From: Janibacter sp. A1S7
GTDB lineage: Bacteria; Actinomycetota; Actinomycetes; Actinomycetales; Dermatophilaceae
Direction of reading: 5' to 3'
NCBI RefSeq assembly: GCF_037198315.1
Contig: NZ_CP144913.1
Coordinates: 124,001 to 188,000 of the forward strand
DNA: 64,000 bases
Shown one piece after another: positions 1 to 64,000 of the stretch. How positions within the stretch are numbered: the stretch's first letter is position 1; each line of letters starts with the position of its first letter. A model generated the notes under the pieces. The model ran no database searches. It was not told where the DNA came from and saw nothing but the letters and a program-made list of their open reading frames with translations. The position numbers and the translations under genes were made by a program.

Positions 1-37
1 GCGAAGCGGTCGCCCGCAGGATGGCAGGCTTGACCAC

Positions 38-817
38 GTGAACGAGCCGCGCACCTACCGCAAGGACACCTCCGCCGCGCCCCGTGGCTACTCCTCCTGG
101 GAGGCGGCCGGGCTGCTCTGGCTCGCCGAGGCCGAGGAGGGCGGCGGCGCCCACGTCGCCGAGCTGCGGGACGTCGACATCACCCACATCGACCTCGTGC
201 AGTACGCCCCGGCGCCCTCGACGAATGTCGCAGCCGACGAGTTCGGCGCCGCCCTCGCAGCCACCCACGCCGCAGGTGCGCCGGCCTTCGGTGCCCCGCC
301 CGCACGGTGGACCAGCCACGGCTTCATCGGACCCGGGGAGTCCCCGATGCCGATGCCGGTGGAGCCGACGCAGTCGTGGGGCGCCTTCTTCGCCGAGCAG
401 CGCATCCGTCACATGCTGCGCGCCGGGCGGTCCCAGGGGTTGTGGCAGGAGGAGGGCGAGCTCATCGAGCGCGTCGCCGCCCGCCTGGAGTCCGGTGAGT
501 TCGACGACGGCCGCCCGCCCGCGCGGATCCACGGCGACCTGTGGGCCGGCAACGTGCTGTGGACCCGGGAGGGCGCCGTCCTCATCGACCCGGCCGCGCA
601 CGGCGGCCACCCCGAGACCGACCTCGCGATGCTCCTGCTCTTCACCGCGCCGCACATCGCCCGCATCATCGCCGCGTACGACGAGGCCGCGCCCCTGGCT
701 GACGGCTGGCAGGAGCGCGTCGGTCTGCACCAGCTCTTCCCGGTGATGGTCCACGCGGTGATCTTCGGTGGTGGCTACGTCCAGCAGGCCGTGGACATGG
801 CGCGCAAGTACGCCTGA
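38..817 (+). CDS. Fructosamine kinase / aminoglycoside phosphotransferase-like kinase
   Basis: About 259 aa, close to the usual length of the bacterial fructosamine-kinase (FN3K) family, which phosphorylates ketosamines on glycated proteins or small amines. The protein-kinase-like catalytic loop is visible as HGDLWAGNVLW near residue 165, followed by the metal-binding segment LIDPAAHGGHPETDLAML. The N-terminus (YRKDTSAAPRGYSSWEAAGL) resembles the family's ATP-binding Lys region. The GTG start at 38 is the first plausible one. The frame stays open to the window edge, so a slightly longer N-terminus cannot be excluded. It ends 3 bp from the convergent acyl-CoA ligase gene. Substrate unknown. 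Confidence 0.8.
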   Translation: MNEPRTYRKDTSAAPRGYSSWEAAGLLWLAEAEEGGGAHVAELRDVDITHIDLVQYAPAPSTNVAADEFGAALAATHAAGAPAFGAPPARWTSHGFIGPGESPMPMPVEPTQSWGAFFAEQRIRHMLRAGRSQGLWQEEGELIERVAARLESGEFDDGRPPARIHGDLWAGNVLWTREGAVLIDPAAHGGHPETDLAMLLLFTAPHIARIIAAYDEAAPLADGWQERVGLHQLFPVMVHAVIFGGGYVQQAVDMARKYA

Positions 818-820
818 CCC

Positions 821-2584
821 TCACCCGGCGTACAGCGCCTCGATCTCCTCGGCGTAGGCGTCGTCGATCGGCTTGCGGCGCAGCTTCAGCGTCGGCGTGA
901 GCACGTCGCTGCCCGGTGCCCAGTACTCGGGGAGCACCCGGAACCGCTTGACCTGCTCCACGCGCGAGAGCTTGGCATTGCCCGCCTCGATTCCCTTGTC
1001 GATCTCGGCGACGAGCGCCGGGTGCTCCGCGAGGACAGCCGGGTCGGCGGCGACCCCGGCCTTCTCGGCGAACGCGGCGGCCGCGTCCGGGTCGAGCGTC
1101 ACCAGGGCGACGTTGTAGGGACGGCCATCACCCACGACGACGATCGTCGCGGCCAGCGGAGTGGTCACCTTGAGCGTGTTCTCGATGGTCGAGGGGGACA
1201 TGTTCTTGCCGCCGGAGCTGATGATCAGCTCCTTCTTGCGGTCGGTGATCGTCAGGTAACCGTCCTCGTCGAGTGTGCCGACGTCCCCGGTGTGCAGCCA
1301 CTCGTCCTCGTCGATCGCCTCGGCGGTCTTCTCGGGGTCGTGTCGGTAGCCGGTCATGATGCCCGGCCCGCGGAAGAGGACCTCGCCGTCCTCGGCGATG
1401 CGCAGCTCGCAGCCCGGGATCGCGGGACCGACGGTCCCGACCTTGATCTTCTCCGGGGGGTTGATCGTGCCCGCCCCGGTCAGCTCGGACATGCCCCAGA
1501 GCTCGCAGACGTTGACGCCGATCCCCATGAAGAAGGACAACGTCTCCGGCGCGATCGCCGCAGCGCCCGACCACGCCCAGCGCAGCTCGTCCAGTCCGAG
1601 CGCGGCGCGGACCTTGCTCAGCACGAGGCGGTCGGCGAGCCGGTACTGCACGGCCTGCGTGCCGGTGAGCGGCTGGCCGGCCAGGAGGGCGGCGCCCTGC
1701 TTCTCGGCCATCTGCAGGGCCCAGCCGCCGAGCTTCCGCTTCACCGGGCTCTCGGCCGCCGCGGTCTTGGCCTCGATGCCCATCTTGATCTTCTCCCACA
1801 CCCGGGGCACGGCGAACCAGACCGTCGGGCGGGCGTCCGGCAGAGCAACGGCGATCGTCCTGGGGTCGGGAACGTAGGTGACCTGGACCCCCTTCGTCAG
1901 ACCGAAGTACTGGGCTGACGCGCGGTCGGCGATGTGGGCAGAGGGCAGGAAGGAGGTGATCCGGTCCCCGAAGTGCACGTCGACGACCTGGGAGGCGGCC
2001 GCGGTCGTCAGCATCACGTTGGCGTGGGTGAGCTGGACCCCCTTCGGCGGACCGGTGGTACCGGAGGTGTAGATCAGCGTGACGAGGTCGTCCGGCTGGA
2101 CCGCCCGCCAGGCGGCCTCGAAGTCGAAGGCGGGGTCGCCGACGGCCTCGAGGTCGGCGAGGCTGTGGGTCGCGCCCTCCGGGGTGCCGTCCACGACGAT
2201 GATGTGATCGAGGGCGACCCCGGAGTCGAGGATGGCCGGCAGCAGGGCGGTCTCCGTGACCGCGATCCGGTTGCCGGCATTGCCGAAGAGGTACTCGATC
2301 TGCTCCGGAGCCGACGTGTTGTAGATGGAGAACGGCGCCATGCCCAGGTGCATGGCGCCGGCGTCGACCCAGGCGAACTCGGGCCGGTTGGTGAGCATGA
2401 TCCCGAGTGTGTCCCCGCGCCGGTACCCGAGGGCGGCCAGACCGGCGGTCACCGACTGCACGTGGTCGCCGTACTCGGCCCACGTGATCGAGACGGCGTC
2501 CCCGGCCGTGCGCAGCGCGACCGCCTCCGGGTCGACGGTCAGGGTGTGCTGGAAGGCTTCGCAGAGGGTGGCGGCGTCAGCCAT
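821..2584 (-). CDS. Long-chain fatty-acid--CoA ligase (AMP-forming)
   Basis: Protein of 587 aa that activates fatty acids to acyl-CoA through an acyl-adenylate. The AMP-binding P-loop YTSGTTGPPKG lies near residues 170-185. Further along are the adenylation motif WGMSELTGAG, the hinge LHTGDVGTLDEDGYLTITDRKKELI and a C-terminal domain with the acyl-transfer Lys region (LTPTLKLRRKPI). Length and order match the FadD15-like actinobacterial group. The open frame begins 24 codons upstream, but ATG 2584 is preceded by GGAG at good spacing and begins the recognisable protein (MADAATLCEAF). It is divergent from the sensor kinase operon; the intergenic space holds a motif-pair palindrome at 2684-2712. 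Confidence 0.93.
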   Translation of the reverse strand: MADAATLCEAFQHTLTVDPEAVALRTAGDAVSITWAEYGDHVQSVTAGLAALGYRRGDTLGIMLTNRPEFAWVDAGAMHLGMAPFSIYNTSAPEQIEYLFGNAGNRIAVTETALLPAILDSGVALDHIIVVDGTPEGATHSLADLEAVGDPAFDFEAAWRAVQPDDLVTLIYTSGTTGPPKGVQLTHANVMLTTAAASQVVDVHFGDRITSFLPSAHIADRASAQYFGLTKGVQVTYVPDPRTIAVALPDARPTVWFAVPRVWEKIKMGIEAKTAAAESPVKRKLGGWALQMAEKQGAALLAGQPLTGTQAVQYRLADRLVLSKVRAALGLDELRWAWSGAAAIAPETLSFFMGIGVNVCELWGMSELTGAGTINPPEKIKVGTVGPAIPGCELRIAEDGEVLFRGPGIMTGYRHDPEKTAEAIDEDEWLHTGDVGTLDEDGYLTITDRKKELIISSGGKNMSPSTIENTLKVTTPLAATIVVVGDGRPYNVALVTLDPDAAAAFAEKAGVAADPAVLAEHPALVAEIDKGIEAGNAKLSRVEQVKRFRVLPEYWAPGSDVLTPTLKLRRKPIDDAYAEEIEALYAG

Positions 2585-2683
2585 GGCGTCTCCATCGCAG
2601 GTGCCCTCCACGGTGAGGGCGATGCCACAGAGTAGGGCTCGCCGACGTCGCGCCACAAGGACGACGCCGCCCCGCTGCTTCCG

Positions 2684-2712
2684 GGCGAAGGGGGGGACAT
2701 CCCCCCTTCGCC
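2684..2712. repeat. 12-bp perfect inverted repeat made of two CGAAGGGGG motifs
   Basis: Left arm GGCGAAGGGGGG and right arm CCCCCCTTCGCC are separated by 5 bp. It lies between two divergent genes (acyl-CoA ligase start 2584, sensor kinase start 2765), so it is not at a normal terminator position. It may be an operator, or one of the dispersed motif pairs described in the findings. Confidence 0.75.
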
Positions 2713-2764
2713 TTGGGGGAGAACTCGGCAGACCCGGCCGTCACCGGCTGCGAGAGTTGTCCTC

Positions 2765-4063
2765 GTGACCACGCAGACGATGAATCCACCACTGGAGCGG
2801 CTGGAGCGGCCGAGCCTCGGGCGACGCTGGCTCGCCGGCTGGGGGAGTGTCCTGCTGCTCGTGACGAGCGTGCTGACCTCCTTCGGGGCCTTCGTGCTGA
2901 CCATCGCGATCGTCAGCGCCGCCGTGCTGATCACCGTCGGGGGCCTGGGTCTGCTGCTGCTCATCCCGCTCGTCTGGCTGGCCGGTGTGCTCGGCCACGG
3001 GGAGCGCCACCGGATCGTCGCGCTCTCCGGTCGGCGGGTCCATCCGCCGGCGCGGCGTGACCAGCCGCTGTGGCGGCGGCTGCTCCTCGACGAGCACTCC
3101 TGGCGCAGCGTGGCCTACTTCGTCCTGCACTCGATGTGGGGTGCCGTCACCGGGTGGATCGCCCTGACCGCGCTGGCCCAAGCACTGCTGCTCCTGCTGC
3201 TCCCCGCCTTCGCCGGCGGCATCCCGGACGAGGGGATCTCCCTCTTCGGCTTCCTCACCGTGGACGGGATCGTGGCGCTGTCCGTCGTGTGGGTGATCGC
3301 CGTCGTCACCGTCCTGCTGCTGCCACCCGTCGCCCATCTGGTGACCTCCGTCGACGTGATGCTCGCCCGGTGGCTGCTCGGCCGGGACGAGGGCAAGGTG
3401 CTCGAGCACCTCACCGCCCGCGTCGACACCCTCACCGACTCCCGCCGCGAGGCCGTGGACTCCGTCGAGACCGAGCGCCGCCGGATCGAGCGGGACCTGC
3501 ACGACGGGCCGCAGCAGCGCCTGGTCTCCATCGCGATGACCCTCGGCATGGCCCAGCAGGCAATCCACGAGGACCCGCAGACCGCGGCCGGGCTCGTGGA
3601 CGAGGCACACCGCTCGGCCAAGGAGGCCATCGTCGAGATGCGCCACGTCGCCCGCGGGATCGTCCCCCCGATCCTCGCCGACCGTGGCCTGGAGGCCGCG
3701 CTGCCCGCGCTCGCCGCCCGCTCCGCGGTCCCGGTGTCCGTGGACGTGCGCGACGTGGGCCGGCTCGACCCGACGACCGAGGCGATCGCGTACTTCGTCG
3801 TCAGCGAGGCGCTGACCAATGTCGCCAAGCACTCCGGTGCCGGGCGGGCCCACGTGGGCGTCACCCGCGACGAGCAGCACCTGACGACGATCGTCACCGA
3901 CGACGGCCGGGGCGACGCCGATCCGGCCCGCGGTACCGGCCTGACCGGGCTGCGCCAGCGGGTCAGCGCCGTTGACGGTGCCCTCCAGGTCGACTCCCCA
4001 CCCGGGGGAGGGACTCGTCTGACCGCAACCCTCCCCCTTCGCACCGGACGGAGCCTGTCATGA
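2765..4063 (+). CDS. Sensor histidine kinase (NarL-type two-component system)
   Basis: Protein of 432 aa in the inner membrane. The N-terminal half has about four hydrophobic segments in two groups (near residues 25-75 and 120-200). A HisKA_3 dimerisation segment follows, with the phosphoacceptor in ERRRIERDLHDG (His246). The HATPase domain carries the N-box SEALTNVAKHSGAG and glycine box TDDGRGDAD...GTGLTGLRQR. The GTG start at 2765 is the first in frame. The stop overlaps the response-regulator start as ATGA, so the two are translationally coupled. The signal sensed is unknown; the third gene of the operon encodes a DUF4097 protein, which suggests an envelope-related role (inference). Confidence 0.92.
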   Translation: MTTQTMNPPLERLERPSLGRRWLAGWGSVLLLVTSVLTSFGAFVLTIAIVSAAVLITVGGLGLLLLIPLVWLAGVLGHGERHRIVALSGRRVHPPARRDQPLWRRLLLDEHSWRSVAYFVLHSMWGAVTGWIALTALAQALLLLLLPAFAGGIPDEGISLFGFLTVDGIVALSVVWVIAVVTVLLLPPVAHLVTSVDVMLARWLLGRDEGKVLEHLTARVDTLTDSRREAVDSVETERRRIERDLHDGPQQRLVSIAMTLGMAQQAIHEDPQTAAGLVDEAHRSAKEAIVEMRHVARGIVPPILADRGLEAALPALAARSAVPVSVDVRDVGRLDPTTEAIAYFVVSEALTNVAKHSGAGRAHVGVTRDEQHLTTIVTDDGRGDADPARGTGLTGLRQRVSAVDGALQVDSPPGGGTRLTATLPLRTGRSLS

Positions 4064-4731
4064 GCGACCGGACCACCCCCACCAAGGTCGTGCTGGCCGA
4101 GGACTCGGTCCTGCTGCGCGACGGCATCGTGCGGCTGCTGACCTCGGCGGGCTTCGAGGTGGCGGCCGCGTGCCCCGACGCGCAGACCTTCCTGGCCGCC
4201 GTCGAGGAGCACGGCCCCGACCTCGTCGTCGTCGACGTGCGGATGCCCCCGACCTTCACCTCCGAGGGCATCGTCGCCGCGCTGCGGGTCCGCGAGAGCC
4301 ACCCCGAGACCGCCGTCATGGTGCTCAGCCAGTACGTCGAGGAGCAGTACGCCACCGAGCTCGTGGCCTCCCGGTCGAAGGGGGTGGGCTACCTCCTCAA
4401 GGACCGCGTCGCCGACACGAGTGACTTCATCGCCGCCGTGCGGGACGTCGCCGGCGGCGGCACCGTCCTCGACCCCGAGGTCGTCACCCAGCTGCTCACG
4501 CGGGCCCGACACGCCGACCCGCTCGCGGCGCTCACCCCGCGCGAGCGGGACGTGCTCGACCTGATGGCCCAGGGCCGGACGAACTCCGCGATCGCCACCG
4601 AGCTCTTCGTCTCCCACGGTGCGGTCGAGAAGCACGTGACCTCGATCTTCACCAAGCTCGACCTGCCGCCCGCCGAGGGTGACCACCGCCGGGTGCTCGC
4701 CGTGCTCCGCTGGCTCGACCAGGAGGACTGA
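4060..4731 (+). CDS. LuxR/NarL-family response regulator
   Basis: Protein of 223 aa. The receiver domain has the acidic pocket and phosphoacceptor Asp59 in VVVDVRMPPTF, and the conserved Lys in GYLLKDRV. The C-terminal LuxR-type helix-turn-helix (LTPRERDVLDLMAQGRTNSA, then HGAVEKHVTSIFTKL) spans roughly residues 150-215. It overlaps the upstream kinase by 4 bp and is 3 bp from the next gene. It should act as a DNA-binding output partner of the 2765-4063 kinase. Confidence 0.94.
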   Translation: MSDRTTPTKVVLAEDSVLLRDGIVRLLTSAGFEVAAACPDAQTFLAAVEEHGPDLVVVDVRMPPTFTSEGIVAALRVRESHPETAVMVLSQYVEEQYATELVASRSKGVGYLLKDRVADTSDFIAAVRDVAGGGTVLDPEVVTQLLTRARHADPLAALTPRERDVLDLMAQGRTNSAIATELFVSHGAVEKHVTSIFTKLDLPPAEGDHRRVLAVLRWLDQED

Positions 4732-4734
4732 CCG

Positions 4735-5583
4735 ATGACCCAGACCCCGACACCCATCCCTCCCGGCGTGCCACAGGACCCGGAGCTGCGCGAGCGGTAC
4801 CTCCTCGATGCCGAGCGGGCCCGGCAGGACAAGCGCTCCGAGTCGGCCCGGATGGCCGCGGAGGTCCCCCCTTCGCGCACACCGTCCGGCCCGATCTGGG
4901 TGGTCGCGGCACTGGTGTCCCTGGTCCTGGTGGTGGGCACCGGCGCGGCCCTGGCCGGACCCATGCTCAGGCAGAGCGAGGCGACCGAGCGTCCGCTTCC
5001 GGTGGCGCTCTCCCGGGTGGAGGTGGGCAACGGCACCGGTGACGTGCGCGTGCGCGTCGCCGAGCCCGGTGAGCGCCCGGCGGTCACCTCCACGGTCGAG
5101 TGGGGGCTGCGCAGGCCCACGACCCGCATCGACGTCTCCGGCAGCACGGCGGCGCTGCACGGCGAGTGCCCGAACGGCTTCATCACGGTGTGCAGCACGG
5201 ACTGGCTGGTCGTCGTCCCGGCCGGCACTGCCATCGACATCAGTCAGGGCCTCGGCGGCGTCACGGTCGAGGGACCGCGCGGTGAGCTCGACATCGAGGC
5301 GGGCGTCGGGGACATCGAGATCACCGAAGCGCAGTCGCAGCAGATCGACGTGCGGACGGGCGTCGGGTCCGTGCGGATCGAGTCGGTGGAACCACCGCAG
5401 GTCCTGCAGGCCTCCGTCGGAGTGGGCGACCTGACGGCTCGCCTGCCGGGGACCGCCACCTACGACATGGACACCGACGTCGGGACCGGCGAGGTCAGCA
5501 ACACGCTCGGTAGTACCCCGGGAGCGGACCATCGGGCCCACCTGGAGGTCGGCGTCGGCGAGATGAACGTCGCCGGCTCCTGA
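4735..5583 (+). CDS. Membrane-anchored DUF4097 (beta-strand repeat) protein
   Basis: Protein of 282 aa. A charged cytoplasmic N-terminus of about 58 residues precedes one transmembrane helix (about 59-84, IWVVAALVSLVLVVGTG). The outer region is built of repeated short beta strands of the type VGNGTGDVRV, AGVGDIEI, TGVGSVRI, VGVGDL and TDVGTGEV. This is the DUF4097 putative-adhesin fold, common beside LiaF/PspC-type envelope stress systems. It starts 3 bp after the response regulator and is the third gene of the operon. It may be a signal partner or target of the two-component system. Confidence 0.8.
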   Translation: MTQTPTPIPPGVPQDPELRERYLLDAERARQDKRSESARMAAEVPPSRTPSGPIWVVAALVSLVLVVGTGAALAGPMLRQSEATERPLPVALSRVEVGNGTGDVRVRVAEPGERPAVTSTVEWGLRRPTTRIDVSGSTAALHGECPNGFITVCSTDWLVVVPAGTAIDISQGLGGVTVEGPRGELDIEAGVGDIEITEAQSQQIDVRTGVGSVRIESVEPPQVLQASVGVGDLTARLPGTATYDMDTDVGTGEVSNTLGSTPGADHRAHLEVGVGEMNVAGS

Positions 5584-5667
5584 CGGCTCGAACCCGACCG
5601 ATCGTCATCGACGTGCCTGATCGGATCTCGTGCGTCGTAGCGCAGCGGGACCATGGGGCCCTCGCGG

Positions 5668-6084
5668 TCACCGCCCCGTGTGGGCCTCAGGAGCCGTCCG
5701 GCGCAGACCGGTCAACAGCCCGCCGATGAGGGCCGGGACGGCCACGAGGGAGGTCAGGAACGGCCCGATCTCCCACAGGTCGGACACGACGACACCGCTG
5801 TCAGGAGGCCAGGGGTCGAACGTCGCGATCATCGCCACCGCGACGAGGACGGCGGTGGCGACCCAGATGACCACGGTCGAGAGGACCCCGACCCGCCGCC
5901 CGTCGATCAGACCGCCGAGTCCGGAGAGCACCATGAGCAGGACGAAGGTGAGCAGACCGGCCCCGATGTTCGCGCCGCCGGAGGTGTCGAGCAGGCCCAC
6001 GAACCACGACAGCCCGAGGTGCACCCCGATCACCGTGACCGTACGCACGGCGATGTCACGCAGGATGCAGGCGGTGGTGGTCAT
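5668..6084 (-). CDS. Small membrane protein of unknown function
   Basis: Protein of 138 aa with about four hydrophobic helices: VTVIGVHLGLSWFVGLL, GAGLLTFVLLMVLSGLGGL, VLSTVVIWVATAVLVAVAMI and a last one with SLVAVPALIGGLL. I recognise no domain. The ATG start at 6084 has an AAGGA ribosome-binding site about 8 bp upstream. It is convergent with the DUF4097 gene, about 84 bp away. The gene stands alone, with 92 bp separating it from the glycosylase end. Confidence 0.65.
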   Translation of the reverse strand: MTTTACILRDIAVRTVTVIGVHLGLSWFVGLLDTSGGANIGAGLLTFVLLMVLSGLGGLIDGRRVGVLSTVVIWVATAVLVAVAMIATFDPWPPDSGVVVSDLWEIGPFLTSLVAVPALIGGLLTGLRRTAPEAHTGR

Positions 6085-6176
6085 GGAGACATCCTTCCGC
6101 GATCGAGGTCAGGGCACATCCGCACGCGTACTCACTCGCGACCACGTCCGACCCCTCGTGCCGCCGTCGGACGGGA

Positions 6177-7037
6177 TCACTTGAGGAACTTGCTGGTGCG
6201 CCGGTCGGCGAGCACCTTGCCGTCGGTCTGGCAGGTGGCGCAGTACTGCAGTGAGCGGTCGGCGAAGCTGACCTCGCGCACCACGTCCCCGCACACCGGG
6301 CACGCCCCGCCGGTACGGCCGTGGACGCGCATCCTCTCGCGCTTGGCGTCCTTGAGCTCCTTCGCCGGTCTGCCGGAGGCGGCGGCGACCGCGTCGGTCA
6401 GGGTCGTGCGCAGGGCCCGGTAGAGCACGTCGACCTCGTCGTCGGTGAGCTTCGCGGCATGGGCGAAGGGAGACAGCCGCGCCACGTGCAGCACCTCGTC
6501 GGAGTAGGCATTGCCGACGCCGGCGATGAGGGACTGGTCGCGCAGGACGCCCTTGATCTGCGCCGACCGCCCGGCGAGGACCTCGCCGAAGGCCTCCCGG
6601 GTGAAGCCCGGTGAGAGCGGGTCCGGGCCGAGGCGGGCGACACCCGGCACGTCCTGCACGTCCCGGACCAGGTAGGCGGCGACGCTCTTCCTCGTCCCCG
6701 CCTCGGTCAGGTCGAAGCCGGAGCCGTCGGACATCCGCAGCCGTAGCGCGATCGGTGACGTGCCCGGGCGCAGCATGGTCCGGGGCAGCTCCTCGCTGAA
6801 TCGGACCCATCCCGCGCGGGCCAGGTGGATCACCAGGTGCGTCCCGTCGCAGTCGACGTCGAGGAACTTCCCGTGCCGGTGCACCCCGTCGACCGGGGCG
6901 CCGGAGAGCGCCTGCGGCGGTGGGTCGACCGTCTTGAGGACGGTGAAGGAGGCGAGCTCCAGCGCCTCGACCGCGTGCCCGCGCAGCCGCTCGTCGAGGA
7001 AGTCGACGAGTCCCTGCACCTCGGGCAGCTCAGGCAT
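6177..7037 (-). CDS. Fpg/Nei-family DNA glycosylase
   Basis: Protein of 286 aa. The mature N-terminus MPELPEVQ supplies the catalytic Pro2 and Glu3 used for base excision and beta/delta-elimination. HRHGKFLDVDCDG and LVIHLARAGWVRF follow. The helix-two-turn-helix segment includes AGVGNAYSDEVLHVARLSP. A C-terminal zinc finger has two CxxC pairs (CPVCGDVV and CATCQTDGK). It repairs oxidised bases. The frame is open 24 codons upstream, but ATG 7037 gives the required Pro at position 2. It overlaps the upstream App1-like gene by 8 bp, so the two are co-transcribed. Fpg versus endonuclease VIII cannot be settled by eye. Confidence 0.92.
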   Translation of the reverse strand: MPELPEVQGLVDFLDERLRGHAVEALELASFTVLKTVDPPPQALSGAPVDGVHRHGKFLDVDCDGTHLVIHLARAGWVRFSEELPRTMLRPGTSPIALRLRMSDGSGFDLTEAGTRKSVAAYLVRDVQDVPGVARLGPDPLSPGFTREAFGEVLAGRSAQIKGVLRDQSLIAGVGNAYSDEVLHVARLSPFAHAAKLTDDEVDVLYRALRTTLTDAVAAASGRPAKELKDAKRERMRVHGRTGGACPVCGDVVREVSFADRSLQYCATCQTDGKVLADRRTSKFLK

Positions 7038-8106
7038 CGCGTCGCTCCGCAGGTGCGATCCCGAGGGCCTGGCGCATCTGCTCCAGCATCGTGTAGCCGT
7101 CCGCCGCATGGCAGATCGGTAGCTGGACCCCGACGTGCTGCTCGTAGGCGTCGGTCGCGATCGGGGTGAAGTGGCTCAGCAGCTGCTCGGTCGCGGACAG
7201 CACCCGGATACCGATCGCCCGCACGCGGTCGGGACGCTGCTCGGCGAACTCGCCGTAGATGCTCGGGTCGTGCTGCCCGTCGTCACCGATGAGCACCCAC
7301 CTCACCTCGGGCAGCTCGCGCGCCAGCCGGTGCAGGCAGGCGCGCTTGTGGTCCTGGCCCGAGCGGAACCAGCCGGTGTTGGTCGGACCCCAGTCGGTCA
7401 TGAGCATCGGTCCGAGCGGGTAGCCGGCCCGACGCAGGAACCGGGTCAGCGGTGGCACGGCGTTCCACGCGCCCGTCGAGACGTAGATGATCGGCGCGTT
7501 CGGGTGCTCCCGCAGCAGCTCGCGGTACATCGTCGCCATGCCCGGCACGGCCCGGCGGGTGCCCTCGTGACGGAAGAAGGTGTTGTACGCGGCGATCATC
7601 GGCCGCGGCATCGTCGTGGTGATGATGGTGTCGTCGATGTCGGAGACGATGCCGAAGGTCTCCTGCGGGTCGACGATGAAGACCGCCGCCGTCGTGTCCG
7701 CGGCCCGGGGCGAGGAGACGTGCAGGTGGTGCCAGCCCGGCGCCAGGTCGTGGCCGGTGATCGTCAGGTCGAGGATGCCCGACCGGTCCACGCGGGTCCG
7801 GAACTCCTTCTCCCCGACGGTCACGGTGACCGGCTCGCCACTGGCCGGGGTGGCGAAGAAGAAGCGCCACCCCCTTCGCTCGTTGTCGGCGGTCCGCAGC
7901 TCCAGCCAGGTCGCCCGCGCATCGGCCGCGGCGGGCGCGTAGGGGCGGCGGGTCATCAGGACCCGGCCGAGGACGCGGACCCGGTCGACGCTGCCGTATC
8001 CGGTGTGGGCGAGCACGCGTGTGCCCCAACCACGGCGACGCATGGCGCCCGCCACTTGGCGGTGCCAGGCGTCCTCGATGATCGCGGCGAAGTGCGGTCT
8101 CGGCAT
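7030..8106 (-). CDS. App1-family phosphatidate phosphatase-like protein (DUF2183)
   Basis: Protein of 358 aa. The HAD-type catalytic motif SDIDDTIITTTM lies near residues 150-162, in the App1/DUF2183 arrangement. An N-terminal beta-rich region (about 40-140) precedes it. FIVDPQETFGIV comes just before the motif, and YVSTGAWN and VLIGDDGQHDPSIY carry later HAD motifs. Family members dephosphorylate phosphatidate or similar lipids; bacterial substrates are mostly unproven. A TAGGCT -10-like hexamer lies 7 bp before the ATG, suggesting a leaderless transcript. It is the first gene of the App1-nei operon and divergent from the gene at 8135. Confidence 0.85.
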   Translation of the reverse strand: MPRPHFAAIIEDAWHRQVAGAMRRRGWGTRVLAHTGYGSVDRVRVLGRVLMTRRPYAPAAADARATWLELRTADNERRGWRFFFATPASGEPVTVTVGEKEFRTRVDRSGILDLTITGHDLAPGWHHLHVSSPRAADTTAAVFIVDPQETFGIVSDIDDTIITTTMPRPMIAAYNTFFRHEGTRRAVPGMATMYRELLREHPNAPIIYVSTGAWNAVPPLTRFLRRAGYPLGPMLMTDWGPTNTGWFRSGQDHKRACLHRLARELPEVRWVLIGDDGQHDPSIYGEFAEQRPDRVRAIGIRVLSATEQLLSHFTPIATDAYEQHVGVQLPICHAADGYTMLEQMRQALGIAPAERRDA

Positions 8107-8134
8107 GGTCCCGAGCCTAGGGGAGGATGGCCGG

Positions 8135-9280
8135 GTGAGTGACCCGACGAAGGGGGAGGTCCGTCACCTCGACATGGTGTCGATGGGGTGCCGGTGGGTG
8201 CTCGACGTGTCCGAGCTCGACGAGGCCCCTGCCGCGGAGACCGCCGCCCGGTGGCGGCGGTGCATCGACTTGGCCGGCCGGAGCACACCGATCCTCGACG
8301 ACGAGCCGCAGACGGTCCGCGCCACGGCCACCCGACAGTCCTACGACCTCTCCCGCGAGCTGACCCGCACGGGCCTGGTGCGACTGCGCGGCCGGGTCAC
8401 CCTCCTGCACGCGGCGGCGCTCGCCGACGACTCGGGGCGTGCGCTCGCCCTCGTCGCCCCCTCGGGCGGCGGCAAGTCGACCGCCACGCGGGTCCTCGGC
8501 CGAGCGTTGGGGTACCTCTCGGACGAGACACTCGTGCTCCTCGAGGACCACGCGATCGCCCCCCACCCCAAACCGCCCTCCCTGGTCGTCGACCCGGCCG
8601 ACCGCTGGCGCAAGCACGAGCCGTCGCCGGACGAGCTCGGACTCGGCCCGACGCCCGGGCACGCCCGGCTGGCACGGCTGCTCACCCTCGATCGCGACAC
8701 GGACGTCACCGAGCCGTCCATCGAGCCGGTCGGCCTGATCGACCAGCTCCTCGCGGTGCTGCCCGAGACCTCCTCGGCCTGGCTGGTGCCGGACGGCCTG
8801 GACCGGCTGGCCCGCGCGGTCACCGTCGGCGGGGCACCGGCTCGGATGCGTTACGCCGAGGTCGACACCTGCCACGACCTGGTGCGCGAGCACCTGGCAG
8901 CGCCCGGGACGGCGCCACCGATCTGGGAGCACCTGCCGCCCGACGCGACGGAGCAACTGACCACAGAGCAGGTCACCGGCGCGGACCCGGCGACCTCGCA
9001 GGTGAGCGGCGCCGACCTGGACGGGGCGGACCGCCTGGTGCGGGCGCCGTGGTCGGATGCCATCGCGCACGACGGCGAGGTGCTCGTGCTGGCCGGGCCG
9101 CGCCCCCTTCGTCTGGCCGGCGCCGGGGCCGCCCTCTGGCTGGGTGCCCGCCCCGGGCACACCCTCGACGAGCTCACCGACGTGGTCGTCGCCGAGCTCG
9201 GGGAGCACCCCGACAGCGGCGCCCTCGTCCGCGCCGCGGCCGCTGACCTGCTGCGCCACGGGGTGCTCGCGCTAGCGTGA
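8135..9280 (+). CDS. ATP-binding protein with HPr-kinase-like P-loop and PqqD-like C-terminus
   Basis: Protein of 381 aa. A P-loop, VAPSGGGKST, lies near residues 107-116. It is followed by GYLSDETLVLLEDHAIAPHPKP, which resembles the HPr kinase/phosphorylase fold seen in many non-HPr proteins of peptide-modification loci. The last 75 residues (PRPLRLAGAGAALW to VRAAAADLLRHGVLAL) look like a PqqD/winged-helix peptide-binding domain. The GTG start at 8135 is chosen because GGGAGG lies just upstream and the coding signal begins there; the frame itself is open to 8003. No precursor peptide or modification enzyme is adjacent, so its partner is unknown. Function not assigned. Confidence 0.7.
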   Translation: MSDPTKGEVRHLDMVSMGCRWVLDVSELDEAPAAETAARWRRCIDLAGRSTPILDDEPQTVRATATRQSYDLSRELTRTGLVRLRGRVTLLHAAALADDSGRALALVAPSGGGKSTATRVLGRALGYLSDETLVLLEDHAIAPHPKPPSLVVDPADRWRKHEPSPDELGLGPTPGHARLARLLTLDRDTDVTEPSIEPVGLIDQLLAVLPETSSAWLVPDGLDRLARAVTVGGAPARMRYAEVDTCHDLVREHLAAPGTAPPIWEHLPPDATEQLTTEQVTGADPATSQVSGADLDGADRLVRAPWSDAIAHDGEVLVLAGPRPLRLAGAGAALWLGARPGHTLDELTDVVVAELGEHPDSGALVRAAAADLLRHGVLALA

Positions 9281-9284
9281 GGCC

Positions 9285-9605
9285 ATGATCCTGATCGTCG
9301 TGAAGTACAAGACCAAGCCCGAGTGGACACAGCAGTGGCCCGAGCTCGTCACGGAGTTCACGCAGGCCACCCGCGCCGAGCCGGGGAACATCTTCTTCGA
9401 GTGGAGCAAGAGCCTCGAGGACGAGCACGAGTGGGTGCTCGTCGAGGCCTTCCAGGACGACGCGGGCGAGGCCCACGTGACCAGCGACCACTTCGCCAAG
9501 GGCCTGGCGGCCATGAAGCCCGCCCTCGCCGAGACCCCGCGCATCATCAGCCGCGTCGTCGACGGCTCCGGGTGGGAGGAGATGGGCGAGCTGCGGGTCG
9601 ACTGA
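9285..9605 (+). CDS. Antibiotic biosynthesis monooxygenase (ABM)-domain protein
   Basis: Protein of 106 aa with a single ABM ferredoxin-like barrel: MILIVVKYKTKPEW, TQATRAEPGNIFFEWSKS, WVLVEAFQDDAGEAHVTSDH and FAKGLAAM are typical of the YgiN-like putative quinol monooxygenases. These are small dimeric enzymes of quinone or antibiotic metabolism. A TAGCGT hexamer ends 6 bp before the ATG with no clear ribosome-binding site, so the mRNA is probably leaderless. It lies 4 bp after the upstream stop. Confidence 0.85.
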   Translation: MILIVVKYKTKPEWTQQWPELVTEFTQATRAEPGNIFFEWSKSLEDEHEWVLVEAFQDDAGEAHVTSDHFAKGLAAMKPALAETPRIISRVVDGSGWEEMGELRVD

Positions 9606-9621
9606 CGCCTCGTGAGCCCCT

Positions 9622-9646
9622 CGAATATCGGGTGACCCGATATTCG
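9622..9646. repeat. 25-bp perfect AT-containing palindrome
   Basis: Two 12-bp arms (CGAATATCGGGT and its complement) flank a single central G. It sits 17 bp downstream of the ABM gene in the 101-bp convergent gap before the ArsC-like gene. Its arms are much more AT-rich than the surroundings, and no T-run follows. It could act as a bidirectional terminator, but such length and symmetry also fit a protein-binding site. Confidence 0.7.
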
Positions 9647-9649
9647 TCT

Positions 9650-9680
9650 GGTTCACCGGAGTATCGAACTCCTGCGAACC
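9650..9680. terminator. Second hairpin in the ABM/arsC convergent gap
   Basis: Outer stem GGTTC/GAACC and inner stem GGAG/CTCC are separated by symmetric 3-nt internal loops, with apical loop TATCGAA. It lies 3 bp after the 25-bp palindrome. It probably contributes to termination between the two convergent genes; no U-tract is seen. Confidence 0.4.
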
Positions 9681-9706
9681 CCAAGAAACTCCAGCCAGGC
9701 GGGTGC

Positions 9707-10063
9707 TCAGCCCTGGACGAAGGGGGCGACCCGCTCCTTCGGGCGGCCGATGATCGCCCGGTCGTCCTTGACGATGACGGGCCGCTGCATCAGGCGGGGG
9801 TGCTCGACGAGCACGGCGACGACTTGGTCGACCGTGGCGACGTCAGCGTCGGTCAGGCCCTGGTCCTTGAAGAAGGAATCCCGGCGCACGAGGTCGCTCG
9901 GCTCGTCCTCGAGCTTGCCGATCAGCTCGCGCAGGGCCGCCTCGTCGAGGGGCTCCTTGAGGTACTGGACGACCTCCGCCTGCGCGCCGGACGCGTCGAG
10001 GGTCTCGAGGGCGGAGCGGGAGGTCGAGCACTTCGGGTTGTGCAGCACGGTGAGGTCACTCAT
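9707..10063 (-). CDS. ArsC-family reductase (glutaredoxin-type arsenate reductase)
   Basis: Protein of 118 aa. The active-site segment HNPKCSTSR puts the catalytic Cys at position 12. RPVIVKDDRAIIGRPKERV near the C-terminus carries the conserved Arg region of plasmid R773-type ArsC. That family reduces arsenate to arsenite with glutaredoxin, though chromosomal copies such as YffB-type can have other roles. No ars transporter or regulator is nearby. ATG 10063 is preferred over an in-frame GTG 9 bp upstream, because a TACCGT hexamer lies 7 bp before the ATG. Confidence 0.88.
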   Translation of the reverse strand: MSDLTVLHNPKCSTSRSALETLDASGAQAEVVQYLKEPLDEAALRELIGKLEDEPSDLVRRDSFFKDQGLTDADVATVDQVVAVLVEHPRLMQRPVIVKDDRAIIGRPKERVAPFVQG

Positions 10064-10083
10064 GCCCGCCACGGTAGCGCTGC

Positions 10084-11448
10084 CTACCGGGCCTGATAGA
10101 CCGTGACCGTCTCCTCACCGGCGGCGCCCGCGCTGATCACGGCGAAGCGCTCGGCGGTCCCGGACGGGTCGAGCGCCTTGATGACCCGCACACCGTCCCA
10201 CTGGCCGTCGACCGACCACGCCTGCTCGCCCGTCTCGGGATCGAGCGCGGTGAGGCCGTCCTCGTCGGCGACGAGGAGGTGCTCGCCGTCGCAGGAGATG
10301 GCCGCGTCGCCCGAGAGGGGGCGCTGCCACAGCTCGCTGCCGTCGTCGAGCGCTCGCATGGACACCGCGTGCGCCGACTCGTCCTCGGTCAGGGCGACGG
10401 CGCCACCACACACACTGCTCAGTGCCGTGCCGGCGGGGACGGTCCACAGCGGCTCCTCGTCCACGTCCCCGGCCGGGAGCATCTTGGTGCGGCCGGCGTC
10501 GAGCAGGAAGCGGTAGTCCGCAGCGCTGCCGTCGTCGACGAAGGAGTGCACGGACTCGCTGAGCCCGGTGAGCGCGTCGGCGTTGTCGGCGGACATCGTG
10601 ACGCGATCGCCGGTCTCCGCGGACAGGGCGAAGGGCTCACCGTCCTGCGAGGTCACGTGGGTGATGACGATCTGGTCGCCCAGGCGGTAGGTCTCGCTGA
10701 GGATCCCGTTGCCGATGCTGGCGGGGGACTGGTGGTGCCAGACGATCGACCCGTCGGCGGCGATCTGTGCGGCGTGCACCGAGGCCGTCCGGGTCCTGGC
10801 GTCGTCCTCCTGGACGAGGACGCTCACGTGGTAGGCGTCGCCGCGACGCTCCGCGCTCATCCCGACGATGCTCGACTCCTCGGGGGCGGGTGCCTCGACG
10901 AAGGGGGCTCGCGCGACCTGCTCACCGTTCTCCGCCGAGATGGTGCGGAAGGCGTACTGGCCGGGCCCCGTCTCGACGCAGACCAGCGACTCGGCGCTCC
11001 CGCCCAAGCAGATCTCGCCGGCGTCGGCCTGTCCCGGCGGGACTGGCGCGGAGTTCGACCACGCCGTCGTGCCGGTGGTCAGATCGAGCGCGGTGCGGAA
11101 GGCGTGGCGGCCCTCCCTGCTGTTGCTCCCGACCGTCCCTTCGGCCACGACGGTGTCGGTGCTCAGCGGTCGCCAGGTGACCACGCACGCCGACTCTCGG
11201 CACTCACCCCGCGGGTCCATCTCGGCAACGGGGAGGGTGAACAGCTCCTTGGGGGCACTGCCCATCGACGCCAGCAGGTCGTGGGTCGGCGGGCGGCCGG
11301 TGTCGCGGATCGCATCCACGCGCTCCTGCGCCTGCACTGCCTGCTCACCCTGCGGCGCGGGCTCGTCAGCACCGACGAGGCTGCACCCGGTGAGGACGCC
11401 GACGGCCAGGACAGCGCCGATCGCGCGGATCCGCGATGTGTGCGTCAT
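10084..11448 (-). CDS. Lipoprotein with PQQ-like beta-propeller
   Basis: Protein of 454 aa. The N-terminal signal peptide ends in the lipobox LTGC, so Cys22 would be lipidated and the protein anchored outside the membrane. The rest shows repeated propeller-like strands (GSIVWHHQSP, GSELWQRPLSG, GLTALDPETGEQAWSVDG) like PQQ/outer-membrane-assembly-type repeats. No catalytic motif is visible. It is 20 bp upstream of the ArsC gene and 38 bp downstream of xth on the same strand. Likely a binding or scaffolding protein; function unknown. Confidence 0.8.
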   Translation of the reverse strand: MTHTSRIRAIGAVLAVGVLTGCSLVGADEPAPQGEQAVQAQERVDAIRDTGRPPTHDLLASMGSAPKELFTLPVAEMDPRGECRESACVVTWRPLSTDTVVAEGTVGSNSREGRHAFRTALDLTTGTTAWSNSAPVPPGQADAGEICLGGSAESLVCVETGPGQYAFRTISAENGEQVARAPFVEAPAPEESSIVGMSAERRGDAYHVSVLVQEDDARTRTASVHAAQIAADGSIVWHHQSPASIGNGILSETYRLGDQIVITHVTSQDGEPFALSAETGDRVTMSADNADALTGLSESVHSFVDDGSAADYRFLLDAGRTKMLPAGDVDEEPLWTVPAGTALSSVCGGAVALTEDESAHAVSMRALDDGSELWQRPLSGDAAISCDGEHLLVADEDGLTALDPETGEQAWSVDGQWDGVRVIKALDPSGTAERFAVISAGAAGEETVTVYQAR

Positions 11449-11486
11449 GCCAGCAAGGTCCTCTCCGGTCTGTCGGTTCGCGTTGC

Positions 11487-12413
11487 TCAGGCGTCGGCGT
11501 AGTCGACGACGACGGCCGCGTGGTCGCTGACCCGCGTGTCAGCGCTGGCCGGTCGATCTGTCCCGGCGGTCACCGCACGCGTGGCCAGCGACGGCGTCGC
11601 CAGGTGGTAGTCGATCCGCCAGCCGGTGTCCCGGTCGAAGGCGCCACCCATCCACGACCACCATGACATCGGGCCGTCCGCGTCGGGGTGCACGCGCCGC
11701 ACGACGTCCACGAGCGTGCGCGGCGAGGTGATCGAGGAGAACCACTCCCGCTCCTCGGGCAGGAAACCCTCGGACTTGGCGTTCCCCCGCCAGTTGGTCA
11801 GGTCCTGACGGGTGTGGGCGACGTTGAGGTCGCCCAGGAGCAGGAACTCCCGGCCGGCTGCCTTCGCTGCCTTGCGGGAGCGGTCGAGCTGCCGGGCGAA
11901 CGAGGCGAGGAAAGCCATCTTGCGGTCGTACTTCGCTCCGCCGTCGGGCTGCTCACGACCACCCGGCTTCTGCAGGTGGGCCGGCAGACCCCCCTTCGGC
12001 AGGTAGAGCGAGGCGACGGTCACCGGCGGGGAGTGCGGAGTCGACACCAGGTCGACTTCCACGTACCTCCCCTCGGAGGCGAAGGGGGAGAGCCCTCGCG
12101 CCATCGTCCCGGGCGGGGAGGGCTCACGGTGGGTGTGCTCCTCGCCGGGCGCACGCATCAGCACCTCGCCGTCCCAGGTGCGCACCGCGGCAGGACGCTC
12201 GCGGGTGAGCACGGCGACACCGTTGCGCCCGGCGACGTGACCGGGCTCGTAGGTCAGGTGGTACCCGCCGAAGACGCCCTCCGGCAGCTTGTCCGGGGAG
12301 CAGCGGACCTCCTGCAGGGCGACGACGTCCGGGTCCCGCTCGGCGAGCCAGGACTCGAAGCCGCGGCGCTGCGCCGCCCGGATGCCGTTGACGTTGAAGG
12401 TGGCGACGCGCAT
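11487..12413 (-). CDS. xth: Exodeoxyribonuclease III
   Basis: Protein of 308 aa of the endonuclease/exonuclease/phosphatase fold, an apurinic/apyrimidinic endonuclease and 3'-5' exonuclease of base-excision repair. Visible motifs are NVNGIRAA at the N-terminus, LQEVRCSPDKLP with the metal-binding Glu, LLLGDLNVAHTRQDL (Asp and Asn), WRIDYHLATPSL and the terminal SDHAAVVVDY with the catalytic His. It begins 10 bp after the GNAT stop and is likely co-transcribed with it. About 30-40 aa longer than Escherichia coli ExoIII. Confidence 0.94.
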   Translation of the reverse strand: MRVATFNVNGIRAAQRRGFESWLAERDPDVVALQEVRCSPDKLPEGVFGGYHLTYEPGHVAGRNGVAVLTRERPAAVRTWDGEVLMRAPGEEHTHREPSPPGTMARGLSPFASEGRYVEVDLVSTPHSPPVTVASLYLPKGGLPAHLQKPGGREQPDGGAKYDRKMAFLASFARQLDRSRKAAKAAGREFLLLGDLNVAHTRQDLTNWRGNAKSEGFLPEEREWFSSITSPRTLVDVVRRVHPDADGPMSWWSWMGGAFDRDTGWRIDYHLATPSLATRAVTAGTDRPASADTRVSDHAAVVVDYADA

Positions 12414-12423
12414 GCGGGCCGGG

Positions 12424-14254
<1,831 letters not shown>

Positions 14255-14275
14255 TCTGCTCGTCCCCTCAACGAA

Positions 14276-14310
14276 CTGCGGCTGGCTCTACTTCGTAGGG
14301 TCAGCCGCAG
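14276..14310 (+). terminator. Hairpin terminator after gdhA
   Basis: Outer stem CTGCGGCTG/CAGCCGCAG (9 bp) continues into inner stem CTCTAC/GTAGGG with apical loop TTC. It lies 21 bp after the gdhA stop. There is no long T-run, as is usual in high-GC actinobacteria. Confidence 0.7.
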
Positions 14311-14340
14311 CTCGTGGTCAGCCACGACCTTCGCCACCTG

Positions 14341-14479
14341 TAGACTGATTCCAGCAGTCGCCCAGTTCTGCAGCGTGCTGCTCCTCTTCTTGCACCGATG
14401 CCAACGCGCCGCGACCGCCCTGTGCGGGTCCGCGCCGGGCAGAACCGAAGCATCACGACTCCGTTTGGAGCACCCCTTC
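14341..14479 (+). promoter_or_regulatory. Candidate promoter (-10 TAGACT) and long 5' leader of the DEAD-box gene
   Basis: TAGACT at 14341-14346 fits the TAnnnT -10 seen before several genes here. The start codon is 133 bp further on, leaving an untranslated leader of about 125 nt with GC-rich segments that can fold. Cold-shock and DEAD-box helicase genes often carry long regulatory leaders, so control by RNA structure is possible. GGAG at 14467-14470 is the ribosome-binding site. Confidence 0.45.
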
Positions 14480-15952
14480 GTGACCACCACGTTCGCCGAC
14501 ACCGGCGTACCCACCGTCCTGACCTCGATCCTCGAGAAGGACGGCATCACCACCCCCACCCCCATCCAGGCCGCGACGCTGCCGGACTCCCTCGCCGGAC
14601 GCGACGTCCTCGGCCGTGGGCGCACCGGGTCGGGCAAGACCCTGGCCTTCGTGCTGCCGATGCTCGCCCGCCTCGCGGCCAGCAAGCAGCGCCCGCAGAG
14701 CAAGCGGCCCCGCGCCCTCATTCTCGCGCCGACTCGTGAGCTGGCGACCCAGATCGACGAGGCTCTCACCCCCTTCGCCAAGGCGCTCGGCATGCGCAGC
14801 CGCACCGTCTTCGGTGGCGTCGGCCAGAACCCCCAGGTCACCGCGATCGGCAAGGGTGTCGACGTCGTCGTGGCCTGCCCCGGCCGCCTCGAGGACCTGA
14901 TGAACCAGGGCCACGTCAACCTCGACTCGATCGAGATCACGATCCTCGACGAGGCCGACCACATGGCCGACCTCGGCTTCCTCCCCGCGGTGAAGCGCAT
15001 CCTCGACAAGACCCCGCGCGGCAGCCAGCGGATGCTCTTCTCCGCCACCCTCGACGGAGCGATCAACCAGATCGTCAAGCGCTACCTCGAGAACCCGAAG
15101 ACCCACGAGGCCGACTCGGCGCAGTCCCCGGTCGCGAAGATGAGCCACCACGTGCTGCACATCCAGTCCACGCAGCACATGCAGGTCCTCACCGACCTCG
15201 TCGCCGCCCCCGGTCGCAAGGTCGTCTTCACCCGCACCAAGCACCGCGCCAAGCGGATGGCCCGCCAGCTCAACGCCGCCGGTGTCCCCGCGGTCGAGCT
15301 GCACGGCAACCTCAGCCAGGGTGCCCGCACCCGGTCGATGGACGCCTTCCACTCCGGCGCGGCCCAGACCCTCGTCGCGACGGACATCGCCGCCCGCGGC
15401 ATCCACGTCGACGACGTCGCCCTGGTCATCCACGCCGACCCGCCGGTCGAGCACAAGGCCTACCTCCACCGCTCGGGCCGCACCGCCCGCGCGGGCGCCG
15501 AGGGCACGGTCGTCACGCTGATGACCGACGAGCAGGTCCGCGACGTGCGTGACCTCACCCGCAAGGCCGGTATCAAGCCGACGACGACGAAGGTGACCGC
15601 GGGTCACGAGCTGCTCAGCGAGCTCGCCCCCGGTGAGCGGTCCTTCCCCGGCGGCTTCGTGTCCGCTCCCCAGCAGCAGGGCGGTGCGAAGGGGGGTTCC
15701 GGCGGTCGTGGCGGCTCCGGTCGTGGCGGCTCCGGTCGTGACGGCAATGGCCGCGGTGGCCAGGGCGGCAGTGGCCGCAGTGAGCGCGGCGGCGCCGGTC
15801 GCAACCGGAACCAGGGCCGCGGAGGCTCCGGCGGTCGCGGTGGTCAGTCCCGCGGCTCCGGTCAGGGTCGCAGTGGCGGTTCGCGTCAGGGCAACGCCCG
15901 CGGCGGCAGCGTCGTCGCCTTCTCCAGCAGCAGCACGGGTCGCAACCGCTGA
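14480..15952 (+). CDS. DEAD-box ATP-dependent RNA helicase with Gly/Arg-rich tail
   Basis: Protein of 490 aa. Helicase motifs in order: the Q-motif region TTPTPIQAATLP, motif I GRTGSGKT, LAPTRELATQ, motif II DEAD (near residue 157), motif III SAT (LFSATLD), VVFTRTKHRAKRMA, ATDIAARGIHVDDV and motif VI HRSGRTARAG. The last 90 residues are a low-complexity GGRGGSGRGG-type tail that should bind RNA. It unwinds RNA in ribosome assembly or mRNA decay. GTG 14480 follows GGAG by 9 bp. The frame runs further upstream without support. Confidence 0.93.
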   Translation: MTTTFADTGVPTVLTSILEKDGITTPTPIQAATLPDSLAGRDVLGRGRTGSGKTLAFVLPMLARLAASKQRPQSKRPRALILAPTRELATQIDEALTPFAKALGMRSRTVFGGVGQNPQVTAIGKGVDVVVACPGRLEDLMNQGHVNLDSIEITILDEADHMADLGFLPAVKRILDKTPRGSQRMLFSATLDGAINQIVKRYLENPKTHEADSAQSPVAKMSHHVLHIQSTQHMQVLTDLVAAPGRKVVFTRTKHRAKRMARQLNAAGVPAVELHGNLSQGARTRSMDAFHSGAAQTLVATDIAARGIHVDDVALVIHADPPVEHKAYLHRSGRTARAGAEGTVVTLMTDEQVRDVRDLTRKAGIKPTTTKVTAGHELLSELAPGERSFPGGFVSAPQQQGGAKGGSGGRGGSGRGGSGRDGNGRGGQGGSGRSERGGAGRNRNQGRGGSGGRGGQSRGSGQGRSGGSRQGNARGGSVVAFSSSSTGRNR

Positions 15953-15956
15953 CCCT

Positions 15957-16031
15957 GTGCACACGAAGGACTCCTGGTGCGGATCAGCCGAGAAATCGGC
16001 CTCTTCCGCTCCAGGAGTCCTTTTTGTGCAC
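15957..16031 (-). repeat. 75-bp structured intergenic repeat, copy A (inverted orientation)
   Basis: Arms of 21 bp (15957-15977 and 16011-16031) begin and end with GTGCAC and contain AGGACTCCTGG/CCAGGAGTCC. The core is GCCGA-GAAA-TCGGC (15987-16000) with a GCGG/CCGC pair in between. It begins 5 bp after the helicase stop and ends just before the convergent thioesterase gene. The minus strand aligns with copies at 37863 and 56654. It probably acts as a bidirectional terminator; see findings. Confidence 0.8.
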
Positions 16032-16036
16032 GGGCC

Positions 16037-16819
16037 TCAGCCGAAGACCGACACCGTCTGCCGGCTGATCGCGACGAGCCGGCCGTCCGGGTGCCAGATC
16101 CGCGCGTCGGTGTGGGCGTACCCCTCGGCGGCGTGATCGGTGTGCACGGCGTAGGCCCAGTGCGTGTCCGGCTCGGCGGCGACCTCGTCGACCAGCTCGA
16201 GGGTCCAGGTCATGCTGCTGCCGGGTGCGGGAGTGGCCAGCATCTGGATCACCGCCGGCGGCCAGGAGTCGGCGAGGCTGACGAAGTGTCGCTCGTCGAA
16301 GGTCGGCGGCGCCTCCCGGAAGCGCATCCAGCCGGTCATGTGCGAGGTCGTCGTGTCCGAGTAGGGCACACCACCGTCGGCCAGGCGCATCTCCACGTGC
16401 TGGAAGAAGTCCGGGGTCGCCCCGGAGATGTACGGCAACGGGTCGATCGTCATCGGCTCGGGAAGCTGCGGCATCGCCATCGAGGACGACACCCGGATCG
16501 CGGACTCGCGGGGGGCGCCGAAGGCCGCCAGCGCAGCCGCCACCACCGACTCCCCCTGACGCAGCGTCACCAGCCCCTGCGTCGCGCTCTTGCCGGAGCG
16601 CAGGATCTGCACGTCGGCCGCTGCATCGCCGGGCGTGACGGGCCCGACGAAGTTGACGGTGATGCTGCGCAGCGGCGCCGGCGTGGGCAGCCGGGCGCGC
16701 AGGGCCGAGTGCATCAGGCCGGCGACGAGCCCGCCGTAGGTGGCCCGACCCTGGCCCCAGCCCTCCTGGACGTGGACGGTGCCGGTGGCGGCCTGGTCGA
16801 GCATCTCCTGCAGGGTCAT
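16037..16819 (-). CDS. Acyl-CoA thioesterase family protein (double hot-dog)
   Basis: Protein of 260 aa. The first half has WGQGRATYGGLVAGLMHSALRA and LRSITVNFVGPVTPGDAA, as in N-terminal TesB-like hot-dog domains. The second half has WMRFREAPPTFDERHFVSLADSWPPA and SMTWTLELVDEV, the C-terminal hot-dog with the conserved Asp region. Such proteins hydrolyse acyl-CoA. A TAGGGT hexamer ends 6 bp before the ATG, indicating a leaderless mRNA. It is 20 bp downstream of the SDR gene on the same strand. Confidence 0.87.
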   Translation of the reverse strand: MTLQEMLDQAATGTVHVQEGWGQGRATYGGLVAGLMHSALRARLPTPAPLRSITVNFVGPVTPGDAAADVQILRSGKSATQGLVTLRQGESVVAAALAAFGAPRESAIRVSSSMAMPQLPEPMTIDPLPYISGATPDFFQHVEMRLADGGVPYSDTTTSHMTGWMRFREAPPTFDERHFVSLADSWPPAVIQMLATPAPGSSMTWTLELVDEVAAEPDTHWAYAVHTDHAAEGYAHTDARIWHPDGRLVAISRQTVSVFG

Positions 16820-16839
16820 GGGCTCACCCTAAGCAGGCG

Positions 16840-17661
16840 TCAGGAGTCGCGCTCCAGCTGTGCCCGGTACCCCTCGCGGAAGGTCGGGTACTGCAGGTGA
16901 AAGCCGCTCTCCCGCAAGCGGGTGTTGATCATCCGGCGCACGCTGGGCTCGGTGCTCCCCGACGGTGCCGGCCGCGGCAGCCCGAGCTCGTCGGCGAGGA
17001 AGTCCCGCACGGCGCCGGCCGTCGACGGCTCGTCGTCGGTGCCGACGTACAGCGGCTCCGGGTCGGCGTCACGGGTGAGCAGGTGGACGATCGCCGCGGA
17101 CGCGTCGTCACGGTGCATCCGGTTCGTCCACCTCCCCGGGTCGGGGTTCTCGCCGCGCCGCACGCCGTCGATCATCCGGGTGCTCGTGCCTCCGTACAGA
17201 CCGCTGAGCCGCAGGACCGTCCCCTTCGTCATGTCGCGGAAGAGACGCTCGGCCTCGAGCAGGACCTCGGCCCGTCCGGTGGCCGGCGCGGGTTCGCTGT
17301 CCTCGTCGAGGTCGCCGGGGAGATCACCGTAGACGCTCGTCGAGGAGATGAGCACGGCCCGCTGCGGGGTGCCGGCGCGCAGCACGGCGTCGAGCCCGCG
17401 GCGCATCGCCTCGACGTAGGTGTGCCGGTAGCCGGACTCGTCGCGCTGGTCCGGCGCGAGCGCGACGAGGAGCAGGTCGGCGGGCAGGTCCGGCAGATCG
17501 TCGGTGGCGAGGTCGGCGGAGACCCCGCAGATCTGCTCGGGCAGCGCGGAGACGGTGCGCCGGACACCGGTGACGTGGTGTCCGGCGTCGGCGAGGGCGG
17601 TCCCGACGCGGATCCCGAGGTCACCGGCGCCGATGAGCACGACACGAAGGGGGAGAGTCAC
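16840..17661 (-). CDS. NAD(P)-dependent epimerase/dehydratase-like protein (SDR)
   Basis: Protein of 273 aa. The extended-SDR nucleotide motif GAGDLGIRVG lies at the N-terminus. ISSTSVYGDLPGDLDEDSE follows, and LRLSGLYGG matches the YeeZ-like group. This subgroup often lacks a clear YxxxK catalytic pair, and I do not see a convincing one, so catalytic activity is uncertain. It starts with GTG 17661 and is divergent from the maleylpyruvate isomerase-like gene 34 bp away. Confidence 0.82.
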   Translation of the reverse strand: MTLPLRVVLIGAGDLGIRVGTALADAGHHVTGVRRTVSALPEQICGVSADLATDDLPDLPADLLLVALAPDQRDESGYRHTYVEAMRRGLDAVLRAGTPQRAVLISSTSVYGDLPGDLDEDSEPAPATGRAEVLLEAERLFRDMTKGTVLRLSGLYGGTSTRMIDGVRRGENPDPGRWTNRMHRDDASAAIVHLLTRDADPEPLYVGTDDEPSTAGAVRDFLADELGLPRPAPSGSTEPSVRRMINTRLRESGFHLQYPTFREGYRAQLERDS

Positions 17662-17695
17662 CCCTGCAGCGTGCCACGGCTCCTAGGGTGTCGCC

Positions 17696-18496
17696 ATGAC
17701 GAACCCTGACCCGCTGACCGTGTGGGACGAGGCCGCGCAGGACCTCCTCGCCCTCGTCCACGAGTTGTCCGACGAGGAGTGGGACCGCCCGGCGCTCCCC
17801 GGTTGGACCGCCCGGGACGTCCTCGCCCACGTGGCCCACCTCGAGTCCGAGGCGGCGGGCTTCGAGCAGCCGGCAGGCGGTCGGGTCGTGGTCGAGCCGG
17901 GGCGCAACCGGCCCATGCCGACCGAGGTCACCGAGGCCGGGGTCGCGGCCCGCCGTGACCGGTCCGTGGAGGACCTGCTCACCGAGTTCGAGCGGGCCTG
18001 CGTCGTGCGTCGCGAGGCCATGACGAACGTCGACCGGAGCGACCCGAAGGCGCCTGCCCCCGGTCTCGCCGGCGAACTGGGATGGGATCTGCGGACCTGG
18101 CTGACCAACCGCCCCATCGACCTGTGGGTGCACGAGCAGGACATCCGGCGCGCGACCGGCCGGCCGATGGTCACCACGAGCGCCGGCGCGGCCCACGTCG
18201 CCGCCGTGATGACCGCGGCCTTCCCGGCCGCCCTGCGCAAGCTGCCCGCCGGTACCTCCGTCGTCGCCCACGTCACCGGACCGCAGGGCCGGGTCCTGGC
18301 CGCACGGGTCGGCGAGGACGGGCGGGCCGCTCCCGTCGACCCCGCCGACGGGAGCGACGTGACCCTCGAGATGGACGATGCCACCTGGCTGCGACTCACC
18401 GGTGGCCGGATCGCGCCCGCGGACGCCGCGGTCGTGGTGACCGGCGACGCGGACGTCGCCGCGCAGGTGCTGCGGCGGCTCAACGTCACTCCCTGA
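17696..18496 (+). CDS. Maleylpyruvate isomerase-family mycothiol-dependent enzyme
   Basis: Protein of 266 aa. The N-terminal DinB-like four-helix domain contains LPGWTARDVLAHVAHLESEA with the metal-binding His region, and RPIDLWVHEQDIRRATGRP with a second His. The C-terminal part (about 180-266) resembles the SCP2-like MDMPI C-terminal domain. Family members use mycothiol as cofactor, which fits an actinobacterium. TAGGGT lies 6 bp before the ATG (leaderless). Substrate unknown. Confidence 0.85.
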   Translation: MTNPDPLTVWDEAAQDLLALVHELSDEEWDRPALPGWTARDVLAHVAHLESEAAGFEQPAGGRVVVEPGRNRPMPTEVTEAGVAARRDRSVEDLLTEFERACVVRREAMTNVDRSDPKAPAPGLAGELGWDLRTWLTNRPIDLWVHEQDIRRATGRPMVTTSAGAAHVAAVMTAAFPAALRKLPAGTSVVAHVTGPQGRVLAARVGEDGRAAPVDPADGSDVTLEMDDATWLRLTGGRIAPADAAVVVTGDADVAAQVLRRLNVTP

Positions 18497-18529
18497 GGGT
18501 TGTCGGCCGACGGGCGTAGCGTGGGCGAC

Positions 18530-19540
18530 ATGCAGCATCGATACCTCGGCAACAGCGGTCTGAAGATCTCCGAGATCGCCTACGGCAACTGGCTCACCCA
18601 CGGCTCACAGGTGGAGGCCGACGCGGCGAAGGCGTGCGTGCGGGCGGCGCTCGACCACGGCATCTCGACCTTCGACACCGCTGACGTCTACGCCAACACC
18701 GCCGCGGAGACCGTCCTCGGACAGGCGCTCGCGGGGGAGCGGCGCGAGTCCCTGGAGATCCTCACCAAGGTCTACTGGCCGACCGGTCCCAAGGGCCCCA
18801 ACGACTCCGGCCTGTCCGCCAAGCACATCCGCGAGTCGATCGACGGCTCCCTGCGCCGCCTGCGCACCGACTACGTCGACCTGTACCAGGCGCACCGCTT
18901 CGACACGGAGACGCCGTTGGAGGAGACGATGCAGGCCTTCGCCGACGTGGTGCGCTCCGGCAAGGCGCTGTACATCGGGGTCAGCGAGTGGACCGCTGAC
19001 CAGATCCGTCAGGGGCACGCCCTGGCCCGGGAGCTGGGGATCCGCCTGGTCTCCAGCCAGCCGCAGTACTCCATGCTGTGGCGGGTCATCGAGGGCGAGG
19101 TCGTCCCGACGAGCCAGGAGCTCGGCCTCTCGCAGGTCGTGTGGTCCCCGATCGCGCAGGGGATCCTCACCGGCAAGTACCAGCCCGGTCAGCCGTTGCC
19201 CGAAGGGAGCCGGGCGGCCCACGAGGAGGCCGGCCAGTCGATCGCCGGTCGGGTGGGCGACGAGGAGCTGCTCACTGCCGTGCAGGGGCTGCGGCCCGTC
19301 GCCGAGGACGTCGGCCTGACGATGGCCCAGCTCGCGGTCGCCTGGGTCCTGCAGAACGACAACGTCGCCGCGGCGATCATCGGCGCCTCCCGGCCCGAGC
19401 AGGTCGCGGAGAACGTCGCCGCGTCCGGGGTGGTCCTCGAGCCGCAGGTCATGGCCCGGATCGACGAGGTCCTCGGGGAGCACGTGGTGCGTGACCCGGG
19501 CAAGACCCAGCAGATGGCTCCCACCACGCGCCCGACCTGA
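18530..19540 (+). CDS. Aldo/keto reductase
   Basis: Protein of 336 aa, a TIM-barrel NADPH-dependent reductase of the KCNAB/voltage-gated-channel beta-like subfamily. Catalytic-tetrad candidates are FDTADVYANT (Asp, Tyr), ILTKVYW (Lys) and LYQAHRFD (His). The cofactor region shows WSPIAQGILTGKY and IIGASRPEQ. ATG 18530 is chosen over an upstream in-frame start because TAGCGT lies 7 bp before it and family members start MxxRxLGxSGLKIS. Substrate unknown. Confidence 0.92.
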   Translation: MQHRYLGNSGLKISEIAYGNWLTHGSQVEADAAKACVRAALDHGISTFDTADVYANTAAETVLGQALAGERRESLEILTKVYWPTGPKGPNDSGLSAKHIRESIDGSLRRLRTDYVDLYQAHRFDTETPLEETMQAFADVVRSGKALYIGVSEWTADQIRQGHALARELGIRLVSSQPQYSMLWRVIEGEVVPTSQELGLSQVVWSPIAQGILTGKYQPGQPLPEGSRAAHEEAGQSIAGRVGDEELLTAVQGLRPVAEDVGLTMAQLAVAWVLQNDNVAAAIIGASRPEQVAENVAASGVVLEPQVMARIDEVLGEHVVRDPGKTQQMAPTTRPT

Positions 19541-19559
19541 TCGACCGGCGGGAGCGCGA

Positions 19560-20912
19560 CTAGGACTTTGCTGCCTCGTAGCGCTCCAAGGCCACCGTGC
19601 GCTCCTCGGCGTGGTCGACGATGCGCCGCGGGTAGTCATGGTCGTAGCCGCCGTCGTGTTTCCACGGCTCGTGGGCTGCCGCTCCCGGCAGGTGTGCCAG
19701 CTCCGGCACCCACCGCCGCACGTAGGCCCCGTCGGGGTCGAAGCGCTGCCCCTGGGTCACCGGGTTGAAGACGCGGAAGTAGGGGGAGGCGTCGGTGCCG
19801 GTCCCCGCCACCCACTGCCACCCGTGGTTGTTCGAGGCGAGGTCACCGTCGAGCAGGTGGTCGAGGAAGTGCTGCGCTCCCACCGGCCACCACACGTGCA
19901 GGTCCTTGGTGAGGAAGCTCGCCGTGACCATGCGCACGCGGTTGTGCATCCACCCCTCGCCGAGCAGCTGCCGCATGCCCGCGTCGACGAAGGGGAATCC
20001 GGTGCGTCCTGCGCGCCAGGCGTCGATGGCGTCCTGCGGCTCGTCGTAGGCCACCGGCAGCGGCCGCAGGTCCTGCCAGGCGGAGTCCGGCTGCGTCAGG
20101 AGCACGTCGGCGTAGAACTCCCGCCAGGCGAGCTCGGTGCGGTACGCCTCGGCGCCCGCCCCGGTACGCCCGCGCAGATCGTCCAGGAGCTGGCGGGGGT
20201 GGACGACTCCCAGGTGCAGGTCAGCCGACATCCGTGAGGTGCCCTCCCGGTCCGGCCGGTCCCGATCGTCGTCGTAGTCCGACAGCGGGCCGTCGAGGAA
20301 GCGCTGCCACCGGCGGTGGGCCGCCTCCTCGCCCGCTGCGGGCAGGTCGATGGGGCTCTCCCGCAGCGCCTTGTCGAGCATCCCGTCCACCCGACCGTCG
20401 CTGCCGGCGGTGGCCCAGCGCACCCCCCGCGGAGCGGGTCGGGCGCTGTCCCACCCGTGCTCGCGCCACGCCGCGGCGAAGGGTGTGAAGACGCGGAAGG
20501 GGGTGCCCCCCTTCGTCAGCAGGGTGCCGGGGTCGACCGCGTACGGGGAGCCCGAGGCCACGCCCTCGACCCCGATCTCACGCAGGGCCGCGACGACCCG
20601 GCGGTCGCGGGCCATGCCGCCGGGCTCGTTCTCCCGGCTGACGTGCACCGAGCCGGCGCCGACCTCGCGCGCCACGCGGGGCACGACCTGCTCGGGGTCG
20701 CCGAGACGGATGACCAGACGCCCGTCGAGCGAGTCGTCCAGGCTGCGCAGGGTGGCGGCCAGCCAGGCGAGCTTCGCTCGCCCGGCAGGCCGCCACAGGG
20801 CCGGGTCGATGACGAAGAGCGGCAGCACCTCGCCACGCCCGGCGGCCTCGTGCAGGGCCGGGTGATCGCGCAGGCGCAGGTCCCGGCGGAACCACACGAG
20901 CGCGGTACTCAT
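19560..20912 (-). CDS. phr: Deoxyribodipyrimidine photolyase (class I CPD type)
   Basis: Protein of 450 aa that repairs UV-induced cyclobutane pyrimidine dimers with blue light. The N-terminal antenna domain starts ALVWFRRDLRLRDHPAL. The FAD domain has GTSRMSADLHLG, ELAWREFYADVL, FPFVDAGMRQL, GWMHNRVRMVTASFLTKDL and DLASNNHGWQWVAGTG, all typical of class I photolyases. The start overlaps the stop of the upstream oxidoreductase gene by 4 bp, so it is the last gene of the ohrR-ohr-oxidoreductase-phr operon. Confidence 0.94.
   Translation of the reverse strand: MSTALVWFRRDLRLRDHPALHEAAGRGEVLPLFVIDPALWRPAGRAKLAWLAATLRSLDDSLDGRLVIRLGDPEQVVPRVAREVGAGSVHVSRENEPGGMARDRRVVAALREIGVEGVASGSPYAVDPGTLLTKGGTPFRVFTPFAAAWREHGWDSARPAPRGVRWATAGSDGRVDGMLDKALRESPIDLPAAGEEAAHRRWQRFLDGPLSDYDDDRDRPDREGTSRMSADLHLGVVHPRQLLDDLRGRTGAGAEAYRTELAWREFYADVLLTQPDSAWQDLRPLPVAYDEPQDAIDAWRAGRTGFPFVDAGMRQLLGEGWMHNRVRMVTASFLTKDLHVWWPVGAQHFLDHLLDGDLASNNHGWQWVAGTGTDASPYFRVFNPVTQGQRFDPDGAYVRRWVPELAHLPGAAAHEPWKHDGGYDHDYPRRIVDHAEERTVALERYEAAKS
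20496..20514. repeat. Motif hairpin inside the photolyase gene
   Basis: GAAGGGGG and CCCCCTTC face each other with a 3-bp spacer. The right arm is a full CCCCCTTCG motif; the left arm has G instead of C before GAAGGGGG. It encodes part of a variable loop (TKGGTPFRVF) of the photolyase. Confidence 0.6.
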
Positions 20913-21922
20913 GACAGACGTACGAGCATCTTGCCGGTGTTGGCCCCGCCGAGCAGGTCCATGAAGGCCCGCGGGGCGCCCTCGAGCCCGTCGCGGAAGG
21001 TCTCGTCACCGACCAGGCGCCCGTCGGCCAGCCAGGTGGCGGCCTGTGAGCGGTACTCGTCGGCCAGGTGCGGGTACTGCCCGACGATGAAGCCGCGCAG
21101 GGTCAGTCCCTTGCCGATGGCCTGGAAGAGGTTGCGCGGTCCCGGGGCGGGCTCGGTCGCGTTGTACTGGGAGATCGCTCCGCACATCGCCACGCGACCG
21201 AAGCGGTTGAGGTGACCGATCGCGGCCTCGAGGTGGTCGCCACCGACGTTGTCGAAGTAGACGTCGATGCCGTCGGGCGCGACCTCGCGCAGACCCTCGC
21301 GGACGGGCGTCTCCTTGTAGTTGAAGGCGGCGTCGTAGCCGAGCTCGAGCAGTCGCTCGATCTTCTCCGGGGAACCGGCCGAGCCGACGACGCGCTCAGC
21401 GCCGAGGGCCTTGGCGATCTGGCCCGCGACCTGGCCGACGGCGCCGGCCGCACCGGAGATGAAGACGGTGTCGCCCTCACGCATCCCGGCGACGGCGGTC
21501 AGGCCCACGTAGGCGGTCACCCCGGGCATGCCCAGGACGCCGAGGTAGGCGGAGGCCGGTGCCGCGTCCGTGTCGATGACCGTCACGTTGGACGCGTCCA
21601 GCGTCACGTGCTCCCGCCAGCCGAGACCGTGCAGGACGTGGGCGCCGACCGGTACCTCGGCGGAGTCCGAGGCGATGACCTCGCCGACCGCCCCGCCGTC
21701 CAGCGGCGCATCGATCTGGAAGGGGGGCACGTAGGACTTCACGTCGTTCATCCGACCGCGCATGTACGGGTCGACGGACATGATCTCGTTGCGCACGAGG
21801 ACCTGGCCCTGGCCCGGCTCGGGCAGGTCGACGCTCTCGAGGCGGAAGTTCTCGTCCGTCGGCGCGCCGTGCGGGCGCGAGGCGAGGACGATCTGGCGGG
21901 TGGTGGTGGGAGTGCTGGTCAT
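20909..21922 (-). CDS. NADP-dependent oxidoreductase, MDR superfamily (CurA/PTGR-like)
   Basis: Protein of 337 aa, a zinc-free medium-chain dehydrogenase/reductase. The substrate domain has VRNEIMSVDPYMRGRMND, and the nucleotide site is DTVFISGAAGAVGQVAGQIAK. VYFDNVGGDHLEAAIGHLN and MCGAISQYN are diagnostic of prostaglandin-reductase/curcumin-reductase relatives. These enzymes reduce enones and reactive carbonyls, fitting an oxidative-stress operon. Two ATGs (21928, 21922) are possible; AAGGA spacing favours 21922. It overlaps phr by 4 bp. Confidence 0.9.
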   Translation of the reverse strand: MTSTPTTTRQIVLASRPHGAPTDENFRLESVDLPEPGQGQVLVRNEIMSVDPYMRGRMNDVKSYVPPFQIDAPLDGGAVGEVIASDSAEVPVGAHVLHGLGWREHVTLDASNVTVIDTDAAPASAYLGVLGMPGVTAYVGLTAVAGMREGDTVFISGAAGAVGQVAGQIAKALGAERVVGSAGSPEKIERLLELGYDAAFNYKETPVREGLREVAPDGIDVYFDNVGGDHLEAAIGHLNRFGRVAMCGAISQYNATEPAPGPRNLFQAIGKGLTLRGFIVGQYPHLADEYRSQAATWLADGRLVGDETFRDGLEGAPRAFMDLLGGANTGKMLVRLS

Positions 21923-21927
21923 GTGCA

Positions 21928-22350
21928 TCAGTCCTTGGTGACCGTGATGGTCACGTCGATGTTGCCGCGGGTGGCGTTGGAGTAGGGGCAGACCTCGTGG
22001 GCCCGGTCGGCCAGCTGTTGGGCGGCCTCGCTCTCGAGGGTGGGCAGGGCCACCTCCAGCTCGACCGCGAGCTGCATCCCACCGGTCTCGGTCTGGCCGA
22101 TGTGCACCCGCGAGCCGACCGAGGAGTCGGTGACGTCGGCCTTCGCCTCGCGGGCCACCAGCTGCAGAGCGGAGTGGAAGCAGGCCGCGTAACCGACGGC
22201 GAAGAGCTGCTCGGGGTTGGTGCCCTCGCCCGAGCCGCCCATCTGGGTCGGGACGGCGAGGTCGAGGTCGAGGCGCCCGTCGGCGCTGCGGCCGTGCCCG
22301 TCGCGCCCGGCTCCGGTGGCCAGGGCCTCTGCTGTGTACAGGGTCTTCAT
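21928..22350 (-). CDS. ohr: Organic hydroperoxide resistance protein
   Basis: Protein of 140 aa of the Ohr subfamily of OsmC proteins, a thiol peroxidase for organic and lipid hydroperoxides. The two catalytic cysteines are in GYAACFHSAL (Cys57) and VCPYSNATRGN (Cys121). GEGTNPEQLFA is the conserved Ohr segment. ATG 22350 is used, although the frame is open upstream. The start overlaps the stop of ohrR, and the stop lies 5 bp before the oxidoreductase start. Confidence 0.95.
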   Translation of the reverse strand: MKTLYTAEALATGAGRDGHGRSADGRLDLDLAVPTQMGGSGEGTNPEQLFAVGYAACFHSALQLVAREAKADVTDSSVGSRVHIGQTETGGMQLAVELEVALPTLESEAAQQLADRAHEVCPYSNATRGNIDVTITVTKD

Positions 22351-22808
22351 CGTGGTGCTCCATCTGTGGTGGGGTTGGTCAGGTCGGTGGTGGACCGGGA
22401 GAACCGCTGGGCGAGCCGCCGCAGCGTGGCCAGCTCGTCCGCGTCCATGTCGACGCACTCGTACAGGCGACGCTGGATCGAGGCGACCTTCTCCTCGAGA
22501 TCCCGCCCGGCGGCGGTCAGGTGGATGCGCACCTGACGCCCGTCGGCCCCTTCGCGTCGGCGCTCGAGGAGGCCGGAGCCGGCCAGTCGCCCCAGGAGGG
22601 GGGAGAGCGTCCCGCTGTCGAGGTGCAGCACGGACCCCAGGTCGGAGACGGTTCGTCCGTCCTGCTCCCAGAGCGCGAGCAGCGTGACGTACTGGGTGTA
22701 CGTCAGGCCCAGGTCGGCGAGCGCGTCACGGTAGGCGCCGGTCGCCGCCTTCGCCGCCGCATACAGGGCGAAGCAGACCTGGTGGTCGAGCTGGTGGTCG
22801 GGGTCCAT
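22347..22808 (-). CDS. ohrR: MarR-family organic hydroperoxide regulator
   Basis: Protein of 153 aa. The sensing cysteine sits in DHQVCFALYAAAKA (Cys12), the OhrR signature whose oxidation releases DNA. GLTYTQYVTLLALWEQDGRT and LHLDSGTLSPLLGRLAGSGLLERR form the winged helix. It is the first gene of the operon, overlapping ohr by 4 bp. It should repress the operon, including itself, through the palindrome at 22819-22843. Confidence 0.94.
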   Translation of the reverse strand: MDPDHQLDHQVCFALYAAAKAATGAYRDALADLGLTYTQYVTLLALWEQDGRTVSDLGSVLHLDSGTLSPLLGRLAGSGLLERRREGADGRQVRIHLTAAGRDLEEKVASIQRRLYECVDMDADELATLRRLAQRFSRSTTDLTNPTTDGAPR

Positions 22809-22814
22809 GACAAC

Positions 22815-22843
22815 ACCATTGCACGCAACTTAGTTGTGTGCAA
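22815..22843 (-). promoter_or_regulatory. ohrR promoter with overlapping OhrR operator
   Basis: On the minus strand, -35 TTGCAC (22838-22843) and -10 AATGGT (22815-22820) are exactly 17 bp apart, and the ATG follows 6 bp later, indicating a leaderless transcript. A near-perfect palindrome (22819-22843, arms TTGCACxCAACT) covers the -35 and the spacer. Its sequence resembles actinobacterial OhrR/MarR boxes. The position explains repression by OhrR. Confidence 0.75.
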
Positions 22844-22875
22844 CCAAGGCCGTCGACCGTGGTTGGATGGGGCGC

Positions 22876-23490
22876 ATGGCGACGCAGATCATCGATCGAT
22901 TCGACGGCAGGATCCTCGGGGCCGGGTCGACGAGCGGTCTGCGACTGGTCATCGGTGACTGGTGGCGCACGCCGCTGGGCGCCTTCAGCGGCGTCATGAT
23001 CGCCACGGCGGACCACCGGCGCGTCCTGCTCGCGATCAACGAGCGGGTGGCCGAGTACGTCAGTGCCACCTACTCCTTCGACGAGGTCGTGCTCACGCCG
23101 GTGACGGTGACCGAGCGCGACGGTGGCGCCCGGTGGGAGGTCGACGCCGGCCCCCTTCGCGCCAGTGTCGGCCTCGGGGGCCGTACCGGTGTCGGGCGTC
23201 TCCTGCGGCTGCTGCCCGGCCCGCTCGCGCGCAGTCGGGCCTTCGCCACGCTGGCCGACCCGGTCGCCCGCCGGGTCTTCCCCGGGGTGCGCACGCGCGG
23301 CAGCGCCGGCAACGGGCGTCGGGAGTACTACGGCGCTCGGGACCAGCGCGCGGTCACCCGGCTCAGCGGTACCTGGCACGGCGTCGAGCTCGGAGCGCTC
23401 GCGGACGTGGCGCCGCCCCCGCAGTTCGGCTTCAGCTCCACCCCGGTGCGACCGAGCCTGACCGAGGTGACGACGACCGTGGTGCGGTAG
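22876..23490 (+). CDS. Conserved hypothetical protein
   Basis: Protein of 204 aa. I recognise no named domain. The sequence is soluble-looking with no signal or membrane helix: IIDRFDGRILGAGSTSGLRL at the start, then VIGDWWRTPLGAFSGVMIAT, and an Arg-rich, probably basic C-terminal half. ATG 22876 follows TTGGAT by 7 bp. It is divergent from ohrR and starts 33 bp from the OhrR operator, so it may share redox control. Confidence 0.65.
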   Translation: MATQIIDRFDGRILGAGSTSGLRLVIGDWWRTPLGAFSGVMIATADHRRVLLAINERVAEYVSATYSFDEVVLTPVTVTERDGGARWEVDAGPLRASVGLGGRTGVGRLLRLLPGPLARSRAFATLADPVARRVFPGVRTRGSAGNGRREYYGARDQRAVTRLSGTWHGVELGALADVAPPPQFGFSSTPVRPSLTEVTTTVVR

Positions 23491-23560
23491 GGCTCCGCGC
23501 CCTCGAGCCCACCTCCACCCGGGCGGGATCGCGGCGGCCAGGAGTGGCGTCTCGATGGTA

Positions 23561-23577
23561 GTGTACCTAAGGTACAC
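23561..23577. promoter_or_regulatory. 17-bp palindromic operator (GTGTACCT-A-AGGTACAC)
   Basis: A perfect palindrome with 8-bp arms 19 bp upstream of the start at 23597, in an AT-richer patch. It is the probable binding site of the PadR-type regulator encoded at the end of this two-gene operon (autoregulation). PadR sites often contain ATGT/ACAT-like arms, so the match to the family is only partial. Confidence 0.6.
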
Positions 23578-23596
23578 ACCCTCAGGGAGGCCAGTC

Positions 23597-24034
23597 ATGT
23601 CCCAGACCCAGCTCAACGCCAGGCGCGTGATCCTGCCGTATCTCGCCACCATGGTGGTGCTCAACATCCTGCTGCAGCTCGGGATCGCCGCCACCGGCAA
23701 CCGGATCGACCTCACCGCCGCCCTGATGACCGCGGTGGTGGCCGTCGTCTACGCGCTCTACCACTGGAGACGCCGACACGCCCTGTCGCAGATCCGGTTC
23801 GGGCGACTCGTCGCCCACCTGTGCGGGTTCATCACCGTCAACCTCGGCTTCCACATCCACGCCGCGGTGCTGATCGTCGGCAACGAGGAAGCCATCCGAG
23901 GCGATGCGAACTTCCCGATCGACGACCAGTGGTTCGGCGTGCTGTTCGGCATGTTCGTCATCTGGGGCGTGGGCCTGCTCATCCACCTGACGGCGAGCAT
24001 CGCCTCGCGAGGGTTCGAGGACCTCCATGCCTGA
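23597..24034 (+). CDS. Four-helix membrane protein paired with a PadR regulator
   Basis: Protein of 145 aa with about four hydrophobic helices: ILPYLATMVVLNILLQLGIA, TAALMTAVVAVVYALYHW, HLCGFITVNLGFHIHAAVLIV and GVLFGMFVIWGVGLLIHLT. I recognise no domain. ATG 23597 has a strong AGGGAGG site 6 bp upstream. It overlaps the PadR gene by 8 bp, so the two form an operon whose regulator probably senses a membrane stress or drug. Confidence 0.75.
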   Translation: MSQTQLNARRVILPYLATMVVLNILLQLGIAATGNRIDLTAALMTAVVAVVYALYHWRRRHALSQIRFGRLVAHLCGFITVNLGFHIHAAVLIVGNEEAIRGDANFPIDDQWFGVLFGMFVIWGVGLLIHLTASIASRGFEDLHA

Positions 24035-24362
24035 GAGCGAGGAGGAGGAGCTGCTCGACGAGCTCGTGCGCGGCTGGGTCGAGGTCTACAAGAAGAGCGC
24101 CACCACGCTGGTGCTGCTGCGCCTCATCGCCGAGGCCGTCGAGGCGGACACCTCGACCATCGCCGAGACGCTCGCCCAGCGCACCGGGTGGGAGCACACC
24201 GAGCGAGGGCTCTACCGGGCCCTACGACGACTGCGCGGTCTCGGACTGCTCAGCGTCCGGGAGCAGCCGGGGCACCGCACCGGGGCGCAACGCCACCTCT
24301 ACGGGCTCACCGACCGGGGCGCTGGCTACCTGCACCGCATCGAGTCGGCGCTGATCGACTGA
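24027..24362 (+). CDS. PadR-like winged-helix transcriptional regulator
   Basis: Protein of 111 aa. LVLLRLIAEAVEADTSTIAE and GLYRALRRLRGLGLLSVREQ, then LYGLTDRGAGYLHRIESAL give the winged-helix and wing typical of short PadR proteins. It overlaps the membrane-protein gene by 8 bp. It is likely autoregulatory through the palindrome at 23561-23577. Confidence 0.82.
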   Translation: MPESEEEELLDELVRGWVEVYKKSATTLVLLRLIAEAVEADTSTIAETLAQRTGWEHTERGLYRALRRLRGLGLLSVREQPGHRTGAQRHLYGLTDRGAGYLHRIESALID

Positions 24363-24435
24363 GGCAGGGACCTCCGGCGCCCGAAGCGTCCGCGGTGGCA
24401 GGTCGGCACGCCGCGACAGCGTCCCCGTCCCGGAG

Positions 24436-24441
24436 TAGGGT
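24436..24441 (+). promoter_or_regulatory. Candidate -10 element for egtB
   Basis: TAGGGT lies 70 bp before the egtB start, in the 149-bp gap after the PadR gene. No clear -35 is visible. It would give a leader of about 64 nt. Confidence 0.3.
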
Positions 24442-24511
24442 CGATGTCGTCCAAAGCTCGATCTCTCGATGCCCGGCGCGGTTCGTCAGACCTCGTCGCA
24501 CGGAGGACATC

Positions 24512-25762
24512 ATGACCACCGTCTCCACCCGCCAGGACACCACCGCCCTGCTCGACCGCTTCCGTGACGTGCGCGCCCGCACCGACCGACTGGTCCGGGA
24601 CCTCACCCCCGAGGACCAGACGCCGCAGTCGATGACCACGGCCAGCCCGGTGAAATGGCACCGCGCCCACACGACGTGGTTCTTCGAGGAGTTCGTCCTG
24701 GGGGCGGACCCCGGCTACCGGCCGCGCGATCCCGCCTTCCGGTACCTGTTCAACAGCTACTACGAGACCGTCGGCGAGCGGCACCCGCGGGCTGCTCGCG
24801 GCCAGGTGACCCGCCCCGGGGTCGCCGAGGTCGCGGCCTACCGGGCGGATGTCGAGCAGCAGGTCGCCGACCGGGTCTGCGCCGGCACCCTCGACGAGTC
24901 GTCCCTGGCGCTCGTCGAGCTGGGCTGCCACCACGAGGAGCAGCACCAGGAGCTGCTCCTGACCGACTTCAAGCACTTGCTCTCCGGCAACGTGATCCAA
25001 CCGGCCCACGTCGACCGCGCTGCGGATCCCGACCCGACGGCCGAGCCCGCCCCCCTTCGCTGGATGCACGTCCCCGGCGGGGTCACGCGGGTGGGCGACG
25101 CCGGGGAGGGATTCGCCTTCGACAACGAGCGGCCACGCCATCGGGTCTGGCTCGAGGACGTCGAGCTCGCCGGCCGGCAGGTGACCAACGCCGAGTGGAC
25201 GGAGTTCATCGCCGACGGCGCCTACGAGCAGCCGGACCTGTGGCTCTCCGACGGGTGGGCGACGCTCCAGTCGCAGGGATGGCGCGCGCCCGGGTACTGG
25301 CGCCACGACGAGGACGAGGGGTGGACCACGTTCACCCTGTCGGGACGGCGTCCGGTGGTCGCCGCCGAGCCGGTGTGCCACATCTCGTTCTTCGAGGCCG
25401 ACGCCTTTGCCCGGTGGGCGGGGTACCGCCTGCCCACCGAGCACGAGTGGGAGGCCTGGGCGGCCAGCGGCCAGGAGGTGCGCGGCGGTCTGCTGGACCC
25501 GGAGCGTTGTCACCCCGACCTCGCCCGTGAGGTGACCCTCGGCAACGTGTGGGAGTGGACCGCCAGCGCCTACCTGCCCTACCCCGGCTTCGTCACGGCA
25601 CCCGGCGCCGTCGGGGAGTACAACGGCAAGTTCATGAACGACCAGCACGTGCTCCGCGGCGCCTCCGCCGTGACGCCACCGGAGCACCCGCGGATCACCT
25701 ACCGCAACTTCTTCCCCGCGGACTCCCGCTGGGTCTTCGCCGGACTGCGGCTCGCCCGGTGA
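24512..25762 (+). CDS. egtB: Ergothioneine biosynthesis iron-dependent sulfoxide synthase EgtB
   Basis: Protein of 416 aa. It couples oxygen-dependent C-S bond formation between hercynine and a thiol donor. The DinB_2 domain provides three iron ligands: His50 in VKWHRAHTTWF and His141/His145 in GCHHEEQHQELL. The formylglycine-type C-terminal domain carries YRLPTEHEWEAWA, LGNVWEWTAS, NDQHVLRGAS and TYRNFF. ATG 24512 has a GGAGGA site. It overlaps egtD (GTGA). Neither egtA nor egtC is adjacent, so the thiol donor (gamma-glutamylcysteine or cysteine) is open. Confidence 0.93.
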   Translation: MTTVSTRQDTTALLDRFRDVRARTDRLVRDLTPEDQTPQSMTTASPVKWHRAHTTWFFEEFVLGADPGYRPRDPAFRYLFNSYYETVGERHPRAARGQVTRPGVAEVAAYRADVEQQVADRVCAGTLDESSLALVELGCHHEEQHQELLLTDFKHLLSGNVIQPAHVDRAADPDPTAEPAPLRWMHVPGGVTRVGDAGEGFAFDNERPRHRVWLEDVELAGRQVTNAEWTEFIADGAYEQPDLWLSDGWATLQSQGWRAPGYWRHDEDEGWTTFTLSGRRPVVAAEPVCHISFFEADAFARWAGYRLPTEHEWEAWAASGQEVRGGLLDPERCHPDLAREVTLGNVWEWTASAYLPYPGFVTAPGAVGEYNGKFMNDQHVLRGASAVTPPEHPRITYRNFFPADSRWVFAGLRLAR

Positions 25763-26697
25763 CCCGCGCCCAGCTCGAGACGGACCTGCGCGACGGCCTG
25801 TGGTCGAGTCCGCCCTCCCTGCCACCGCGATGGTTCTACGACGAGCGCGGCAGCCGGCTCTTCGACCAGATCACCGCCCTGCCGGAGTACTACCCCACAC
25901 GGGCCGAGCACGAGATCCTGCAGGCCCGCAGCCCCGAGATCATCGCGATCACCGGAGCCCGTGGCGTGGACGAGCTCGGTGCCGGGACGTCCGCGAAGAC
26001 CCGAGTGCTCCTGGACGCACTCACGGCCGGTGGTCGCCGTGCCGTGTACGCGCCGCTGGACATCAGCAGTGAGGTGTTGCTGGAGACCGCTGCCCAGCTG
26101 CGGTCGGAGTACCCGACGCTCACGGTCGAGCCCGCGGTCGCCGACTTCCTGCACCTCCCACCACTCGTCGGCGAGCCGGGCGAGCGGCTGCTGCTCTTCC
26201 TCGGGGGCACGATCGGCAACTTCACCGACGCCGAGCGCGACGACTTCCTCGCGATGGTGTCTCAGGCGCTCGCCCCGGGGGACCACTTCCTGGTGGGGGC
26301 GGACCTGGTCAAGGACCCCACCCGACTCACGGCCGCCTACGACGACGCCGCCGGGGTCACGGCGCAGTTCGACCTCAATCTCATCGACGTCATCAACCGC
26401 ACGGTGCCGGTCACCGGCCTGCACCGCGAGGACTTCGCGCACGAGGCGGTCTGGGACGAGCGGGCCTCGCACATCGAGATGCGGCTGCGCGCCGTCCGCG
26501 ACGTCGACGCGGACTTCACCGGCATCGGTCGGCGCTGGCGGTTGGCGAAGGGGGAGTACCTGCGCACGGAGATCTCCCGCAAGTTCCGCCTCGAGGAGCT
26601 GCACGCCGAGCTCGCCACGCACGGGTTGGCGCCCGACGGGGGCTGGACCGACGAGGCGGAGGACTTCTCGCTCACCCTGGCCCGCGCCACCGGTTGA
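25759..26697 (+). CDS. egtD: L-histidine N(alpha)-methyltransferase EgtD
   Basis: Protein of 312 aa, which makes hercynine (trimethyl-histidine) from histidine and S-adenosylmethionine. Visible features are PRWFYDERGSRLFDQITALPEYYPTRAE at the N-terminus, ELGAGTSAKTRVLLDAL as the SAM site, LLFLGGTIGNFT, and YLRTEISRKFRLEEL near the end. The family is usually about 320 aa. The GTG start overlaps the egtB stop by 4 bp. The gene ends 1 bp before the end of the convergent DUF2126 gene. Confidence 0.93.
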   Translation: MTRAQLETDLRDGLWSSPPSLPPRWFYDERGSRLFDQITALPEYYPTRAEHEILQARSPEIIAITGARGVDELGAGTSAKTRVLLDALTAGGRRAVYAPLDISSEVLLETAAQLRSEYPTLTVEPAVADFLHLPPLVGEPGERLLLFLGGTIGNFTDAERDDFLAMVSQALAPGDHFLVGADLVKDPTRLTAAYDDAAGVTAQFDLNLIDVINRTVPVTGLHREDFAHEAVWDERASHIEMRLRAVRDVDADFTGIGRRWRLAKGEYLRTEISRKFRLEELHAELATHGLAPDGGWTDEAEDFSLTLARATG

Positions 26698-26698
26698 C

Positions 26699-29600
26699 TC
26701 AGTCGCCGGCGGGCGCCCGGTCGGTTCCCGGGAAGCGCCGCAGGTCGAGCGTCACCGGGAAGTCGGTCACGGCAGGGCCGAGGCTCGACAGCGGGTCGGG
26801 CAGCGCATCGACGTCGATCGGCCCCGGGGTGTGTCCGCCGACGACGAATCGTGCCGCCCGCCGGGACTCGGCCGCCGCCGCGTTGACCGGGAAGGAGTCG
26901 TAGCTGATGCCACCGGGGTGGGTCACGTGGTGGGTGAACCCACCGAGCGAGCGTCCCGCCCACCGGTCGACGAGGTCGAAGACGAGCGGCCCGTGCACCC
27001 CGATCGTCGGGTGCAGCGCCGACGGCGGTGCCCAGGCGCGGAAGCGGACGCCACCGACGAAGGCGCCGGTCGCCCCCTTCGCCCCGACCGGGCCACCCCA
27101 TCCCTGCTCAGCCACGGGGACCATCGGGACCGGGACGCCGTTGCACGTGACCACGTGTCGCCCCTCGACGAGACCGACGGCGCGCACCTGGACCTTCTCC
27201 ACCGAGGAGTCGACGTAGCGGGCGGTACCGGACTGGCTGACCTCCTCGCCCAGGACGTGCCACGGCTCGATCGCGCTGCGCAGCTCCAGCTCGACCCCGC
27301 CGACCACGGTGTCCCCGAGCCGGGGGAAGCGGAACTCGAGGAAGGGGTCGAACCAGGCCGGGTCGAGCCGGTCCACGCCCCGCGAGGTCAGGTAGCGGTT
27401 GACGTCGTCGAGCACGTCGCGCAGGTCGGCGGCGACGAAGGCCGGCAGCAGGTACCGGTCGTGCAGGCGAGTGCCCCAGTGCACGAGCGGGGCGGCGTAG
27501 GGCTCCTCCCAGAACTTCGCGACGAGCGAGCGCACGAGCAGCGCCTGCAGCAGCGCCATCCGTGGGTGCGGCGGCATCTCGAAGCCACGCATCTCGAGCA
27601 GGCCGAGGCGTCCGCGCTCGGTGCCGGGCGCGAAGAGCTTGTCGATGCAGAACTCCGCGCGGTGGGTGTTGCCGGTGATGTCGGTCAGCAGGTGCCGCAG
27701 CAGCCGGTCGACGAGCCACGGCCGGGTGTGCTGCTTGACGTAGGAGTCCTCGGTCAGCGGCTCGGTGACGTCCAGCTCGTCGTGCTCCATCGCCAGGACG
27801 TGGTCCATCTGCGCGAAGGCGATCTCGAGCTCGTAGAGTGCGTCCGCCCGTCCCTCGTCCACGCGAGGAGCCTGCGAGGTCGGCCCGATGAAGCGCCCGG
27901 AGAAGAGGTAGCTCAACGACGGGTGGTGCTGCCAGTACGTCACGAGCGAGCGCAGCAGGTCGGGGCGACGCAGCAGCGGGCTGTCGGCGGGAGTGGCGCC
28001 GCCGAGGGTGAGGTGGTTGCCGCCACCGGTGCCGGTGTGCGAGCCGTCGAGGTCGAACTTCTCGGTGGCGAGGTGGATCTGGCGGGCGTGCTCGTGCACG
28101 GTCTCGGTCTGCTCGACGAGCTCGGACCACGAGGAGGTCGGGGAGACGTTGACCTCGATGACGCCCGGGTCGGGGGTGATCGACATGGTGCGCAGCCGCT
28201 CGTCACCGGGCGGCGGGTAGCCCTCGAGGACGACCGGCTGTCCGACCTCACCGGCGGCCGCCTCGATGACGGCGATCAGCTCGACGGCGTCCTCGAGGTC
28301 CTCCAGCGGCGGCAGGAAGACGAAGAGGTGACCGTCGCGGTGCTCCACCGCGAGGGCGGTCCGGGGAGCCTCGTCGATCGGGATCACCCGTGCCGGACCC
28401 CGCGCCTGCGTGGGCTCGTGCGACGGAGTGCCGGGGGCAGAGGCAGCGGGGAGCGCTCCGCGCGGGGCGAAGGGGGATCGTTCCGGCGTGACCGGGCCCT
28501 CGCCCCACGCGATGGAGCCGAGGGGCAGACGCAGCCCCGCGGGTGAGTCCCCCGGGACGAGGGCGAGGAAGCCGCGGCGGGTGCGCCAGGTCGTCGTCCC
28601 CCAGCCCCGGCCGTCGGGTGCGGGGAAGACCGGCAGCACCCAGGCTGCCGGAGTGTCAGGGTCCACGTCGGCATCGACCTGGGCGACCCGCGCGGCCCGC
28701 GACTGCGCGTCGGCCGCCCCGGGGTCGTCCGGGGCGAGGTCGCCGGGAGCCGGTTCCGACCCGGTCGGGCGGCGAGCCTCCCGGACGAGTCGCTGCAGCG
28801 GGTCCTCGACGGCCGCAGCGAGGTGCTCGACGTCGATACCGAGCCGTCGGGCGATCGCGACGGCGAGGTCGCGGGCGGCGCCGGCGGCATCGGGAGAACC
28901 GGACTCGAGCCGGGCCTCGCCCCACGGGTCATCGAGCAGGTCGCGGTCACGCCACAGCGGCCGGCCGTCGGTGCGGTCGGCCAGCATGATCGCCCACCGG
29001 GGCAGCGGCTCGCCCGGGTACCACTTGCCCTGGCCGTGGTGCCGCAGCGTGCCGGTCCCCGACAGCCGCCGGGCGAGCGCCATCGCGAGCGTCCGCTTCT
29101 GTTCGCCGTCGGCGGCGGTGTGCCACTGCGGGTGCGTCGTCCCACCGGCCGCGACGAAGGTCGGCTCGCCGCCCATGGTCAGGCGCACGTCCCCCTTCGC
29201 CAGCAGGTCGTCGACCGCCGCACCGATCTCGGTGATGCGGGACCACTGCGCCTCGTCGACCGGTCTGGTCACGCGCGGGTCCTCGGCGAGCCGGGTGATC
29301 GTGTTGGCGAAGTCGAAGTCGACCGAGACCGGGCCGGTGGCGCCGCTGATCGGGGCGGCCGAGGAGGGGTGCGGGGTGCACGAGAGCGGGATGTGCCCCT
29401 CGCCGCAGAGCAGCCCGGACGTCGCGTCGAGCCCGACCCAGCCCGCACCGGGGATGTAGACCTCGGCCCACGCGTGCAGGTCGGTGAAGTCCTCTGCGGG
29501 CCCGTCGGGGCCGTCGACCGCGGACTGGTCGGTGCTCAGCTGCACGAGGTACCCGGAGACGAAGCGCGCAGCCAGACCGAGGTGCCGCAGTGCCGCGACG

Positions 29601-30214
29601 AGCAGCCACGCGCTGTCGCGGCACGAGCCGATGCCCCGCTGGAGGGTGTGCGCGGGCGTCTGCACCCCCGCCTCGAGGCGGACCGTGTAGTCGACGCTCT
29701 CGCGGATGGCGCGGTTGAGGCCGACGACGAAGCTGACGATCGGCGTCCCGGCACCGACGGCCGCCTCCCGCGGCGCGGTCAGCAGCGACGGCAGCCGATC
29801 CTCGAGCCACGCGACGACGTCGGCAGAGGTGCCTCCGCCCCCTTCGCCGCCCACGGGGTGGAGGTAGGGGGACAGGTCGTCGCGCAGCTGCGCCGGGTAG
29901 GCGAAGGGGAAGGTGGCCGCCCAGTCCTCGACGAAGAAGTCGAAGGGGTTGATCACGGTCATGTCCGCGAGCAGGTCGACGGTGATCTCGAGGTGGTCGA
30001 CCTTGTCGGGGAAGACGACGCGCGCCAACCAGTTGCCGAAGGGGTCCTGCTGCCAGTTGACGAAGTGGTTGCCCGGTTCGATCCGCAGCGAGTAGCTCGG
30101 GACCGGCGTACGGGAGTGCGGTGCCGGTCGCAGCCGGATCGTGTGCGGGTAGACCTGCACGGGCTGGCTGAAGCGATAGCTCGTGCGGTGCTCGAGGGCC
30201 ACGCGGATGGTCAC
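26699..30214 (-). CDS. Large transglutaminase-like / DUF2126 protein
   Basis: Protein of 1171 aa, close to the usual 1100-1150. The N-terminal transglutaminase-partner region begins VTIRVALEHRTSYRF. The transglutaminase core has Cys198 in GIGSCRDSAW, His247 in DLHAWAEVY and Asp263 in GLDATSG, a complete catalytic triad. From about residue 390 to the end is the DUF2126 region (RLTMGGEPTFV, then GTGGGNHLTLGG). In other bacteria this protein is found with alpha-E (DUF403) and ATP-grasp-like proteins. Neither is here. GTG 30214 matches the family N-terminus but lacks a well-spaced ribosome-binding site. Confidence 0.88.
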   Translation of the reverse strand: MTIRVALEHRTSYRFSQPVQVYPHTIRLRPAPHSRTPVPSYSLRIEPGNHFVNWQQDPFGNWLARVVFPDKVDHLEITVDLLADMTVINPFDFFVEDWAATFPFAYPAQLRDDLSPYLHPVGGEGGGGTSADVVAWLEDRLPSLLTAPREAAVGAGTPIVSFVVGLNRAIRESVDYTVRLEAGVQTPAHTLQRGIGSCRDSAWLLVAALRHLGLAARFVSGYLVQLSTDQSAVDGPDGPAEDFTDLHAWAEVYIPGAGWVGLDATSGLLCGEGHIPLSCTPHPSSAAPISGATGPVSVDFDFANTITRLAEDPRVTRPVDEAQWSRITEIGAAVDDLLAKGDVRLTMGGEPTFVAAGGTTHPQWHTAADGEQKRTLAMALARRLSGTGTLRHHGQGKWYPGEPLPRWAIMLADRTDGRPLWRDRDLLDDPWGEARLESGSPDAAGAARDLAVAIARRLGIDVEHLAAAVEDPLQRLVREARRPTGSEPAPGDLAPDDPGAADAQSRAARVAQVDADVDPDTPAAWVLPVFPAPDGRGWGTTTWRTRRGFLALVPGDSPAGLRLPLGSIAWGEGPVTPERSPFAPRGALPAASAPGTPSHEPTQARGPARVIPIDEAPRTALAVEHRDGHLFVFLPPLEDLEDAVELIAVIEAAAGEVGQPVVLEGYPPPGDERLRTMSITPDPGVIEVNVSPTSSWSELVEQTETVHEHARQIHLATEKFDLDGSHTGTGGGNHLTLGGATPADSPLLRRPDLLRSLVTYWQHHPSLSYLFSGRFIGPTSQAPRVDEGRADALYELEIAFAQMDHVLAMEHDELDVTEPLTEDSYVKQHTRPWLVDRLLRHLLTDITGNTHRAEFCIDKLFAPGTERGRLGLLEMRGFEMPPHPRMALLQALLVRSLVAKFWEEPYAAPLVHWGTRLHDRYLLPAFVAADLRDVLDDVNRYLTSRGVDRLDPAWFDPFLEFRFPRLGDTVVGGVELELRSAIEPWHVLGEEVSQSGTARYVDSSVEKVQVRAVGLVEGRHVVTCNGVPVPMVPVAEQGWGGPVGAKGATGAFVGGVRFRAWAPPSALHPTIGVHGPLVFDLVDRWAGRSLGGFTHHVTHPGGISYDSFPVNAAAAESRRAARFVVGGHTPGPIDVDALPDPLSSLGPAVTDFPVTLDLRRFPGTDRAPAGD

Positions 30215-30283
30215 TCCACCACTGTAGGCGCGGGCGAGGTGCCGGATGCCGGGACGAGAGGCCGCGTCCGCGACAATGCGGAC

Positions 30284-31456
30284 ATGACATCCGCCTCCAC
30301 CACGCCCGTCTGGCGTCTGCCCGGCATGCCGGTGCTGCTGGCGGCGACGGCGGCGGGGTTCAGCGGCTTCTCGGCACTCATGCCGGTCGCGCCGCTGTGG
30401 GCGGCACACGGTGGCGCCGACTCCGCGGGTGTCGGGGCCGTCAACGGCGTCCTCATGCTCTTCACGGTGCTCACCCAGCCCTTCGTCCCGGTGGCGGTGC
30501 GTCGGTTCGGGTGGGGGCCGGTCATGGCCGCGGGGCAGCTGCTGCTGGGCCTGCCGGCGCTGGCGCACCTGGTCTCCGACGACCTGACGTGGGTCCTCGT
30601 CCTCGCCGCAGTGCGCGGGCTCGGCTTCGGGATCCTCACCGTCACCGGCAGCGCTGCCGTGGCCAACCTCTTCGACCCCCGTCGGCGTGGGCAGGCGGTC
30701 GGCATCTTCGGGTTGGCCATCGCGGTGCCGCAGGTGGTCTTCATGCCGCTCGGCCCGTGGGTGGCGCAGGAACTGGGCTTCTGGCTGGTCTTCGCCGCCG
30801 GCGCCCTGCCGCTCATCGGCGCCGTCCCGGCCTGGTTGGCAGGCCGGGCGCTCGTCGTCGAGCCCGACGACTCGCCCGTGACGCACTCGCGGGTGCAGGT
30901 CTACCGATCCCTCGTGCGCGCGATGCTGCTGCTGCTCGGGGTGACCCTCGCCGGCGGTGCCCTGATCACCTTCTCCAGCGAGCTCGCGGGCGCCGCTTGG
31001 CTGGCCACGATGGCGCTGCTCGTCCTCACCGGCGCCGCCGCCCTGACCCGGTGGAAGATGGGCGCGCTCGCCGACATCTACGGCACCCGACCCTTCCTGT
31101 GGCCGCTCGTGCTCATCACGACCATCGGCCTCGTGCTCGTCGCGGTGTCACTGACCCAGGACGGCGCGCTCGCCGCCGTCCTGCTGCTCCTCGGCGTCCT
31201 GTGCGTCGGCATCTCCTACGGGGCGCTGCAGAACCTCACCCTGCTGCTCGCCTTCGCCTCCGTCTCACGGCGGGACTACGGCACGGCCAGCGCGGTGTGG
31301 AACATCGGCTTCGACGCCGGCACCGGGCTCGGCTCGGTCCTCGTCGGGGCGATCGCCGCAGGCGCCTCCTTCACCCAGGCGCTGCTCGTCGCGGCGGTGC
31401 TGTCGTTGGCGACGCTGCCGCTGGCCCTGGTGCGGGGGCGCCCCGCCGGGAGATGA
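30284..31456 (+). CDS. Major facilitator superfamily transporter
   Basis: Protein of 390 aa with about 12 hydrophobic segments and the short MFS layout. GFSGFSALMPVAPLWAAHGG covers helix 1, VAVRRFGWGPVMAAGQLLLG contains the loop 2-3 region, and SRRDYGTASAVWNIGFDAGTGLG is helix 10-11-like. ATG 30284 follows GACAAT by 6 bp (leaderless). It is divergent from DUF2126 across 69 bp, and the stop lies inside a strong hairpin. Substrate unknown; such proteins are usually exporters. Confidence 0.88.
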   Translation: MTSASTTPVWRLPGMPVLLAATAAGFSGFSALMPVAPLWAAHGGADSAGVGAVNGVLMLFTVLTQPFVPVAVRRFGWGPVMAAGQLLLGLPALAHLVSDDLTWVLVLAAVRGLGFGILTVTGSAAVANLFDPRRRGQAVGIFGLAIAVPQVVFMPLGPWVAQELGFWLVFAAGALPLIGAVPAWLAGRALVVEPDDSPVTHSRVQVYRSLVRAMLLLLGVTLAGGALITFSSELAGAAWLATMALLVLTGAAALTRWKMGALADIYGTRPFLWPLVLITTIGLVLVAVSLTQDGALAAVLLLLGVLCVGISYGALQNLTLLLAFASVSRRDYGTASAVWNIGFDAGTGLGSVLVGAIAAGASFTQALLVAAVLSLATLPLALVRGRPAGR

Positions 31457-31483
31457 CGAAGGGGGGAGCACCCCTTCGTCATC
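31452..31483 (+). terminator. 13-bp hairpin built on facing CGAAGGGG motifs, at the MFS stop
   Basis: GATGACGAAGGGG (31452-31464) pairs perfectly with CCCCTTCGTCATC (31471-31483), loop 6 nt. It contains the MFS stop codon. The left arm includes a full CGAAGGGGG motif. Very likely a terminator. Confidence 0.75.
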
Positions 31484-31504
31484 GCACCTGCCCCAGCAGG
31501 TGCG
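31483..31504. terminator. Second tandem hairpin after the MFS gene
   Basis: CGCACCTGC and GCAGGTGCG pair over 9 bp with a 4-nt loop, directly abutting the first hairpin. It lies between convergent genes (MFS +, PCD-VOC -), so it may serve the minus-strand gene. Confidence 0.6.
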
Positions 31505-31546
31505 CAAGGAGTACTGCACAAGCCTAGGCAGTTGCGAGCGGGCGGG

Positions 31547-32209
31547 TCAGCTGTGCGGTTGCGAGGTGCACACGCAGGCCCGGTTGCCGTCGGCGTCGGC
31601 CAGCGCCCACCAGGCCGGGGCGAACTCGTCGGTGACGAGCACTCCGCCGGCGGCGAGTACCGCGTCCACCCGCTCCTGCGCGAGGTCGTGCGGGACGTGG
31701 ACGTCGAGATGCGTGCGGCCGCGCTCACCGGGGTCATCGCTCACCTGGAACCAGATCTCGGGCAACTGGCCGTCGGGGCTCGGCAGGGAGGTGCTGTCGT
31801 GGGGCGCCGGGGTGTGCCCGGTCAGGGTGGCCCAGAAGTCACGAATCGCATCCGGGTCGGCGGTGTTGATGCCGACGGTCATCGAGGTGACGACCTCCGG
31901 GGCGTGCGTGGCCTCGCGCTCCTCGGCGATGCGGGAGATCACGCCCGCCAGCTCGATGTCCCGCGAGGTGATGCCCCCCACGTCGTGGCTGACCATCGCC
32001 AGACCGACCCAGCCGTAGCGCAGGTCGATGTCCGGGTGGTGGTTGGCCTCGTCGGCGGCGGAGGCGATCTCCTCGACGAGGCGCAGGGACTCCGCAAAAC
32101 CGCCGGTGGTCAGGCGCGTGCGGAGCATCCCGCCCACGTCGCGCCACCCGACGGGGGCCTGGTCGTGGACCTGCTGGCTGGTCAGGATCTGCTTGGCGTC
32201 GTTGCTCAT
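31547..32209 (-). CDS. Fusion: 4a-hydroxytetrahydrobiopterin dehydratase (PCD) + VOC/glyoxalase domain
   Basis: Protein of 220 aa. Residues about 1-95 are a pterin-4a-carbinolamine dehydratase domain, with EANHHPDIDLRYGWVGLAMVSHDVGGIT carrying the conserved His pair. Residues about 105-218 are a VOC fold (VGINTADPDAIRDFWATLTGH, then RTHLDVHVPHD, then WWALADADGNRACVC). ATG 32209 is used; the frame extends upstream without support. A stand-alone PCD recycles pterin cofactor, so the VOC half may add a second reaction or bind substrate. No aromatic amino-acid hydroxylase is nearby. Confidence 0.87.
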   Translation of the reverse strand: MSNDAKQILTSQQVHDQAPVGWRDVGGMLRTRLTTGGFAESLRLVEEIASAADEANHHPDIDLRYGWVGLAMVSHDVGGITSRDIELAGVISRIAEEREATHAPEVVTSMTVGINTADPDAIRDFWATLTGHTPAPHDSTSLPSPDGQLPEIWFQVSDDPGERGRTHLDVHVPHDLAQERVDAVLAAGGVLVTDEFAPAWWALADADGNRACVCTSQPHS

Positions 32210-32270
32210 GTGATCCACGGTATGTCCATCGCGGTTCACCCGGCAGTCTTCCGCTCGGTAATCTCGCTGC

Positions 32271-33731
32271 ATGACTGGCGCCGCGTTCTTCGACCTCGAC
32301 CGCACCCTCCTGCCGAAGGCCTCGGGTCCGGCCCTGTCCGCGGCCATGCGGGAGACCGGTGTCGTGTCCGCGCGGGTGCCCGGGGAGTCGCTGCTCTTCG
32401 GCTACTTCAACCTGCTGGGTGAGTCGCTGGGCTCGATCGCGCTCGCCCGCCAGGCGGTGCTCGTGGCCAGGGGCCGGCCGGCCGATGCCTTCGACGAGGC
32501 CGCCGAGCTGGCCGCCGACGTGCTCGAGCCGATGGTCGGGCCGTTCGCCCGGATGCTCATCGACGAGCACCACGAGGCCGGCCGCCCGGTCGTGCTCGCG
32601 ACGACGACGCCGGAGCACCTGATCCTGCCCTTCGCCGAACGGCTCGGCATCGACTACGTCATCGCCACCCGCTACGAGGTGGACGACGCGGGCCACTTCA
32701 CCGGCCGCAACGACGGCCACTTCGTGTGGTCGCTGGGCAAGGTCGCCGCGGTGCAGGAGTGGGCGGACGAGGAGGGCATCGACCTCGAGGAGTCCTTCGC
32801 CTACTCGGACTCGATCTACGACGCCCCGTTGCTGAAGGCCGTCGGCCACCCCGGCGCAGTCAACCCCGACCCGCGTCTGCAGGCCGTGGCGACGGTGGCC
32901 CGGTGGCCGGTGCTGCACTTCGACGCCTCACCCGGTGTCTTCAAGGTGCCGGTCTGGGGCGTGGAGCTGCAGCGGCTGATCACGATGCTCGCGCGGCCGG
33001 AGGTCTTCCCGTACGCGAAGTTCACCGTCCGGGGCGCAGAGAACGTGCCCGGCGACGGACCGGCGATCATCGTGGGCAACCACCGCTCGTACTTCGACGT
33101 CGCCGCGATGCTCGTCGCGATGGGTCGCACCGGCCGTACGGCACGCTTCCTGGGCAAGAAGGAGCTCTTCGACGTCCCGGGGCTCGGCAGCGTCTTCCGC
33201 GCCGGAGGCGGGATCAGCGTCGATCGGCGCCAGGAGGACCCGGACGGCCCCGATGCCTTCGCCGCGGCCGTGCGCTCCCTCGCGGGCGGCGAGATGGTCG
33301 CGATGATGCCCGAGGGCACGATCCCGCGCGGCATCCACTTCTTCGAACCGGGCATGGCCGGCTTCCCCGGCGCGGCACGTCTGGCCCACCTGAGCAGGGT
33401 GCCGGTCATCCCCTTCGCCATCACCGGGACCGAGAAGGTCTGGCCGCGCTCCTCGCGGGTGCCGCGCGTGCTGAACCTGCTCGACCGGCCCGAGGTGACG
33501 GTGACCTTCGGCGAGCCGGTGGACCTGAAGTACCGATCCGTCCCACGTGACATGGAGCGGATCTTCGACGCGATCACCGGCATGCTCCCGGACGAGGTCG
33601 CCAACCCGTCCCGGCCCACGTTGGCCGAGCTGGCACTGACCTACCCGGACGGCAGGGTCCCCGACGAGGACCGGTGGTTCGCCGTTGATGCAGACGAGGA
33701 CCATGAGCACGTGGACACTAGCGAGGTTTGA
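32271..33731 (+). CDS. Fusion: HAD-IB phosphatase + 1-acylglycerol-3-phosphate acyltransferase
   Basis: Protein of 486 aa. The first 220 residues form a HAD-IB phosphatase: FFDLDRTLL with Asp8 and Asp10, LATTTPEHLI and FAYSDSIYDAPLLKAVGHPGAVNPD. From about 240 on is the PlsC-type acyltransferase: GNHRSYFD (His271, Asp276, the HX4D catalytic pair), FRAGGGISVDR and MMPEGTIPRG. This architecture is known in actinobacteria and links lysophosphatidate acylation with a phosphatase step. TAATCT ends 6 bp before the ATG (leaderless). Confidence 0.92.
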   Translation: MTGAAFFDLDRTLLPKASGPALSAAMRETGVVSARVPGESLLFGYFNLLGESLGSIALARQAVLVARGRPADAFDEAAELAADVLEPMVGPFARMLIDEHHEAGRPVVLATTTPEHLILPFAERLGIDYVIATRYEVDDAGHFTGRNDGHFVWSLGKVAAVQEWADEEGIDLEESFAYSDSIYDAPLLKAVGHPGAVNPDPRLQAVATVARWPVLHFDASPGVFKVPVWGVELQRLITMLARPEVFPYAKFTVRGAENVPGDGPAIIVGNHRSYFDVAAMLVAMGRTGRTARFLGKKELFDVPGLGSVFRAGGGISVDRRQEDPDGPDAFAAAVRSLAGGEMVAMMPEGTIPRGIHFFEPGMAGFPGAARLAHLSRVPVIPFAITGTEKVWPRSSRVPRVLNLLDRPEVTVTFGEPVDLKYRSVPRDMERIFDAITGMLPDEVANPSRPTLAELALTYPDGRVPDEDRWFAVDADEDHEHVDTSEV

Positions 33732-33746
33732 CCCCCCGCAGCAGCA

Positions 33747-33776
33747 CGAAGGGGGTGGCCACGGCCACCCCCTTCG
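33747..33776. terminator. 14-bp bidirectional hairpin from two CGAAGGGGG motifs
   Basis: CGAAGGGGGTGGCC and GGCCACCCCCTTCG are perfect complements separated by 2 bp. It sits in the 64-bp gap between two convergent genes and so probably terminates both. Confidence 0.8.
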
Positions 33777-33795
33777 CTCCTCCCCCCGGAGGTCT

Positions 33796-34437
33796 CTACA
33801 GGCCGACCTGATCGGCCGCGTGCTCAGCCTGCTCCTGCGTGTATCCGTCACCGGCGTCCGAGGTCAGCTGGTCGATCAGCCCGGAGCGGGAGAAGGCCAT
33901 CAGGTCCAGGTAGCTCTCCGCGGCCTTGACGGCCTGCTCGTCCCAGTCGACGTCCGACTCGATGTGCTCCACGGCGAACCGGGCCACGTCCCGGGGGTAG
34001 CCGTCGCCGGCGGGGGAGGAGAGCTGGTCGATCAGACCCTGCTTCGAGAAGGGCATGAACTCCAGGTAGTCCTCCGCCGCGCGGATCGCGTTCTGCTGCT
34101 CGGTGCTCAGCTCCGGCTCCTCCGGGGCAGCGTCCTTCGACTCTTCGGCTGTCTCCTGCGTCTCGGGGGCAGCCTCCTTCGACTCTTCGGCCGTCGTCTC
34201 GTCGGTGGCGTCGTCGCTCTCCTGCGTCGCCTCGGACGTCTGCGAGGACTCGGTGCCCGCGCTGGTGGACGAATCGTCGCCACCCACACTGAGCACGCCT
34301 GCGCCACAGCAGATCAGGACGACCACGAGGACGATCCCCAGGACGACGGACAGGACCTTGTGCCGGGCGAACCAGCTCTGCCGGGCCTGCGGTACGGGCG
34401 GGTTGGTGGGCTGCCACTGCGGGGGCTGCTGGCTCAT
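33796..34437 (-). CDS. Membrane protein with two Ltp-type repeats
   Basis: Protein of 213 aa. A proline/glutamine-rich cytoplasmic N-terminus precedes a helix (about 27-47, VLSVVLGIVLVVVLICCGAG). A Ser/Thr/Glu-rich linker follows, containing a 14-residue tandem duplication (EESKEAAPETQETA and EESKDAAPEEPELS, 42-bp period at about 34124-34200). Two C-terminal repeats of the Ltp/host-cell-surface lipoprotein type follow: AAEDYLEFMPFSKQGLIDQL and AAESYLDLMAFSRSGLIDQL. Phage Ltp uses such repeats for superinfection exclusion; in chromosomes the role is unknown. CAGGAG precedes the ATG by 7 bp. Confidence 0.85.
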   Translation of the reverse strand: MSQQPPQWQPTNPPVPQARQSWFARHKVLSVVLGIVLVVVLICCGAGVLSVGGDDSSTSAGTESSQTSEATQESDDATDETTAEESKEAAPETQETAEESKDAAPEEPELSTEQQNAIRAAEDYLEFMPFSKQGLIDQLSSPAGDGYPRDVARFAVEHIESDVDWDEQAVKAAESYLDLMAFSRSGLIDQLTSDAGDGYTQEQAEHAADQVGL

Positions 34438-34547
34438 GGTCTGGCTCCTGTGTCGTCATTCGTTGTCACCCCGGATACAACCCCAGGGTGGGGGAGGGGC
34501 GCCTCGACCGAACGGTTCGATCCCGGTGACCGAAGGGAGGAGTCCGG

Positions 34548-35837
34548 TTGTCCCCGAGCGCCCCTACGATGCGGCTCATGGAGCTGATGGAGAGGGCGAA
34601 GGGGTGGGGCCGGGCCACGTGGTGGCGCTCGGTCCTGTGGACCTTCGCCTGCATCAGCAGCACGACCTTGGCTGTGGCCTCGGGAGAGGTCCGCTCAGAG
34701 CGGGTCGCCGGCCGGCCGCCCGACGACCTCAGCTCGGGTTGGTGGCTGTTGCTGTGGCTCCTGGGGATCGCCCTGATCGTGCTGCTGTGGTGGCGTCGCC
34801 GGTGGCCCTGGCAGATCGCCGGCGTCGCCTCGGTCGCGACGCTCGTGACCCCGCTCGACCCGCTCGTGGCCCTCGTCGCGCTGATGCACGTGTGGATCCG
34901 CTGCGGATGGCGGACGGTTGCGGCCAGCACCGTGCTCGTCACCGCGGCGACCTTCGCTGCCACCTGGCGCGACACGCGGGGTGTCTCGTCGGACGGATCC
35001 TTCTGGTGGACCTGGTTCTCCAGCGAGCAGGGCGAGACGATGGGTGCCTTCGAGTGGTGGGTGCCCGTCCTCATCACCGTCGTCGTCGTCACGCTCTTCG
35101 CCGGGGTCGGGGGGCTGCGCCGGGCCCTGTCGCAGAGCCAGGCGTCGGAGGAGGGCCATCGGGCGGTCGCCGCTGAGCTCTCCGACGAGGTCGCCCGCCA
35201 GGCGGAGCGTGAGCGCATCGCCCGCGAGGTCCACGACGTCATCGGACACCGCCTGTCACTGCTGTCCATCCACGCCGGCGCGCTCGAGGCGCAGACCCGC
35301 GACCGGGACGAGCGGCTGGCCGGGTCGGCCGCCCTCGTGCGCGAGTCCGCCGCCCAGACCTCCGCTGACCTGCGCTCGCTGTTGGAGGTGCTGCGTCGCC
35401 CCGACGACCCGGACCTGGCCGAGGCCGTCCCCGGACTCGACGCGGTCCCTGCGCTCGTCGACGAGACGGTCGCCCACGGCATGCACCTCGTGGCCACCGT
35501 GATGATCGACGCAGTCACGACGCTGGACCCGGCAGTCGGGCGGACCGCCTACCGCGTCGTCCAGGAGCTGCTGACCAATGCCCGTCGCCACGCGCCCGGG
35601 TCCGGCGTCAGACTCGTGGTGCAGGCCCGCCCCGACCTCGGCGTGACGATCGAGGCGGCCAACCACCGCCTCGATCCGGGTCCGCTGGTCAAGGGCAACG
35701 GCCTCACCGGCCTGGACGAACGGGTTGCCCGGGCAGGTGGCGAGGTGCACGTGCACGTGGACGATGACGGCGTGCTGCGCACGGCCGTGCGGCTGCCCTG
35801 GTTGCTCACCACCGCGACCGACGGGACCACACCATGA
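34548..35837 (+). CDS. Sensor histidine kinase (DesK/NarL type), second two-component system
   Basis: Protein of 429 aa. About four to five membrane helices occupy residues 25-185. Then RERIAREVHDVIGHRLSLLS carries the phosphoacceptor His229 (HisKA_3), and the HATPase domain has QELLTNARRHAPGSG and GNGLTGLDERVARAGG. The start is decided by the ribosome-binding site: GGGAGGAG ends 5 bp before TTG 34548, whereas the later in-frame ATGs (34569, 34578, 34587) have none. It overlaps the response regulator by ATGA. Divergent from the Ltp gene. Confidence 0.88.
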   Translation: MSPSAPTMRLMELMERAKGWGRATWWRSVLWTFACISSTTLAVASGEVRSERVAGRPPDDLSSGWWLLLWLLGIALIVLLWWRRRWPWQIAGVASVATLVTPLDPLVALVALMHVWIRCGWRTVAASTVLVTAATFAATWRDTRGVSSDGSFWWTWFSSEQGETMGAFEWWVPVLITVVVVTLFAGVGGLRRALSQSQASEEGHRAVAAELSDEVARQAERERIAREVHDVIGHRLSLLSIHAGALEAQTRDRDERLAGSAALVRESAAQTSADLRSLLEVLRRPDDPDLAEAVPGLDAVPALVDETVAHGMHLVATVMIDAVTTLDPAVGRTAYRVVQELLTNARRHAPGSGVRLVVQARPDLGVTIEAANHRLDPGPLVKGNGLTGLDERVARAGGEVHVHVDDDGVLRTAVRLPWLLTTATDGTTP

Positions 35838-36499
35838 CCGACACCCCCATCCGAGTGCTTCTCGTCGACGACGACCCGCTGCTGCGGTCCGGGCTGCGCT
35901 ACATGCTCGAGGCGGCGCCGGACCTGCTCGTCGTCGCCGACATCGGCTCCGGGGAGGAGGCCGTGCCGGCGATACACGCCCACCGACCCGACGTCGTGCT
36001 CCTGGACTACCGGATGGGCGAGCTCGACGGCATCGGCACCACCCGGGAGATCCGGCGGCTCGATCCGTCCCCGAAGGTCGTCCTGCTGACCACCTTCGAC
36101 ATGGACGACCTGCCGATGAGGGCCGTGCAGGCCGGCGCCAACGGGTTCCTGCTCAAGACGGCCGGCCCGGACGAGATCATCCGAGCGGTCCGGGATGCCG
36201 CCGCCGGGCACGCCCCCTTCTCCCCGCAGTCGGCGCAGCACGTGGTCACCCGCGTGCGCGACGACCACACGGGTGGGCGTCGCGAGCAGGCAGCCCGACT
36301 GGTCGCCACGCTGACCGAGCGCGAGCGCGAGATCTGCGTCCGGCTCGCCGACGGGGCGACGACGGGGACGGCCGCCGACGAGCTGTACCTCTCGGAGTCG
36401 ACGGTCAAGACGCATCTGCGCAGCGCCGAGACCAAGCTCGGTGTCGGTTCCCGCGCCCAGTTGGCGGTCATCATCGAGCGAGCCGGCCTGCTGAGCTGA
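35834..36499 (+). CDS. LuxR/NarL-family response regulator
   Basis: Protein of 221 aa. The receiver has VLLVDDDPLLRSGL and phosphoacceptor Asp58 in VLLDYRMGELDG, with Lys in GFLLKTAGPDE. The LuxR HTH is LTEREREICVRLADGATTGT to YLSESTVKTHLRSAETKLGV. It is the partner of the kinase at 34548 and translationally coupled to it. Targets unknown. Confidence 0.94.
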   Translation: MTDTPIRVLLVDDDPLLRSGLRYMLEAAPDLLVVADIGSGEEAVPAIHAHRPDVVLLDYRMGELDGIGTTREIRRLDPSPKVVLLTTFDMDDLPMRAVQAGANGFLLKTAGPDEIIRAVRDAAAGHAPFSPQSAQHVVTRVRDDHTGGRREQAARLVATLTEREREICVRLADGATTGTAADELYLSESTVKTHLRSAETKLGVGSRAQLAVIIERAGLLS

Positions 36500-36524
36500 T
36501 CGGTGCAGCGCTAGGGTCCACCGG

Positions 36525-37340
36525 ATGGAGATCACCGTCTCGCGCGACCCTGAGCAGATCGCGGCCCGCGGCGCCGACATCATCGCCCAGCACGTCGCGG
36601 ACAAGCCGGCGACGGTGCTGGGCCTGGCGACGGGTTCCAGCCCCCTTCGCATCTACCGGGAGCTGGGAGAGAGGGTCGCAGCCGGCCGGCTCAGCCTGCG
36701 TGAGTGCCACGCCTTCCTCCTGGACGAGTACCTCGATCTCCCGTCCGGCCACCCCGAGGCCTATCGCGCGGTCATCGAGCGCGACTTCGTCCGACTGGTC
36801 GACATCGACCCGGCGCACGTCCACGGTCCCGACTGCACCACCGCCGACCCGGTTGCAGGGTGCGCGGCGTACGAGGAGCTGATCGCCGCCCGCGGAGGTG
36901 TCGATGTGCAGTTGCTCGGCGTCGGCGGCAACGGGCACATCGCCTTCAACGAGCCGGGGTCCCCTTTCGCCTCCCGCACCCGGGAGATGATGCTGACCGA
37001 GCAGACCCGCCTGGACAACGCGCGGTTCTTCGGCGACGACGTCGACGCGGTGCCGCAACGCTGCCTGACCCAGGGCGTGGGCACGATCCTCGAGGCCCGC
37101 CACCTCCTGCTCATCGCCACCGGCGAGCACAAAGCACAGGCGGTGCGCGCGCTCGTCGAGGGACCTGTCAGCGACGCGTGCCCGGTGACCGCACTGCAGC
37201 AGCACCCACACGTCACCGTCCTGCTCGATGACGCGGCAGCCTCACTGCTGCAGCCGCAGGAGCACGACCTCCCCGGAGACCTTCGTCGGTACCATCGGCA
37301 TCGTGCGTGCCCTCCTGCTCAGTCCGGCGTTCTGAGATGA
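36525..37340 (+). CDS. nagB: Glucosamine-6-phosphate deaminase
   Basis: Protein of 271 aa converting glucosamine-6-phosphate to fructose-6-phosphate and ammonium. ATVLGLATGSSPL is the phosphate-binding region, LLDEYLDLP the catalytic Asp region, and GVGGNGHIAFNEPGSPFASRTR the ring-opening His and sugar-binding segment. The last 15 residues are Arg/His-rich and unlike the family, possibly an unconstrained tail. TAGGGT ends 7 bp before the ATG (leaderless). It overlaps gntK by 4 bp. Confidence 0.94.
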   Translation: MEITVSRDPEQIAARGADIIAQHVADKPATVLGLATGSSPLRIYRELGERVAAGRLSLRECHAFLLDEYLDLPSGHPEAYRAVIERDFVRLVDIDPAHVHGPDCTTADPVAGCAAYEELIAARGGVDVQLLGVGGNGHIAFNEPGSPFASRTREMMLTEQTRLDNARFFGDDVDAVPQRCLTQGVGTILEARHLLLIATGEHKAQAVRALVEGPVSDACPVTALQQHPHVTVLLDDAAASLLQPQEHDLPGDLRRYHRHRACPPAQSGVLR

Positions 37341-37855
37341 CCCTTCACGTCGTCGTCATGGGCGTCTCCGGCAGCGGCAAGTCGACCGTCGCCGAAGGGA
37401 TCGCCCAGCGGCTGGGTTGGACCTTCGCCGAGGCCGACCAGTTCCACCCGCAGTCCAACATCGACAAGATGACGGCCGGGATCCCGCTGGACGACGAGGA
37501 CCGAGCGCCCTGGCTGCGCGGCTTGGCCACCTGGATGGCACGGCAGGCGGCGAAGGGGGAGGACACCGTCATCGCCTGCTCTGCCCTCAAGCGGTCCTAC
37601 CGCACCATGCTCCAGCGCGACGTGGCCGCCCTCGACGGCCCGCACCGGGTGGTCTTCGTGCACGCCCACGGGCCCTTCGGAGTCATCGCCGATCGCATGG
37701 AGGGGCGTCGCGGGCACTTCATGCCCGAGTCCCTCCTGCAGTCGCAGTTCGACACGCTCGAGCCGCTCGGTGCGGACGAGGGCGGGTTCGAGCTGGACGT
37801 GCGCCACCCGCCGGACGAGCTGGTCACCGAGGCGGTCCGGCGCATCTGCTCCTGA
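37337..37855 (+). CDS. gntK: Gluconokinase
   Basis: Protein of 172 aa of the shikimate-kinase-like GntK family, which phosphorylates gluconate to 6-phosphogluconate. The P-loop is GVSGSGKST (residues 9-17). [31 protein letters not shown] is the family signature. [14 protein letters not shown] and [22 protein letters not shown] follow. ATG 37337 overlaps the nagB stop. No gluconate permease is nearby. Confidence 0.94.
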
Positions 37856-37862
37856 CCGCCCC

Positions 37863-37938
37863 GTGCCCGAAGAGGACTTCCGGAGCACTTCCGCCCGATC
37901 CCTCGGGGTGTCGGTCGCCGAGAGTCCCGTTCGGGCAC
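37863..37938 (+). repeat. 76-bp structured intergenic repeat, copy C
   Basis: Ends are GTGCCCGAA and TTCGGGCAC (9-bp perfect terminal inverted repeat), with AGGACTTCCGG and CGAGAGTCC further in. It has the same length as the copy at 56654 and is identical to it at 54 of 76 ungapped positions. It begins 7 bp after gntK and lies between convergent genes. Confidence 0.8.
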
Positions 37939-37967
37939 GGAACCTGAGGCTGGTCCGCCCGGACCGC

Positions 37968-39098
37968 TCAGCCCGTGCCGGCAACCCGGACGATGACCGC
38001 CTGCCGGTCGACAGTCAGACGCATGCGGCTGGCCCCGCCGATGACATCGCCGTCGACCTGGACCGAGCGCGGCTCGTCGACGTCGACGGTGTAGGTCGTG
38101 CCCGAGGTACGGATCAGCTCCGCTGCGTCCCTGCGCGAACGGCCGATGACGCGCACGGCGACCGAGCCCCAGCCGATGATGGTCTTGGGAGCCACGACGA
38201 CCGCGTCGAGACGACCGTCGTCGTACACCGCGTCGGGCAGGAGCTGCAGGCCGCCCTGCAGCGTGCCGCAGTTGCCGAAGAGGATCGTGCGGGCATGTAC
38301 CTCCGGCTGCTTCCGGCCCTCGATGCTCCACCGGACGCGGAACCGCTTGACGAAGAGTTTGCGACCACCGGTGACGAAGTAGGCGCTCCAGCCGACCCGG
38401 CTCTTCAGCTCCTCGCTGGTGCCGCCCATGATCTCGGCGTCCAGGCCCATCCCCGCCATGACGAGGAAGGGGTGGCGCACCACCGGTGGACCCTCGACCG
38501 GGTCCTGCGCCTGGCCCTTGTCCGAGGTCGACGGCTCCTCGACCGGGTCCAGCTCGAGCCAGCCGACGTCGATCGGCTTGTTGCGCCCGCCGTAGGCGAC
38601 CTTGAGCGCCTCCGTGACGTCGGTGCCGAAGGGGATGTCGAGGTTGCGGGCCAGCAGGTTGCCGGTGCCGCGGGGCAGCAGCCCCATCGGGGTCCGGGTA
38701 CCCGCCAGGGCAACGGCCACGGCGCGGATCGTGCCGTCACCGCCGAGGGGGCAGACGACGTCGACGCCCTCCTCGATGGCCTGTCGGGCCTGCCCGGTGC
38801 CCGGGTCGTCGATCGTGGTCTCGATGAAGAGCGGCTCCATCCAGCCGAGGTCCCGGCTGGCGGCGGTCAGCTCCTGCCGGACGGCGGCGAGGTCGTCGAA
38901 CTTCGTCGGGTTGATGATGATCCCCGCCCGCCGGGGTTCCCGCTTCTCCTCCTTGCGCCGGAACGTGCTGCGCTCCGGGCGCGCCGGTGCGCCGCGCCGG
39001 CGACGCACCCCCGGGCCCATGAGCACGAGGGCGACGGCGACGCCGATGAGGAGGAGACAGAGGGCCACGACGAGGGCCAGCAGGGTCCAATCAGACAC
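37968..39098 (-). CDS. Diacylglycerol kinase-family lipid kinase
   Basis: Protein of 376 aa. An N-terminal membrane helix ([21 protein letters not shown]) anchors it. The DAGK catalytic domain follows: [29 protein letters not shown] with the GGDGT nucleotide loop, and [17 protein letters not shown]. It may phosphorylate diacylglycerol or another lipid precursor. GTG 39098 is used; the frame is open far upstream only as a shadow of serS. Divergent from serS across 96 bp. Confidence 0.9.
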
Positions 39099-39194
39099 GG
39101 CGGTGACGCTACCGCAGGCGTGCCTGCGGGGTCGGGAGGGCGAGGTGGCCACGGCGAACGCGGTCCCGGCGCCATCACGGATATCCTGCGAGGC

Positions 39195-40526
39195 GTGATC
39201 GACCTCAAGTTCCTGCGCGACCAGCCCGAGATCGTCCGAGCGAGCCAGCGTGCCCGCGGTGAGGACGCAGCCCTCGTCGACGCGGTGCTCGCCGCCGACG
39301 AGCGACGCCGCACGGCGATCGGGGCGTTCGAGTCCGCCCGCGCGGAGCAGAAGGCCGCGAGCAAGGAGCTGGGCCCCGTCATGGGTCGGTTGAACGCACT
39401 GCGCAAGAGCGACCCGGGCAGCGCCGACCTCCCCGCCCTCGAGACGGAGGCGACCGCGCTGCGCGAGAAGGGCGCGGCCATGTCGGCCCGCGTCAAGGAG
39501 CTCGAGGCAGCAGCCGAGGCGGCGAAGGGGGAGCTGGACACCTCCCTTCGCTCCATCGGCAACGTCATCCAGCCGGGCGTGCCCGCGGGGGGCGAGGACG
39601 ACTTCGACCTCGTCGAGGAGGTCGGGACCGCTCGCGACTTCGCGGCGGAGGGTTTCGAGCCCAAGGACCACCTCGAGCTCGGCGAGCTGCTCGGCGCCAT
39701 CGACATGGAGCGCGGGGCCAAGGTCAGCGGTAGCCGCTTCTACTACCTCAGGGGGATCGGCGCGCGCCTGGAGTGGGCGCTGATGGGCCTGGCCCAGCAG
39801 ATCGCGGGCGAGGAGGGCTTCACGCCGCTCGTCGTGCCCAACCTCGTGCGCACGGAGACGATGGCCGGCGCCGGATTCCTCGACGCGCACGACGACGAGG
39901 TCTACCAGCTGCCCGCGGACGACCTCTATCTCACCGGAACATCCGAGGTGGCCCTCGCCGGGTTCCACGCCGACGAGATCCTCGACCTCACCGACGGCCC
40001 GCTGCGCTACACCGCGACGTCGACCTGCTACCGCCGCGAGGCCGGCAGCTACGGCAAGGACACCCGCGGCATCTTCCGCGTCCACCAGTTCCAGAAGACC
40101 GAGATGTTCGTCTTCTGCCGTCCCGAGGACGCGGTGGCCGAGCACGAGAACCTGCTGCGCATCGAGCGCCGGGTCCTCGACGCCCTCGAGCTGCCCTACC
40201 GCGTCATCGACGTCGCTGCCGGGGACCTCGGCGGGCCCGCGAGCCGCAAGTACGACTGCGAGGCATGGGTGCCGACCCAGGAGAAGTACCGCGAGCTGAC
40301 CTCGACGAGCAACTGCACGACCTTCCAGGCGCGCCGGCTGGACATCCGCGAGCGCGACCCGCAGGGGTCGGGGACGCGGACGCTCGCCACGCTCAACGGC
40401 ACCGCGATCACGAGCACCCGGCCGATCGTCGCCCTGCTGGAGAACCACCAGCAGGCCGACGGATCGGTGCGCGTGCCGGAGGCACTGCGTCCCTTCCTCG
40501 GCACGGACGTGATCTCGCCGCGCTGA
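39195..40526 (+). CDS. serS: Seryl-tRNA synthetase
   Basis: Protein of 443 aa. It has an N-terminal coiled-coil arm that binds the tRNA-Ser long arm (about 25-110), then a class II catalytic domain with motif 2 ([20 protein letters not shown], then HQFQKTEMF) and motif 3 near the end ([20 protein letters not shown]). [13 protein letters not shown] is typical of SerRS. TATCCT lies 7 bp before GTG 39195, indicating a leaderless mRNA. A motif pair at 39522-39551 encodes [11 protein letters not shown] at the tip of the coiled coil. Confidence 0.95.
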
Positions 40527-40638
40527 CCGCGTCTCCCGACGTCGTGCCCCCTCCGGGGTGCAGGGCGAAGGGGTCCGGGCCTCCCGCTTTCCTGGTGTCG
40601 GGTTACGTTTGGGACACGACATCGAGCAGGAGGGTGCA

Positions 40639-43383
40639 TTGAACCTGGCATTGCGGCATCTTCCGGTGGGCCCCAATGACCCGGTCGGCCGTGCCCGCCT
40701 CGTCGCGTCGGTGACGGCTCGCGTCCTGGACGGCCAGGCGGTGGCCGTCCACGGCCCGCGAGGCATGGGACGCAGCACCTTCCTCGCGGCGGTCGCCGCC
40801 GGTGTCCAGCACGCCATCAGCGTGCGGCTGCAGCGTCGGGGCGTGCCCGGCCACGGCGTCTCGGTGATCGCCGCCGGGTTCCCGCAGGCGACCCTCGACG
40901 AGCTTCCCGACGGGATGCGCTCGCTCCTGCTCGACCCCCGGTCGCTGCCGGACCACGATCCCCAGGAACGCCTCGGGGATGCCCTCACCGAGCTGCTCAC
41001 CGCCCAGGCAGCGGCCGCCCCCTTCGTCCTGGTCATCGACGACGCCCAGCACATCGACGGCGTGAGCCTCGCCGCGCTGCGGACGGCGGCCTCCCGCTCC
41101 CTCGGCCCCGGCGCCTTCGGGGTCCTCGCTGCCGTCGGCCCGGCTGAGATCGATCCCGCGACCGGCCACCCGCGCAGCATCGCCGCGCGTGAGCTGTCCC
41201 TGCTGCACGTGGATCTGCAGCCCTTCGCCGCGGCCGACACCGTCGAGCTGCTCGCTGCCGAGGGTGTCCCGACCGACACCGCACTGTGGGCGCACCGGGA
41301 GTCCGGGGGCAATCCCGGGCTGGCCCGCGACATCGCCGCAGCCGTCGACGGGCTCGCTCCCGACCGGGCCGCCCGCGAGCTGGGCAACCTCGCGCGCACC
41401 CGGGTGCACGCACTCACCGAGCCCGTGCGCGAGACCCTCCAGCGGGTCGCGGCCATGCACCAACCGACGACGGCGATCCTCCAGCGCATCGGTGGCGACA
41501 CCGCCGTCGCGAGCATCCGCGCTGCTCGGGCGCTCGGCCTGGTCGTCACCGAGGACGAGTACCTACGGCTCACCCCCGAGGTCCTCGGCGACGTCCTCCT
41601 GGAGTCCGTCGACAGCGACGAGCTGATCGCCCTGCACCGCGAGCTCGCCGCGCACGCGGACAGCGAGGGCCTGACCCGCTACCACCTCGCCCTCGCCGGC
41701 GACACCGCGACGACTCCAGCCGACCTGGCCGCCGCCGCGACCGGCTGCGCGGCCAAGGGCGCGCACGACCTCGCCGCCCAGCTGTACCTGCTCGCTGCTG
41801 ACGCCGGCACCCCGGAGCGCGACGAGTGGCTCACCCTCAGCCTCGAGAACGCGGTCATCGGCAAGGAGACGCGCGTGCTGCACCGGGCCACCCGGGCTGT
41901 CGCGGACCTGACGGAGCCCAGCCTCTCCGTGCGCGCCAAGCTCGCACTCGTCGAGCTCGGGGACCCGGCCCCGGACGAGGTCCTCGTGGCCGCCCTCTAC
42001 GAGTCCCGTGACGACCCGACCCTGCAGGCGCGCGTCCTCCTCCAGCGGGCCCGCCTCCTCCTGGGCAGCCAGGACCTGAGGGCCGCCCTGGACGTCGCAG
42101 GTCGCGCGGTGGAGCTGGCCCGGCGTGCGGGTCGCCGCGACATCGAGGTCGACGCCCTGACGGTGGGGGCGGCAGCCGGCCGCACCCTGGGCGACCCGGA
42201 CGCGCTCCGGCTCATCGAGCAGGCCGCAGCGCTCGCGGGTGACCCGAAGCCCGGTCAGGTGCACACCTCGGCGCGCTACATCGCGGCGCGCTTCTCGCTC
42301 CACGACGACGACCTGCGCCGCGCCCGGGCGGCCTTCGTCGACATGCTCACGGGTGTCGGCCCGGACGCCGGGCTCGACACGGTCCACGTCCTGCGCTCCC
42401 TCGTCGAGGTCGTCGCGCGGCAGGGGCGCGGTCGCGAGGCGCTCGAGCTCGCCGGCCGGGCCACGCGGGCGGCCACGCACTTCGACACCCCGATGTCGAC
42501 CACCTGGTTCATCGAGGCGATCGCGGAGAGCGTCGGCGGCACCTTCGAACGGACCAGGATCGTCAGCGCCCGCGGCGTCGACCTCGCGCGCAGCGAGCAC
42601 GACCAGCGCTACCTGCGGCGCCATCTGGGCTATCTCGGCCTCGCGCTGCTGCACCTCGACGACCCCGAGGGAGCCGTCGCCGCCTACCGGGAGCTGCGCC
42701 GCATCGACGCCGACGCCGGGATCAGGGACCTGACCTCGGTCCGGTGGCACACCGACGCCGTGATGGCCCTGGTGGCCACCGGCGCGACGGACGAGGCGGA
42801 CGAGCTGCTCGCCGAGGTGCAGTCCGCCCTCGAGGACGGGCTGGGGGCGCCCGGGGTGGCCGTGGCCGCTGATCGGGCCGCTGCCGAGATCGCCGCGGCC
42901 CGTGGCGAGCTGGACACCGCACGCACCCTGGCCGCGCGCTCGGTCGCCGCCGCGCAGGAGCGCCGGCTGCCCATCGAGATGGCCCGCTCGCTCGTCACGC
43001 TCGCCCACATCGAGCGCCGCGCCCGCCGGGGTGGTCGCAGCCGTGAGGCCGCCGCCCGGGCCCGTGAGGTCCTGCGACCGGTGCACGCGGTGCCATGGAC
43101 GGCGTGGGTCCAGGCCCGCTTCCCGGAGGGCGCCGCGCTGCACACCCTCGAACCGGAGGAACCGGACACCGCGGACCCGCACGCCACGCTGGCCACGCTC
43201 ACGCCCACCGAGCAGCAGGTCGCCGGTCTGGTGGCCGAGGGCGCGAGCAACCGCGAGATCGCCCAGCGGTTGCACCTGAGCGTCAAGACCGTCGAGGGCA
43301 GCCTGACGCGGGTCTACCGCAAGACCGGGGTGCGTTCACGCACCCAGCTGGCCGCGCTCGTCCTGGGCCACGGCTCCCGCTGA
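40639..43383 (+). CDS. Large LuxR-family ATPase regulator (LAL/STAND-like)
   Basis: Protein of 914 aa. The N-terminal AAA/STAND region has a P-loop-like GPRGMGRST (residues 39-47), where the usual Lys is Arg45, and a Walker B FVLVIDDAQHIDG. The middle, about 330-830, is helical and TPR-like. The C-terminal LuxR HTH is LTPTEQQVAGLVAEGASNRE to LHLSVKTVEGSLTRVYRKTG. TTG 40639 is chosen because AGGAGGG lies just upstream. TACGTT at 40604-40609 is a possible -10. Target and inducer unknown. Confidence 0.87.
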   Translation: MNLALRHLPVGPNDPVGRARLVASVTARVLDGQAVAVHGPRGMGRSTFLAAVAAGVQHAISVRLQRRGVPGHGVSVIAAGFPQATLDELPDGMRSLLLDPRSLPDHDPQERLGDALTELLTAQAAAAPFVLVIDDAQHIDGVSLAALRTAASRSLGPGAFGVLAAVGPAEIDPATGHPRSIAARELSLLHVDLQPFAAADTVELLAAEGVPTDTALWAHRESGGNPGLARDIAAAVDGLAPDRAARELGNLARTRVHALTEPVRETLQRVAAMHQPTTAILQRIGGDTAVASIRAARALGLVVTEDEYLRLTPEVLGDVLLESVDSDELIALHRELAAHADSEGLTRYHLALAGDTATTPADLAAAATGCAAKGAHDLAAQLYLLAADAGTPERDEWLTLSLENAVIGKETRVLHRATRAVADLTEPSLSVRAKLALVELGDPAPDEVLVAALYESRDDPTLQARVLLQRARLLLGSQDLRAALDVAGRAVELARRAGRRDIEVDALTVGAAAGRTLGDPDALRLIEQAAALAGDPKPGQVHTSARYIAARFSLHDDDLRRARAAFVDMLTGVGPDAGLDTVHVLRSLVEVVARQGRGREALELAGRATRAATHFDTPMSTTWFIEAIAESVGGTFERTRIVSARGVDLARSEHDQRYLRRHLGYLGLALLHLDDPEGAVAAYRELRRIDADAGIRDLTSVRWHTDAVMALVATGATDEADELLAEVQSALEDGLGAPGVAVAADRAAAEIAAARGELDTARTLAARSVAAAQERRLPIEMARSLVTLAHIERRARRGGRSREAAARAREVLRPVHAVPWTAWVQARFPEGAALHTLEPEEPDTADPHATLATLTPTEQQVAGLVAEGASNREIAQRLHLSVKTVEGSLTRVYRKTGVRSRTQLAALVLGHGSR

Positions 43384-43393
43384 CCGCAACCCG

Positions 43394-43429
43394 CCCCCTT
43401 CGCAGGAGCCCAAGCAGTTGCAAGGGGGG
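43394..43429. terminator. Degenerate motif hairpin between convergent genes
   Basis: CCCCCTTCGCA (43394-43404) faces TGCAAGGGGGG (43419-43429) with one mismatch in the stem. It lies in the 53-bp gap between the LuxR and DedA genes and is the likely terminator for both. Confidence 0.6.
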
Positions 43430-43436
43430 AGGCGAT

Positions 43437-44084
43437 TCAGTCCGTCTCGAGGTCGACGAAGTCGTCCGGGTCCCGCCGACGACGCATCGCACGGCGGGCC
43501 ATCCAGGCGACGGTCGCCAGCACGGCGATGATGATCAGGACGTAGACGACCTTGCTGATCGGGTCCATGTACTGCTCGACGAGGTGGTACCGCCCCCCGA
43601 GCTGGTAGCCGATCCAGACGAAGAGCGAGTTCCACAGCAGCGACCCCGCCGTCGTGAAACCGATGAAGGTGCTCACCCGCATGCGGTCGATGCCCGCGGG
43701 GATGGAGATCAGGCTGCGGACCCCGGGGATGAAGCGCCCGAAGAAGACCGCCTTGGACCCGTGCCTGGTGAACCACGCGTCGGCCTTGTCCACGTCCGCG
43801 ACGTCGACGAGCGGCATGGTCTTCGCGATCAGGCGCAGTCGGTCCAGGCCGAGGGCGGCGCCGATGCCGTAGAGCAGGACCGCGCCGAGGACCGAGCCGA
43901 GCGTCGCCCACAGGACGGCCTCGACCGGTGAGTACCGTCCCTGCGAGGCGGTGAAGCCGGCCAGCGGGAGGATCACCTCGCTGGGGATCGGCGGGAAGAT
44001 GTTCTCCAGCAGGATCCCCAGCGCGATGCCGGGGCCCCCGATCCGCTCCATCAGGTCGAGGACCCACTCGACGATCGTGTTCAT
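43437..44084 (-). CDS. DedA-family membrane protein (VTT domain)
   Basis: Protein of 215 aa. GIALGILLENIFPPIPSEVILPLAGF is the DedA signature, ATLGSVLGAVLLYGIGAALG the next helix, and FFGRFIPGVRSLISIPAGID the conserved Arg/Pro-rich reentrant segment. The family includes undecaprenyl-phosphate flippases and proteins of membrane energetics. AAAGG precedes the ATG. It is divergent from the methyltransferase gene (39 bp). Confidence 0.93.
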   Translation of the reverse strand: MNTIVEWVLDLMERIGGPGIALGILLENIFPPIPSEVILPLAGFTASQGRYSPVEAVLWATLGSVLGAVLLYGIGAALGLDRLRLIAKTMPLVDVADVDKADAWFTRHGSKAVFFGRFIPGVRSLISIPAGIDRMRVSTFIGFTTAGSLLWNSLFVWIGYQLGGRYHLVEQYMDPISKVVYVLIIIAVLATVAWMARRAMRRRRDPDDFVDLETD

Positions 44085-44123
44085 GAGGCCTTTCTGGGGC
44101 GGTGGCGTCTACGGTGGTGGCTC

Positions 44124-44801
44124 GTGGGCACCCCGGATGATCAGGACAAGGCTACGGGGGCCCCCTCACCGCCGCCTGTGCGCCACGGCGTCGGCCCGTG
44201 GTCGGGGCCGTGGCCGGACGACCCCCGGCTCGACCCGGACCTGCTGCGCGAGGGCGACCGGCGCAACGTCGAGGACCGGTACCGCTACTTCTCGCACGAG
44301 GCGATCACCGCCGACCTCGCCTCCCGACGCCATTCCTTCCACGTCGCGATCGAGAACTGGGAGCACGACTTCAACATCGGTTCCGTCGTGCGCACCGCCA
44401 ACGCGATGGGCGCCGCGGCCTTCCACGTCGTCGGCAAGCGGCGGTGGAACCGCCGCGGCGCGATGGTCACCGACCGCTACCAGGTCGAGCACCACCACCG
44501 GTCCGTCCCGGACCTCGTGGACTGGGCGAGGACGGCGGGCGAAGGGGGGACCCCCCTTCGCCTCATCGGCATCGACAACGTCCCCGGCTCGCTGCCGATC
44601 GAGACCCACGACCTGCCGCGCGAGTGCGTCCTCGTCTTCGGGCAGGAGGGGCCCGGGATCTCCCCGGAGATGCTCGCGGCCTGCGACGACGTCCTCGAGA
44701 TCAGCCAGTTCGGCTCCACCCGATCGATGAACGCCGGTGCCGCCGCCGCGATCGCGATGCACGCCTGGGTGCGGCGACACCACTTCGGGCAGGGCGTCTA
44801 G
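44124..44801 (+). CDS. SpoU/TrmH-family RNA 2'-O-methyltransferase
   Basis: Protein of 225 aa of the SPOUT knot class. Motif 1 is NIGSVVRTANAMGAAAFHVVG, motif 2 VLVFGQEGPGIS and motif 3 STRSMNAGAAAAIAMHAW. The first 45 residues are a Pro-rich extension. A perfect 25-bp palindrome at 44538-44562 encodes EGGTPLR in the segment before VPGSLPIE, apparently a tolerated loop. TACGGT lies 8 bp before GTG 44124. RNA target (tRNA or rRNA) not determinable. Confidence 0.9.
   Translation: MGTPDDQDKATGAPSPPPVRHGVGPWSGPWPDDPRLDPDLLREGDRRNVEDRYRYFSHEAITADLASRRHSFHVAIENWEHDFNIGSVVRTANAMGAAAFHVVGKRRWNRRGAMVTDRYQVEHHHRSVPDLVDWARTAGEGGTPLRLIGIDNVPGSLPIETHDLPRECVLVFGQEGPGISPEMLAACDDVLEISQFGSTRSMNAGAAAAIAMHAWVRRHHFGQGV
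44538..44562. repeat. 25-bp perfect palindrome of two CGAAGGGGG motifs inside a coding region
   Basis: GGCGAAGGGGGG, one A, then CCCCCCTTCGCC. The two full motifs are almost fused. It lies within the SpoU methyltransferase reading frame without breaking it. Confidence 0.85.
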
Positions 44802-44841
44802 CGGTATTCCTCGGTCGGTGTCCGGCCCCTATCATCGGTGG

Positions 44842-45462
44842 GTGAGCCAGTACCTGACCTTCGTCGCCTTCGCGGCGGTCGTGGCCGTCGCGCCCGGGCC
44901 CGACACCCTGCTGACCCTGCGCAGCTCGGTCGTCGGCGGGCGGGTGCGCGGCACGTGGACGGCGCTGGGCATCTGTGCCGCCGGTGTCGGGCAGGGTGTG
45001 CTCGCTGCTGCCGGTCTGAGCGCGGTCGTCGTGCACGTCGAGCCCCTCTTCCAGGTGATCCGGTGGGTCGGGGTGGCCTACCTGGTCTACCTCGGGGTGA
45101 CGGCCATCCGCTCGTCGCTGGCCCGTGACGGCGCGTGGGCCGTGGGCGAGTTGAGCGGGCCCGTGCAACGCCCGTGGCGCGCCTTGGCGGCCGGGTTCCT
45201 GTGCAACATCACCAACCCCAAGGTGCTGCTGTTCAACCTTGCCGTCCTGCCCCAGTTCCTGTCCGCCGGGGCGGGGACGGTCACCTTCATCGCCTACGCG
45301 CTGACCCTCACCGCGCTCGGCGCAGTCGTGCTGCTGGCCATCGTCCTGGCCGCCGGGGCCGCCCGGGGAGCCCTGCAGCGGGCCCGAGTGCGACGCGGTG
45401 TCGACGGCGGGACCGGTGCGGTGATGCTCGGCTTCGCCGGCGCGCTCGCGGCGGGGCACTGA
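44842..45462 (+). CDS. LysE-family translocator
   Basis: Protein of 206 aa, a small exporter of amino acids or related compounds. The N-terminal AAVVAVAPGPDTLLTLRSSVVG is the LysE/RhtB signature, and AAGFLCNITNPKVLLFNLAVLPQF the second conserved motif. About six helices. TATCAT lies 6 bp before GTG 44842 (leaderless). Tandem with the aminotransferase. Confidence 0.93.
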   Translation: MSQYLTFVAFAAVVAVAPGPDTLLTLRSSVVGGRVRGTWTALGICAAGVGQGVLAAAGLSAVVVHVEPLFQVIRWVGVAYLVYLGVTAIRSSLARDGAWAVGELSGPVQRPWRALAAGFLCNITNPKVLLFNLAVLPQFLSAGAGTVTFIAYALTLTALGAVVLLAIVLAAGAARGALQRARVRRGVDGGTGAVMLGFAGALAAGH

Positions 45463-45496
45463 CCGATCAGCTGAGCCGGACTGCCACGATCGAGCC

Positions 45497-46696
45497 ATGA
45501 GCCCTGCACCATCCCATCGTTCCGAGGTCGCCCCCTTCGAGGTCATGGATGTCCTCGCCCGCGTGGCGGCCATGCGCGCCGAGGGGCGTGACGTCATCTC
45601 GTTGTGCGCGGGTGAACCGAGCCAAGGCGCTCCGGCCGCCGTGCACGCCGCCGCGGCCCGGGTCCACACCGAGCGCCGGGCGCTCGGCTACACGCCCGCG
45701 TTGGGGACCGCCGCCCTTCGCTCGGCCATCGCCGGGCACTACGCCGGCTGGTACGGCCTCGACCTCGACCCGACCGAGGTCGCGGTGACGACCGGCTCCT
45801 CCGGCGGGTTCGTGCTCGCCTTCCTCGCCGCCTTCGACCACGGGGACCGTGTCGCGCTGGCCCGCCCCGGCTACCCCGCCTACCGCAACATCCTCGCCGC
45901 CCTGGGCTGCGAGGTCGTCGACCTGCCGACCGGGCCGGTCGAGCGATACCAGCCGACCGTCGCCCAGCTCGAGGCCGCCCACGCCGAGGCGCCCCTGGCC
46001 GGGCTCATCCTCGCCTCCCCGGCCAACCCCACCGGCACGATGGTCGACCGTGGCGAGCTCACGGCGATCGCCGCCTGGTGCAGCGCGCACGGCGTTCGCC
46101 TCGTCAGTGACGAGATCTACCACGGGGTCACCTACGCCGATCCTGACAGCCCGGACGCGGACGGGGTCTGCGCCCGTGAGGTCGACGAGCACGCCATCGT
46201 CGTCTCCTCCTTCAGCAAGTACTGGGGGATGACCGGGTGGCGCCTGGGCTGGTTGCTCGTGCCGCAGGACCTGCGCGCGGCGGTCGGTGCGCTCGCCGGC
46301 AACATCGCGCTGTGCCCGCCGGCCGCGGCGCAGGAGGCGGCGGTCGAGGCCTTCGCCGACGAGACCTACGCGGAGTGCGAGGCGGCCCTCGTCGACTTCG
46401 CGAAGGCGCGTGAGGTGCTGCTGGCCCGGGCGCCCGAGCTGGGCTGGGGCGACGCGGCACCCGCCGACGGTGCGTTCTACTACTGGGCGGATCTGGGGGA
46501 GCAGCTCGCGGGCTTCGCCGATGCCCGTGAGTACGCAGCCGCGCTCCTGGAGGCGACGGGGGTAGCGGTCACTCCGGGCGCCGACTTCGACCCGGTCGAC
46601 GGCCCGCGCTGCGTGCGTCTGTCGCTCGCAGCCGGGCCCGAGGCGATCGGTGAAGCCCTGGAGCGGATCATCGACTGGCAGGACGCGCGGGGCTGA
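45497..46696 (+). CDS. PLP-dependent aminotransferase (class I/II)
   Basis: Protein of 399 aa, fold-type I. VISLCAGEPSQGAPAAVHAA, LASPANPTGTMV, VSDEIYHGVTY and the PLP Lys in SSFSKYWGMTGWRLGWLL are all visible. A substrate Arg is likely in RCVRLSLAAGPEAIGEA. Similar to aspartate/aromatic aminotransferases; the substrate cannot be told. CACGAT lies 6 bp before the ATG. It is 34 bp after the LysE gene. Confidence 0.92.
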   Translation: MSPAPSHRSEVAPFEVMDVLARVAAMRAEGRDVISLCAGEPSQGAPAAVHAAAARVHTERRALGYTPALGTAALRSAIAGHYAGWYGLDLDPTEVAVTTGSSGGFVLAFLAAFDHGDRVALARPGYPAYRNILAALGCEVVDLPTGPVERYQPTVAQLEAAHAEAPLAGLILASPANPTGTMVDRGELTAIAAWCSAHGVRLVSDEIYHGVTYADPDSPDADGVCAREVDEHAIVVSSFSKYWGMTGWRLGWLLVPQDLRAAVGALAGNIALCPPAAAQEAAVEAFADETYAECEAALVDFAKAREVLLARAPELGWGDAAPADGAFYYWADLGEQLAGFADAREYAAALLEATGVAVTPGADFDPVDGPRCVRLSLAAGPEAIGEALERIIDWQDARG

Positions 46697-46845
46697 GCCG
46701 GCCGCCGCAACCGGTCGCGAAGCCAGCGCACGGTCGGGCGCACCGGCTCGGGCCGCATGGCGTCCCGGCCGACGGTGGCCCTCCCGGTCGAGGCCGGGTG
46801 GTCCGGCCACGGCCGCCGCTGCGGGACCGACGTCGTACCCGCGCG

Positions 46846-46851
46846 TAGGTT
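46846..46851 (+). promoter_or_regulatory. Candidate -10 element of fba
   Basis: TAGGTT in the 231-bp gap between the aminotransferase and fba genes. No clear -35. It would yield a leader of about 70 nt carrying two ribosome-binding sites (46883-46888 and 46917-46922). The rest of the gap shows nothing I can support. Confidence 0.35.
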
Positions 46852-46927
46852 CCGGCCACATCCCCCGGGCCGCCGATGATCTGGGAGGATCATGACCAAG
46901 ACCACCCCAGCACGCCAGGAGGCTGTC

Positions 46928-47962
46928 ATGCCCATCGCTACTCCCGACGTCTATCGCGACATGCTCGATCGAGCGAAGGCCGGCTCCTTCGCCTATCCCG
47001 CGATCAACGTGACCTCGAGCCAGACGCTCAACGCCGCCATCCGCGGTTTCGCCGAGGCCGGGAGCGACGGCATCGTGCAGGTCTCGACCGGCGGTGGCGA
47101 GTACCTGTCCGGGCCGACGATCAAGGACATGGTCACCGGCTCGCTCGCCCTCGCCGCGTACGCGCACGAGGTCGCCAAGAACTACGACGTCAACATCGCG
47201 CTGCACACCGACCACTGCCCCAAGGACAAGCTCGATGGCTTCGTGCGTCCGCTCATCGCGGCGAGCAAGGAGCGTCGGGACGCCACGGGGCTGCCGATCT
47301 TCCAGTCGCACATGTGGGACGGCTCGGCGGTCGAGCTGCACGAGAACCTCTCCATCGCCCAGGAGCTGCTCGAGCTCGCTGCTGCAGCCGACATCATCCT
47401 CGAGGTCGAGATCGGCGTCGTCGGCGGCGAGGAGGACGGTGTCGCCCACGACATCAACGACAAGCTCTACACCACCCCCGGCGACACCCTCGACATGGTC
47501 GAGGCGCTCGGCCTCGGCGAGAAGGGCCGGTACATGGCCGCGCTGACCTTCGGCAACGTGCACGGCGTGTACAAGCCGGGCAACGTCAAGCTGCGCCCGG
47601 AGATCCTCAAGCAGTGCCAGGACGCCGTCACCGAGAAGTACGGCACGGACAAGGGTGAGCGCCCGCTCGACCTCGTCTTCCACGGAGGCTCGGGCTCGAG
47701 CCCGCAGGAGATCTCCGATGCGGTCGACTACGGCGTGGTGAAGATGAACGTCGACACCGACACCCAGTACGCCTTCACCCGCCCGGTCGCGGGCTGGATG
47801 CTGGAGAACTACACCGGCGTGCTGAAGATCGACGGCGAGGTCGGCAACAAGAAGAAGTACGACCCACGGGCCTGGGGCAAGGAGGCCGAGGCGTCGATGG
47901 CGGCCCGTGTCGTCGAGGCCTGCGAGAACCTGCGCTCGGCCGGGACGTCGGTGAAGGCCTGA
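46928..47962 (+). CDS. fba: Class II fructose-bisphosphate aldolase
   Basis: Protein of 344 aa, zinc-dependent, the standard length for the long class IIa enzyme of glycolysis and gluconeogenesis. VNIALHTDHCPKDKLDGFV holds zinc and catalytic residues, EVEIGVVGGEEDGV the Glu cluster, and LVFHGGSGSSPQEI the phosphate site. ATG 46928 follows AGGAGG by 5 bp. An in-frame ATG at 46892, also with GGGAGG, would add 12 residues. The stop overlaps the next start (TGATG). Confidence 0.95.
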   Translation: MPIATPDVYRDMLDRAKAGSFAYPAINVTSSQTLNAAIRGFAEAGSDGIVQVSTGGGEYLSGPTIKDMVTGSLALAAYAHEVAKNYDVNIALHTDHCPKDKLDGFVRPLIAASKERRDATGLPIFQSHMWDGSAVELHENLSIAQELLELAAAADIILEVEIGVVGGEEDGVAHDINDKLYTTPGDTLDMVEALGLGEKGRYMAALTFGNVHGVYKPGNVKLRPEILKQCQDAVTEKYGTDKGERPLDLVFHGGSGSSPQEISDAVDYGVVKMNVDTDTQYAFTRPVAGWMLENYTGVLKIDGEVGNKKKYDPRAWGKEAEASMAARVVEACENLRSAGTSVKA

Positions 47963-48363
47963 TGGACAACCTGCTGAGCATCCCCGAGACCATGCTCCCC
48001 GAGGACCCCGCGGCCGCCCGGATCGACGCCGGGGAGGACCCCGCGAGCGTGGCGGCGGACCTGCCTTCGTCCTCCCTGCCGTGGGCGGTCCTCGCCGAGA
48101 GGGCGCTCGATGGCGGCCGGAGCATCGAGGGCTACGCCTACGCCCGCACCGGCTACCACCGCGGGCTGGACTCCCTGCGCCGCGCCGGCTGGAAGGGGCA
48201 GGGGCCGGTGCCGTGGTCGCACGAGCCCAATCGCGGTTTCCTCAGGGCGCTGGGGGCCCTCTCCCAGGCGGCCGGTGAGATCGAGGAGACCGAGGAGGAG
48301 CAGCGCTGTCGCACCTTCCTCGTCGACTCCTCGCCCGAGGCCGCCCAGCAGCTGCTCGGGTAG
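47962..48363 (+). CDS. DUF3151 protein
   Basis: Protein of 133 aa, a conserved actinobacterial family often beside fba. Recognisable segments are LPWAVLAERAL, AYARTGYHRGLDSLRRAGWKG and PVPWSHEPNRGFLRALGAL. Function unknown; conserved Trp and His suggest ligand binding, but this is a guess. It is translationally coupled to fba by the TGATG overlap. Confidence 0.88.
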   Translation: MDNLLSIPETMLPEDPAAARIDAGEDPASVAADLPSSSLPWAVLAERALDGGRSIEGYAYARTGYHRGLDSLRRAGWKGQGPVPWSHEPNRGFLRALGALSQAAGEIEETEEEQRCRTFLVDSSPEAAQQLLG

Positions 48364-48378
48364 CGATCCGACCCGCTG

Positions 48379-48412
48379 GTCGGGGTGCGTCCGTCCTCGG
48401 TCTCACCCCGAC
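48379..48412 (+). terminator. Hairpin after DUF3151 gene
   Basis: GTCGGGGTG pairs with CACCCCGAC (9 bp), loop 16 nt, 15 bp after the stop. The stronger hairpin follows immediately. Confidence 0.5.
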
Positions 48413-48419
48413 ACCACGA

Positions 48420-48458
48420 CGAAGGGCGTCACGACCGTGGTGGTCGTGACGCCCTTCG
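48420..48458 (+). terminator. 17-bp perfect hairpin terminator
   Basis: CGAAGGGCGTCACGACC pairs fully with its complement across a 5-nt loop (GTGGT). The ends are the related sequence CGAAGGGC rather than the exact repeat motif. It should terminate the fba-DUF3151 transcript. Confidence 0.8.
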
Positions 48459-48610
48459 CCATCGGTCCGGCGTCCCCCGTCCGGAGAGTGTTGGGGGGCG
48501 CCGTGACAGCCCCCTGTAACCGTCGTCGGCGCCCCCGCGCAGACACCATTATGCCGTACGTCACCCTCGAGCAGCGGCACCTAACGGCCAGTGGCACTAT
48601 CCTGCCGATC

Positions 48611-49390
48611 ATGTCCCCCACGTCCGACTCCGACGAGCCGCTGCGGCGGCTGGAGGCGTACCTCGCCGAGGATGCGGCCCGGGTGGACGAGGCGCGTGGT
48701 CGACTGGCCGACATCGGTGACGCACTGATGACCTTGCGGGCCCGCATGCACAACATCGACATCGGTGACGACCCGGGCGTGCAGGTGCTCACCCACGAGG
48801 TGGCCGCCCCGATGATCGATCGCGTCGCAGGAGGGGTCGACCGGGTCGACAACGTCATGCTGTCGATCGATGTCGGTGCGGGCACCGAGCACGTCAACGC
48901 CCGCAACGAGCTCACCCGCGCCGCCGCGGGGCAGCGGCAACGCACGCTGGTGCATCCCTCCGTGCTCGAGGCCGACCTCGGGCGCAGCCAGCTCGCGGCC
49001 AGTCGGGAGGCCGGCCAGCAGCAACGGGTCACCGACCAGCTGGGGACCGAGTTCCTCGTCCTCGGCGAGGAGGCCCTGGTCACGCTCTCCGTCTGGGGCG
49101 ACCCGCACTCGCCGTACGTCTTCATCCGCAACCCGGCCCTGGTGGCCTGCTTCGCCGCGTGGTTCGACCTGCTGTGGAGCCGGGCGCCGGAGATCAAGAC
49201 CCCTGCCTGGCGCTCCGACGAGGCACTGGTGCGGATGCTCGCCCTCGGGACGAAGGACGAGATGATCGCCCGCACCCTGCACGTGGGGCTGCGCACCGTG
49301 CGCCGTCGGGTGGCGAGGCTGATGGACCAGTACGGGGTGGACACCCGCTTCCAGCTGGGCGCCGCCCTCGAGCGCGACGGCCGGTTGTGA
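48611..49390 (+). CDS. Helix-turn-helix (LuxR-like) transcriptional regulator
   Basis: Protein of 259 aa. An N-terminal coiled-coil-like region (LRRLEAYLAEDAARVDEARG) is followed by a mixed alpha/beta ligand or phospholipase-like region (about 55-185). A C-terminal HTH (about 200-255) reads ALVRMLALGTKDEMIARTLH and then LRTVRRRVARLMDQYGVDTR. TATCCT lies 7 bp before ATG 48611, which decides this start over an in-frame ATG at 48551 (leaderless). It lies just upstream of purA; target unknown. Confidence 0.75.
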   Translation: MSPTSDSDEPLRRLEAYLAEDAARVDEARGRLADIGDALMTLRARMHNIDIGDDPGVQVLTHEVAAPMIDRVAGGVDRVDNVMLSIDVGAGTEHVNARNELTRAAAGQRQRTLVHPSVLEADLGRSQLAASREAGQQQRVTDQLGTEFLVLGEEALVTLSVWGDPHSPYVFIRNPALVACFAAWFDLLWSRAPEIKTPAWRSDEALVRMLALGTKDEMIARTLHVGLRTVRRRVARLMDQYGVDTRFQLGAALERDGRL

Positions 49391-49401
49391 CCTCCGGTCG
49401 G

Positions 49402-50775
<1,374 letters not shown>

Positions 50776-50840
50776 CGAACGCCCTCGACCACGGGTCGAT
50801 GTCTCCTTGCGTGCCGGGGCGCGCGGTGCCGCATCGACCG

Positions 50841-50894
50841 GGCGAAGGGGGAGGGTGACCGCGGGAAAATCCGTTGCCGGCCCCCCTTCGCCCT
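50841..50894. repeat. Widely spaced facing pair of CGAAGGGGG motifs
   Basis: GGGCGAAGGGGG (50841-50852) and CCCCCTTCGCCC (50883-50894) are 12-bp perfect complements 30 bp apart, with an AT-rich interval (GGGAAAATCC). It lies in the purA-DUF5302 gap, 66 bp after purA, and may be the purA terminator. Confidence 0.6.
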
Positions 50895-50952
50895 GCCATG
50901 GTGGGTGCAGGCAGCGCAGCAGCGGTGCCGACCGGCGACGAAGGGAGGTCCC

Positions 50953-51132
50953 ATGGGCACGCACGAGAGCGCACCCGAGGACATGAAGGCGAAGTTCCGG
51001 GAGGCGCTGGAGAAGAAGCAGTCGCACGGCGGGGCAGATGTCTCGCCCCACGGCGCCCGTGGCAAGGTCGGCGGCGCACACGACGCCGAGACCAGCGGCG
51101 CCCAGCAGATGTTCCGCCGCAAGAGCGGCTGA
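50953..51132 (+). CDS. DUF5302 small protein
   Basis: Protein of 59 aa, highly charged: MGTHESAPEDMKAKFREALE followed by KKQSHGGAD and ending QQMFRRKSG. It matches the short actinobacterial DUF5302 family, with no known function. The ribosome-binding site AAGGGAGG is strong and fixes the start. It is followed at once by a terminator. Confidence 0.85.
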   Translation: MGTHESAPEDMKAKFREALEKKQSHGGADVSPHGARGKVGGAHDAETSGAQQMFRRKSG

Positions 51133-51147
51133 CCGACCCTCCCGACA

Positions 51148-51184
51148 GGACGGCCCCCGGAGCGCGTTGTTCCGGGGGCCGTCC
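51148..51184. terminator. 14-bp bidirectional hairpin terminator
   Basis: GGACGGCCCCCGGA and its exact complement flank a 9-nt loop. It lies between the convergent DUF5302 and HelD genes. Confidence 0.85.
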
Positions 51185-51196
51185 GGGAGCCGGCCC

Positions 51197-53389
51197 TCAG
51201 TCGGCCGGGCGCAGCACCGTCATGCGGTGGGCGGCACGGGTGAGCACGACGTAGAGGATGCGTGCGCCACCGGGCGACTCGTCGACGATCGCGTCGGGGT
51301 CGACGACGAGCGTGCCGTCCCACTCCAGGCCCTTCGTCGACAGCGGGTCGATGACCGTGACCCGCCCCTCGTAACCGTCGGCGAGATCCGCGACGGCCTT
51401 CGCGTGCCGCTGCGGGGTGATGACCGCGATCGAGCCCTCGACCTCCCGGGCGAGGTCGGTCAGCGCCTGCTCGGCAACCGTGCCGACGCCGGGGCGTGTG
51501 GTCTCCAACGCGTCTGCGAAGGTCACCTCGATCGGCTGCACCCCGGTCTCGCGGACGGCGTCGGGGATGTCCGCATCAGGGACGGCCGGGAGGATCACGG
51601 CACGTGCGTAGTCGAAGATCTCCTGTGCGTTGCGGTAGTTCGTCGTCATGTGGAAGGACTGCCGTTGCTGGGTGCCGTAGGCCTCCAGCCGGGCGCGGTC
51701 GGCCTCGGCGGCGTCCTGCCAGGATGCCTGGGCGACGTCGCCGACGACGGTCCACGACGCCCGACGACCGCGGCGCCCGATCATCCGCCACTGCATCGGC
51801 GAGAGGTCCTGGGCCTCGTCGACGAGCACGTGTGCGTACTCCTCCGCCGGGCCGATCGTGTCGTGCAGCAGGCGCTCGCGGGCGCTGGTCGGGCTGAGGT
51901 GGTGCTCGACGAGTGGTTCCCTGATCGCCGATCCCATGGCCCGCAGCTCCTCGACCCCGTCCATCTCCTCGACCTCGAAGAAGGAGCGCTCCTCGGGGGC
52001 CTCGCGCTCGATCGGGCCCAGCCGGACCGACAGCTCGTCGATCAGGGCGACGTCGGCGACGGTCCAGGTGCCCAGCTCGAGCGCCTCGCGGGTGGCGTGC
52101 GCCAGCGCGGCGGCATCGCCCTGGCTGAGCACGGACCGGCAGACGTCATAGGCCAGCTCGGTGTCCTCGAGCCACAGCAGGGCCTCGCGCGGGTCGATCT
52201 GCGGCCACCACTGACCGAGGAAGGTGTCGACGGCCATCGAGCTGTCGAAGGCCTCGAGGAAGTCCTCGCGCTCGCCCTCACGCACCTGGCGCCAGGCGGC
52301 GTCGGCGAGCAGCTCGCGTACCGCATTGGTCGCCTGGTTGCGGGTGCGGTCGCGCAGCGCCCGGCGACGGATGTCGGCCAGCGTCTCCTCGTCGAGGTGG
52401 ACCGCCTGCCCGTCGACCATGACGCGCAGGCTCGTCGGGGCGTCGGGGACGGCCATCGCCGCCAACCGCTTGAGCACGGTGCGCATCTGCAGCGATCCCT
52501 TGAGCGCGGCGACCTCGGGTGGGTCGTGCCGCACCGCGGTGATGACGTCGACGACGTCGCCGAGCGAGCGCAGGGTCACCGAGTCCTCGCCGAGCGAGGG
52601 GAGGACCCGCTCGATGTAGGCCGTGTAGGCCGAGGACGGGCCGATGACGAGGATGCCGCCGGACTCGTAGCGCCGACGGTTGGCGTAGAGCAGGAAGGCG
52701 GCGCGGTGCAGGGCCACGACGGTCTTGCCCGTGCCGGGGCCGCCGGTGATCTCGGTGATGCCGCGGTCGGTCGCCCGGATGGCCTCGTCCTGGTGGGCCT
52801 GGATGGTCGCGACGATGTCGCGCATCTGCTGCCCGCGGCTGCGGGTCAGTGCCGCCAGCAGCGCGCCGTCGCCGACGACGACCATGTCGTCCGGTGCCTC
52901 GGGCACCATGAGGTCGTCCTCGACGCCGATGACCTCCTCACCGCGGCTGCGCAGCACGCGGCGGCGGATGACGCCCAGGTTGTTGCCGGGGGTCGCACGG
53001 TAGAAGGGTGACGCGGCCGGGGCACGCCAGTCGATGACGAGCGGCTCGTAGTCGTCGTCGCGCACACCGAGGCGGCCGATGTAGCGGATCTCTCGCTCGT
53101 CGTCAGCATCCTCCAGGTCGAGGCGGCCGAAGACGAGGCCCTCGTGCTGGCGCTCGAGGTGCGCCTGACGACGAGCGGCGTTGTAGACCAGTGCATCGCG
53201 CTCGAAGAGCCCGGACATCTCCTCGTCCCGCACGTCGCCGGTACGCGAGGTGCGGCCCCGGGAGAGGCCGTCCACGGCGACGAGCTCGGCTCTTTCGCCG
53301 GCCTTGGCCAGTTCGGTGTTCACGCGGTCGAGGTGCTGCTGCTCGATGGCGATCTCGGCAGCGACGGCGTCGACATGGGTGTCGGTCAC
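51197..53389 (-). CDS. UvrD-like superfamily 1 helicase of the HelD family
   Basis: Protein of 730 aa. The N-terminal coiled coil (EIAIEQQHLDRVNTELAKAG) fits HelD, which enters RNA polymerase and recycles stalled complexes. Helicase motifs are GGPGTGKTVVALHRAAFLLY (Walker A), VLVDEAQDLSPMQWRM (Walker B), WTVVGDVAQASW and NYRNAQEIFDYA. GTG 53389 has AGGA upstream. Some actinobacterial HelD proteins (HelR) give rifamycin tolerance; I see no rifamycin-associated element upstream. -10 TAGACT on the minus strand lies at 53430-53435. Confidence 0.88.
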   Translation of the reverse strand: MTDTHVDAVAAEIAIEQQHLDRVNTELAKAGERAELVAVDGLSRGRTSRTGDVRDEEMSGLFERDALVYNAARRQAHLERQHEGLVFGRLDLEDADDEREIRYIGRLGVRDDDYEPLVIDWRAPAASPFYRATPGNNLGVIRRRVLRSRGEEVIGVEDDLMVPEAPDDMVVVGDGALLAALTRSRGQQMRDIVATIQAHQDEAIRATDRGITEITGGPGTGKTVVALHRAAFLLYANRRRYESGGILVIGPSSAYTAYIERVLPSLGEDSVTLRSLGDVVDVITAVRHDPPEVAALKGSLQMRTVLKRLAAMAVPDAPTSLRVMVDGQAVHLDEETLADIRRRALRDRTRNQATNAVRELLADAAWRQVREGEREDFLEAFDSSMAVDTFLGQWWPQIDPREALLWLEDTELAYDVCRSVLSQGDAAALAHATREALELGTWTVADVALIDELSVRLGPIEREAPEERSFFEVEEMDGVEELRAMGSAIREPLVEHHLSPTSARERLLHDTIGPAEEYAHVLVDEAQDLSPMQWRMIGRRGRRASWTVVGDVAQASWQDAAEADRARLEAYGTQQRQSFHMTTNYRNAQEIFDYARAVILPAVPDADIPDAVRETGVQPIEVTFADALETTRPGVGTVAEQALTDLAREVEGSIAVITPQRHAKAVADLADGYEGRVTVIDPLSTKGLEWDGTLVVDPDAIVDESPGGARILYVVLTRAAHRMTVLRPAD

Positions 53390-53533
53390 GGTGGAGTCCT
53401 GCTCCCCTCCAACTCGGGCAGAAGGAGAGAGTCTAGTTGCCGGGGTGGGGTGCCGAGGACGCGGTCCCCCCGGCACGGGCCGGGCCGCGCGGACACGATT
53501 CGACGTGTTCCTGTTCGACACGGACGGCAGCGC

Positions 53534-53563
53534 TTGATTTCACCTTCATCCAGATGCCAGTAT
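53534..53563 (+). promoter_or_regulatory. Candidate sigma-70-type promoter
   Basis: TTGATT (53534-53539) and CAGTAT (53558-53563) are 18 bp apart in an AT-rich patch. A transcript would start about 200 bp before purD. Weak by itself. Confidence 0.3.
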
Positions 53564-53724
53564 CGATCAGTCGGCCACGGCCGATGGTCGCGCGGTCGGT
53601 GTCCCCCCCCTGATGTCCGGACCGGCGACCTCGGGGCGCAGCACGCGACAGACCCCCCTGCCTGCCGCGAGCTGCGCCCCACCTGTGTCTCCGTGGCCGC
53701 TCGGCCCACTGCCCGCAGTGCCCG

Positions 53725-53763
53725 CGAGACCCGCGACCGCCGGGACCCCGGGTCTCGTAGGCT
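53725..53763 (+). promoter_or_regulatory. purD -10 (TAGGCT) with abutting inverted repeat
   Basis: CGAGACCC (53725-53732) and GGGTCTCG (53750-53757) flank 17 bp, and TAGGCT (53758-53763) follows directly. The purD GTG begins 7 bp after the hexamer, so the transcript is probably leaderless and the repeat sits where a repressor could block polymerase. Confidence 0.45.
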
Positions 53764-53770
53764 CACCCCC

Positions 53771-55066
53771 GTGAAGGTTCTCGTCATCGGCTCCGGCGCC
53801 CGCGAGCACGCCCTGGTGCGTGCCCTGACCCACGACCCCACCGTGGATGCCGTCATCGCCGCCCCCGGCAACCCCGGTACCGACGTGCTCGCGCTCAACG
53901 AGCCGGTCGACGCCGACGACCCCGAGGCAGTCGTGGAGCTGGCCCGGCGACACACCGTCGACCTCGTCGTCATCGGACCCGAGGCCCCGCTCGTCGCCGG
54001 GGTCGCCGATGCCTTGCGCGAGAGCGGGATCCGCTGTTTCGGGCCGAGCGCTGCCGCCGCTCGCCTCGAGGGCAGCAAGGCCTACGCCAAGGAGGTCATG
54101 GCCGCCGCCGGCGTACCCACCGGCCTCGCGCGGGTGTGCACGACCCAGGACGAGCTGGCCGAGGCCCTCGACGCGTTCGGAGCGCCCCACGTCGTCAAGG
54201 ACGACGGTCTCGCCGCCGGCAAGGGGGTCGTGGTCACCGATGACCGTGAGGTCGCCGTGGAGCACGGCACGAGCTGCATGACGAAGGGGGGCGACGCCAC
54301 CGTGGTCATCGAGGAATACCTCGACGGGCCCGAGGCGAGCCTCTTCTGCATCTGTGACGGTCAGCGGGTGGTCGCGCTGGACCTCGCGCAGGACTTCAAG
54401 CGCATCTTCGACGGCGACGAGGGGCCGAACACCGGGGGCATGGGCGCCTACAGCCCGCTGGCCTGGGCCCCGGAGGGGCTCGTCGACGATGTCGTCGCCC
54501 GGGTCGCGCAGCCAGTGGTCGACGAGATGGCCCGGCGGGGGACCCCCTTCGTCGGGGTGCTGTACGTCGGCCTCGCCCTGACCTCCCGCGGCCCGCGGGT
54601 CATCGAGTTCAACGTGCGCTTCGGCGACCCGGAGACGCAGGCAGTCCTCGCCCGCCTCGACTCGCCGCTCGGCGTGCTCCTCGCCGCCGCCGCGGACGGG
54701 GCGCTCGACGACCACGGGCCGCTGCACTGGCGCCCCGAGTCCGCGGTGACCGTCGTGCTGGCCGCCGAGGGCTACCCGGCGTCGCCGGCCACCGGGGTCG
54801 AGATCGACGGCCTGCAGGAGCTCGCCGCGAGCGACCTGGCCGAGCACGTCCACGTGCTCCACGCCGGGACGCGGATCGACCCCGAGGACGAGGTGCCACA
54901 ACTCGTCTCCTCCGGTGGCCGCGTGCTCTCGGTCGTCGCCCTCGGGGACGACCTCGGTCAGGCGCGCGAGCGTGCCTACGAGGCCGTCGAGCGGATCGAC
55001 TTCCCGGGCAGCCACCATCGCACCGACATCGCCCTGCGGGCCTCACGCGGCGAGATCCGCGCCTGA
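53771..55066 (+). CDS. purD: Phosphoribosylamine--glycine ligase
   Basis: Protein of 431 aa, ATP-grasp enzyme making glycinamide ribonucleotide. KVLVIGSGAREHALVRALTHDP is the N-terminal signature. VVIGPEAPLVAGVADALRE, FGPSAAAARLEGSKAYAKEV, FNVRFGDPETQAVL and GEGxxxGGMGAYSP-like DEGPNTGGMGAYSPL follow. GTG 53771 is used. A motif copy encodes TKGGD near residue 172 in a position that often varies. Followed by a hairpin. Confidence 0.96.
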   Translation: MKVLVIGSGAREHALVRALTHDPTVDAVIAAPGNPGTDVLALNEPVDADDPEAVVELARRHTVDLVVIGPEAPLVAGVADALRESGIRCFGPSAAAARLEGSKAYAKEVMAAAGVPTGLARVCTTQDELAEALDAFGAPHVVKDDGLAAGKGVVVTDDREVAVEHGTSCMTKGGDATVVIEEYLDGPEASLFCICDGQRVVALDLAQDFKRIFDGDEGPNTGGMGAYSPLAWAPEGLVDDVVARVAQPVVDEMARRGTPFVGVLYVGLALTSRGPRVIEFNVRFGDPETQAVLARLDSPLGVLLAAAADGALDDHGPLHWRPESAVTVVLAAEGYPASPATGVEIDGLQELAASDLAEHVHVLHAGTRIDPEDEVPQLVSSGGRVLSVVALGDDLGQARERAYEAVERIDFPGSHHRTDIALRASRGEIRA

Positions 55067-55090
55067 GCCGCGCTCGTGGGTGAGTGCCCC

Positions 55091-55135
55091 GCCTCGCGGG
55101 TGAGCCATCAGCGTGTCGACCTCCACCCGCGAGGC
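55091..55135 (+). terminator. 12-bp hairpin after purD
   Basis: GCCTCGCGGGTG and CACCCGCGAGGC are perfect complements with a 21-nt loop, 24 bp downstream of the purD stop. Confidence 0.65.
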
Positions 55136-55218
55136 CACGGAGACCAGACGGAAGCGACGCACCCGCCACCGCCGGGACGGCTCGCGTCGGCGGCTGCCCA
55201 ACGGGTAGAAGGAACCGC

Positions 55219-55635
55219 ATGGACGAAGCACACCGCAGACCATCGGCGGCCGACGACCGCACGATCGAGGCGCTCGGCAAGCTGTCGGAGGCCTTCGAGG
55301 TGGTCGAGGAGGCCCGGGGGCTCCTCTACGCCTTCCACCGACGGTGCGGGAGGGCCGACCTGACGCTCGGGGAGGCGGTGAGCCTGCTGCACAACTCCGG
55401 CCACACCGACCTGGCCGACGACCTCCGGCGGACACTCGTGGGACGCAACGTGCTCCCCGACCGGTGGAGCTACGAGGTGGTCGAGGAGTACGACGCCACC
55501 TACTACGAGCCGTTCCGTGCGGCCGAGGTCGCCGCACGCGAGGAACTCGCCGAGGGCAAGCGGCACGTCTTCGAGGCCGAGATGAAGGCGCGTGAGCGGC
55601 AGGACGGGCCCGGCGACGACACGGGGGACGGGTGA
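55219..55635 (+). CDS. Conserved hypothetical protein between purD and purC
   Basis: Protein of 138 aa, acidic and helical (LSEAFEVVEEARGLLYAFHR, AVSLLHNSGHTDLADDLRRT, FEAEMKARERQ). I recognise no domain. Similar small proteins accompany purine genes in related actinobacteria as far as I recall, but the role is unknown. ATG 55219 follows AAGGAA. It ends 57 bp before purC. Confidence 0.7.
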   Translation: MDEAHRRPSAADDRTIEALGKLSEAFEVVEEARGLLYAFHRRCGRADLTLGEAVSLLHNSGHTDLADDLRRTLVGRNVLPDRWSYEVVEEYDATYYEPFRAAEVAAREELAEGKRHVFEAEMKARERQDGPGDDTGDG

Positions 55636-55692
55636 GCGTCGCTCCTCGCTCCCGTCGAGGAACTCAGGGGGACCTCCTGCGAAGATGACCCC

Positions 55693-56649
55693 ATGACGAG
55701 TGACGCTCCCCTCGACCTGCCCGGCCACGCCCACCTCTACTCGGGCAAGGTGCGCGATCTGTACGCGCCGCTGGGGCAGGACGGGACGCCTCGGGAGGAC
55801 CAGCTGCTGCTGGTCGCCAGCGACCGGATGTCGGCCTACGACTTCGTGCTCGACACCCCGATCCCCGACAAGGGCGCGGTGCTGACGCAGATGTCGTTGT
55901 GGTGGTTCGAGCAGGTTGCCGACCTCGTGCCGCACCACGTCGTCTCCACCGAGGTGCCCGGTGCCGTCGCCGGCCGGGCCGTCCTCGTCGAGCGCCTCGA
56001 CATGCTCCCCGTGGAGTGCGTCGCCCGCGCCTACCTCACCGGCGGCGGCCTGAACGAGTACCGCTCCACCGGCGCGGTCAGCGGGATCGACCTGCCCGAG
56101 GGCCTCGTCGACGGGTCCCGCCTGCCGGCACCGATCTTCACCCCGTCCACCAAGGCGCCCGCCGGCGAGCACGACGAGCCGATCCCCTTCGCCGGGGTCG
56201 TCGACGAGGTCGGCCAGGCGCTCGCCGAGCGCGCCCGCGACCTCACCGTGGCGATCCTGCAGCGCGGCAACGGGATCGCCACCGAGCGCGGGATCATCCT
56301 CGCCGACACCAAGGTCGAGTTCGGCCTGCGCGGCCTCGAGCTGGGCGACGGGGAGGACCCGGGTGCCGCGATCCGCTCCCGGGGGGCGGATGCCGAGATC
56401 GTCCTGGCGGACGAGCTGCTCACGCCGGACTCCTCACGCTTCTGGCCGGTCGACCAGTGGGAGCCGGGTCGGCAGCAGCCGAGCTTCGACAAGCAGTTCG
56501 TCCGCGACTGGCTGACCTCCCCCGCGAGCGGGTGGGACAAGGGCTCCGGTGAGGCGCCCCCTTCGCTCCCGGAGGACGTCGTCGAGCAGACCCGTGCGAA
56601 GTACGTCGAGGCCTACGAGCGGCTCACGGGGCAGACCTTCGCCGCCTGA
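55693..56649 (+). CDS. purC: Phosphoribosylaminoimidazole-succinocarboxamide synthase
   Basis: Protein of 318 aa, making SAICAR from CAIR and aspartate. YSGKVRDLYAPLGQDG is the ATP-binding start, LLVASDRMSAYDFVLDTPIPDKG is characteristic, CVARAYLTGGGLNEYRSTG and the C-terminal DSSRFWPVDQW with FDKQFVRDWL complete it. ATG 55693 lies 6 bp after GAAGAT. Its stop is 4 bp before a 76-bp structured repeat. Confidence 0.96.
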   Translation: MTSDAPLDLPGHAHLYSGKVRDLYAPLGQDGTPREDQLLLVASDRMSAYDFVLDTPIPDKGAVLTQMSLWWFEQVADLVPHHVVSTEVPGAVAGRAVLVERLDMLPVECVARAYLTGGGLNEYRSTGAVSGIDLPEGLVDGSRLPAPIFTPSTKAPAGEHDEPIPFAGVVDEVGQALAERARDLTVAILQRGNGIATERGIILADTKVEFGLRGLELGDGEDPGAAIRSRGADAEIVLADELLTPDSSRFWPVDQWEPGRQQPSFDKQFVRDWLTSPASGWDKGSGEAPPSLPEDVVEQTRAKYVEAYERLTGQTFAA

Positions 56650-56653
56650 GGGT

Positions 56654-56729
56654 GTGCACAAAGAGGACTCAGGCAGCAATCCGGCCGGATTTCTCGGGGG
56701 GTCGGCAGGCCGGAGTCCCTTCAGTGCAC
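56654..56729 (+). repeat. 76-bp structured intergenic repeat, copy B
   Basis: GTGCAC at both ends, GAGGACTCAGGC near the left and GCCGGAGTCCC near the right, CCGGCCGG and TTTCTCGG in the core. It starts 4 bp after purC. It is the same family as the copies at 37863-37938 (54 of 76 positions identical) and 15957-16031 (reverse orientation). A likely purC terminator. Confidence 0.8.
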
Positions 56730-56772
56730 GTTGGCCCTTTCGCAGGGACACTGCTCCGGGCAGACTGCGGCC

Positions 56773-58326
56773 ATGTCGACGAGGACGCAGATGGCCACCG
56801 CCCGCGCGAACGGACTGGGGGAGGTGCTGCGTCGCAGCGCAGCCCGCTTCCGGGACAGGGCCGCGATCATCGACGGGGAGACCCGCCTGAGCTATCGCGA
56901 GTTCGACGACCTGTGCACGCGCGTCGCCGCCGGCCTGGCCGGTCACGGGATCAACCCCGGTGATCGCGTGGCGCTGCTCAGCCGAAACTCCGCGGACTTC
57001 GCCGCCATCGCCTGGGGCGCCGCGCGTCTCGGCGTCATCCTCGTGCCGATCAACTTCATGCTCACCGCCGACGAAGTCGGCTACATCGTCGGACACAGCG
57101 AGCCGGTCGCCTTCCTCACGCAGCCGGAGTTCGTGGACACCGCCACCGAGGCCATCGCCGCGAGCGGTCGGGCGGTGCCCACGCTCATCGTCACCGGGGA
57201 GGCGAAGGGGGAGTGGGCCCCCTTCGCCGACCTCGCCGCAACCGACCCGACCGGCTGGACCCCGCCGGTCATCGCCGACGACGACCCGATCCGCCTGATG
57301 TACACCTCCGGCACCGAGTCCCGCCCCAAGGGCGCGCTGCTGACCTCACGCGCCCTGCAGGCCGAGTACCTCAGCGCGATCATCGACGGCGGGATGACCG
57401 GCGACGACATCGACCTGCACACCCTGCCGCTCTACCACTGCGCCCAGCTGGACTGCTTCCTCGGCCCGGACCTGATGCTCGGCGCGACGAGCATCATCCT
57501 GCCCGCGCCGGACCCGGCGACCGTGCTCGCGACGATCGCCGAGCACCGGGTGACGAAGTACTTCGCGCCGCCGACGGTGTGGATCTCGCTGCTGCGCCAC
57601 CCGGACTTCGACGCCACCGACCTGTCGAGCCTGCGCAAGGGCTACTACGGCGCCTCGCCGATGCCGGTGGAGGTCCTGGGGGAGATCCAGCAGCGCCTGC
57701 CGGACGTGGACCTGTGGAACTTCTACGGCCAGACCGAGCTGGCGCCGGTCGCGACGATCCTGCCGCCGCACGAGCAGCTGACCCACGCGGGGTCGGCCGG
57801 ATTCCCGGTGCTCAACGTCGAGACCCGCCTCGTCGACGACGACGGCGTCGAGGTCCCTGTCGGCGAGATCGGGGAGGTCGTCCACCGCAGCCCGCAGATC
57901 GCCGCCGGCTACTGGCGCGACGGGGAGAAGACCGCGGAAGCCTTCCGGGGTGGCTGGTTCCACTCCGGGGACCTGGCGATCGCGGACGAGGACGGCCGGA
58001 TCACGATCGTCGACCGCAAGAAGGACATGATCAAGTCCGGTGGGGAGAACGTCGCCTCCCGCGAGGTCGAGGAGGCGATCTACGCCCACCCGGACGTCGC
58101 CGAGGTCGCGGTCTTCGCGCTGCCCGACCCGAAGTGGGTCGAGGCGGTCACCGCGACCGTCGTCGCCAAGGAGGGCTCGGAGCTGACGGTCGCCGCGATC
58201 GAGGAGCACTGCGCCGGGGTGCTCGCGCCCTTCAAACGGCCCAAGCGGATCGAGATCGTCGCCGAGCTGCCGAAGAACCCCAGCGGCAAGATCCTCAAGC
58301 GTCAGCTGCGGGAGCAGCTCAGCTGA
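56773..58326 (+). CDS. AMP-binding acyl-CoA ligase (FadD-like)
   Basis: Protein of 517 aa. The P-loop reads MYTSGTESRPKGALLTSRAL near residue 175. WNFYGQTELAPVATIL is the adenylation core, WFHSGDLAIADEDGRITIVDRKKDM the hinge, and PKNPSGKILKRQL carries the C-terminal catalytic Lys. This resembles medium or long-chain fatty-acyl-CoA ligases. CAGACT lies 6 bp before ATG 56773 (leaderless). A facing motif pair at 57201-57228 encodes EAKGEWAPFADLA. Confidence 0.92.
   Translation: MSTRTQMATARANGLGEVLRRSAARFRDRAAIIDGETRLSYREFDDLCTRVAAGLAGHGINPGDRVALLSRNSADFAAIAWGAARLGVILVPINFMLTADEVGYIVGHSEPVAFLTQPEFVDTATEAIAASGRAVPTLIVTGEAKGEWAPFADLAATDPTGWTPPVIADDDPIRLMYTSGTESRPKGALLTSRALQAEYLSAIIDGGMTGDDIDLHTLPLYHCAQLDCFLGPDLMLGATSIILPAPDPATVLATIAEHRVTKYFAPPTVWISLLRHPDFDATDLSSLRKGYYGASPMPVEVLGEIQQRLPDVDLWNFYGQTELAPVATILPPHEQLTHAGSAGFPVLNVETRLVDDDGVEVPVGEIGEVVHRSPQIAAGYWRDGEKTAEAFRGGWFHSGDLAIADEDGRITIVDRKKDMIKSGGENVASREVEEAIYAHPDVAEVAVFALPDPKWVEAVTATVVAKEGSELTVAAIEEHCAGVLAPFKRPKRIEIVAELPKNPSGKILKRQLREQLS
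57201..57228. repeat. 11-bp motif palindrome inside the acyl-CoA ligase gene
   Basis: GGCGAAGGGGG and CCCCCTTCGCC are exact complements, separated by 6 bp, in frame within the coding region. It is the second in-gene perfect pair after the one at 44538. Confidence 0.8.
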
Positions 58327-58327
58327 G

Positions 58328-58867
58328 ATGCCCGCCTACGTCGCCTTCCTGCGCGCCATCAACCTCGGCGCCAAGCGGAAGTTCCCCAAGGCCGACCTGC
58401 AGCGCGTCGCCGAGTCGGTCGGCACCGGTGTGCAGGTGCACCTCAACACCGGCAACGTGCTGCTGACGAGCCGACAGCGCTCGTCCGCCGCGGTGGCGCG
58501 CACCCTCGAGGAGGCATTCGTGGCAGACCGAGGCTTCGAGGTGCCCACGATCGTGCTCGCCCTCCCGGAGCTGGGCCGGGTCGTGGCCGATGCCGAGGAG
58601 GTGGCGGGGCAGGCCCCCTTCGCCGTCGGGGCGCACTACGTCTCCTTCCTCAAGGAGGAGCCGAGCGCGGAGGCGCTCGCGGCCTTCACCGCACGGGAGG
58701 CGAAGGGGGAGAGCGCCGTGGTCCGCGGCGCCACCGTGCACCTCCTGGTCGCCGAGGGCGGGGCATACCACTCCGCGAAGCTCCCCGGTCGCGTCGAGAA
58801 GGACCTGGGCGCAGCCACCAATCGCAACCTCACCGTCGTCGCCGAGCTCGCCCGGCGCTGGGGCTGA
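58328..58867 (+). CDS. DUF1697 protein
   Basis: Protein of 179 aa. MPAYVAFLRAINLGAKRKFP and HLNTGNVLLTSRQRSS are the DUF1697 signature. Function is unknown. It begins 1 bp after the ligase stop, so it is cotranscribed with it. A motif copy encodes AKGE in the middle. Confidence 0.87.
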   Translation: MPAYVAFLRAINLGAKRKFPKADLQRVAESVGTGVQVHLNTGNVLLTSRQRSSAAVARTLEEAFVADRGFEVPTIVLALPELGRVVADAEEVAGQAPFAVGAHYVSFLKEEPSAEALAAFTAREAKGESAVVRGATVHLLVAEGGAYHSAKLPGRVEKDLGAATNRNLTVVAELARRWG

Positions 58868-58892
58868 AACGGCTGCCCGACCCCAGTGGGTG

Positions 58893-58930
58893 GAGGTACG
58901 AGCGTGCGTCCGGGAGAGCGCGAATACCTC
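58893..58930. terminator. Weak hairpin between convergent genes
   Basis: GAGGTA and TACCTC (6 bp) flank 26 bp in the 74-bp gap between DUF1697 and the methyltransferase. Weak by itself. Confidence 0.35.
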
Positions 58931-58941
58931 GACCCGCACGA

Positions 58942-60000
58942 TCACGCGGGACGGCGGCCGTAGGTCACCGCGTGCACCGGACTCAGCCGGAACCACCCCA
59001 TGTCGGTGAATCCGTGCCGGGTCAGCAGTTCGTCGTAGGCGGACCGAGGCAGGAGCTGGTCGTCGATCTGGGCCTCGAAGAACTGCACCCCGGACATCAG
59101 TTGGCCCGGCACGGAGCGCAGCCCCTCGTCGCTGTCCGGGAAGGGGAAGTCGGAGATGACGAACCAGCCGCCCGGCTTCAGCGCTGCCAGCACTCGGTCG
59201 GTGACCCGGTCGATGTCGCGGCACTCGTGCATCGAGATGTTGTTGATGACGACGTCCACCGGCTCCTCGAGCGTCATCTCCTCGAGCGGGCTGACCAGGA
59301 GCTCGACGCGGTCGCAGAGACCGGCGACCTCAACCGCGGACCCGGCCCGCTCGATGGAGTGGGCGTCACCGTCCACGCCCACGACGCTCGCCCGCGGGTA
59401 GGCCCTCGCCAGCCGGACCACGCCGGCCCCGGACCCGCAGGCGGTGTCCAGGACGCGGCCACCGGTGCGCAGGACGTCCTCCACCCCGGGCACCTGCGCC
59501 AGCCCGGCGGTGAGTAGGCGCGTGTAGAACGGCCGACCCGTACCCTCGACGCAGGCGATCCACCCGGGGCTCGTCTCGTCCCACCACATCCGCTCGCCGG
59601 TGGTCAGGGTGTCGGCGAACCGCCCGAACATCTCGTACTGGCCCACCGTTGCGACCATGGCGCCGAGATGGGCGGGCGAGTCCTCGTCGAAGAGCAGGGT
59701 CTCCACGTGCGCAGCCAACGCGTAGCCCCCTTCGTGCCGCTCCAGCACGCCGGCGCCGAAGGCGGCCCGGCACCAGACGGCCACGTACAGGTCGTCCATG
59801 CCGAGCCGCTCCGCCAGCTCGTCGGGTGTCAGCGATGGCGTGGTGGCAATGCCGCGCAGCAGCCCCGACTCCAGCCCCACCTGGATCACGCGGGTCGCCA
59901 TGTACCCGGCGAGGTGCCCCAGCAGCGTCCCTGCCTGCTCCGGCAGCGTCGGCGCGTCGTCCCCGGTATTCGTCGGTGTCGTCGATCCTGTGGTTGTCAT
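58942..60000 (-). CDS. SAM-dependent O-methyltransferase-like protein
   Basis: Protein of 352 aa. The N-terminal helical region (LPEQAGTLLGHLAGYMATRV to ERLGMDDLYVAVWCRAAFGA) looks like the winged-helix dimerisation domain of plant-type O-methyltransferases. The Rossmann domain has motif I VLDTACGSGAGVVRLA, VVGVDGDAHSIERA and PVDVVINNISMHEC. ATG 60000 has AAGGGA upstream. It is divergent from the HxlR regulator, which probably controls it. Substrate unknown. Confidence 0.85.
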   Translation of the reverse strand: MTTTGSTTPTNTGDDAPTLPEQAGTLLGHLAGYMATRVIQVGLESGLLRGIATTPSLTPDELAERLGMDDLYVAVWCRAAFGAGVLERHEGGYALAAHVETLLFDEDSPAHLGAMVATVGQYEMFGRFADTLTTGERMWWDETSPGWIACVEGTGRPFYTRLLTAGLAQVPGVEDVLRTGGRVLDTACGSGAGVVRLARAYPRASVVGVDGDAHSIERAGSAVEVAGLCDRVELLVSPLEEMTLEEPVDVVINNISMHECRDIDRVTDRVLAALKPGGWFVISDFPFPDSDEGLRSVPGQLMSGVQFFEAQIDDQLLPRSAYDELLTRHGFTDMGWFRLSPVHAVTYGRRPA

Positions 60001-60131
60001 GACCGGATCCCTTGAGTGGTGTGTACCTGCCTCTCCCAACGGTGTCTCACCCACGAGCCGGCCGATAGTTCTGGATCTGTACCGGACCCGCGCACGCGCG
60101 TAGCCTGAAGCGGTCGGAGGAGGCGAGTCCC

Positions 60132-60818
60132 ATGGCGGGATACGGCCAGTTCTGCCCCATCGCCAAGACGATGGAGGTGCTCGACGAGCGGTGGACCGTG
60201 CTGATCGTGCGAGAGCTGCTGTGCGGGAGCCACCACTTCAACGAGCTCCGCCGGGGCGTGCCCAAGATGTCGCCCGCGCTGCTGTCCAAGCGCCTGCGCG
60301 GCCTCGCCAGGGCCGGCATCGTGGTGCGTCTGGACGAGGGCAACCGCATCCGGTACGAGCTGACTCCCGGCGGGAGGGCGTTGGAGCCGGTGGTCATGGC
60401 CCTCGGCGCGTGGGGCGTGCAGTGGCGCAGCCGACTCGGCGAGGAGGACTACGACCCGACGCTGCTGATGTGGGACGTGCACCGCAACCTCGATCTGGCG
60501 CAGATGCCCACCGGGCGGGTGGTGCTGGGCTTCCGCTTCCCGGACGTCGAGGCGGCCCACCGGGAGTGGTGGATCGTCGTGGCGGCCGGCGCCGTCGACC
60601 TGTGCGACTTCGACCCGGGCTTCCCCGTCACCGTGGGCGTGGAGGCCGACCTGCCGACCTTGGTGCACATCTGGCGTGGGGACCGCACCTGGGCGGCGGC
60701 ACTGCGTCGGGGCGACCTGAGGCTCGAGGGCTCCGCCGAGGCGAGGGGAGCCCTACCTCGGTGGCTCACGCTCTCCCGCTTCGCGTCGGTGCCGCGGGAG
60801 GCTCCGGTCGGCGGATGA
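60132..60818 (+). CDS. HxlR-family transcriptional regulator with C-terminal SCP2-like domain
   Basis: Protein of 228 aa. The HxlR winged helix is CPIAKTMEVLDERWTVLIVR, HHFNELRRGVPKMSPALLSK and LTPGGRALEPVVMALGAWG. The remaining residues (about 120-228) resemble a small SCP2/sterol-carrier or ligand-binding domain, so it may sense a hydrophobic molecule. The intergenic gap (132 bp) holds an AT-richer segment near 60062-60080 that could carry the operator. Divergent from the methyltransferase. Confidence 0.85.
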   Translation: MAGYGQFCPIAKTMEVLDERWTVLIVRELLCGSHHFNELRRGVPKMSPALLSKRLRGLARAGIVVRLDEGNRIRYELTPGGRALEPVVMALGAWGVQWRSRLGEEDYDPTLLMWDVHRNLDLAQMPTGRVVLGFRFPDVEAAHREWWIVVAAGAVDLCDFDPGFPVTVGVEADLPTLVHIWRGDRTWAAALRRGDLRLEGSAEARGALPRWLTLSRFASVPREAPVGG

Positions 60819-60920
60819 TCCTCGACGGCGTGGCCGCGGTTGCGAGCTGCGACCGACGGACCCGAGGCCCTCCGCTGAGGGGACTCGCACCTCGAGCGAC
60901 GGGGGGCGTGCGGCGCCAAC

Positions 60921-60926
60921 TAGACT
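60921..60926 (+). promoter_or_regulatory. purS -10 element
   Basis: TAGACT at 60921-60926, the same hexamer as before purA and the DEAD-box gene. The purS start is 40 bp further; a CAGGAGA ribosome-binding site lies at 60954-60960. A CCCCCTTCG motif sits in the leader (60941). Confidence 0.45.
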
Positions 60927-60966
60927 CTCGGGCGGACCCACCCCCTTCGCCCTCAGGAGACACCCC

Positions 60967-61257
60967 GTGGGACGCATCGTCGTCGACGTCATGCTCAAGC
61001 CCGAGATCCTCGACCCCCAGGGGCAGGCCGTGCGCGGCGCGCTGCCGCGCCTGGGTCTGAACCAGTTCACCGACGTGCGGCAGGGCAAGCGTTTTGTCCT
61101 GTCCGTCGACGGCCCGGTCACCGAGGCGCACCTGACCAGCGCTCGCGAGGCCGCCGAGACCCTGCTGTCCAACCCGGTCATCGAGGACGTCGTCAACGTC
61201 CACGAGCTGACCTCGGACGAGCCGGAGCAGGCTCCGATCACCGGGGCGGGCGCGTGA
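60967..61257 (+). CDS. purS: Phosphoribosylformylglycinamidine synthase subunit PurS
   Basis: Protein of 96 aa, the small subunit that bridges PurL and PurQ for ammonia transfer. [20 protein letters not shown] and the C-terminal [13 protein letters not shown] match the family. GTG 60967 follows CAGGAGA. It overlaps purQ by 4 bp (GTGA). Confidence 0.95.
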
Positions 61258-61925
61258 AGATCGGCGTCATCACCTTCCCGGGCAGCCTCGACGACGCCGA
61301 CGCCCGCCGCGCCGTGCGCATCGCCGGCGGCGAGGCCGTGGCCCTCTGGCACGGCGACGCCGACCTCCGCGGCGTCGACGCCGTCGTCATCCCCGGCGGC
61401 TTCTCCTACGGCGACTACCTGCGCGCCGGGGCCATCGCCCGCTTCGCGCCGGTCATGGGCGAGGTCATCACGGCAGCGAAGGGGGGACTGCCGGTCCTGG
61501 GGATCTGCAACGGATTCCAGGTCCTCACCGAGTCCCACCTGCTGCCCGGTGCGATGATCCAGAACGACCACCGCAGGTTCCTCTGCCGCGACCAGGTCCT
61601 GCGCGTGGAGAACGCCGCGACCGCCTGGACCAGCGGGTACGAGTCCGACCAGGAGATCACCGTCGTGCTGAAGAACCAGGACGGACAGTTCGTCGCCGAC
61701 CGGGACACCCTGGATCGCCTCGAGGGGGAGGGGCGGGTCACCTTCCGCTACGTCGGGATCAACCCCAACGGCTCCGCCCGCGACATCGCCGGGATCAGCA
61801 ACGAGCGCGGCAATGTCGTCGGCCTCATGCCCCACCCCGAGCACGCCGTCGAGGAGGGCTTCGGCCCGGGCCTGGACGGACGCACCGTCTTCACGTCCGT
61901 CCTCGAGCAGGTGGTGTCCGCATGA
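61254..61925 (+). CDS. purQ: Phosphoribosylformylglycinamidine synthase subunit PurQ
   Basis: Protein of 223 aa, the glutaminase subunit. [20 protein letters not shown] is the oxyanion region, [14 protein letters not shown] holds the catalytic Cys, and [11 protein letters not shown] the His-Glu part of the triad. GTG 61254 overlaps purS. The stop overlaps purL (ATGA). Confidence 0.96.
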
Positions 61926-64000
61926 CCGAGCAGACCATGAGCACGCTGGACACCGTCACCCGGGCCGGCGCCACCCCGGACGCCGAGCAGCCGTGGGCAG
62001 ATCTGGGCCTCAAGCAGGACGAGTACGAGCGCATCCGCGACATCCTCGACCGCCGCCCGACCAGTGCCGAGCTGGCGATGTACTCGGTCATGTGGTCCGA
62101 GCACTGCAGCTACAAGTCCTCCAAGATCCACCTGAAGCGCTTCGGTGACCTGCCCAGCGAGACCCCGCTGGGCAGGACCCTCGCCGGGATCGGCGAGAAC
62201 GCCGGCGTCATCGACATCGGCCAGGGCTGGGCGGTGACCTTCAAGGTCGAGTCGCACAACCACCCGAGCTACGTCGAGCCCTACCAGGGTGCGGCCACCG
62301 GCATCGGCGGCATCGTCCGCGACATCATGGCGATGGGTGCCCGCCCGGTCGCGGTGATGGACCCCCTTCGCTTCGGGGCGATCGACCACCCGGACACCGC
62401 GCGGGTGCTGCCCGGCGTCGTCAAGGGCATCGGCGGCTACGGCAACTCCCTGGGTCTGCCCAACATCGGCGGCGAGGTCGTCTTCGACGACTGCTACCAG
62501 GGCAACCCGCTCGTCAATGCGCTGTGCGTCGGCAAGCTGCGCCACGAGGACCTCCACCTGGCCAACGCATCGGGCACCGGCAACAAGGTGATCCTCTTCG
62601 GCGCCAAGACCGGCGGCGACGGGATCGGCGGTGTCTCCGTGCTCGCCTCCGAGTCCTTCGACGAAGGGGGACCCACCAAGCGTCCCGCCGTCCAGGTCGG
62701 TGACCCCTTCGCCGAGAAGGTCCTGATCGAGTGCTGTCTCGACCTCTACGCCGCGGGCGTCGTCGAGGGTATCCAGGACCTGGGCGGTGGTGGCCTGTCC
62801 TGCGCCACCTCGGAGCTCGCCTCCGCCGGCGACGGCGGCATGCACGTCGAGCTCGACCGCGTCCCGCTGCGCGACTCCACGCTCTCCCCCGAGGAGATCC
62901 TCATGTCCGAGTCGCAGGAGCGGATGATGGCGATCGTCGCGCCCGACAAGCTCGACGCCTTCCTGTCGATCACCGGCCACTGGGACGTCGAGGCAGCCGT
63001 CCTCGGCGAAGTCACCGACGGCGACAACCTCGTCATCACCTGGCACGGCGAGACCATCGTCGACGTCGAGCCCGGCACCGTCGCCCACGAGGGCCCGGTC
63101 TACGACCGTCCGATCGCCCGGCCCGAGTGGCTCGACGCGGTTCGGGCCGACTCGAGCTCATCCCTTCCCCGTCCGGACGACCCGGGCGCCACCCTGCTCG
63201 ACCTGCTCGCCTCGCCCAACCTGTGCGACAAGTCCTGGGTCACCAACCAGTACGACCGCTACGTCCTGGGCAACACTAAGTCGGCCACGCCCCACGACTC
63301 CGGCGTCGTGCGCATCGACGAGGAGTCCGGGCTCGGCGTCGCGGTCTCCACGGACTGCAACGGCCGCTTCGGTCGGCTCGACCCCTACGCCGGGGCGCAG
63401 CTGGCCCTGGCCGAGTCCTACCGCAATGTCGCGACGTCCGGCGCCCTGCCCCTGGCCGTCACCGACTGCCTCAACTTCGGCTCGCCGGAGGACCCGGGCG
63501 TGATGTGGCAGTTCGAGCGGTCCGTGGCCGGTCTCTTCGACGCCTGCCTGGAGCTGGGGATCCCGGTCACCGGCGGCAACGTCTCCTTCTACAACCAGAC
63601 CGGGGACATCGCGATCCACCCGACCCCCGTGGTCGGGGTGCTCGGCGTCCTCGACGACGTGGCCACCTCGGTGCGTTCCGGCTTCGGCGAGAAGGGGGAG
63701 GTCGTCCTCCTTCTCGGGGAGACAAGGGACGAGCTCGACGGCGGCGAGTGGGCCAACGCCGTCCACGGCCACCTCGGCGGGCGACCGCCGAAGGTCGACC
63801 TGGCTGCGGAGAAGGCGCTCGCGGAGTTCTTCGTCGACGCCGTCCGTCGCGGGTTGCTGACCAGCTCGCACGACCTGTCCGACGGCGGCCTGGCGGTCGC
63901 CCTCGCGGAGTCCGTGCTCCACGGGGGCACCGGCGCCTCCCTCGACCTGTCCCCGGTCCTCGACCGGGACGGCATCGACGCCTTCACCGCGCTCTTCTCC
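61922..64000 (+). CDS. purL: Phosphoribosylformylglycinamidine synthase subunit PurL (3' truncated by window)
   Basis: At least 693 codons are present, about 90-95% of the usual 740-770, and the frame is open at the window end. [19 protein letters not shown] is the N-terminal signature, [20 protein letters not shown] the ATP site, and [20 protein letters not shown] and [17 protein letters not shown] later motifs. It makes FGAM from FGAR using ammonia from PurQ. ATG 61922 overlaps the purQ stop. Two motif copies fall inside (62362 as PLR, 62662 as EGGP). Confidence 0.97.

Follow-up and report, generated by a model that had tools for sequence, protein, structure and literature searches.

The sequence-specific receptor for DNA uptake sequences (DUS) in Neisseria is the pilin ComP. 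Frequent words of another kind include Chi sites, which are G-rich, non-palindromic and found genome-wide, and both Chi and KOPS sites are skewed in orientation with replication. The introduction of PMC7811141, in the portion of the paper available, names Pasteurellaceae and Neisseriaceae as the only families with strong uptake preferences; the same portion describes Pasteurellaceae USS as accumulating by molecular drive and as scarce in newly acquired segments and coding sequence. The Pasteurellaceae uptake receptor is itself only predicted, according to the accessible sections of PMC12616744. For Neisseriaceae, excerpts of PMC3630211 give (i) about 1900 copies of a 10-mer DUS in N. gonorrhoeae and N. 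meningitidis, (ii) a 5'-CTG-3' DUS core, and (iii) high numbers of inverted DUS pairs in all dialect genomes. Transformation of Micrococcus luteus requires ComEC and two tad clusters according to the accessible part of PMC4322843, from which the phrase "uptake sequence" is absent; it is absent from PMC8467076 as well.

We analyzed a stretch of 64,000 nt from Janibacter (the window) that is rich in a short word, CGAAGGGGG. From sequence comparisons, we consider it quite likely that CGAAGGGGG serves Janibacter and its sister genus as an actinobacterial DNA uptake sequence, acting via a Tad-type competence pilus. An uptake role was first put forward in a preliminary description of the window and is supported by the genome count, the clade limits, the codon null, the strand balance, the facing pairs and the exclusive words of related genera. 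That description knew of no actinobacterial equivalent, and we likewise saw none reported among the literature matches listed (preprints and most subscription papers lay outside the scope). Pairing Janibacter with "natural competence" returned a sole match, on fungal endosymbionts.

Abundance and extent of the word

The window holds 50 exact copies of CGAAGGGGG, 21 on the + strand and 29 on the - strand, versus 0.87 in dinucleotide shuffles (largest count 4, n = 100) and 2.83 expected from an order-4 Markov model. The preliminary description was right about the abundance and short on the number, giving about 47 (20 plus about 27) in a span that began at 2686; copies at 1888 and 2038 precede that start. 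Copies lie both inside and between genes, as it had stated. Facing pairs aside, copies in genes are at 4376..4384, 8148..8156, 9718..9726, 10899..10907, 12080..12088, 15687..15695, 26546..26554, 28468..28476, 37551..37559, 39523..39531, 54282..54290, 58701..58709, 61477..61485 and 62662..62670 on the + strand, and at 1888..1896, 2038..2046, 4033..4041, 4867..4875, 7870..7878, 9103..9111, 11990..11998, 14769..14777, 20507..20515, 23151..23159, 25051..25059, 27073..27081, 29191..29199, 29838..29846, 36641..36649, 41018..41026, 54543..54551, 56557..56565, 58614..58622, 59726..59734 and 62362..62370 on the - strand. Unpaired intergenic copies are at 17645..17653 (+), 43394..43402 (-), 45531..45539 (-), 60941..60949 (-) and, directly 3' of a gene, 31457..31465 (+).

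Across the whole genome (3.36 Mb) the word occurs 1359 times (684 and 675 on the two strands) versus 29 times for the reversed word, and 438 kb spread over the chromosome contain 185 copies versus 12.4 by Markov-4. The genome-wide count suggested as a check thus leaves the earlier proposal standing. The word is not confined to the window, which is about twofold denser than the genome (0.78 versus 0.40 copies per kb).

A purine precedes the C of the word in 46 of the 50 window copies, in agreement with the earlier remark that most copies have one, and position -2 is G in 34 of 50. The extended word is GRCGAAGGGGG, with CGAAGGGGG as its core. Of its 27 one-base neighbors, 15 are within twofold of expectation, 6 below and 6 above (highest 4.65). 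Flanks of the 185 sampled copies are near background beyond -2 and +8, and this lack of wider conservation indicates that CGAAGGGGG is not a copied element. A dispersed repeat family (REP, mini-transposon) with the word as its core would fit the 14 inverted pairs described below. We give it almost no credence, because the flanks diverge with no clear common sequence outside those positions and because 390 of 436 aligned orthologue comparisons are gap-free within the word. The same comparisons indicate that copies arise and vanish mostly by substitution; copies that look as if inserted in tolerated loops, which the preliminary description had envisaged, are thus seldom seen.

Coding context and orientation

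The 438-kb sample contains 138 coding copies versus 22.1 +/- 4.3 in synonymous-codon shuffles that preserve protein and codon counts (n = 100, largest 31), a control that the preliminary description had called for. Codon usage therefore offers no explanation for the word. Mutation or repair bias, codon usage or composition alone would fit the over-representation of AAGGGGG and CGAAGGG, and that of one neighbor, CGAAGGGAG, at 4.6-fold above expectation. As a source of CGAAGGGGG we consider it very improbable: the shuffles and Markov counts reject codon usage and composition, and 167 other genomes of the family have only 11-80 copies. A Shine-Dalgarno source for the variant CGAAGGGAG was rejected, since only 4 of its 41 copies are at the start-codon position.

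Coding copies are read as xKGx (46), xPFx (40), xPLR (22), xEGG (22), PPS (5) and RRG (3), so that the readings first reported are correct, with xEGG alongside them. Coding density (0.35/kb) is below intergenic density (1.0/kb), a feature shared with Pasteurellaceae USS.

Orientation is balanced both to replication and to genes, as claimed earlier for the strands: 93 leading and 92 lagging copies (assuming oriC at the contig start), 51/57 in the first half of the chromosome and 35/42 in the second, and 71 with versus 67 against gene direction. Like Chi and KOPS, CGAAGGGGG is a short, over-represented G-rich word, but this balance argues against either, and we rejected both identities on that ground. 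A Chi-like role, in which a recombination or repair nuclease-helicase would read the words and switch to recombination while selection keeps them frequent, is quite improbable. It predicts a G-rich, non-palindromic, frequent and genome-wide word, as well as conservation at orthologous places; however, Chi is oriented to replication, facing pairs 3' of genes would be unexpected, and a complete word change between sister genera would require the enzyme to change its specificity. A role as binding sites for an abundant chromosome-organizing or segregation protein (KOPS, a nucleoid protein or the like) is also improbable. The words are chromosome-wide and clade-specific, as such sites would be, but KOPS-type skew is absent from both chromosome halves, and single copies occur in both orientations within genes, with the exact word sharply required.

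Facing pairs and turnover of copies

Five facing pairs occur in the window, each with a + copy as left arm and a - copy as right arm. One is intergenic between divergent genes (2686..2694 and 2702..2710), one lies between convergent genes (33747..33755 and 33768..33776), one is 68 bp 3' of purA (50843..50851 and 50882..50890), and two are wholly inside called genes (44540..44548 and 44552..44560; 57203..57211 and 57218..57226). The preliminary description had placed hairpin-like facing copies after genes, and pairs 3' of genes do exist. Overall, there are 14 facing pairs versus 2.3 by random placement, all 14 with the G run inside, and 10 of the 11 not wholly in genes are 3' of a gene, between convergent or tandem genes. 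Such pairs are scarce in the other dialects described below (4 in 234 kb for GTATGCCGY; 1 in 120 kb in genome G204).

Conservation in orthologues, which like the facing pairs 3' of genes matches uptake sequences with dialects, exceeds that of same-composition words. Of copies in genome G000, the intact fraction is 26 of 36 versus 49% in G004, 16 of 23 versus 37% in G005, 11 of 21 versus 22% in G009, and 16 of 23 versus 24% in G012. The excess is weak in the deeper pairs, with 4 of 23 intact from G000 to G001 (2.7 expected from identity) and 8 of 24 from G090 to G091 (versus 27% of same-composition words). A possible scarcity in mobile DNA comes from two stretches: L012 has 1 copy versus 7.2 expected (P = 0.006), and L026, selected because the forward-copy list had a gap there, has 3 versus 9.0 expected.

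Clade limits and dialects

All 19 genomes of a clade with 100% support, 16 from Janibacter and 3 from its sister genus g35, carry 797-1939 copies of CGAAGGGGG. The remaining 167 genomes of the family have the low counts given above, and 361 sampled genomes from 18 other families have at most 101. Elsewhere in the family, GTATGCCGY shows strand-balanced enrichment in 32 genera (32 of 53); to be scored positive, a genus needed a genome with 100 or more copies and a count no lower than 5 times its control. The 19 CGAAGGGGG-rich genomes have 4-25 copies of GTATGCCGY, which is background. The two words are mutually exclusive between sister genera, like dialects.

A third family word, GGATGCCG[G/T], is present in one sampled genome, and another family has one sampled genome enriched in GGATGCCTCG. 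Ten family genomes with neither CGAAGGGGG nor GTATGCCGY were scanned de novo. The scan revealed a clear word only in G178, a weak word, CGATGCGG, in G082 (54 coding copies versus 14.4 in codon shuffles), a longer interspersed repeat in G184, and no word standing out in the other seven. Outside the family, the scan used 16 of 20 stretches, leaving out four of under 5 kb; deeper sampling of eight genomes gave a clear word in G204, a possible one in G191, and none standing out in the other six.

These genomic patterns make it likely that monoderm Actinobacteria evolved uptake-sequence self-recognition of their own, separately from Neisseriaceae and Pasteurellaceae and based on Tad/Flp competence pili. 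The system would extend to the majority of genera in one family, where it would have three or more dialects (GTATGCCGY, CGAAGGGGG and GGATGCCG[G/T]), and to at least one more family (GGATGCCTCG), and a full dialect switch at the Janibacter root would probably have formed a gene-exchange barrier.

A putative uptake system

ComEC, ComEA and T2SSE ATPases in Tad-like clusters are encoded, so a search for competence genes, as advised at the outset, did find comEA, comEC and Tad-like clusters. We propose that a competence DNA receptor, probably a Tad/Flp pilus component or ComEA, prefers double-stranded DNA carrying GRCGAAGGGGG. Word-bearing DNA would enter through ComEC and recombine. Biased uptake would then spread and repair copies born by mutation (molecular drive), whichever way they point and wherever the protein tolerates them, and a hairpin resembling a terminator could additionally arise from two facing copies 3' of a gene. 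The words used by related genera would differ, the receptor preference having presumably shifted at the root of the clade that joins Janibacter with its sister genus.

The words resemble the tags by which certain Gram-negative bacteria recognize their own DNA and select it for uptake. In common with Neisseriaceae DUS, as far as the accessible part of the DUS literature describes them, these are non-palindromic words of 10-12 bases, present in roughly one thousand to several thousand copies both within genes and between them, with inverted pairs linked to terminators and dialects by lineage. Unlike DUS, CGAAGGGGG has no 5'-CTG-3' core and differs from AT-GCCGTCTGAA, and the host of this putative uptake belongs to the monoderm actinobacteria and has Tad-like clusters. 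The relatives' word GTATGCCGT shares ATGCCGT with the Neisseriaceae AT-GCCGTCTGAA, which may be chance. Pasteurellaceae USS are a different word, and CGAAGGGGG differs from them also in having no conserved flanks. The combination of comEA and comEC with tad clusters in a high-G+C Gram-positive bacterium resembles the Tad/Flp-pilus-dependent transformation of Micrococcus luteus, as the available part of that report presents it.

If the proposal is true, natural transformation would be common and selective in a large actinobacterial group, and the word would give a practical means of transforming these bacteria. The dialect switch would be a natural experiment for learning how competence receptors read DNA; it would also allow molecular drive to be tested against selection.

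Candidate receptors

No receptor was pinpointed among comEA, the L010-type tad ATPase and the tad-2 candidates, and no ComP-like receptor was found. As genes discriminating between dialects, we rejected ComEA (present in 180 of 186 family genomes) and the L010-type tad ATPase (184 of 186). Tad-2 is associated with the words at genus level: 34 of 47 genera with the tad-2 ATPase carry CGAAGGGGG or GTATGCCGY, versus 0 of 6 genera without a close one, an association that ignores kinship and in which 16 further genomes with intermediate best hits (1e-61 to 1e-117) were scored present. Thirteen genera have tad-2 and neither word. We rejected tad-2 as full determinant, since G012 has 1860 copies of CGAAGGGGG yet a broken tad-2 cluster, and G092 has 1939 copies and no close tad-2 ATPase. 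A search for dialect-specific residues in tad-2 proteins gave 1-3 fixed columns each and no lead. A downstream gene encodes an AI-2E-family transporter (PF01594); by BLAST it is present in 8 of 9 Janibacter/g35 stretches versus 0 of 12 others, a distribution that indicates synteny, not a receptor.

Abundance, form and placement of the word

The preliminary description had put the 9-base word CGAAGGGGG at about 47 copies in the window. We counted 50 exact copies (21 on the forward strand and 29 on the reverse), compared with 0.87 in dinucleotide shuffles and 2.83 under an order-4 Markov model; the over-representation holds, and the number itself does not. That description had also proposed a whole-genome count, a codon-preserving shuffle and a look for competence genes, all of which supported it. 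The genome is a single contig of 3,360,916 bases (the window covers 124001-188000), in which the word occurs 684 times forward and 675 times in reverse, compared with 17 and 12 for the word read backward (our control). A 438-kb sample, consisting of the window plus 20 stretches spread along the chromosome, held 185 copies where 12.4 were expected. Among the 27 one-base neighbours in this sample, 15 were within twofold of expectation, 6 were under and 6 were over, namely CGAAGGGAG (41 seen, 9.0 expected), CGAAAGGGG (5 seen, 1.1 expected), CGAAGGGGT (34 seen, 12.6 expected), and CGAACGGGG, CGAAGGGGA and GGAAGGGGG (each 2.1- to 2.2-fold). The flanks prefer G at -2 (0.41 bits) and, as had been noticed earlier, a purine at -1 (0.47 bits), with at most 0.22 bits at each remaining position from -12 to +20; the extended word is therefore GRCGAAGGGGG.

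Density was 1.0/kb in intergenic and 0.35/kb in coding DNA, as divided by genes called with our own codon-usage script rather than a standard annotator. We observed 138 coding copies, compared with 22.1 +/- 4.3 in synonymous shuffles that fixed amino acids and codon counts. We note that L027, the opening 20 kb of the window genome's contig, has 0 copies although the genome mean predicts 8.1; its G+C content is 65.5%.

We considered whether the words have a Chi-like or chromosome-organising role, which would account for only some of their features. The contig start reads as a pkn-pbpA-rodA-fha cluster (judged from N-terminal sequences only), which usually lies near oriC. In the first half of the contig, 9 of 10 stretches (all but the window) have a positive GC skew; in the second half, 8 of 11 have a negative one. 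With oriC taken at the contig start, the sample has 93 leading- and 92 lagging-strand copies (forward/reverse counts of 51/57 in the first half and 35/42 in the second), and 71 copies run with their gene and 67 against it. Such balance is not expected of a replication-oriented signal.

Facing pairs, turnover and conservation

Facing neighbours at most 60 bp apart numbered 14, compared with 2.3 by random placement (maximum 7 in 1000 runs), a null that ignores the higher intergenic density. All 14 enclose a G run (CGAAGGGGG...CCCCCTTCG). Three are wholly intragenic; the other 11 lie between convergent (6), tandem (4) or divergent (1) genes, so that 10 of 11 bear out the facing copies after genes described previously. 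In their placement relative to genes these pairs resemble the uptake sequences of Neisseriaceae, which are likewise used in facing pairs (PMC3630211). One pair lies 3' of purA, at 50843/50882 in the window genome; G004 has a comparable pair, and DNA downstream of purA in five other genomes (G005, G013, G009, G012 and G001) has none, indicating that pairs turn over. Around comEA, nine stretches of other Janibacter species (173 kb) hold one facing pair, intragenic, and 60 kb of the sister genus g35 holds two.

Copies had been thought to look inserted. Orthologous DNA argues otherwise: 20 directed comparisons gave 390 ungapped and 46 gapped cases, counted with edge copies and unaligned DNA excluded and each genome pair scored in both directions. 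We took as background the share of same-composition words left intact in the same comparison. From the window genome, CGAAGGGGG was intact in 26/36 cases in G004 (background 49%), 16/23 in G005 (37%), 20/29 in G013 (44%), 11/21 in G009 (22%), 16/23 in G012 (24%), 4/23 in G001 (12%) and 4/13 in G091 (16%); between G090 and G091 it was intact in 8/24 (27%). Closer pairs thus keep the word at rates that clearly exceed background; in the deepest pairs the effect is weak. The most frequent single change put A in place of G at base 8 (13 cases), and its product is the most enriched neighbour among those with many copies. Two stretches are poor in the word: L012, with integrase-core and T2SSE genes (1 copy, 7.2 expected, P = 0.006), and L026, with FtsK-like and AAA_10 genes (3 copies, 9.0 expected). 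L026 had been picked because forward copies were missing there and is therefore not counted as a test.

Lineage-specific words

The ComEC of the window genome has its top match in named genomes in Janibacter limosus NBRC 16128, at 77% identity, inside the 63-89% range within genus g1, and we therefore took g1 as Janibacter. CGAAGGGGG is abundant in every one of the 16 g1 genomes (797-1860 copies) and of the 3 g35 genomes (1317-1939). The family's 167 remaining genomes have 11-80 copies, and 361 genomes sampled from 18 further families of the order have at most 101, this maximum belonging to an 8.3-Mb genome. A phylogeny built on as many as seven proteins encoded near comEA in 20 genomes, some proteins being absent from some genomes, gave 100% support for Janibacter, for g35 and for both joined; the next branch was G148, a GTATGCCGY genome, with support of only 59%.

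An unprejudiced scan of the comEA region in 20 genomes returned CGAAGGGGG as leading 9-mer in 8 of 12 Janibacter/g35 stretches. Among eight other genera, forms of GTATGCCG[C/T] led in four and GGATGCCGG in G178; in three, no word stood out. We counted GTATGCCGY, the word of related genera, across 186 whole genomes and found it enriched with balanced strands, up to 3538 copies in G166 (1736/1802 by strand; control 28/37). By our own reading of the count table it is enriched in 32 of 53 genera (at least one genome with at least 100 copies and at least 5x its control); three additional genera, g3, g10 and g38, have a two- to threefold excess. GTATGCCGY numbers 4-25 in the 19 CGAAGGGGG genomes; the two words are thus mutually exclusive. 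Outside the family, counts are near control (maximum 93, control 108), G461 having 80 against 34. Loss occurs inside genera: G083 has 8 copies (congeners G084 and G085, 2743 and 779), G023 has 23 (G024, 959), and G113 of g41 has 36 (at least 195 in other members). The G178 word GGATGCCG[G/T] has 42 copies in 60 kb, 28 of them coding compared with 3.2 in codon shuffles. In 74 kb of G082 (g31; L098, L102, L103, L139), 54 of the 55 copies of CGATGCGG are coding, compared with 14.4 in codon shuffles, a weak case for a possible further dialect. G184 (g53; L108-L109) carries neither uptake-like word; it has a longer REP-like repeat around TAGGTGCGGA/GGTCGAGTAG, interspersed on both strands with some 15 copies in 40 kb.

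Beyond the family, G204 (family f18) has 49 copies of GGATGCCTCG in 120 kb (3.0 expected), 28/21 by strand and in 6/6 stretches, with 47 coding copies compared with 1.3 in codon shuffles. ATGCC is common to GGATGCCTCG, GTATGCCGY and the G178 word. ATGCCGT is common to GTATGCCGT and the Neisseria 12-mer AT-GCCGTCTGAA, an overlap that may be chance, the string being short. In G191 (family f7; L165, L185-L187), CCGCCTCGGG has 19 copies in 80 kb (1.5 expected; 10/9 by strand), 13 coding compared with 1.9 in codon shuffles, possibly a further dialect or a terminator arm.

Competence and Tad machinery

We propose that a competence receptor would take up self-marked DNA preferentially, and that word copies would build up by molecular drive. 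Biased uptake with molecular drive covers (i) the exact word, its strand neutrality and its placement where the protein allows; (ii) substitution-born copies, excess conservation and facing pairs; and (iii) the restriction of words to clades and the mutual exclusion of dialects. That the signal serves uptake is what we infer from sequence. Among the papers listed by our literature search, with preprints and most subscription papers outside it, none reported uptake-type words in actinobacteria; for mycobacteria, PMC10526031 states that none are reported.

The window genome encodes ComEC, adjoined by ComEA (SLBB and helix-hairpin-helix domains). Five of its T2SSE ATPases pass the cut-off, in what we read from neighbour genes as Tad-like clusters, only that of L011 being Pfam-checked. 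In Micrococcus luteus, transformation is lost when ComEC, or almost any gene in two tad clusters, is deleted (PMC4322843). Across the family, comEA (180/186 genomes) and the L010-type tad ATPase (184/186) are near-universal. Six genera (g2, g12, g16, g27, g28 and g37) have no close match to the ATPase of the L011-type cluster (tad-2). None of these six has either word, whereas 34 of 47 genera with tad-2 have one (P = 0.0012, uncorrected for kinship; 16 other genomes with intermediate matches were scored as having tad-2); 13 genera have tad-2 without either word.

Besides the intermediate matches and the 13 genera above, two word-rich genomes speak against a simple link between tad-2 and the words. 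In the Janibacter G012 (L122, 1137-6346), tad-2 is interrupted by an island that carries genes for a cytosine methylase and Vsr; tadA is shortened, with 276 residues left, and we did not find tadB-G at this locus. G092 lacks a close tad-2 match, as do the incomplete GTATGCCGY genomes G100 and G181. Recent loss of tad-2 would account for G012 and G092. We also observed that L138 of G083 has tadABC, with small unrelated genes replacing flp/tadE/F/G, which were not found there, and that G178 has a 353-residue tandem-repeat protein (L136, 698-1759, minus strand) where others have flp/tadE/F/G after tadC. Stretch L089 of G092 contains a long poly-G run (22 counts of GGGGGGGGGG in 20 kb), either genuine or an assembly error.
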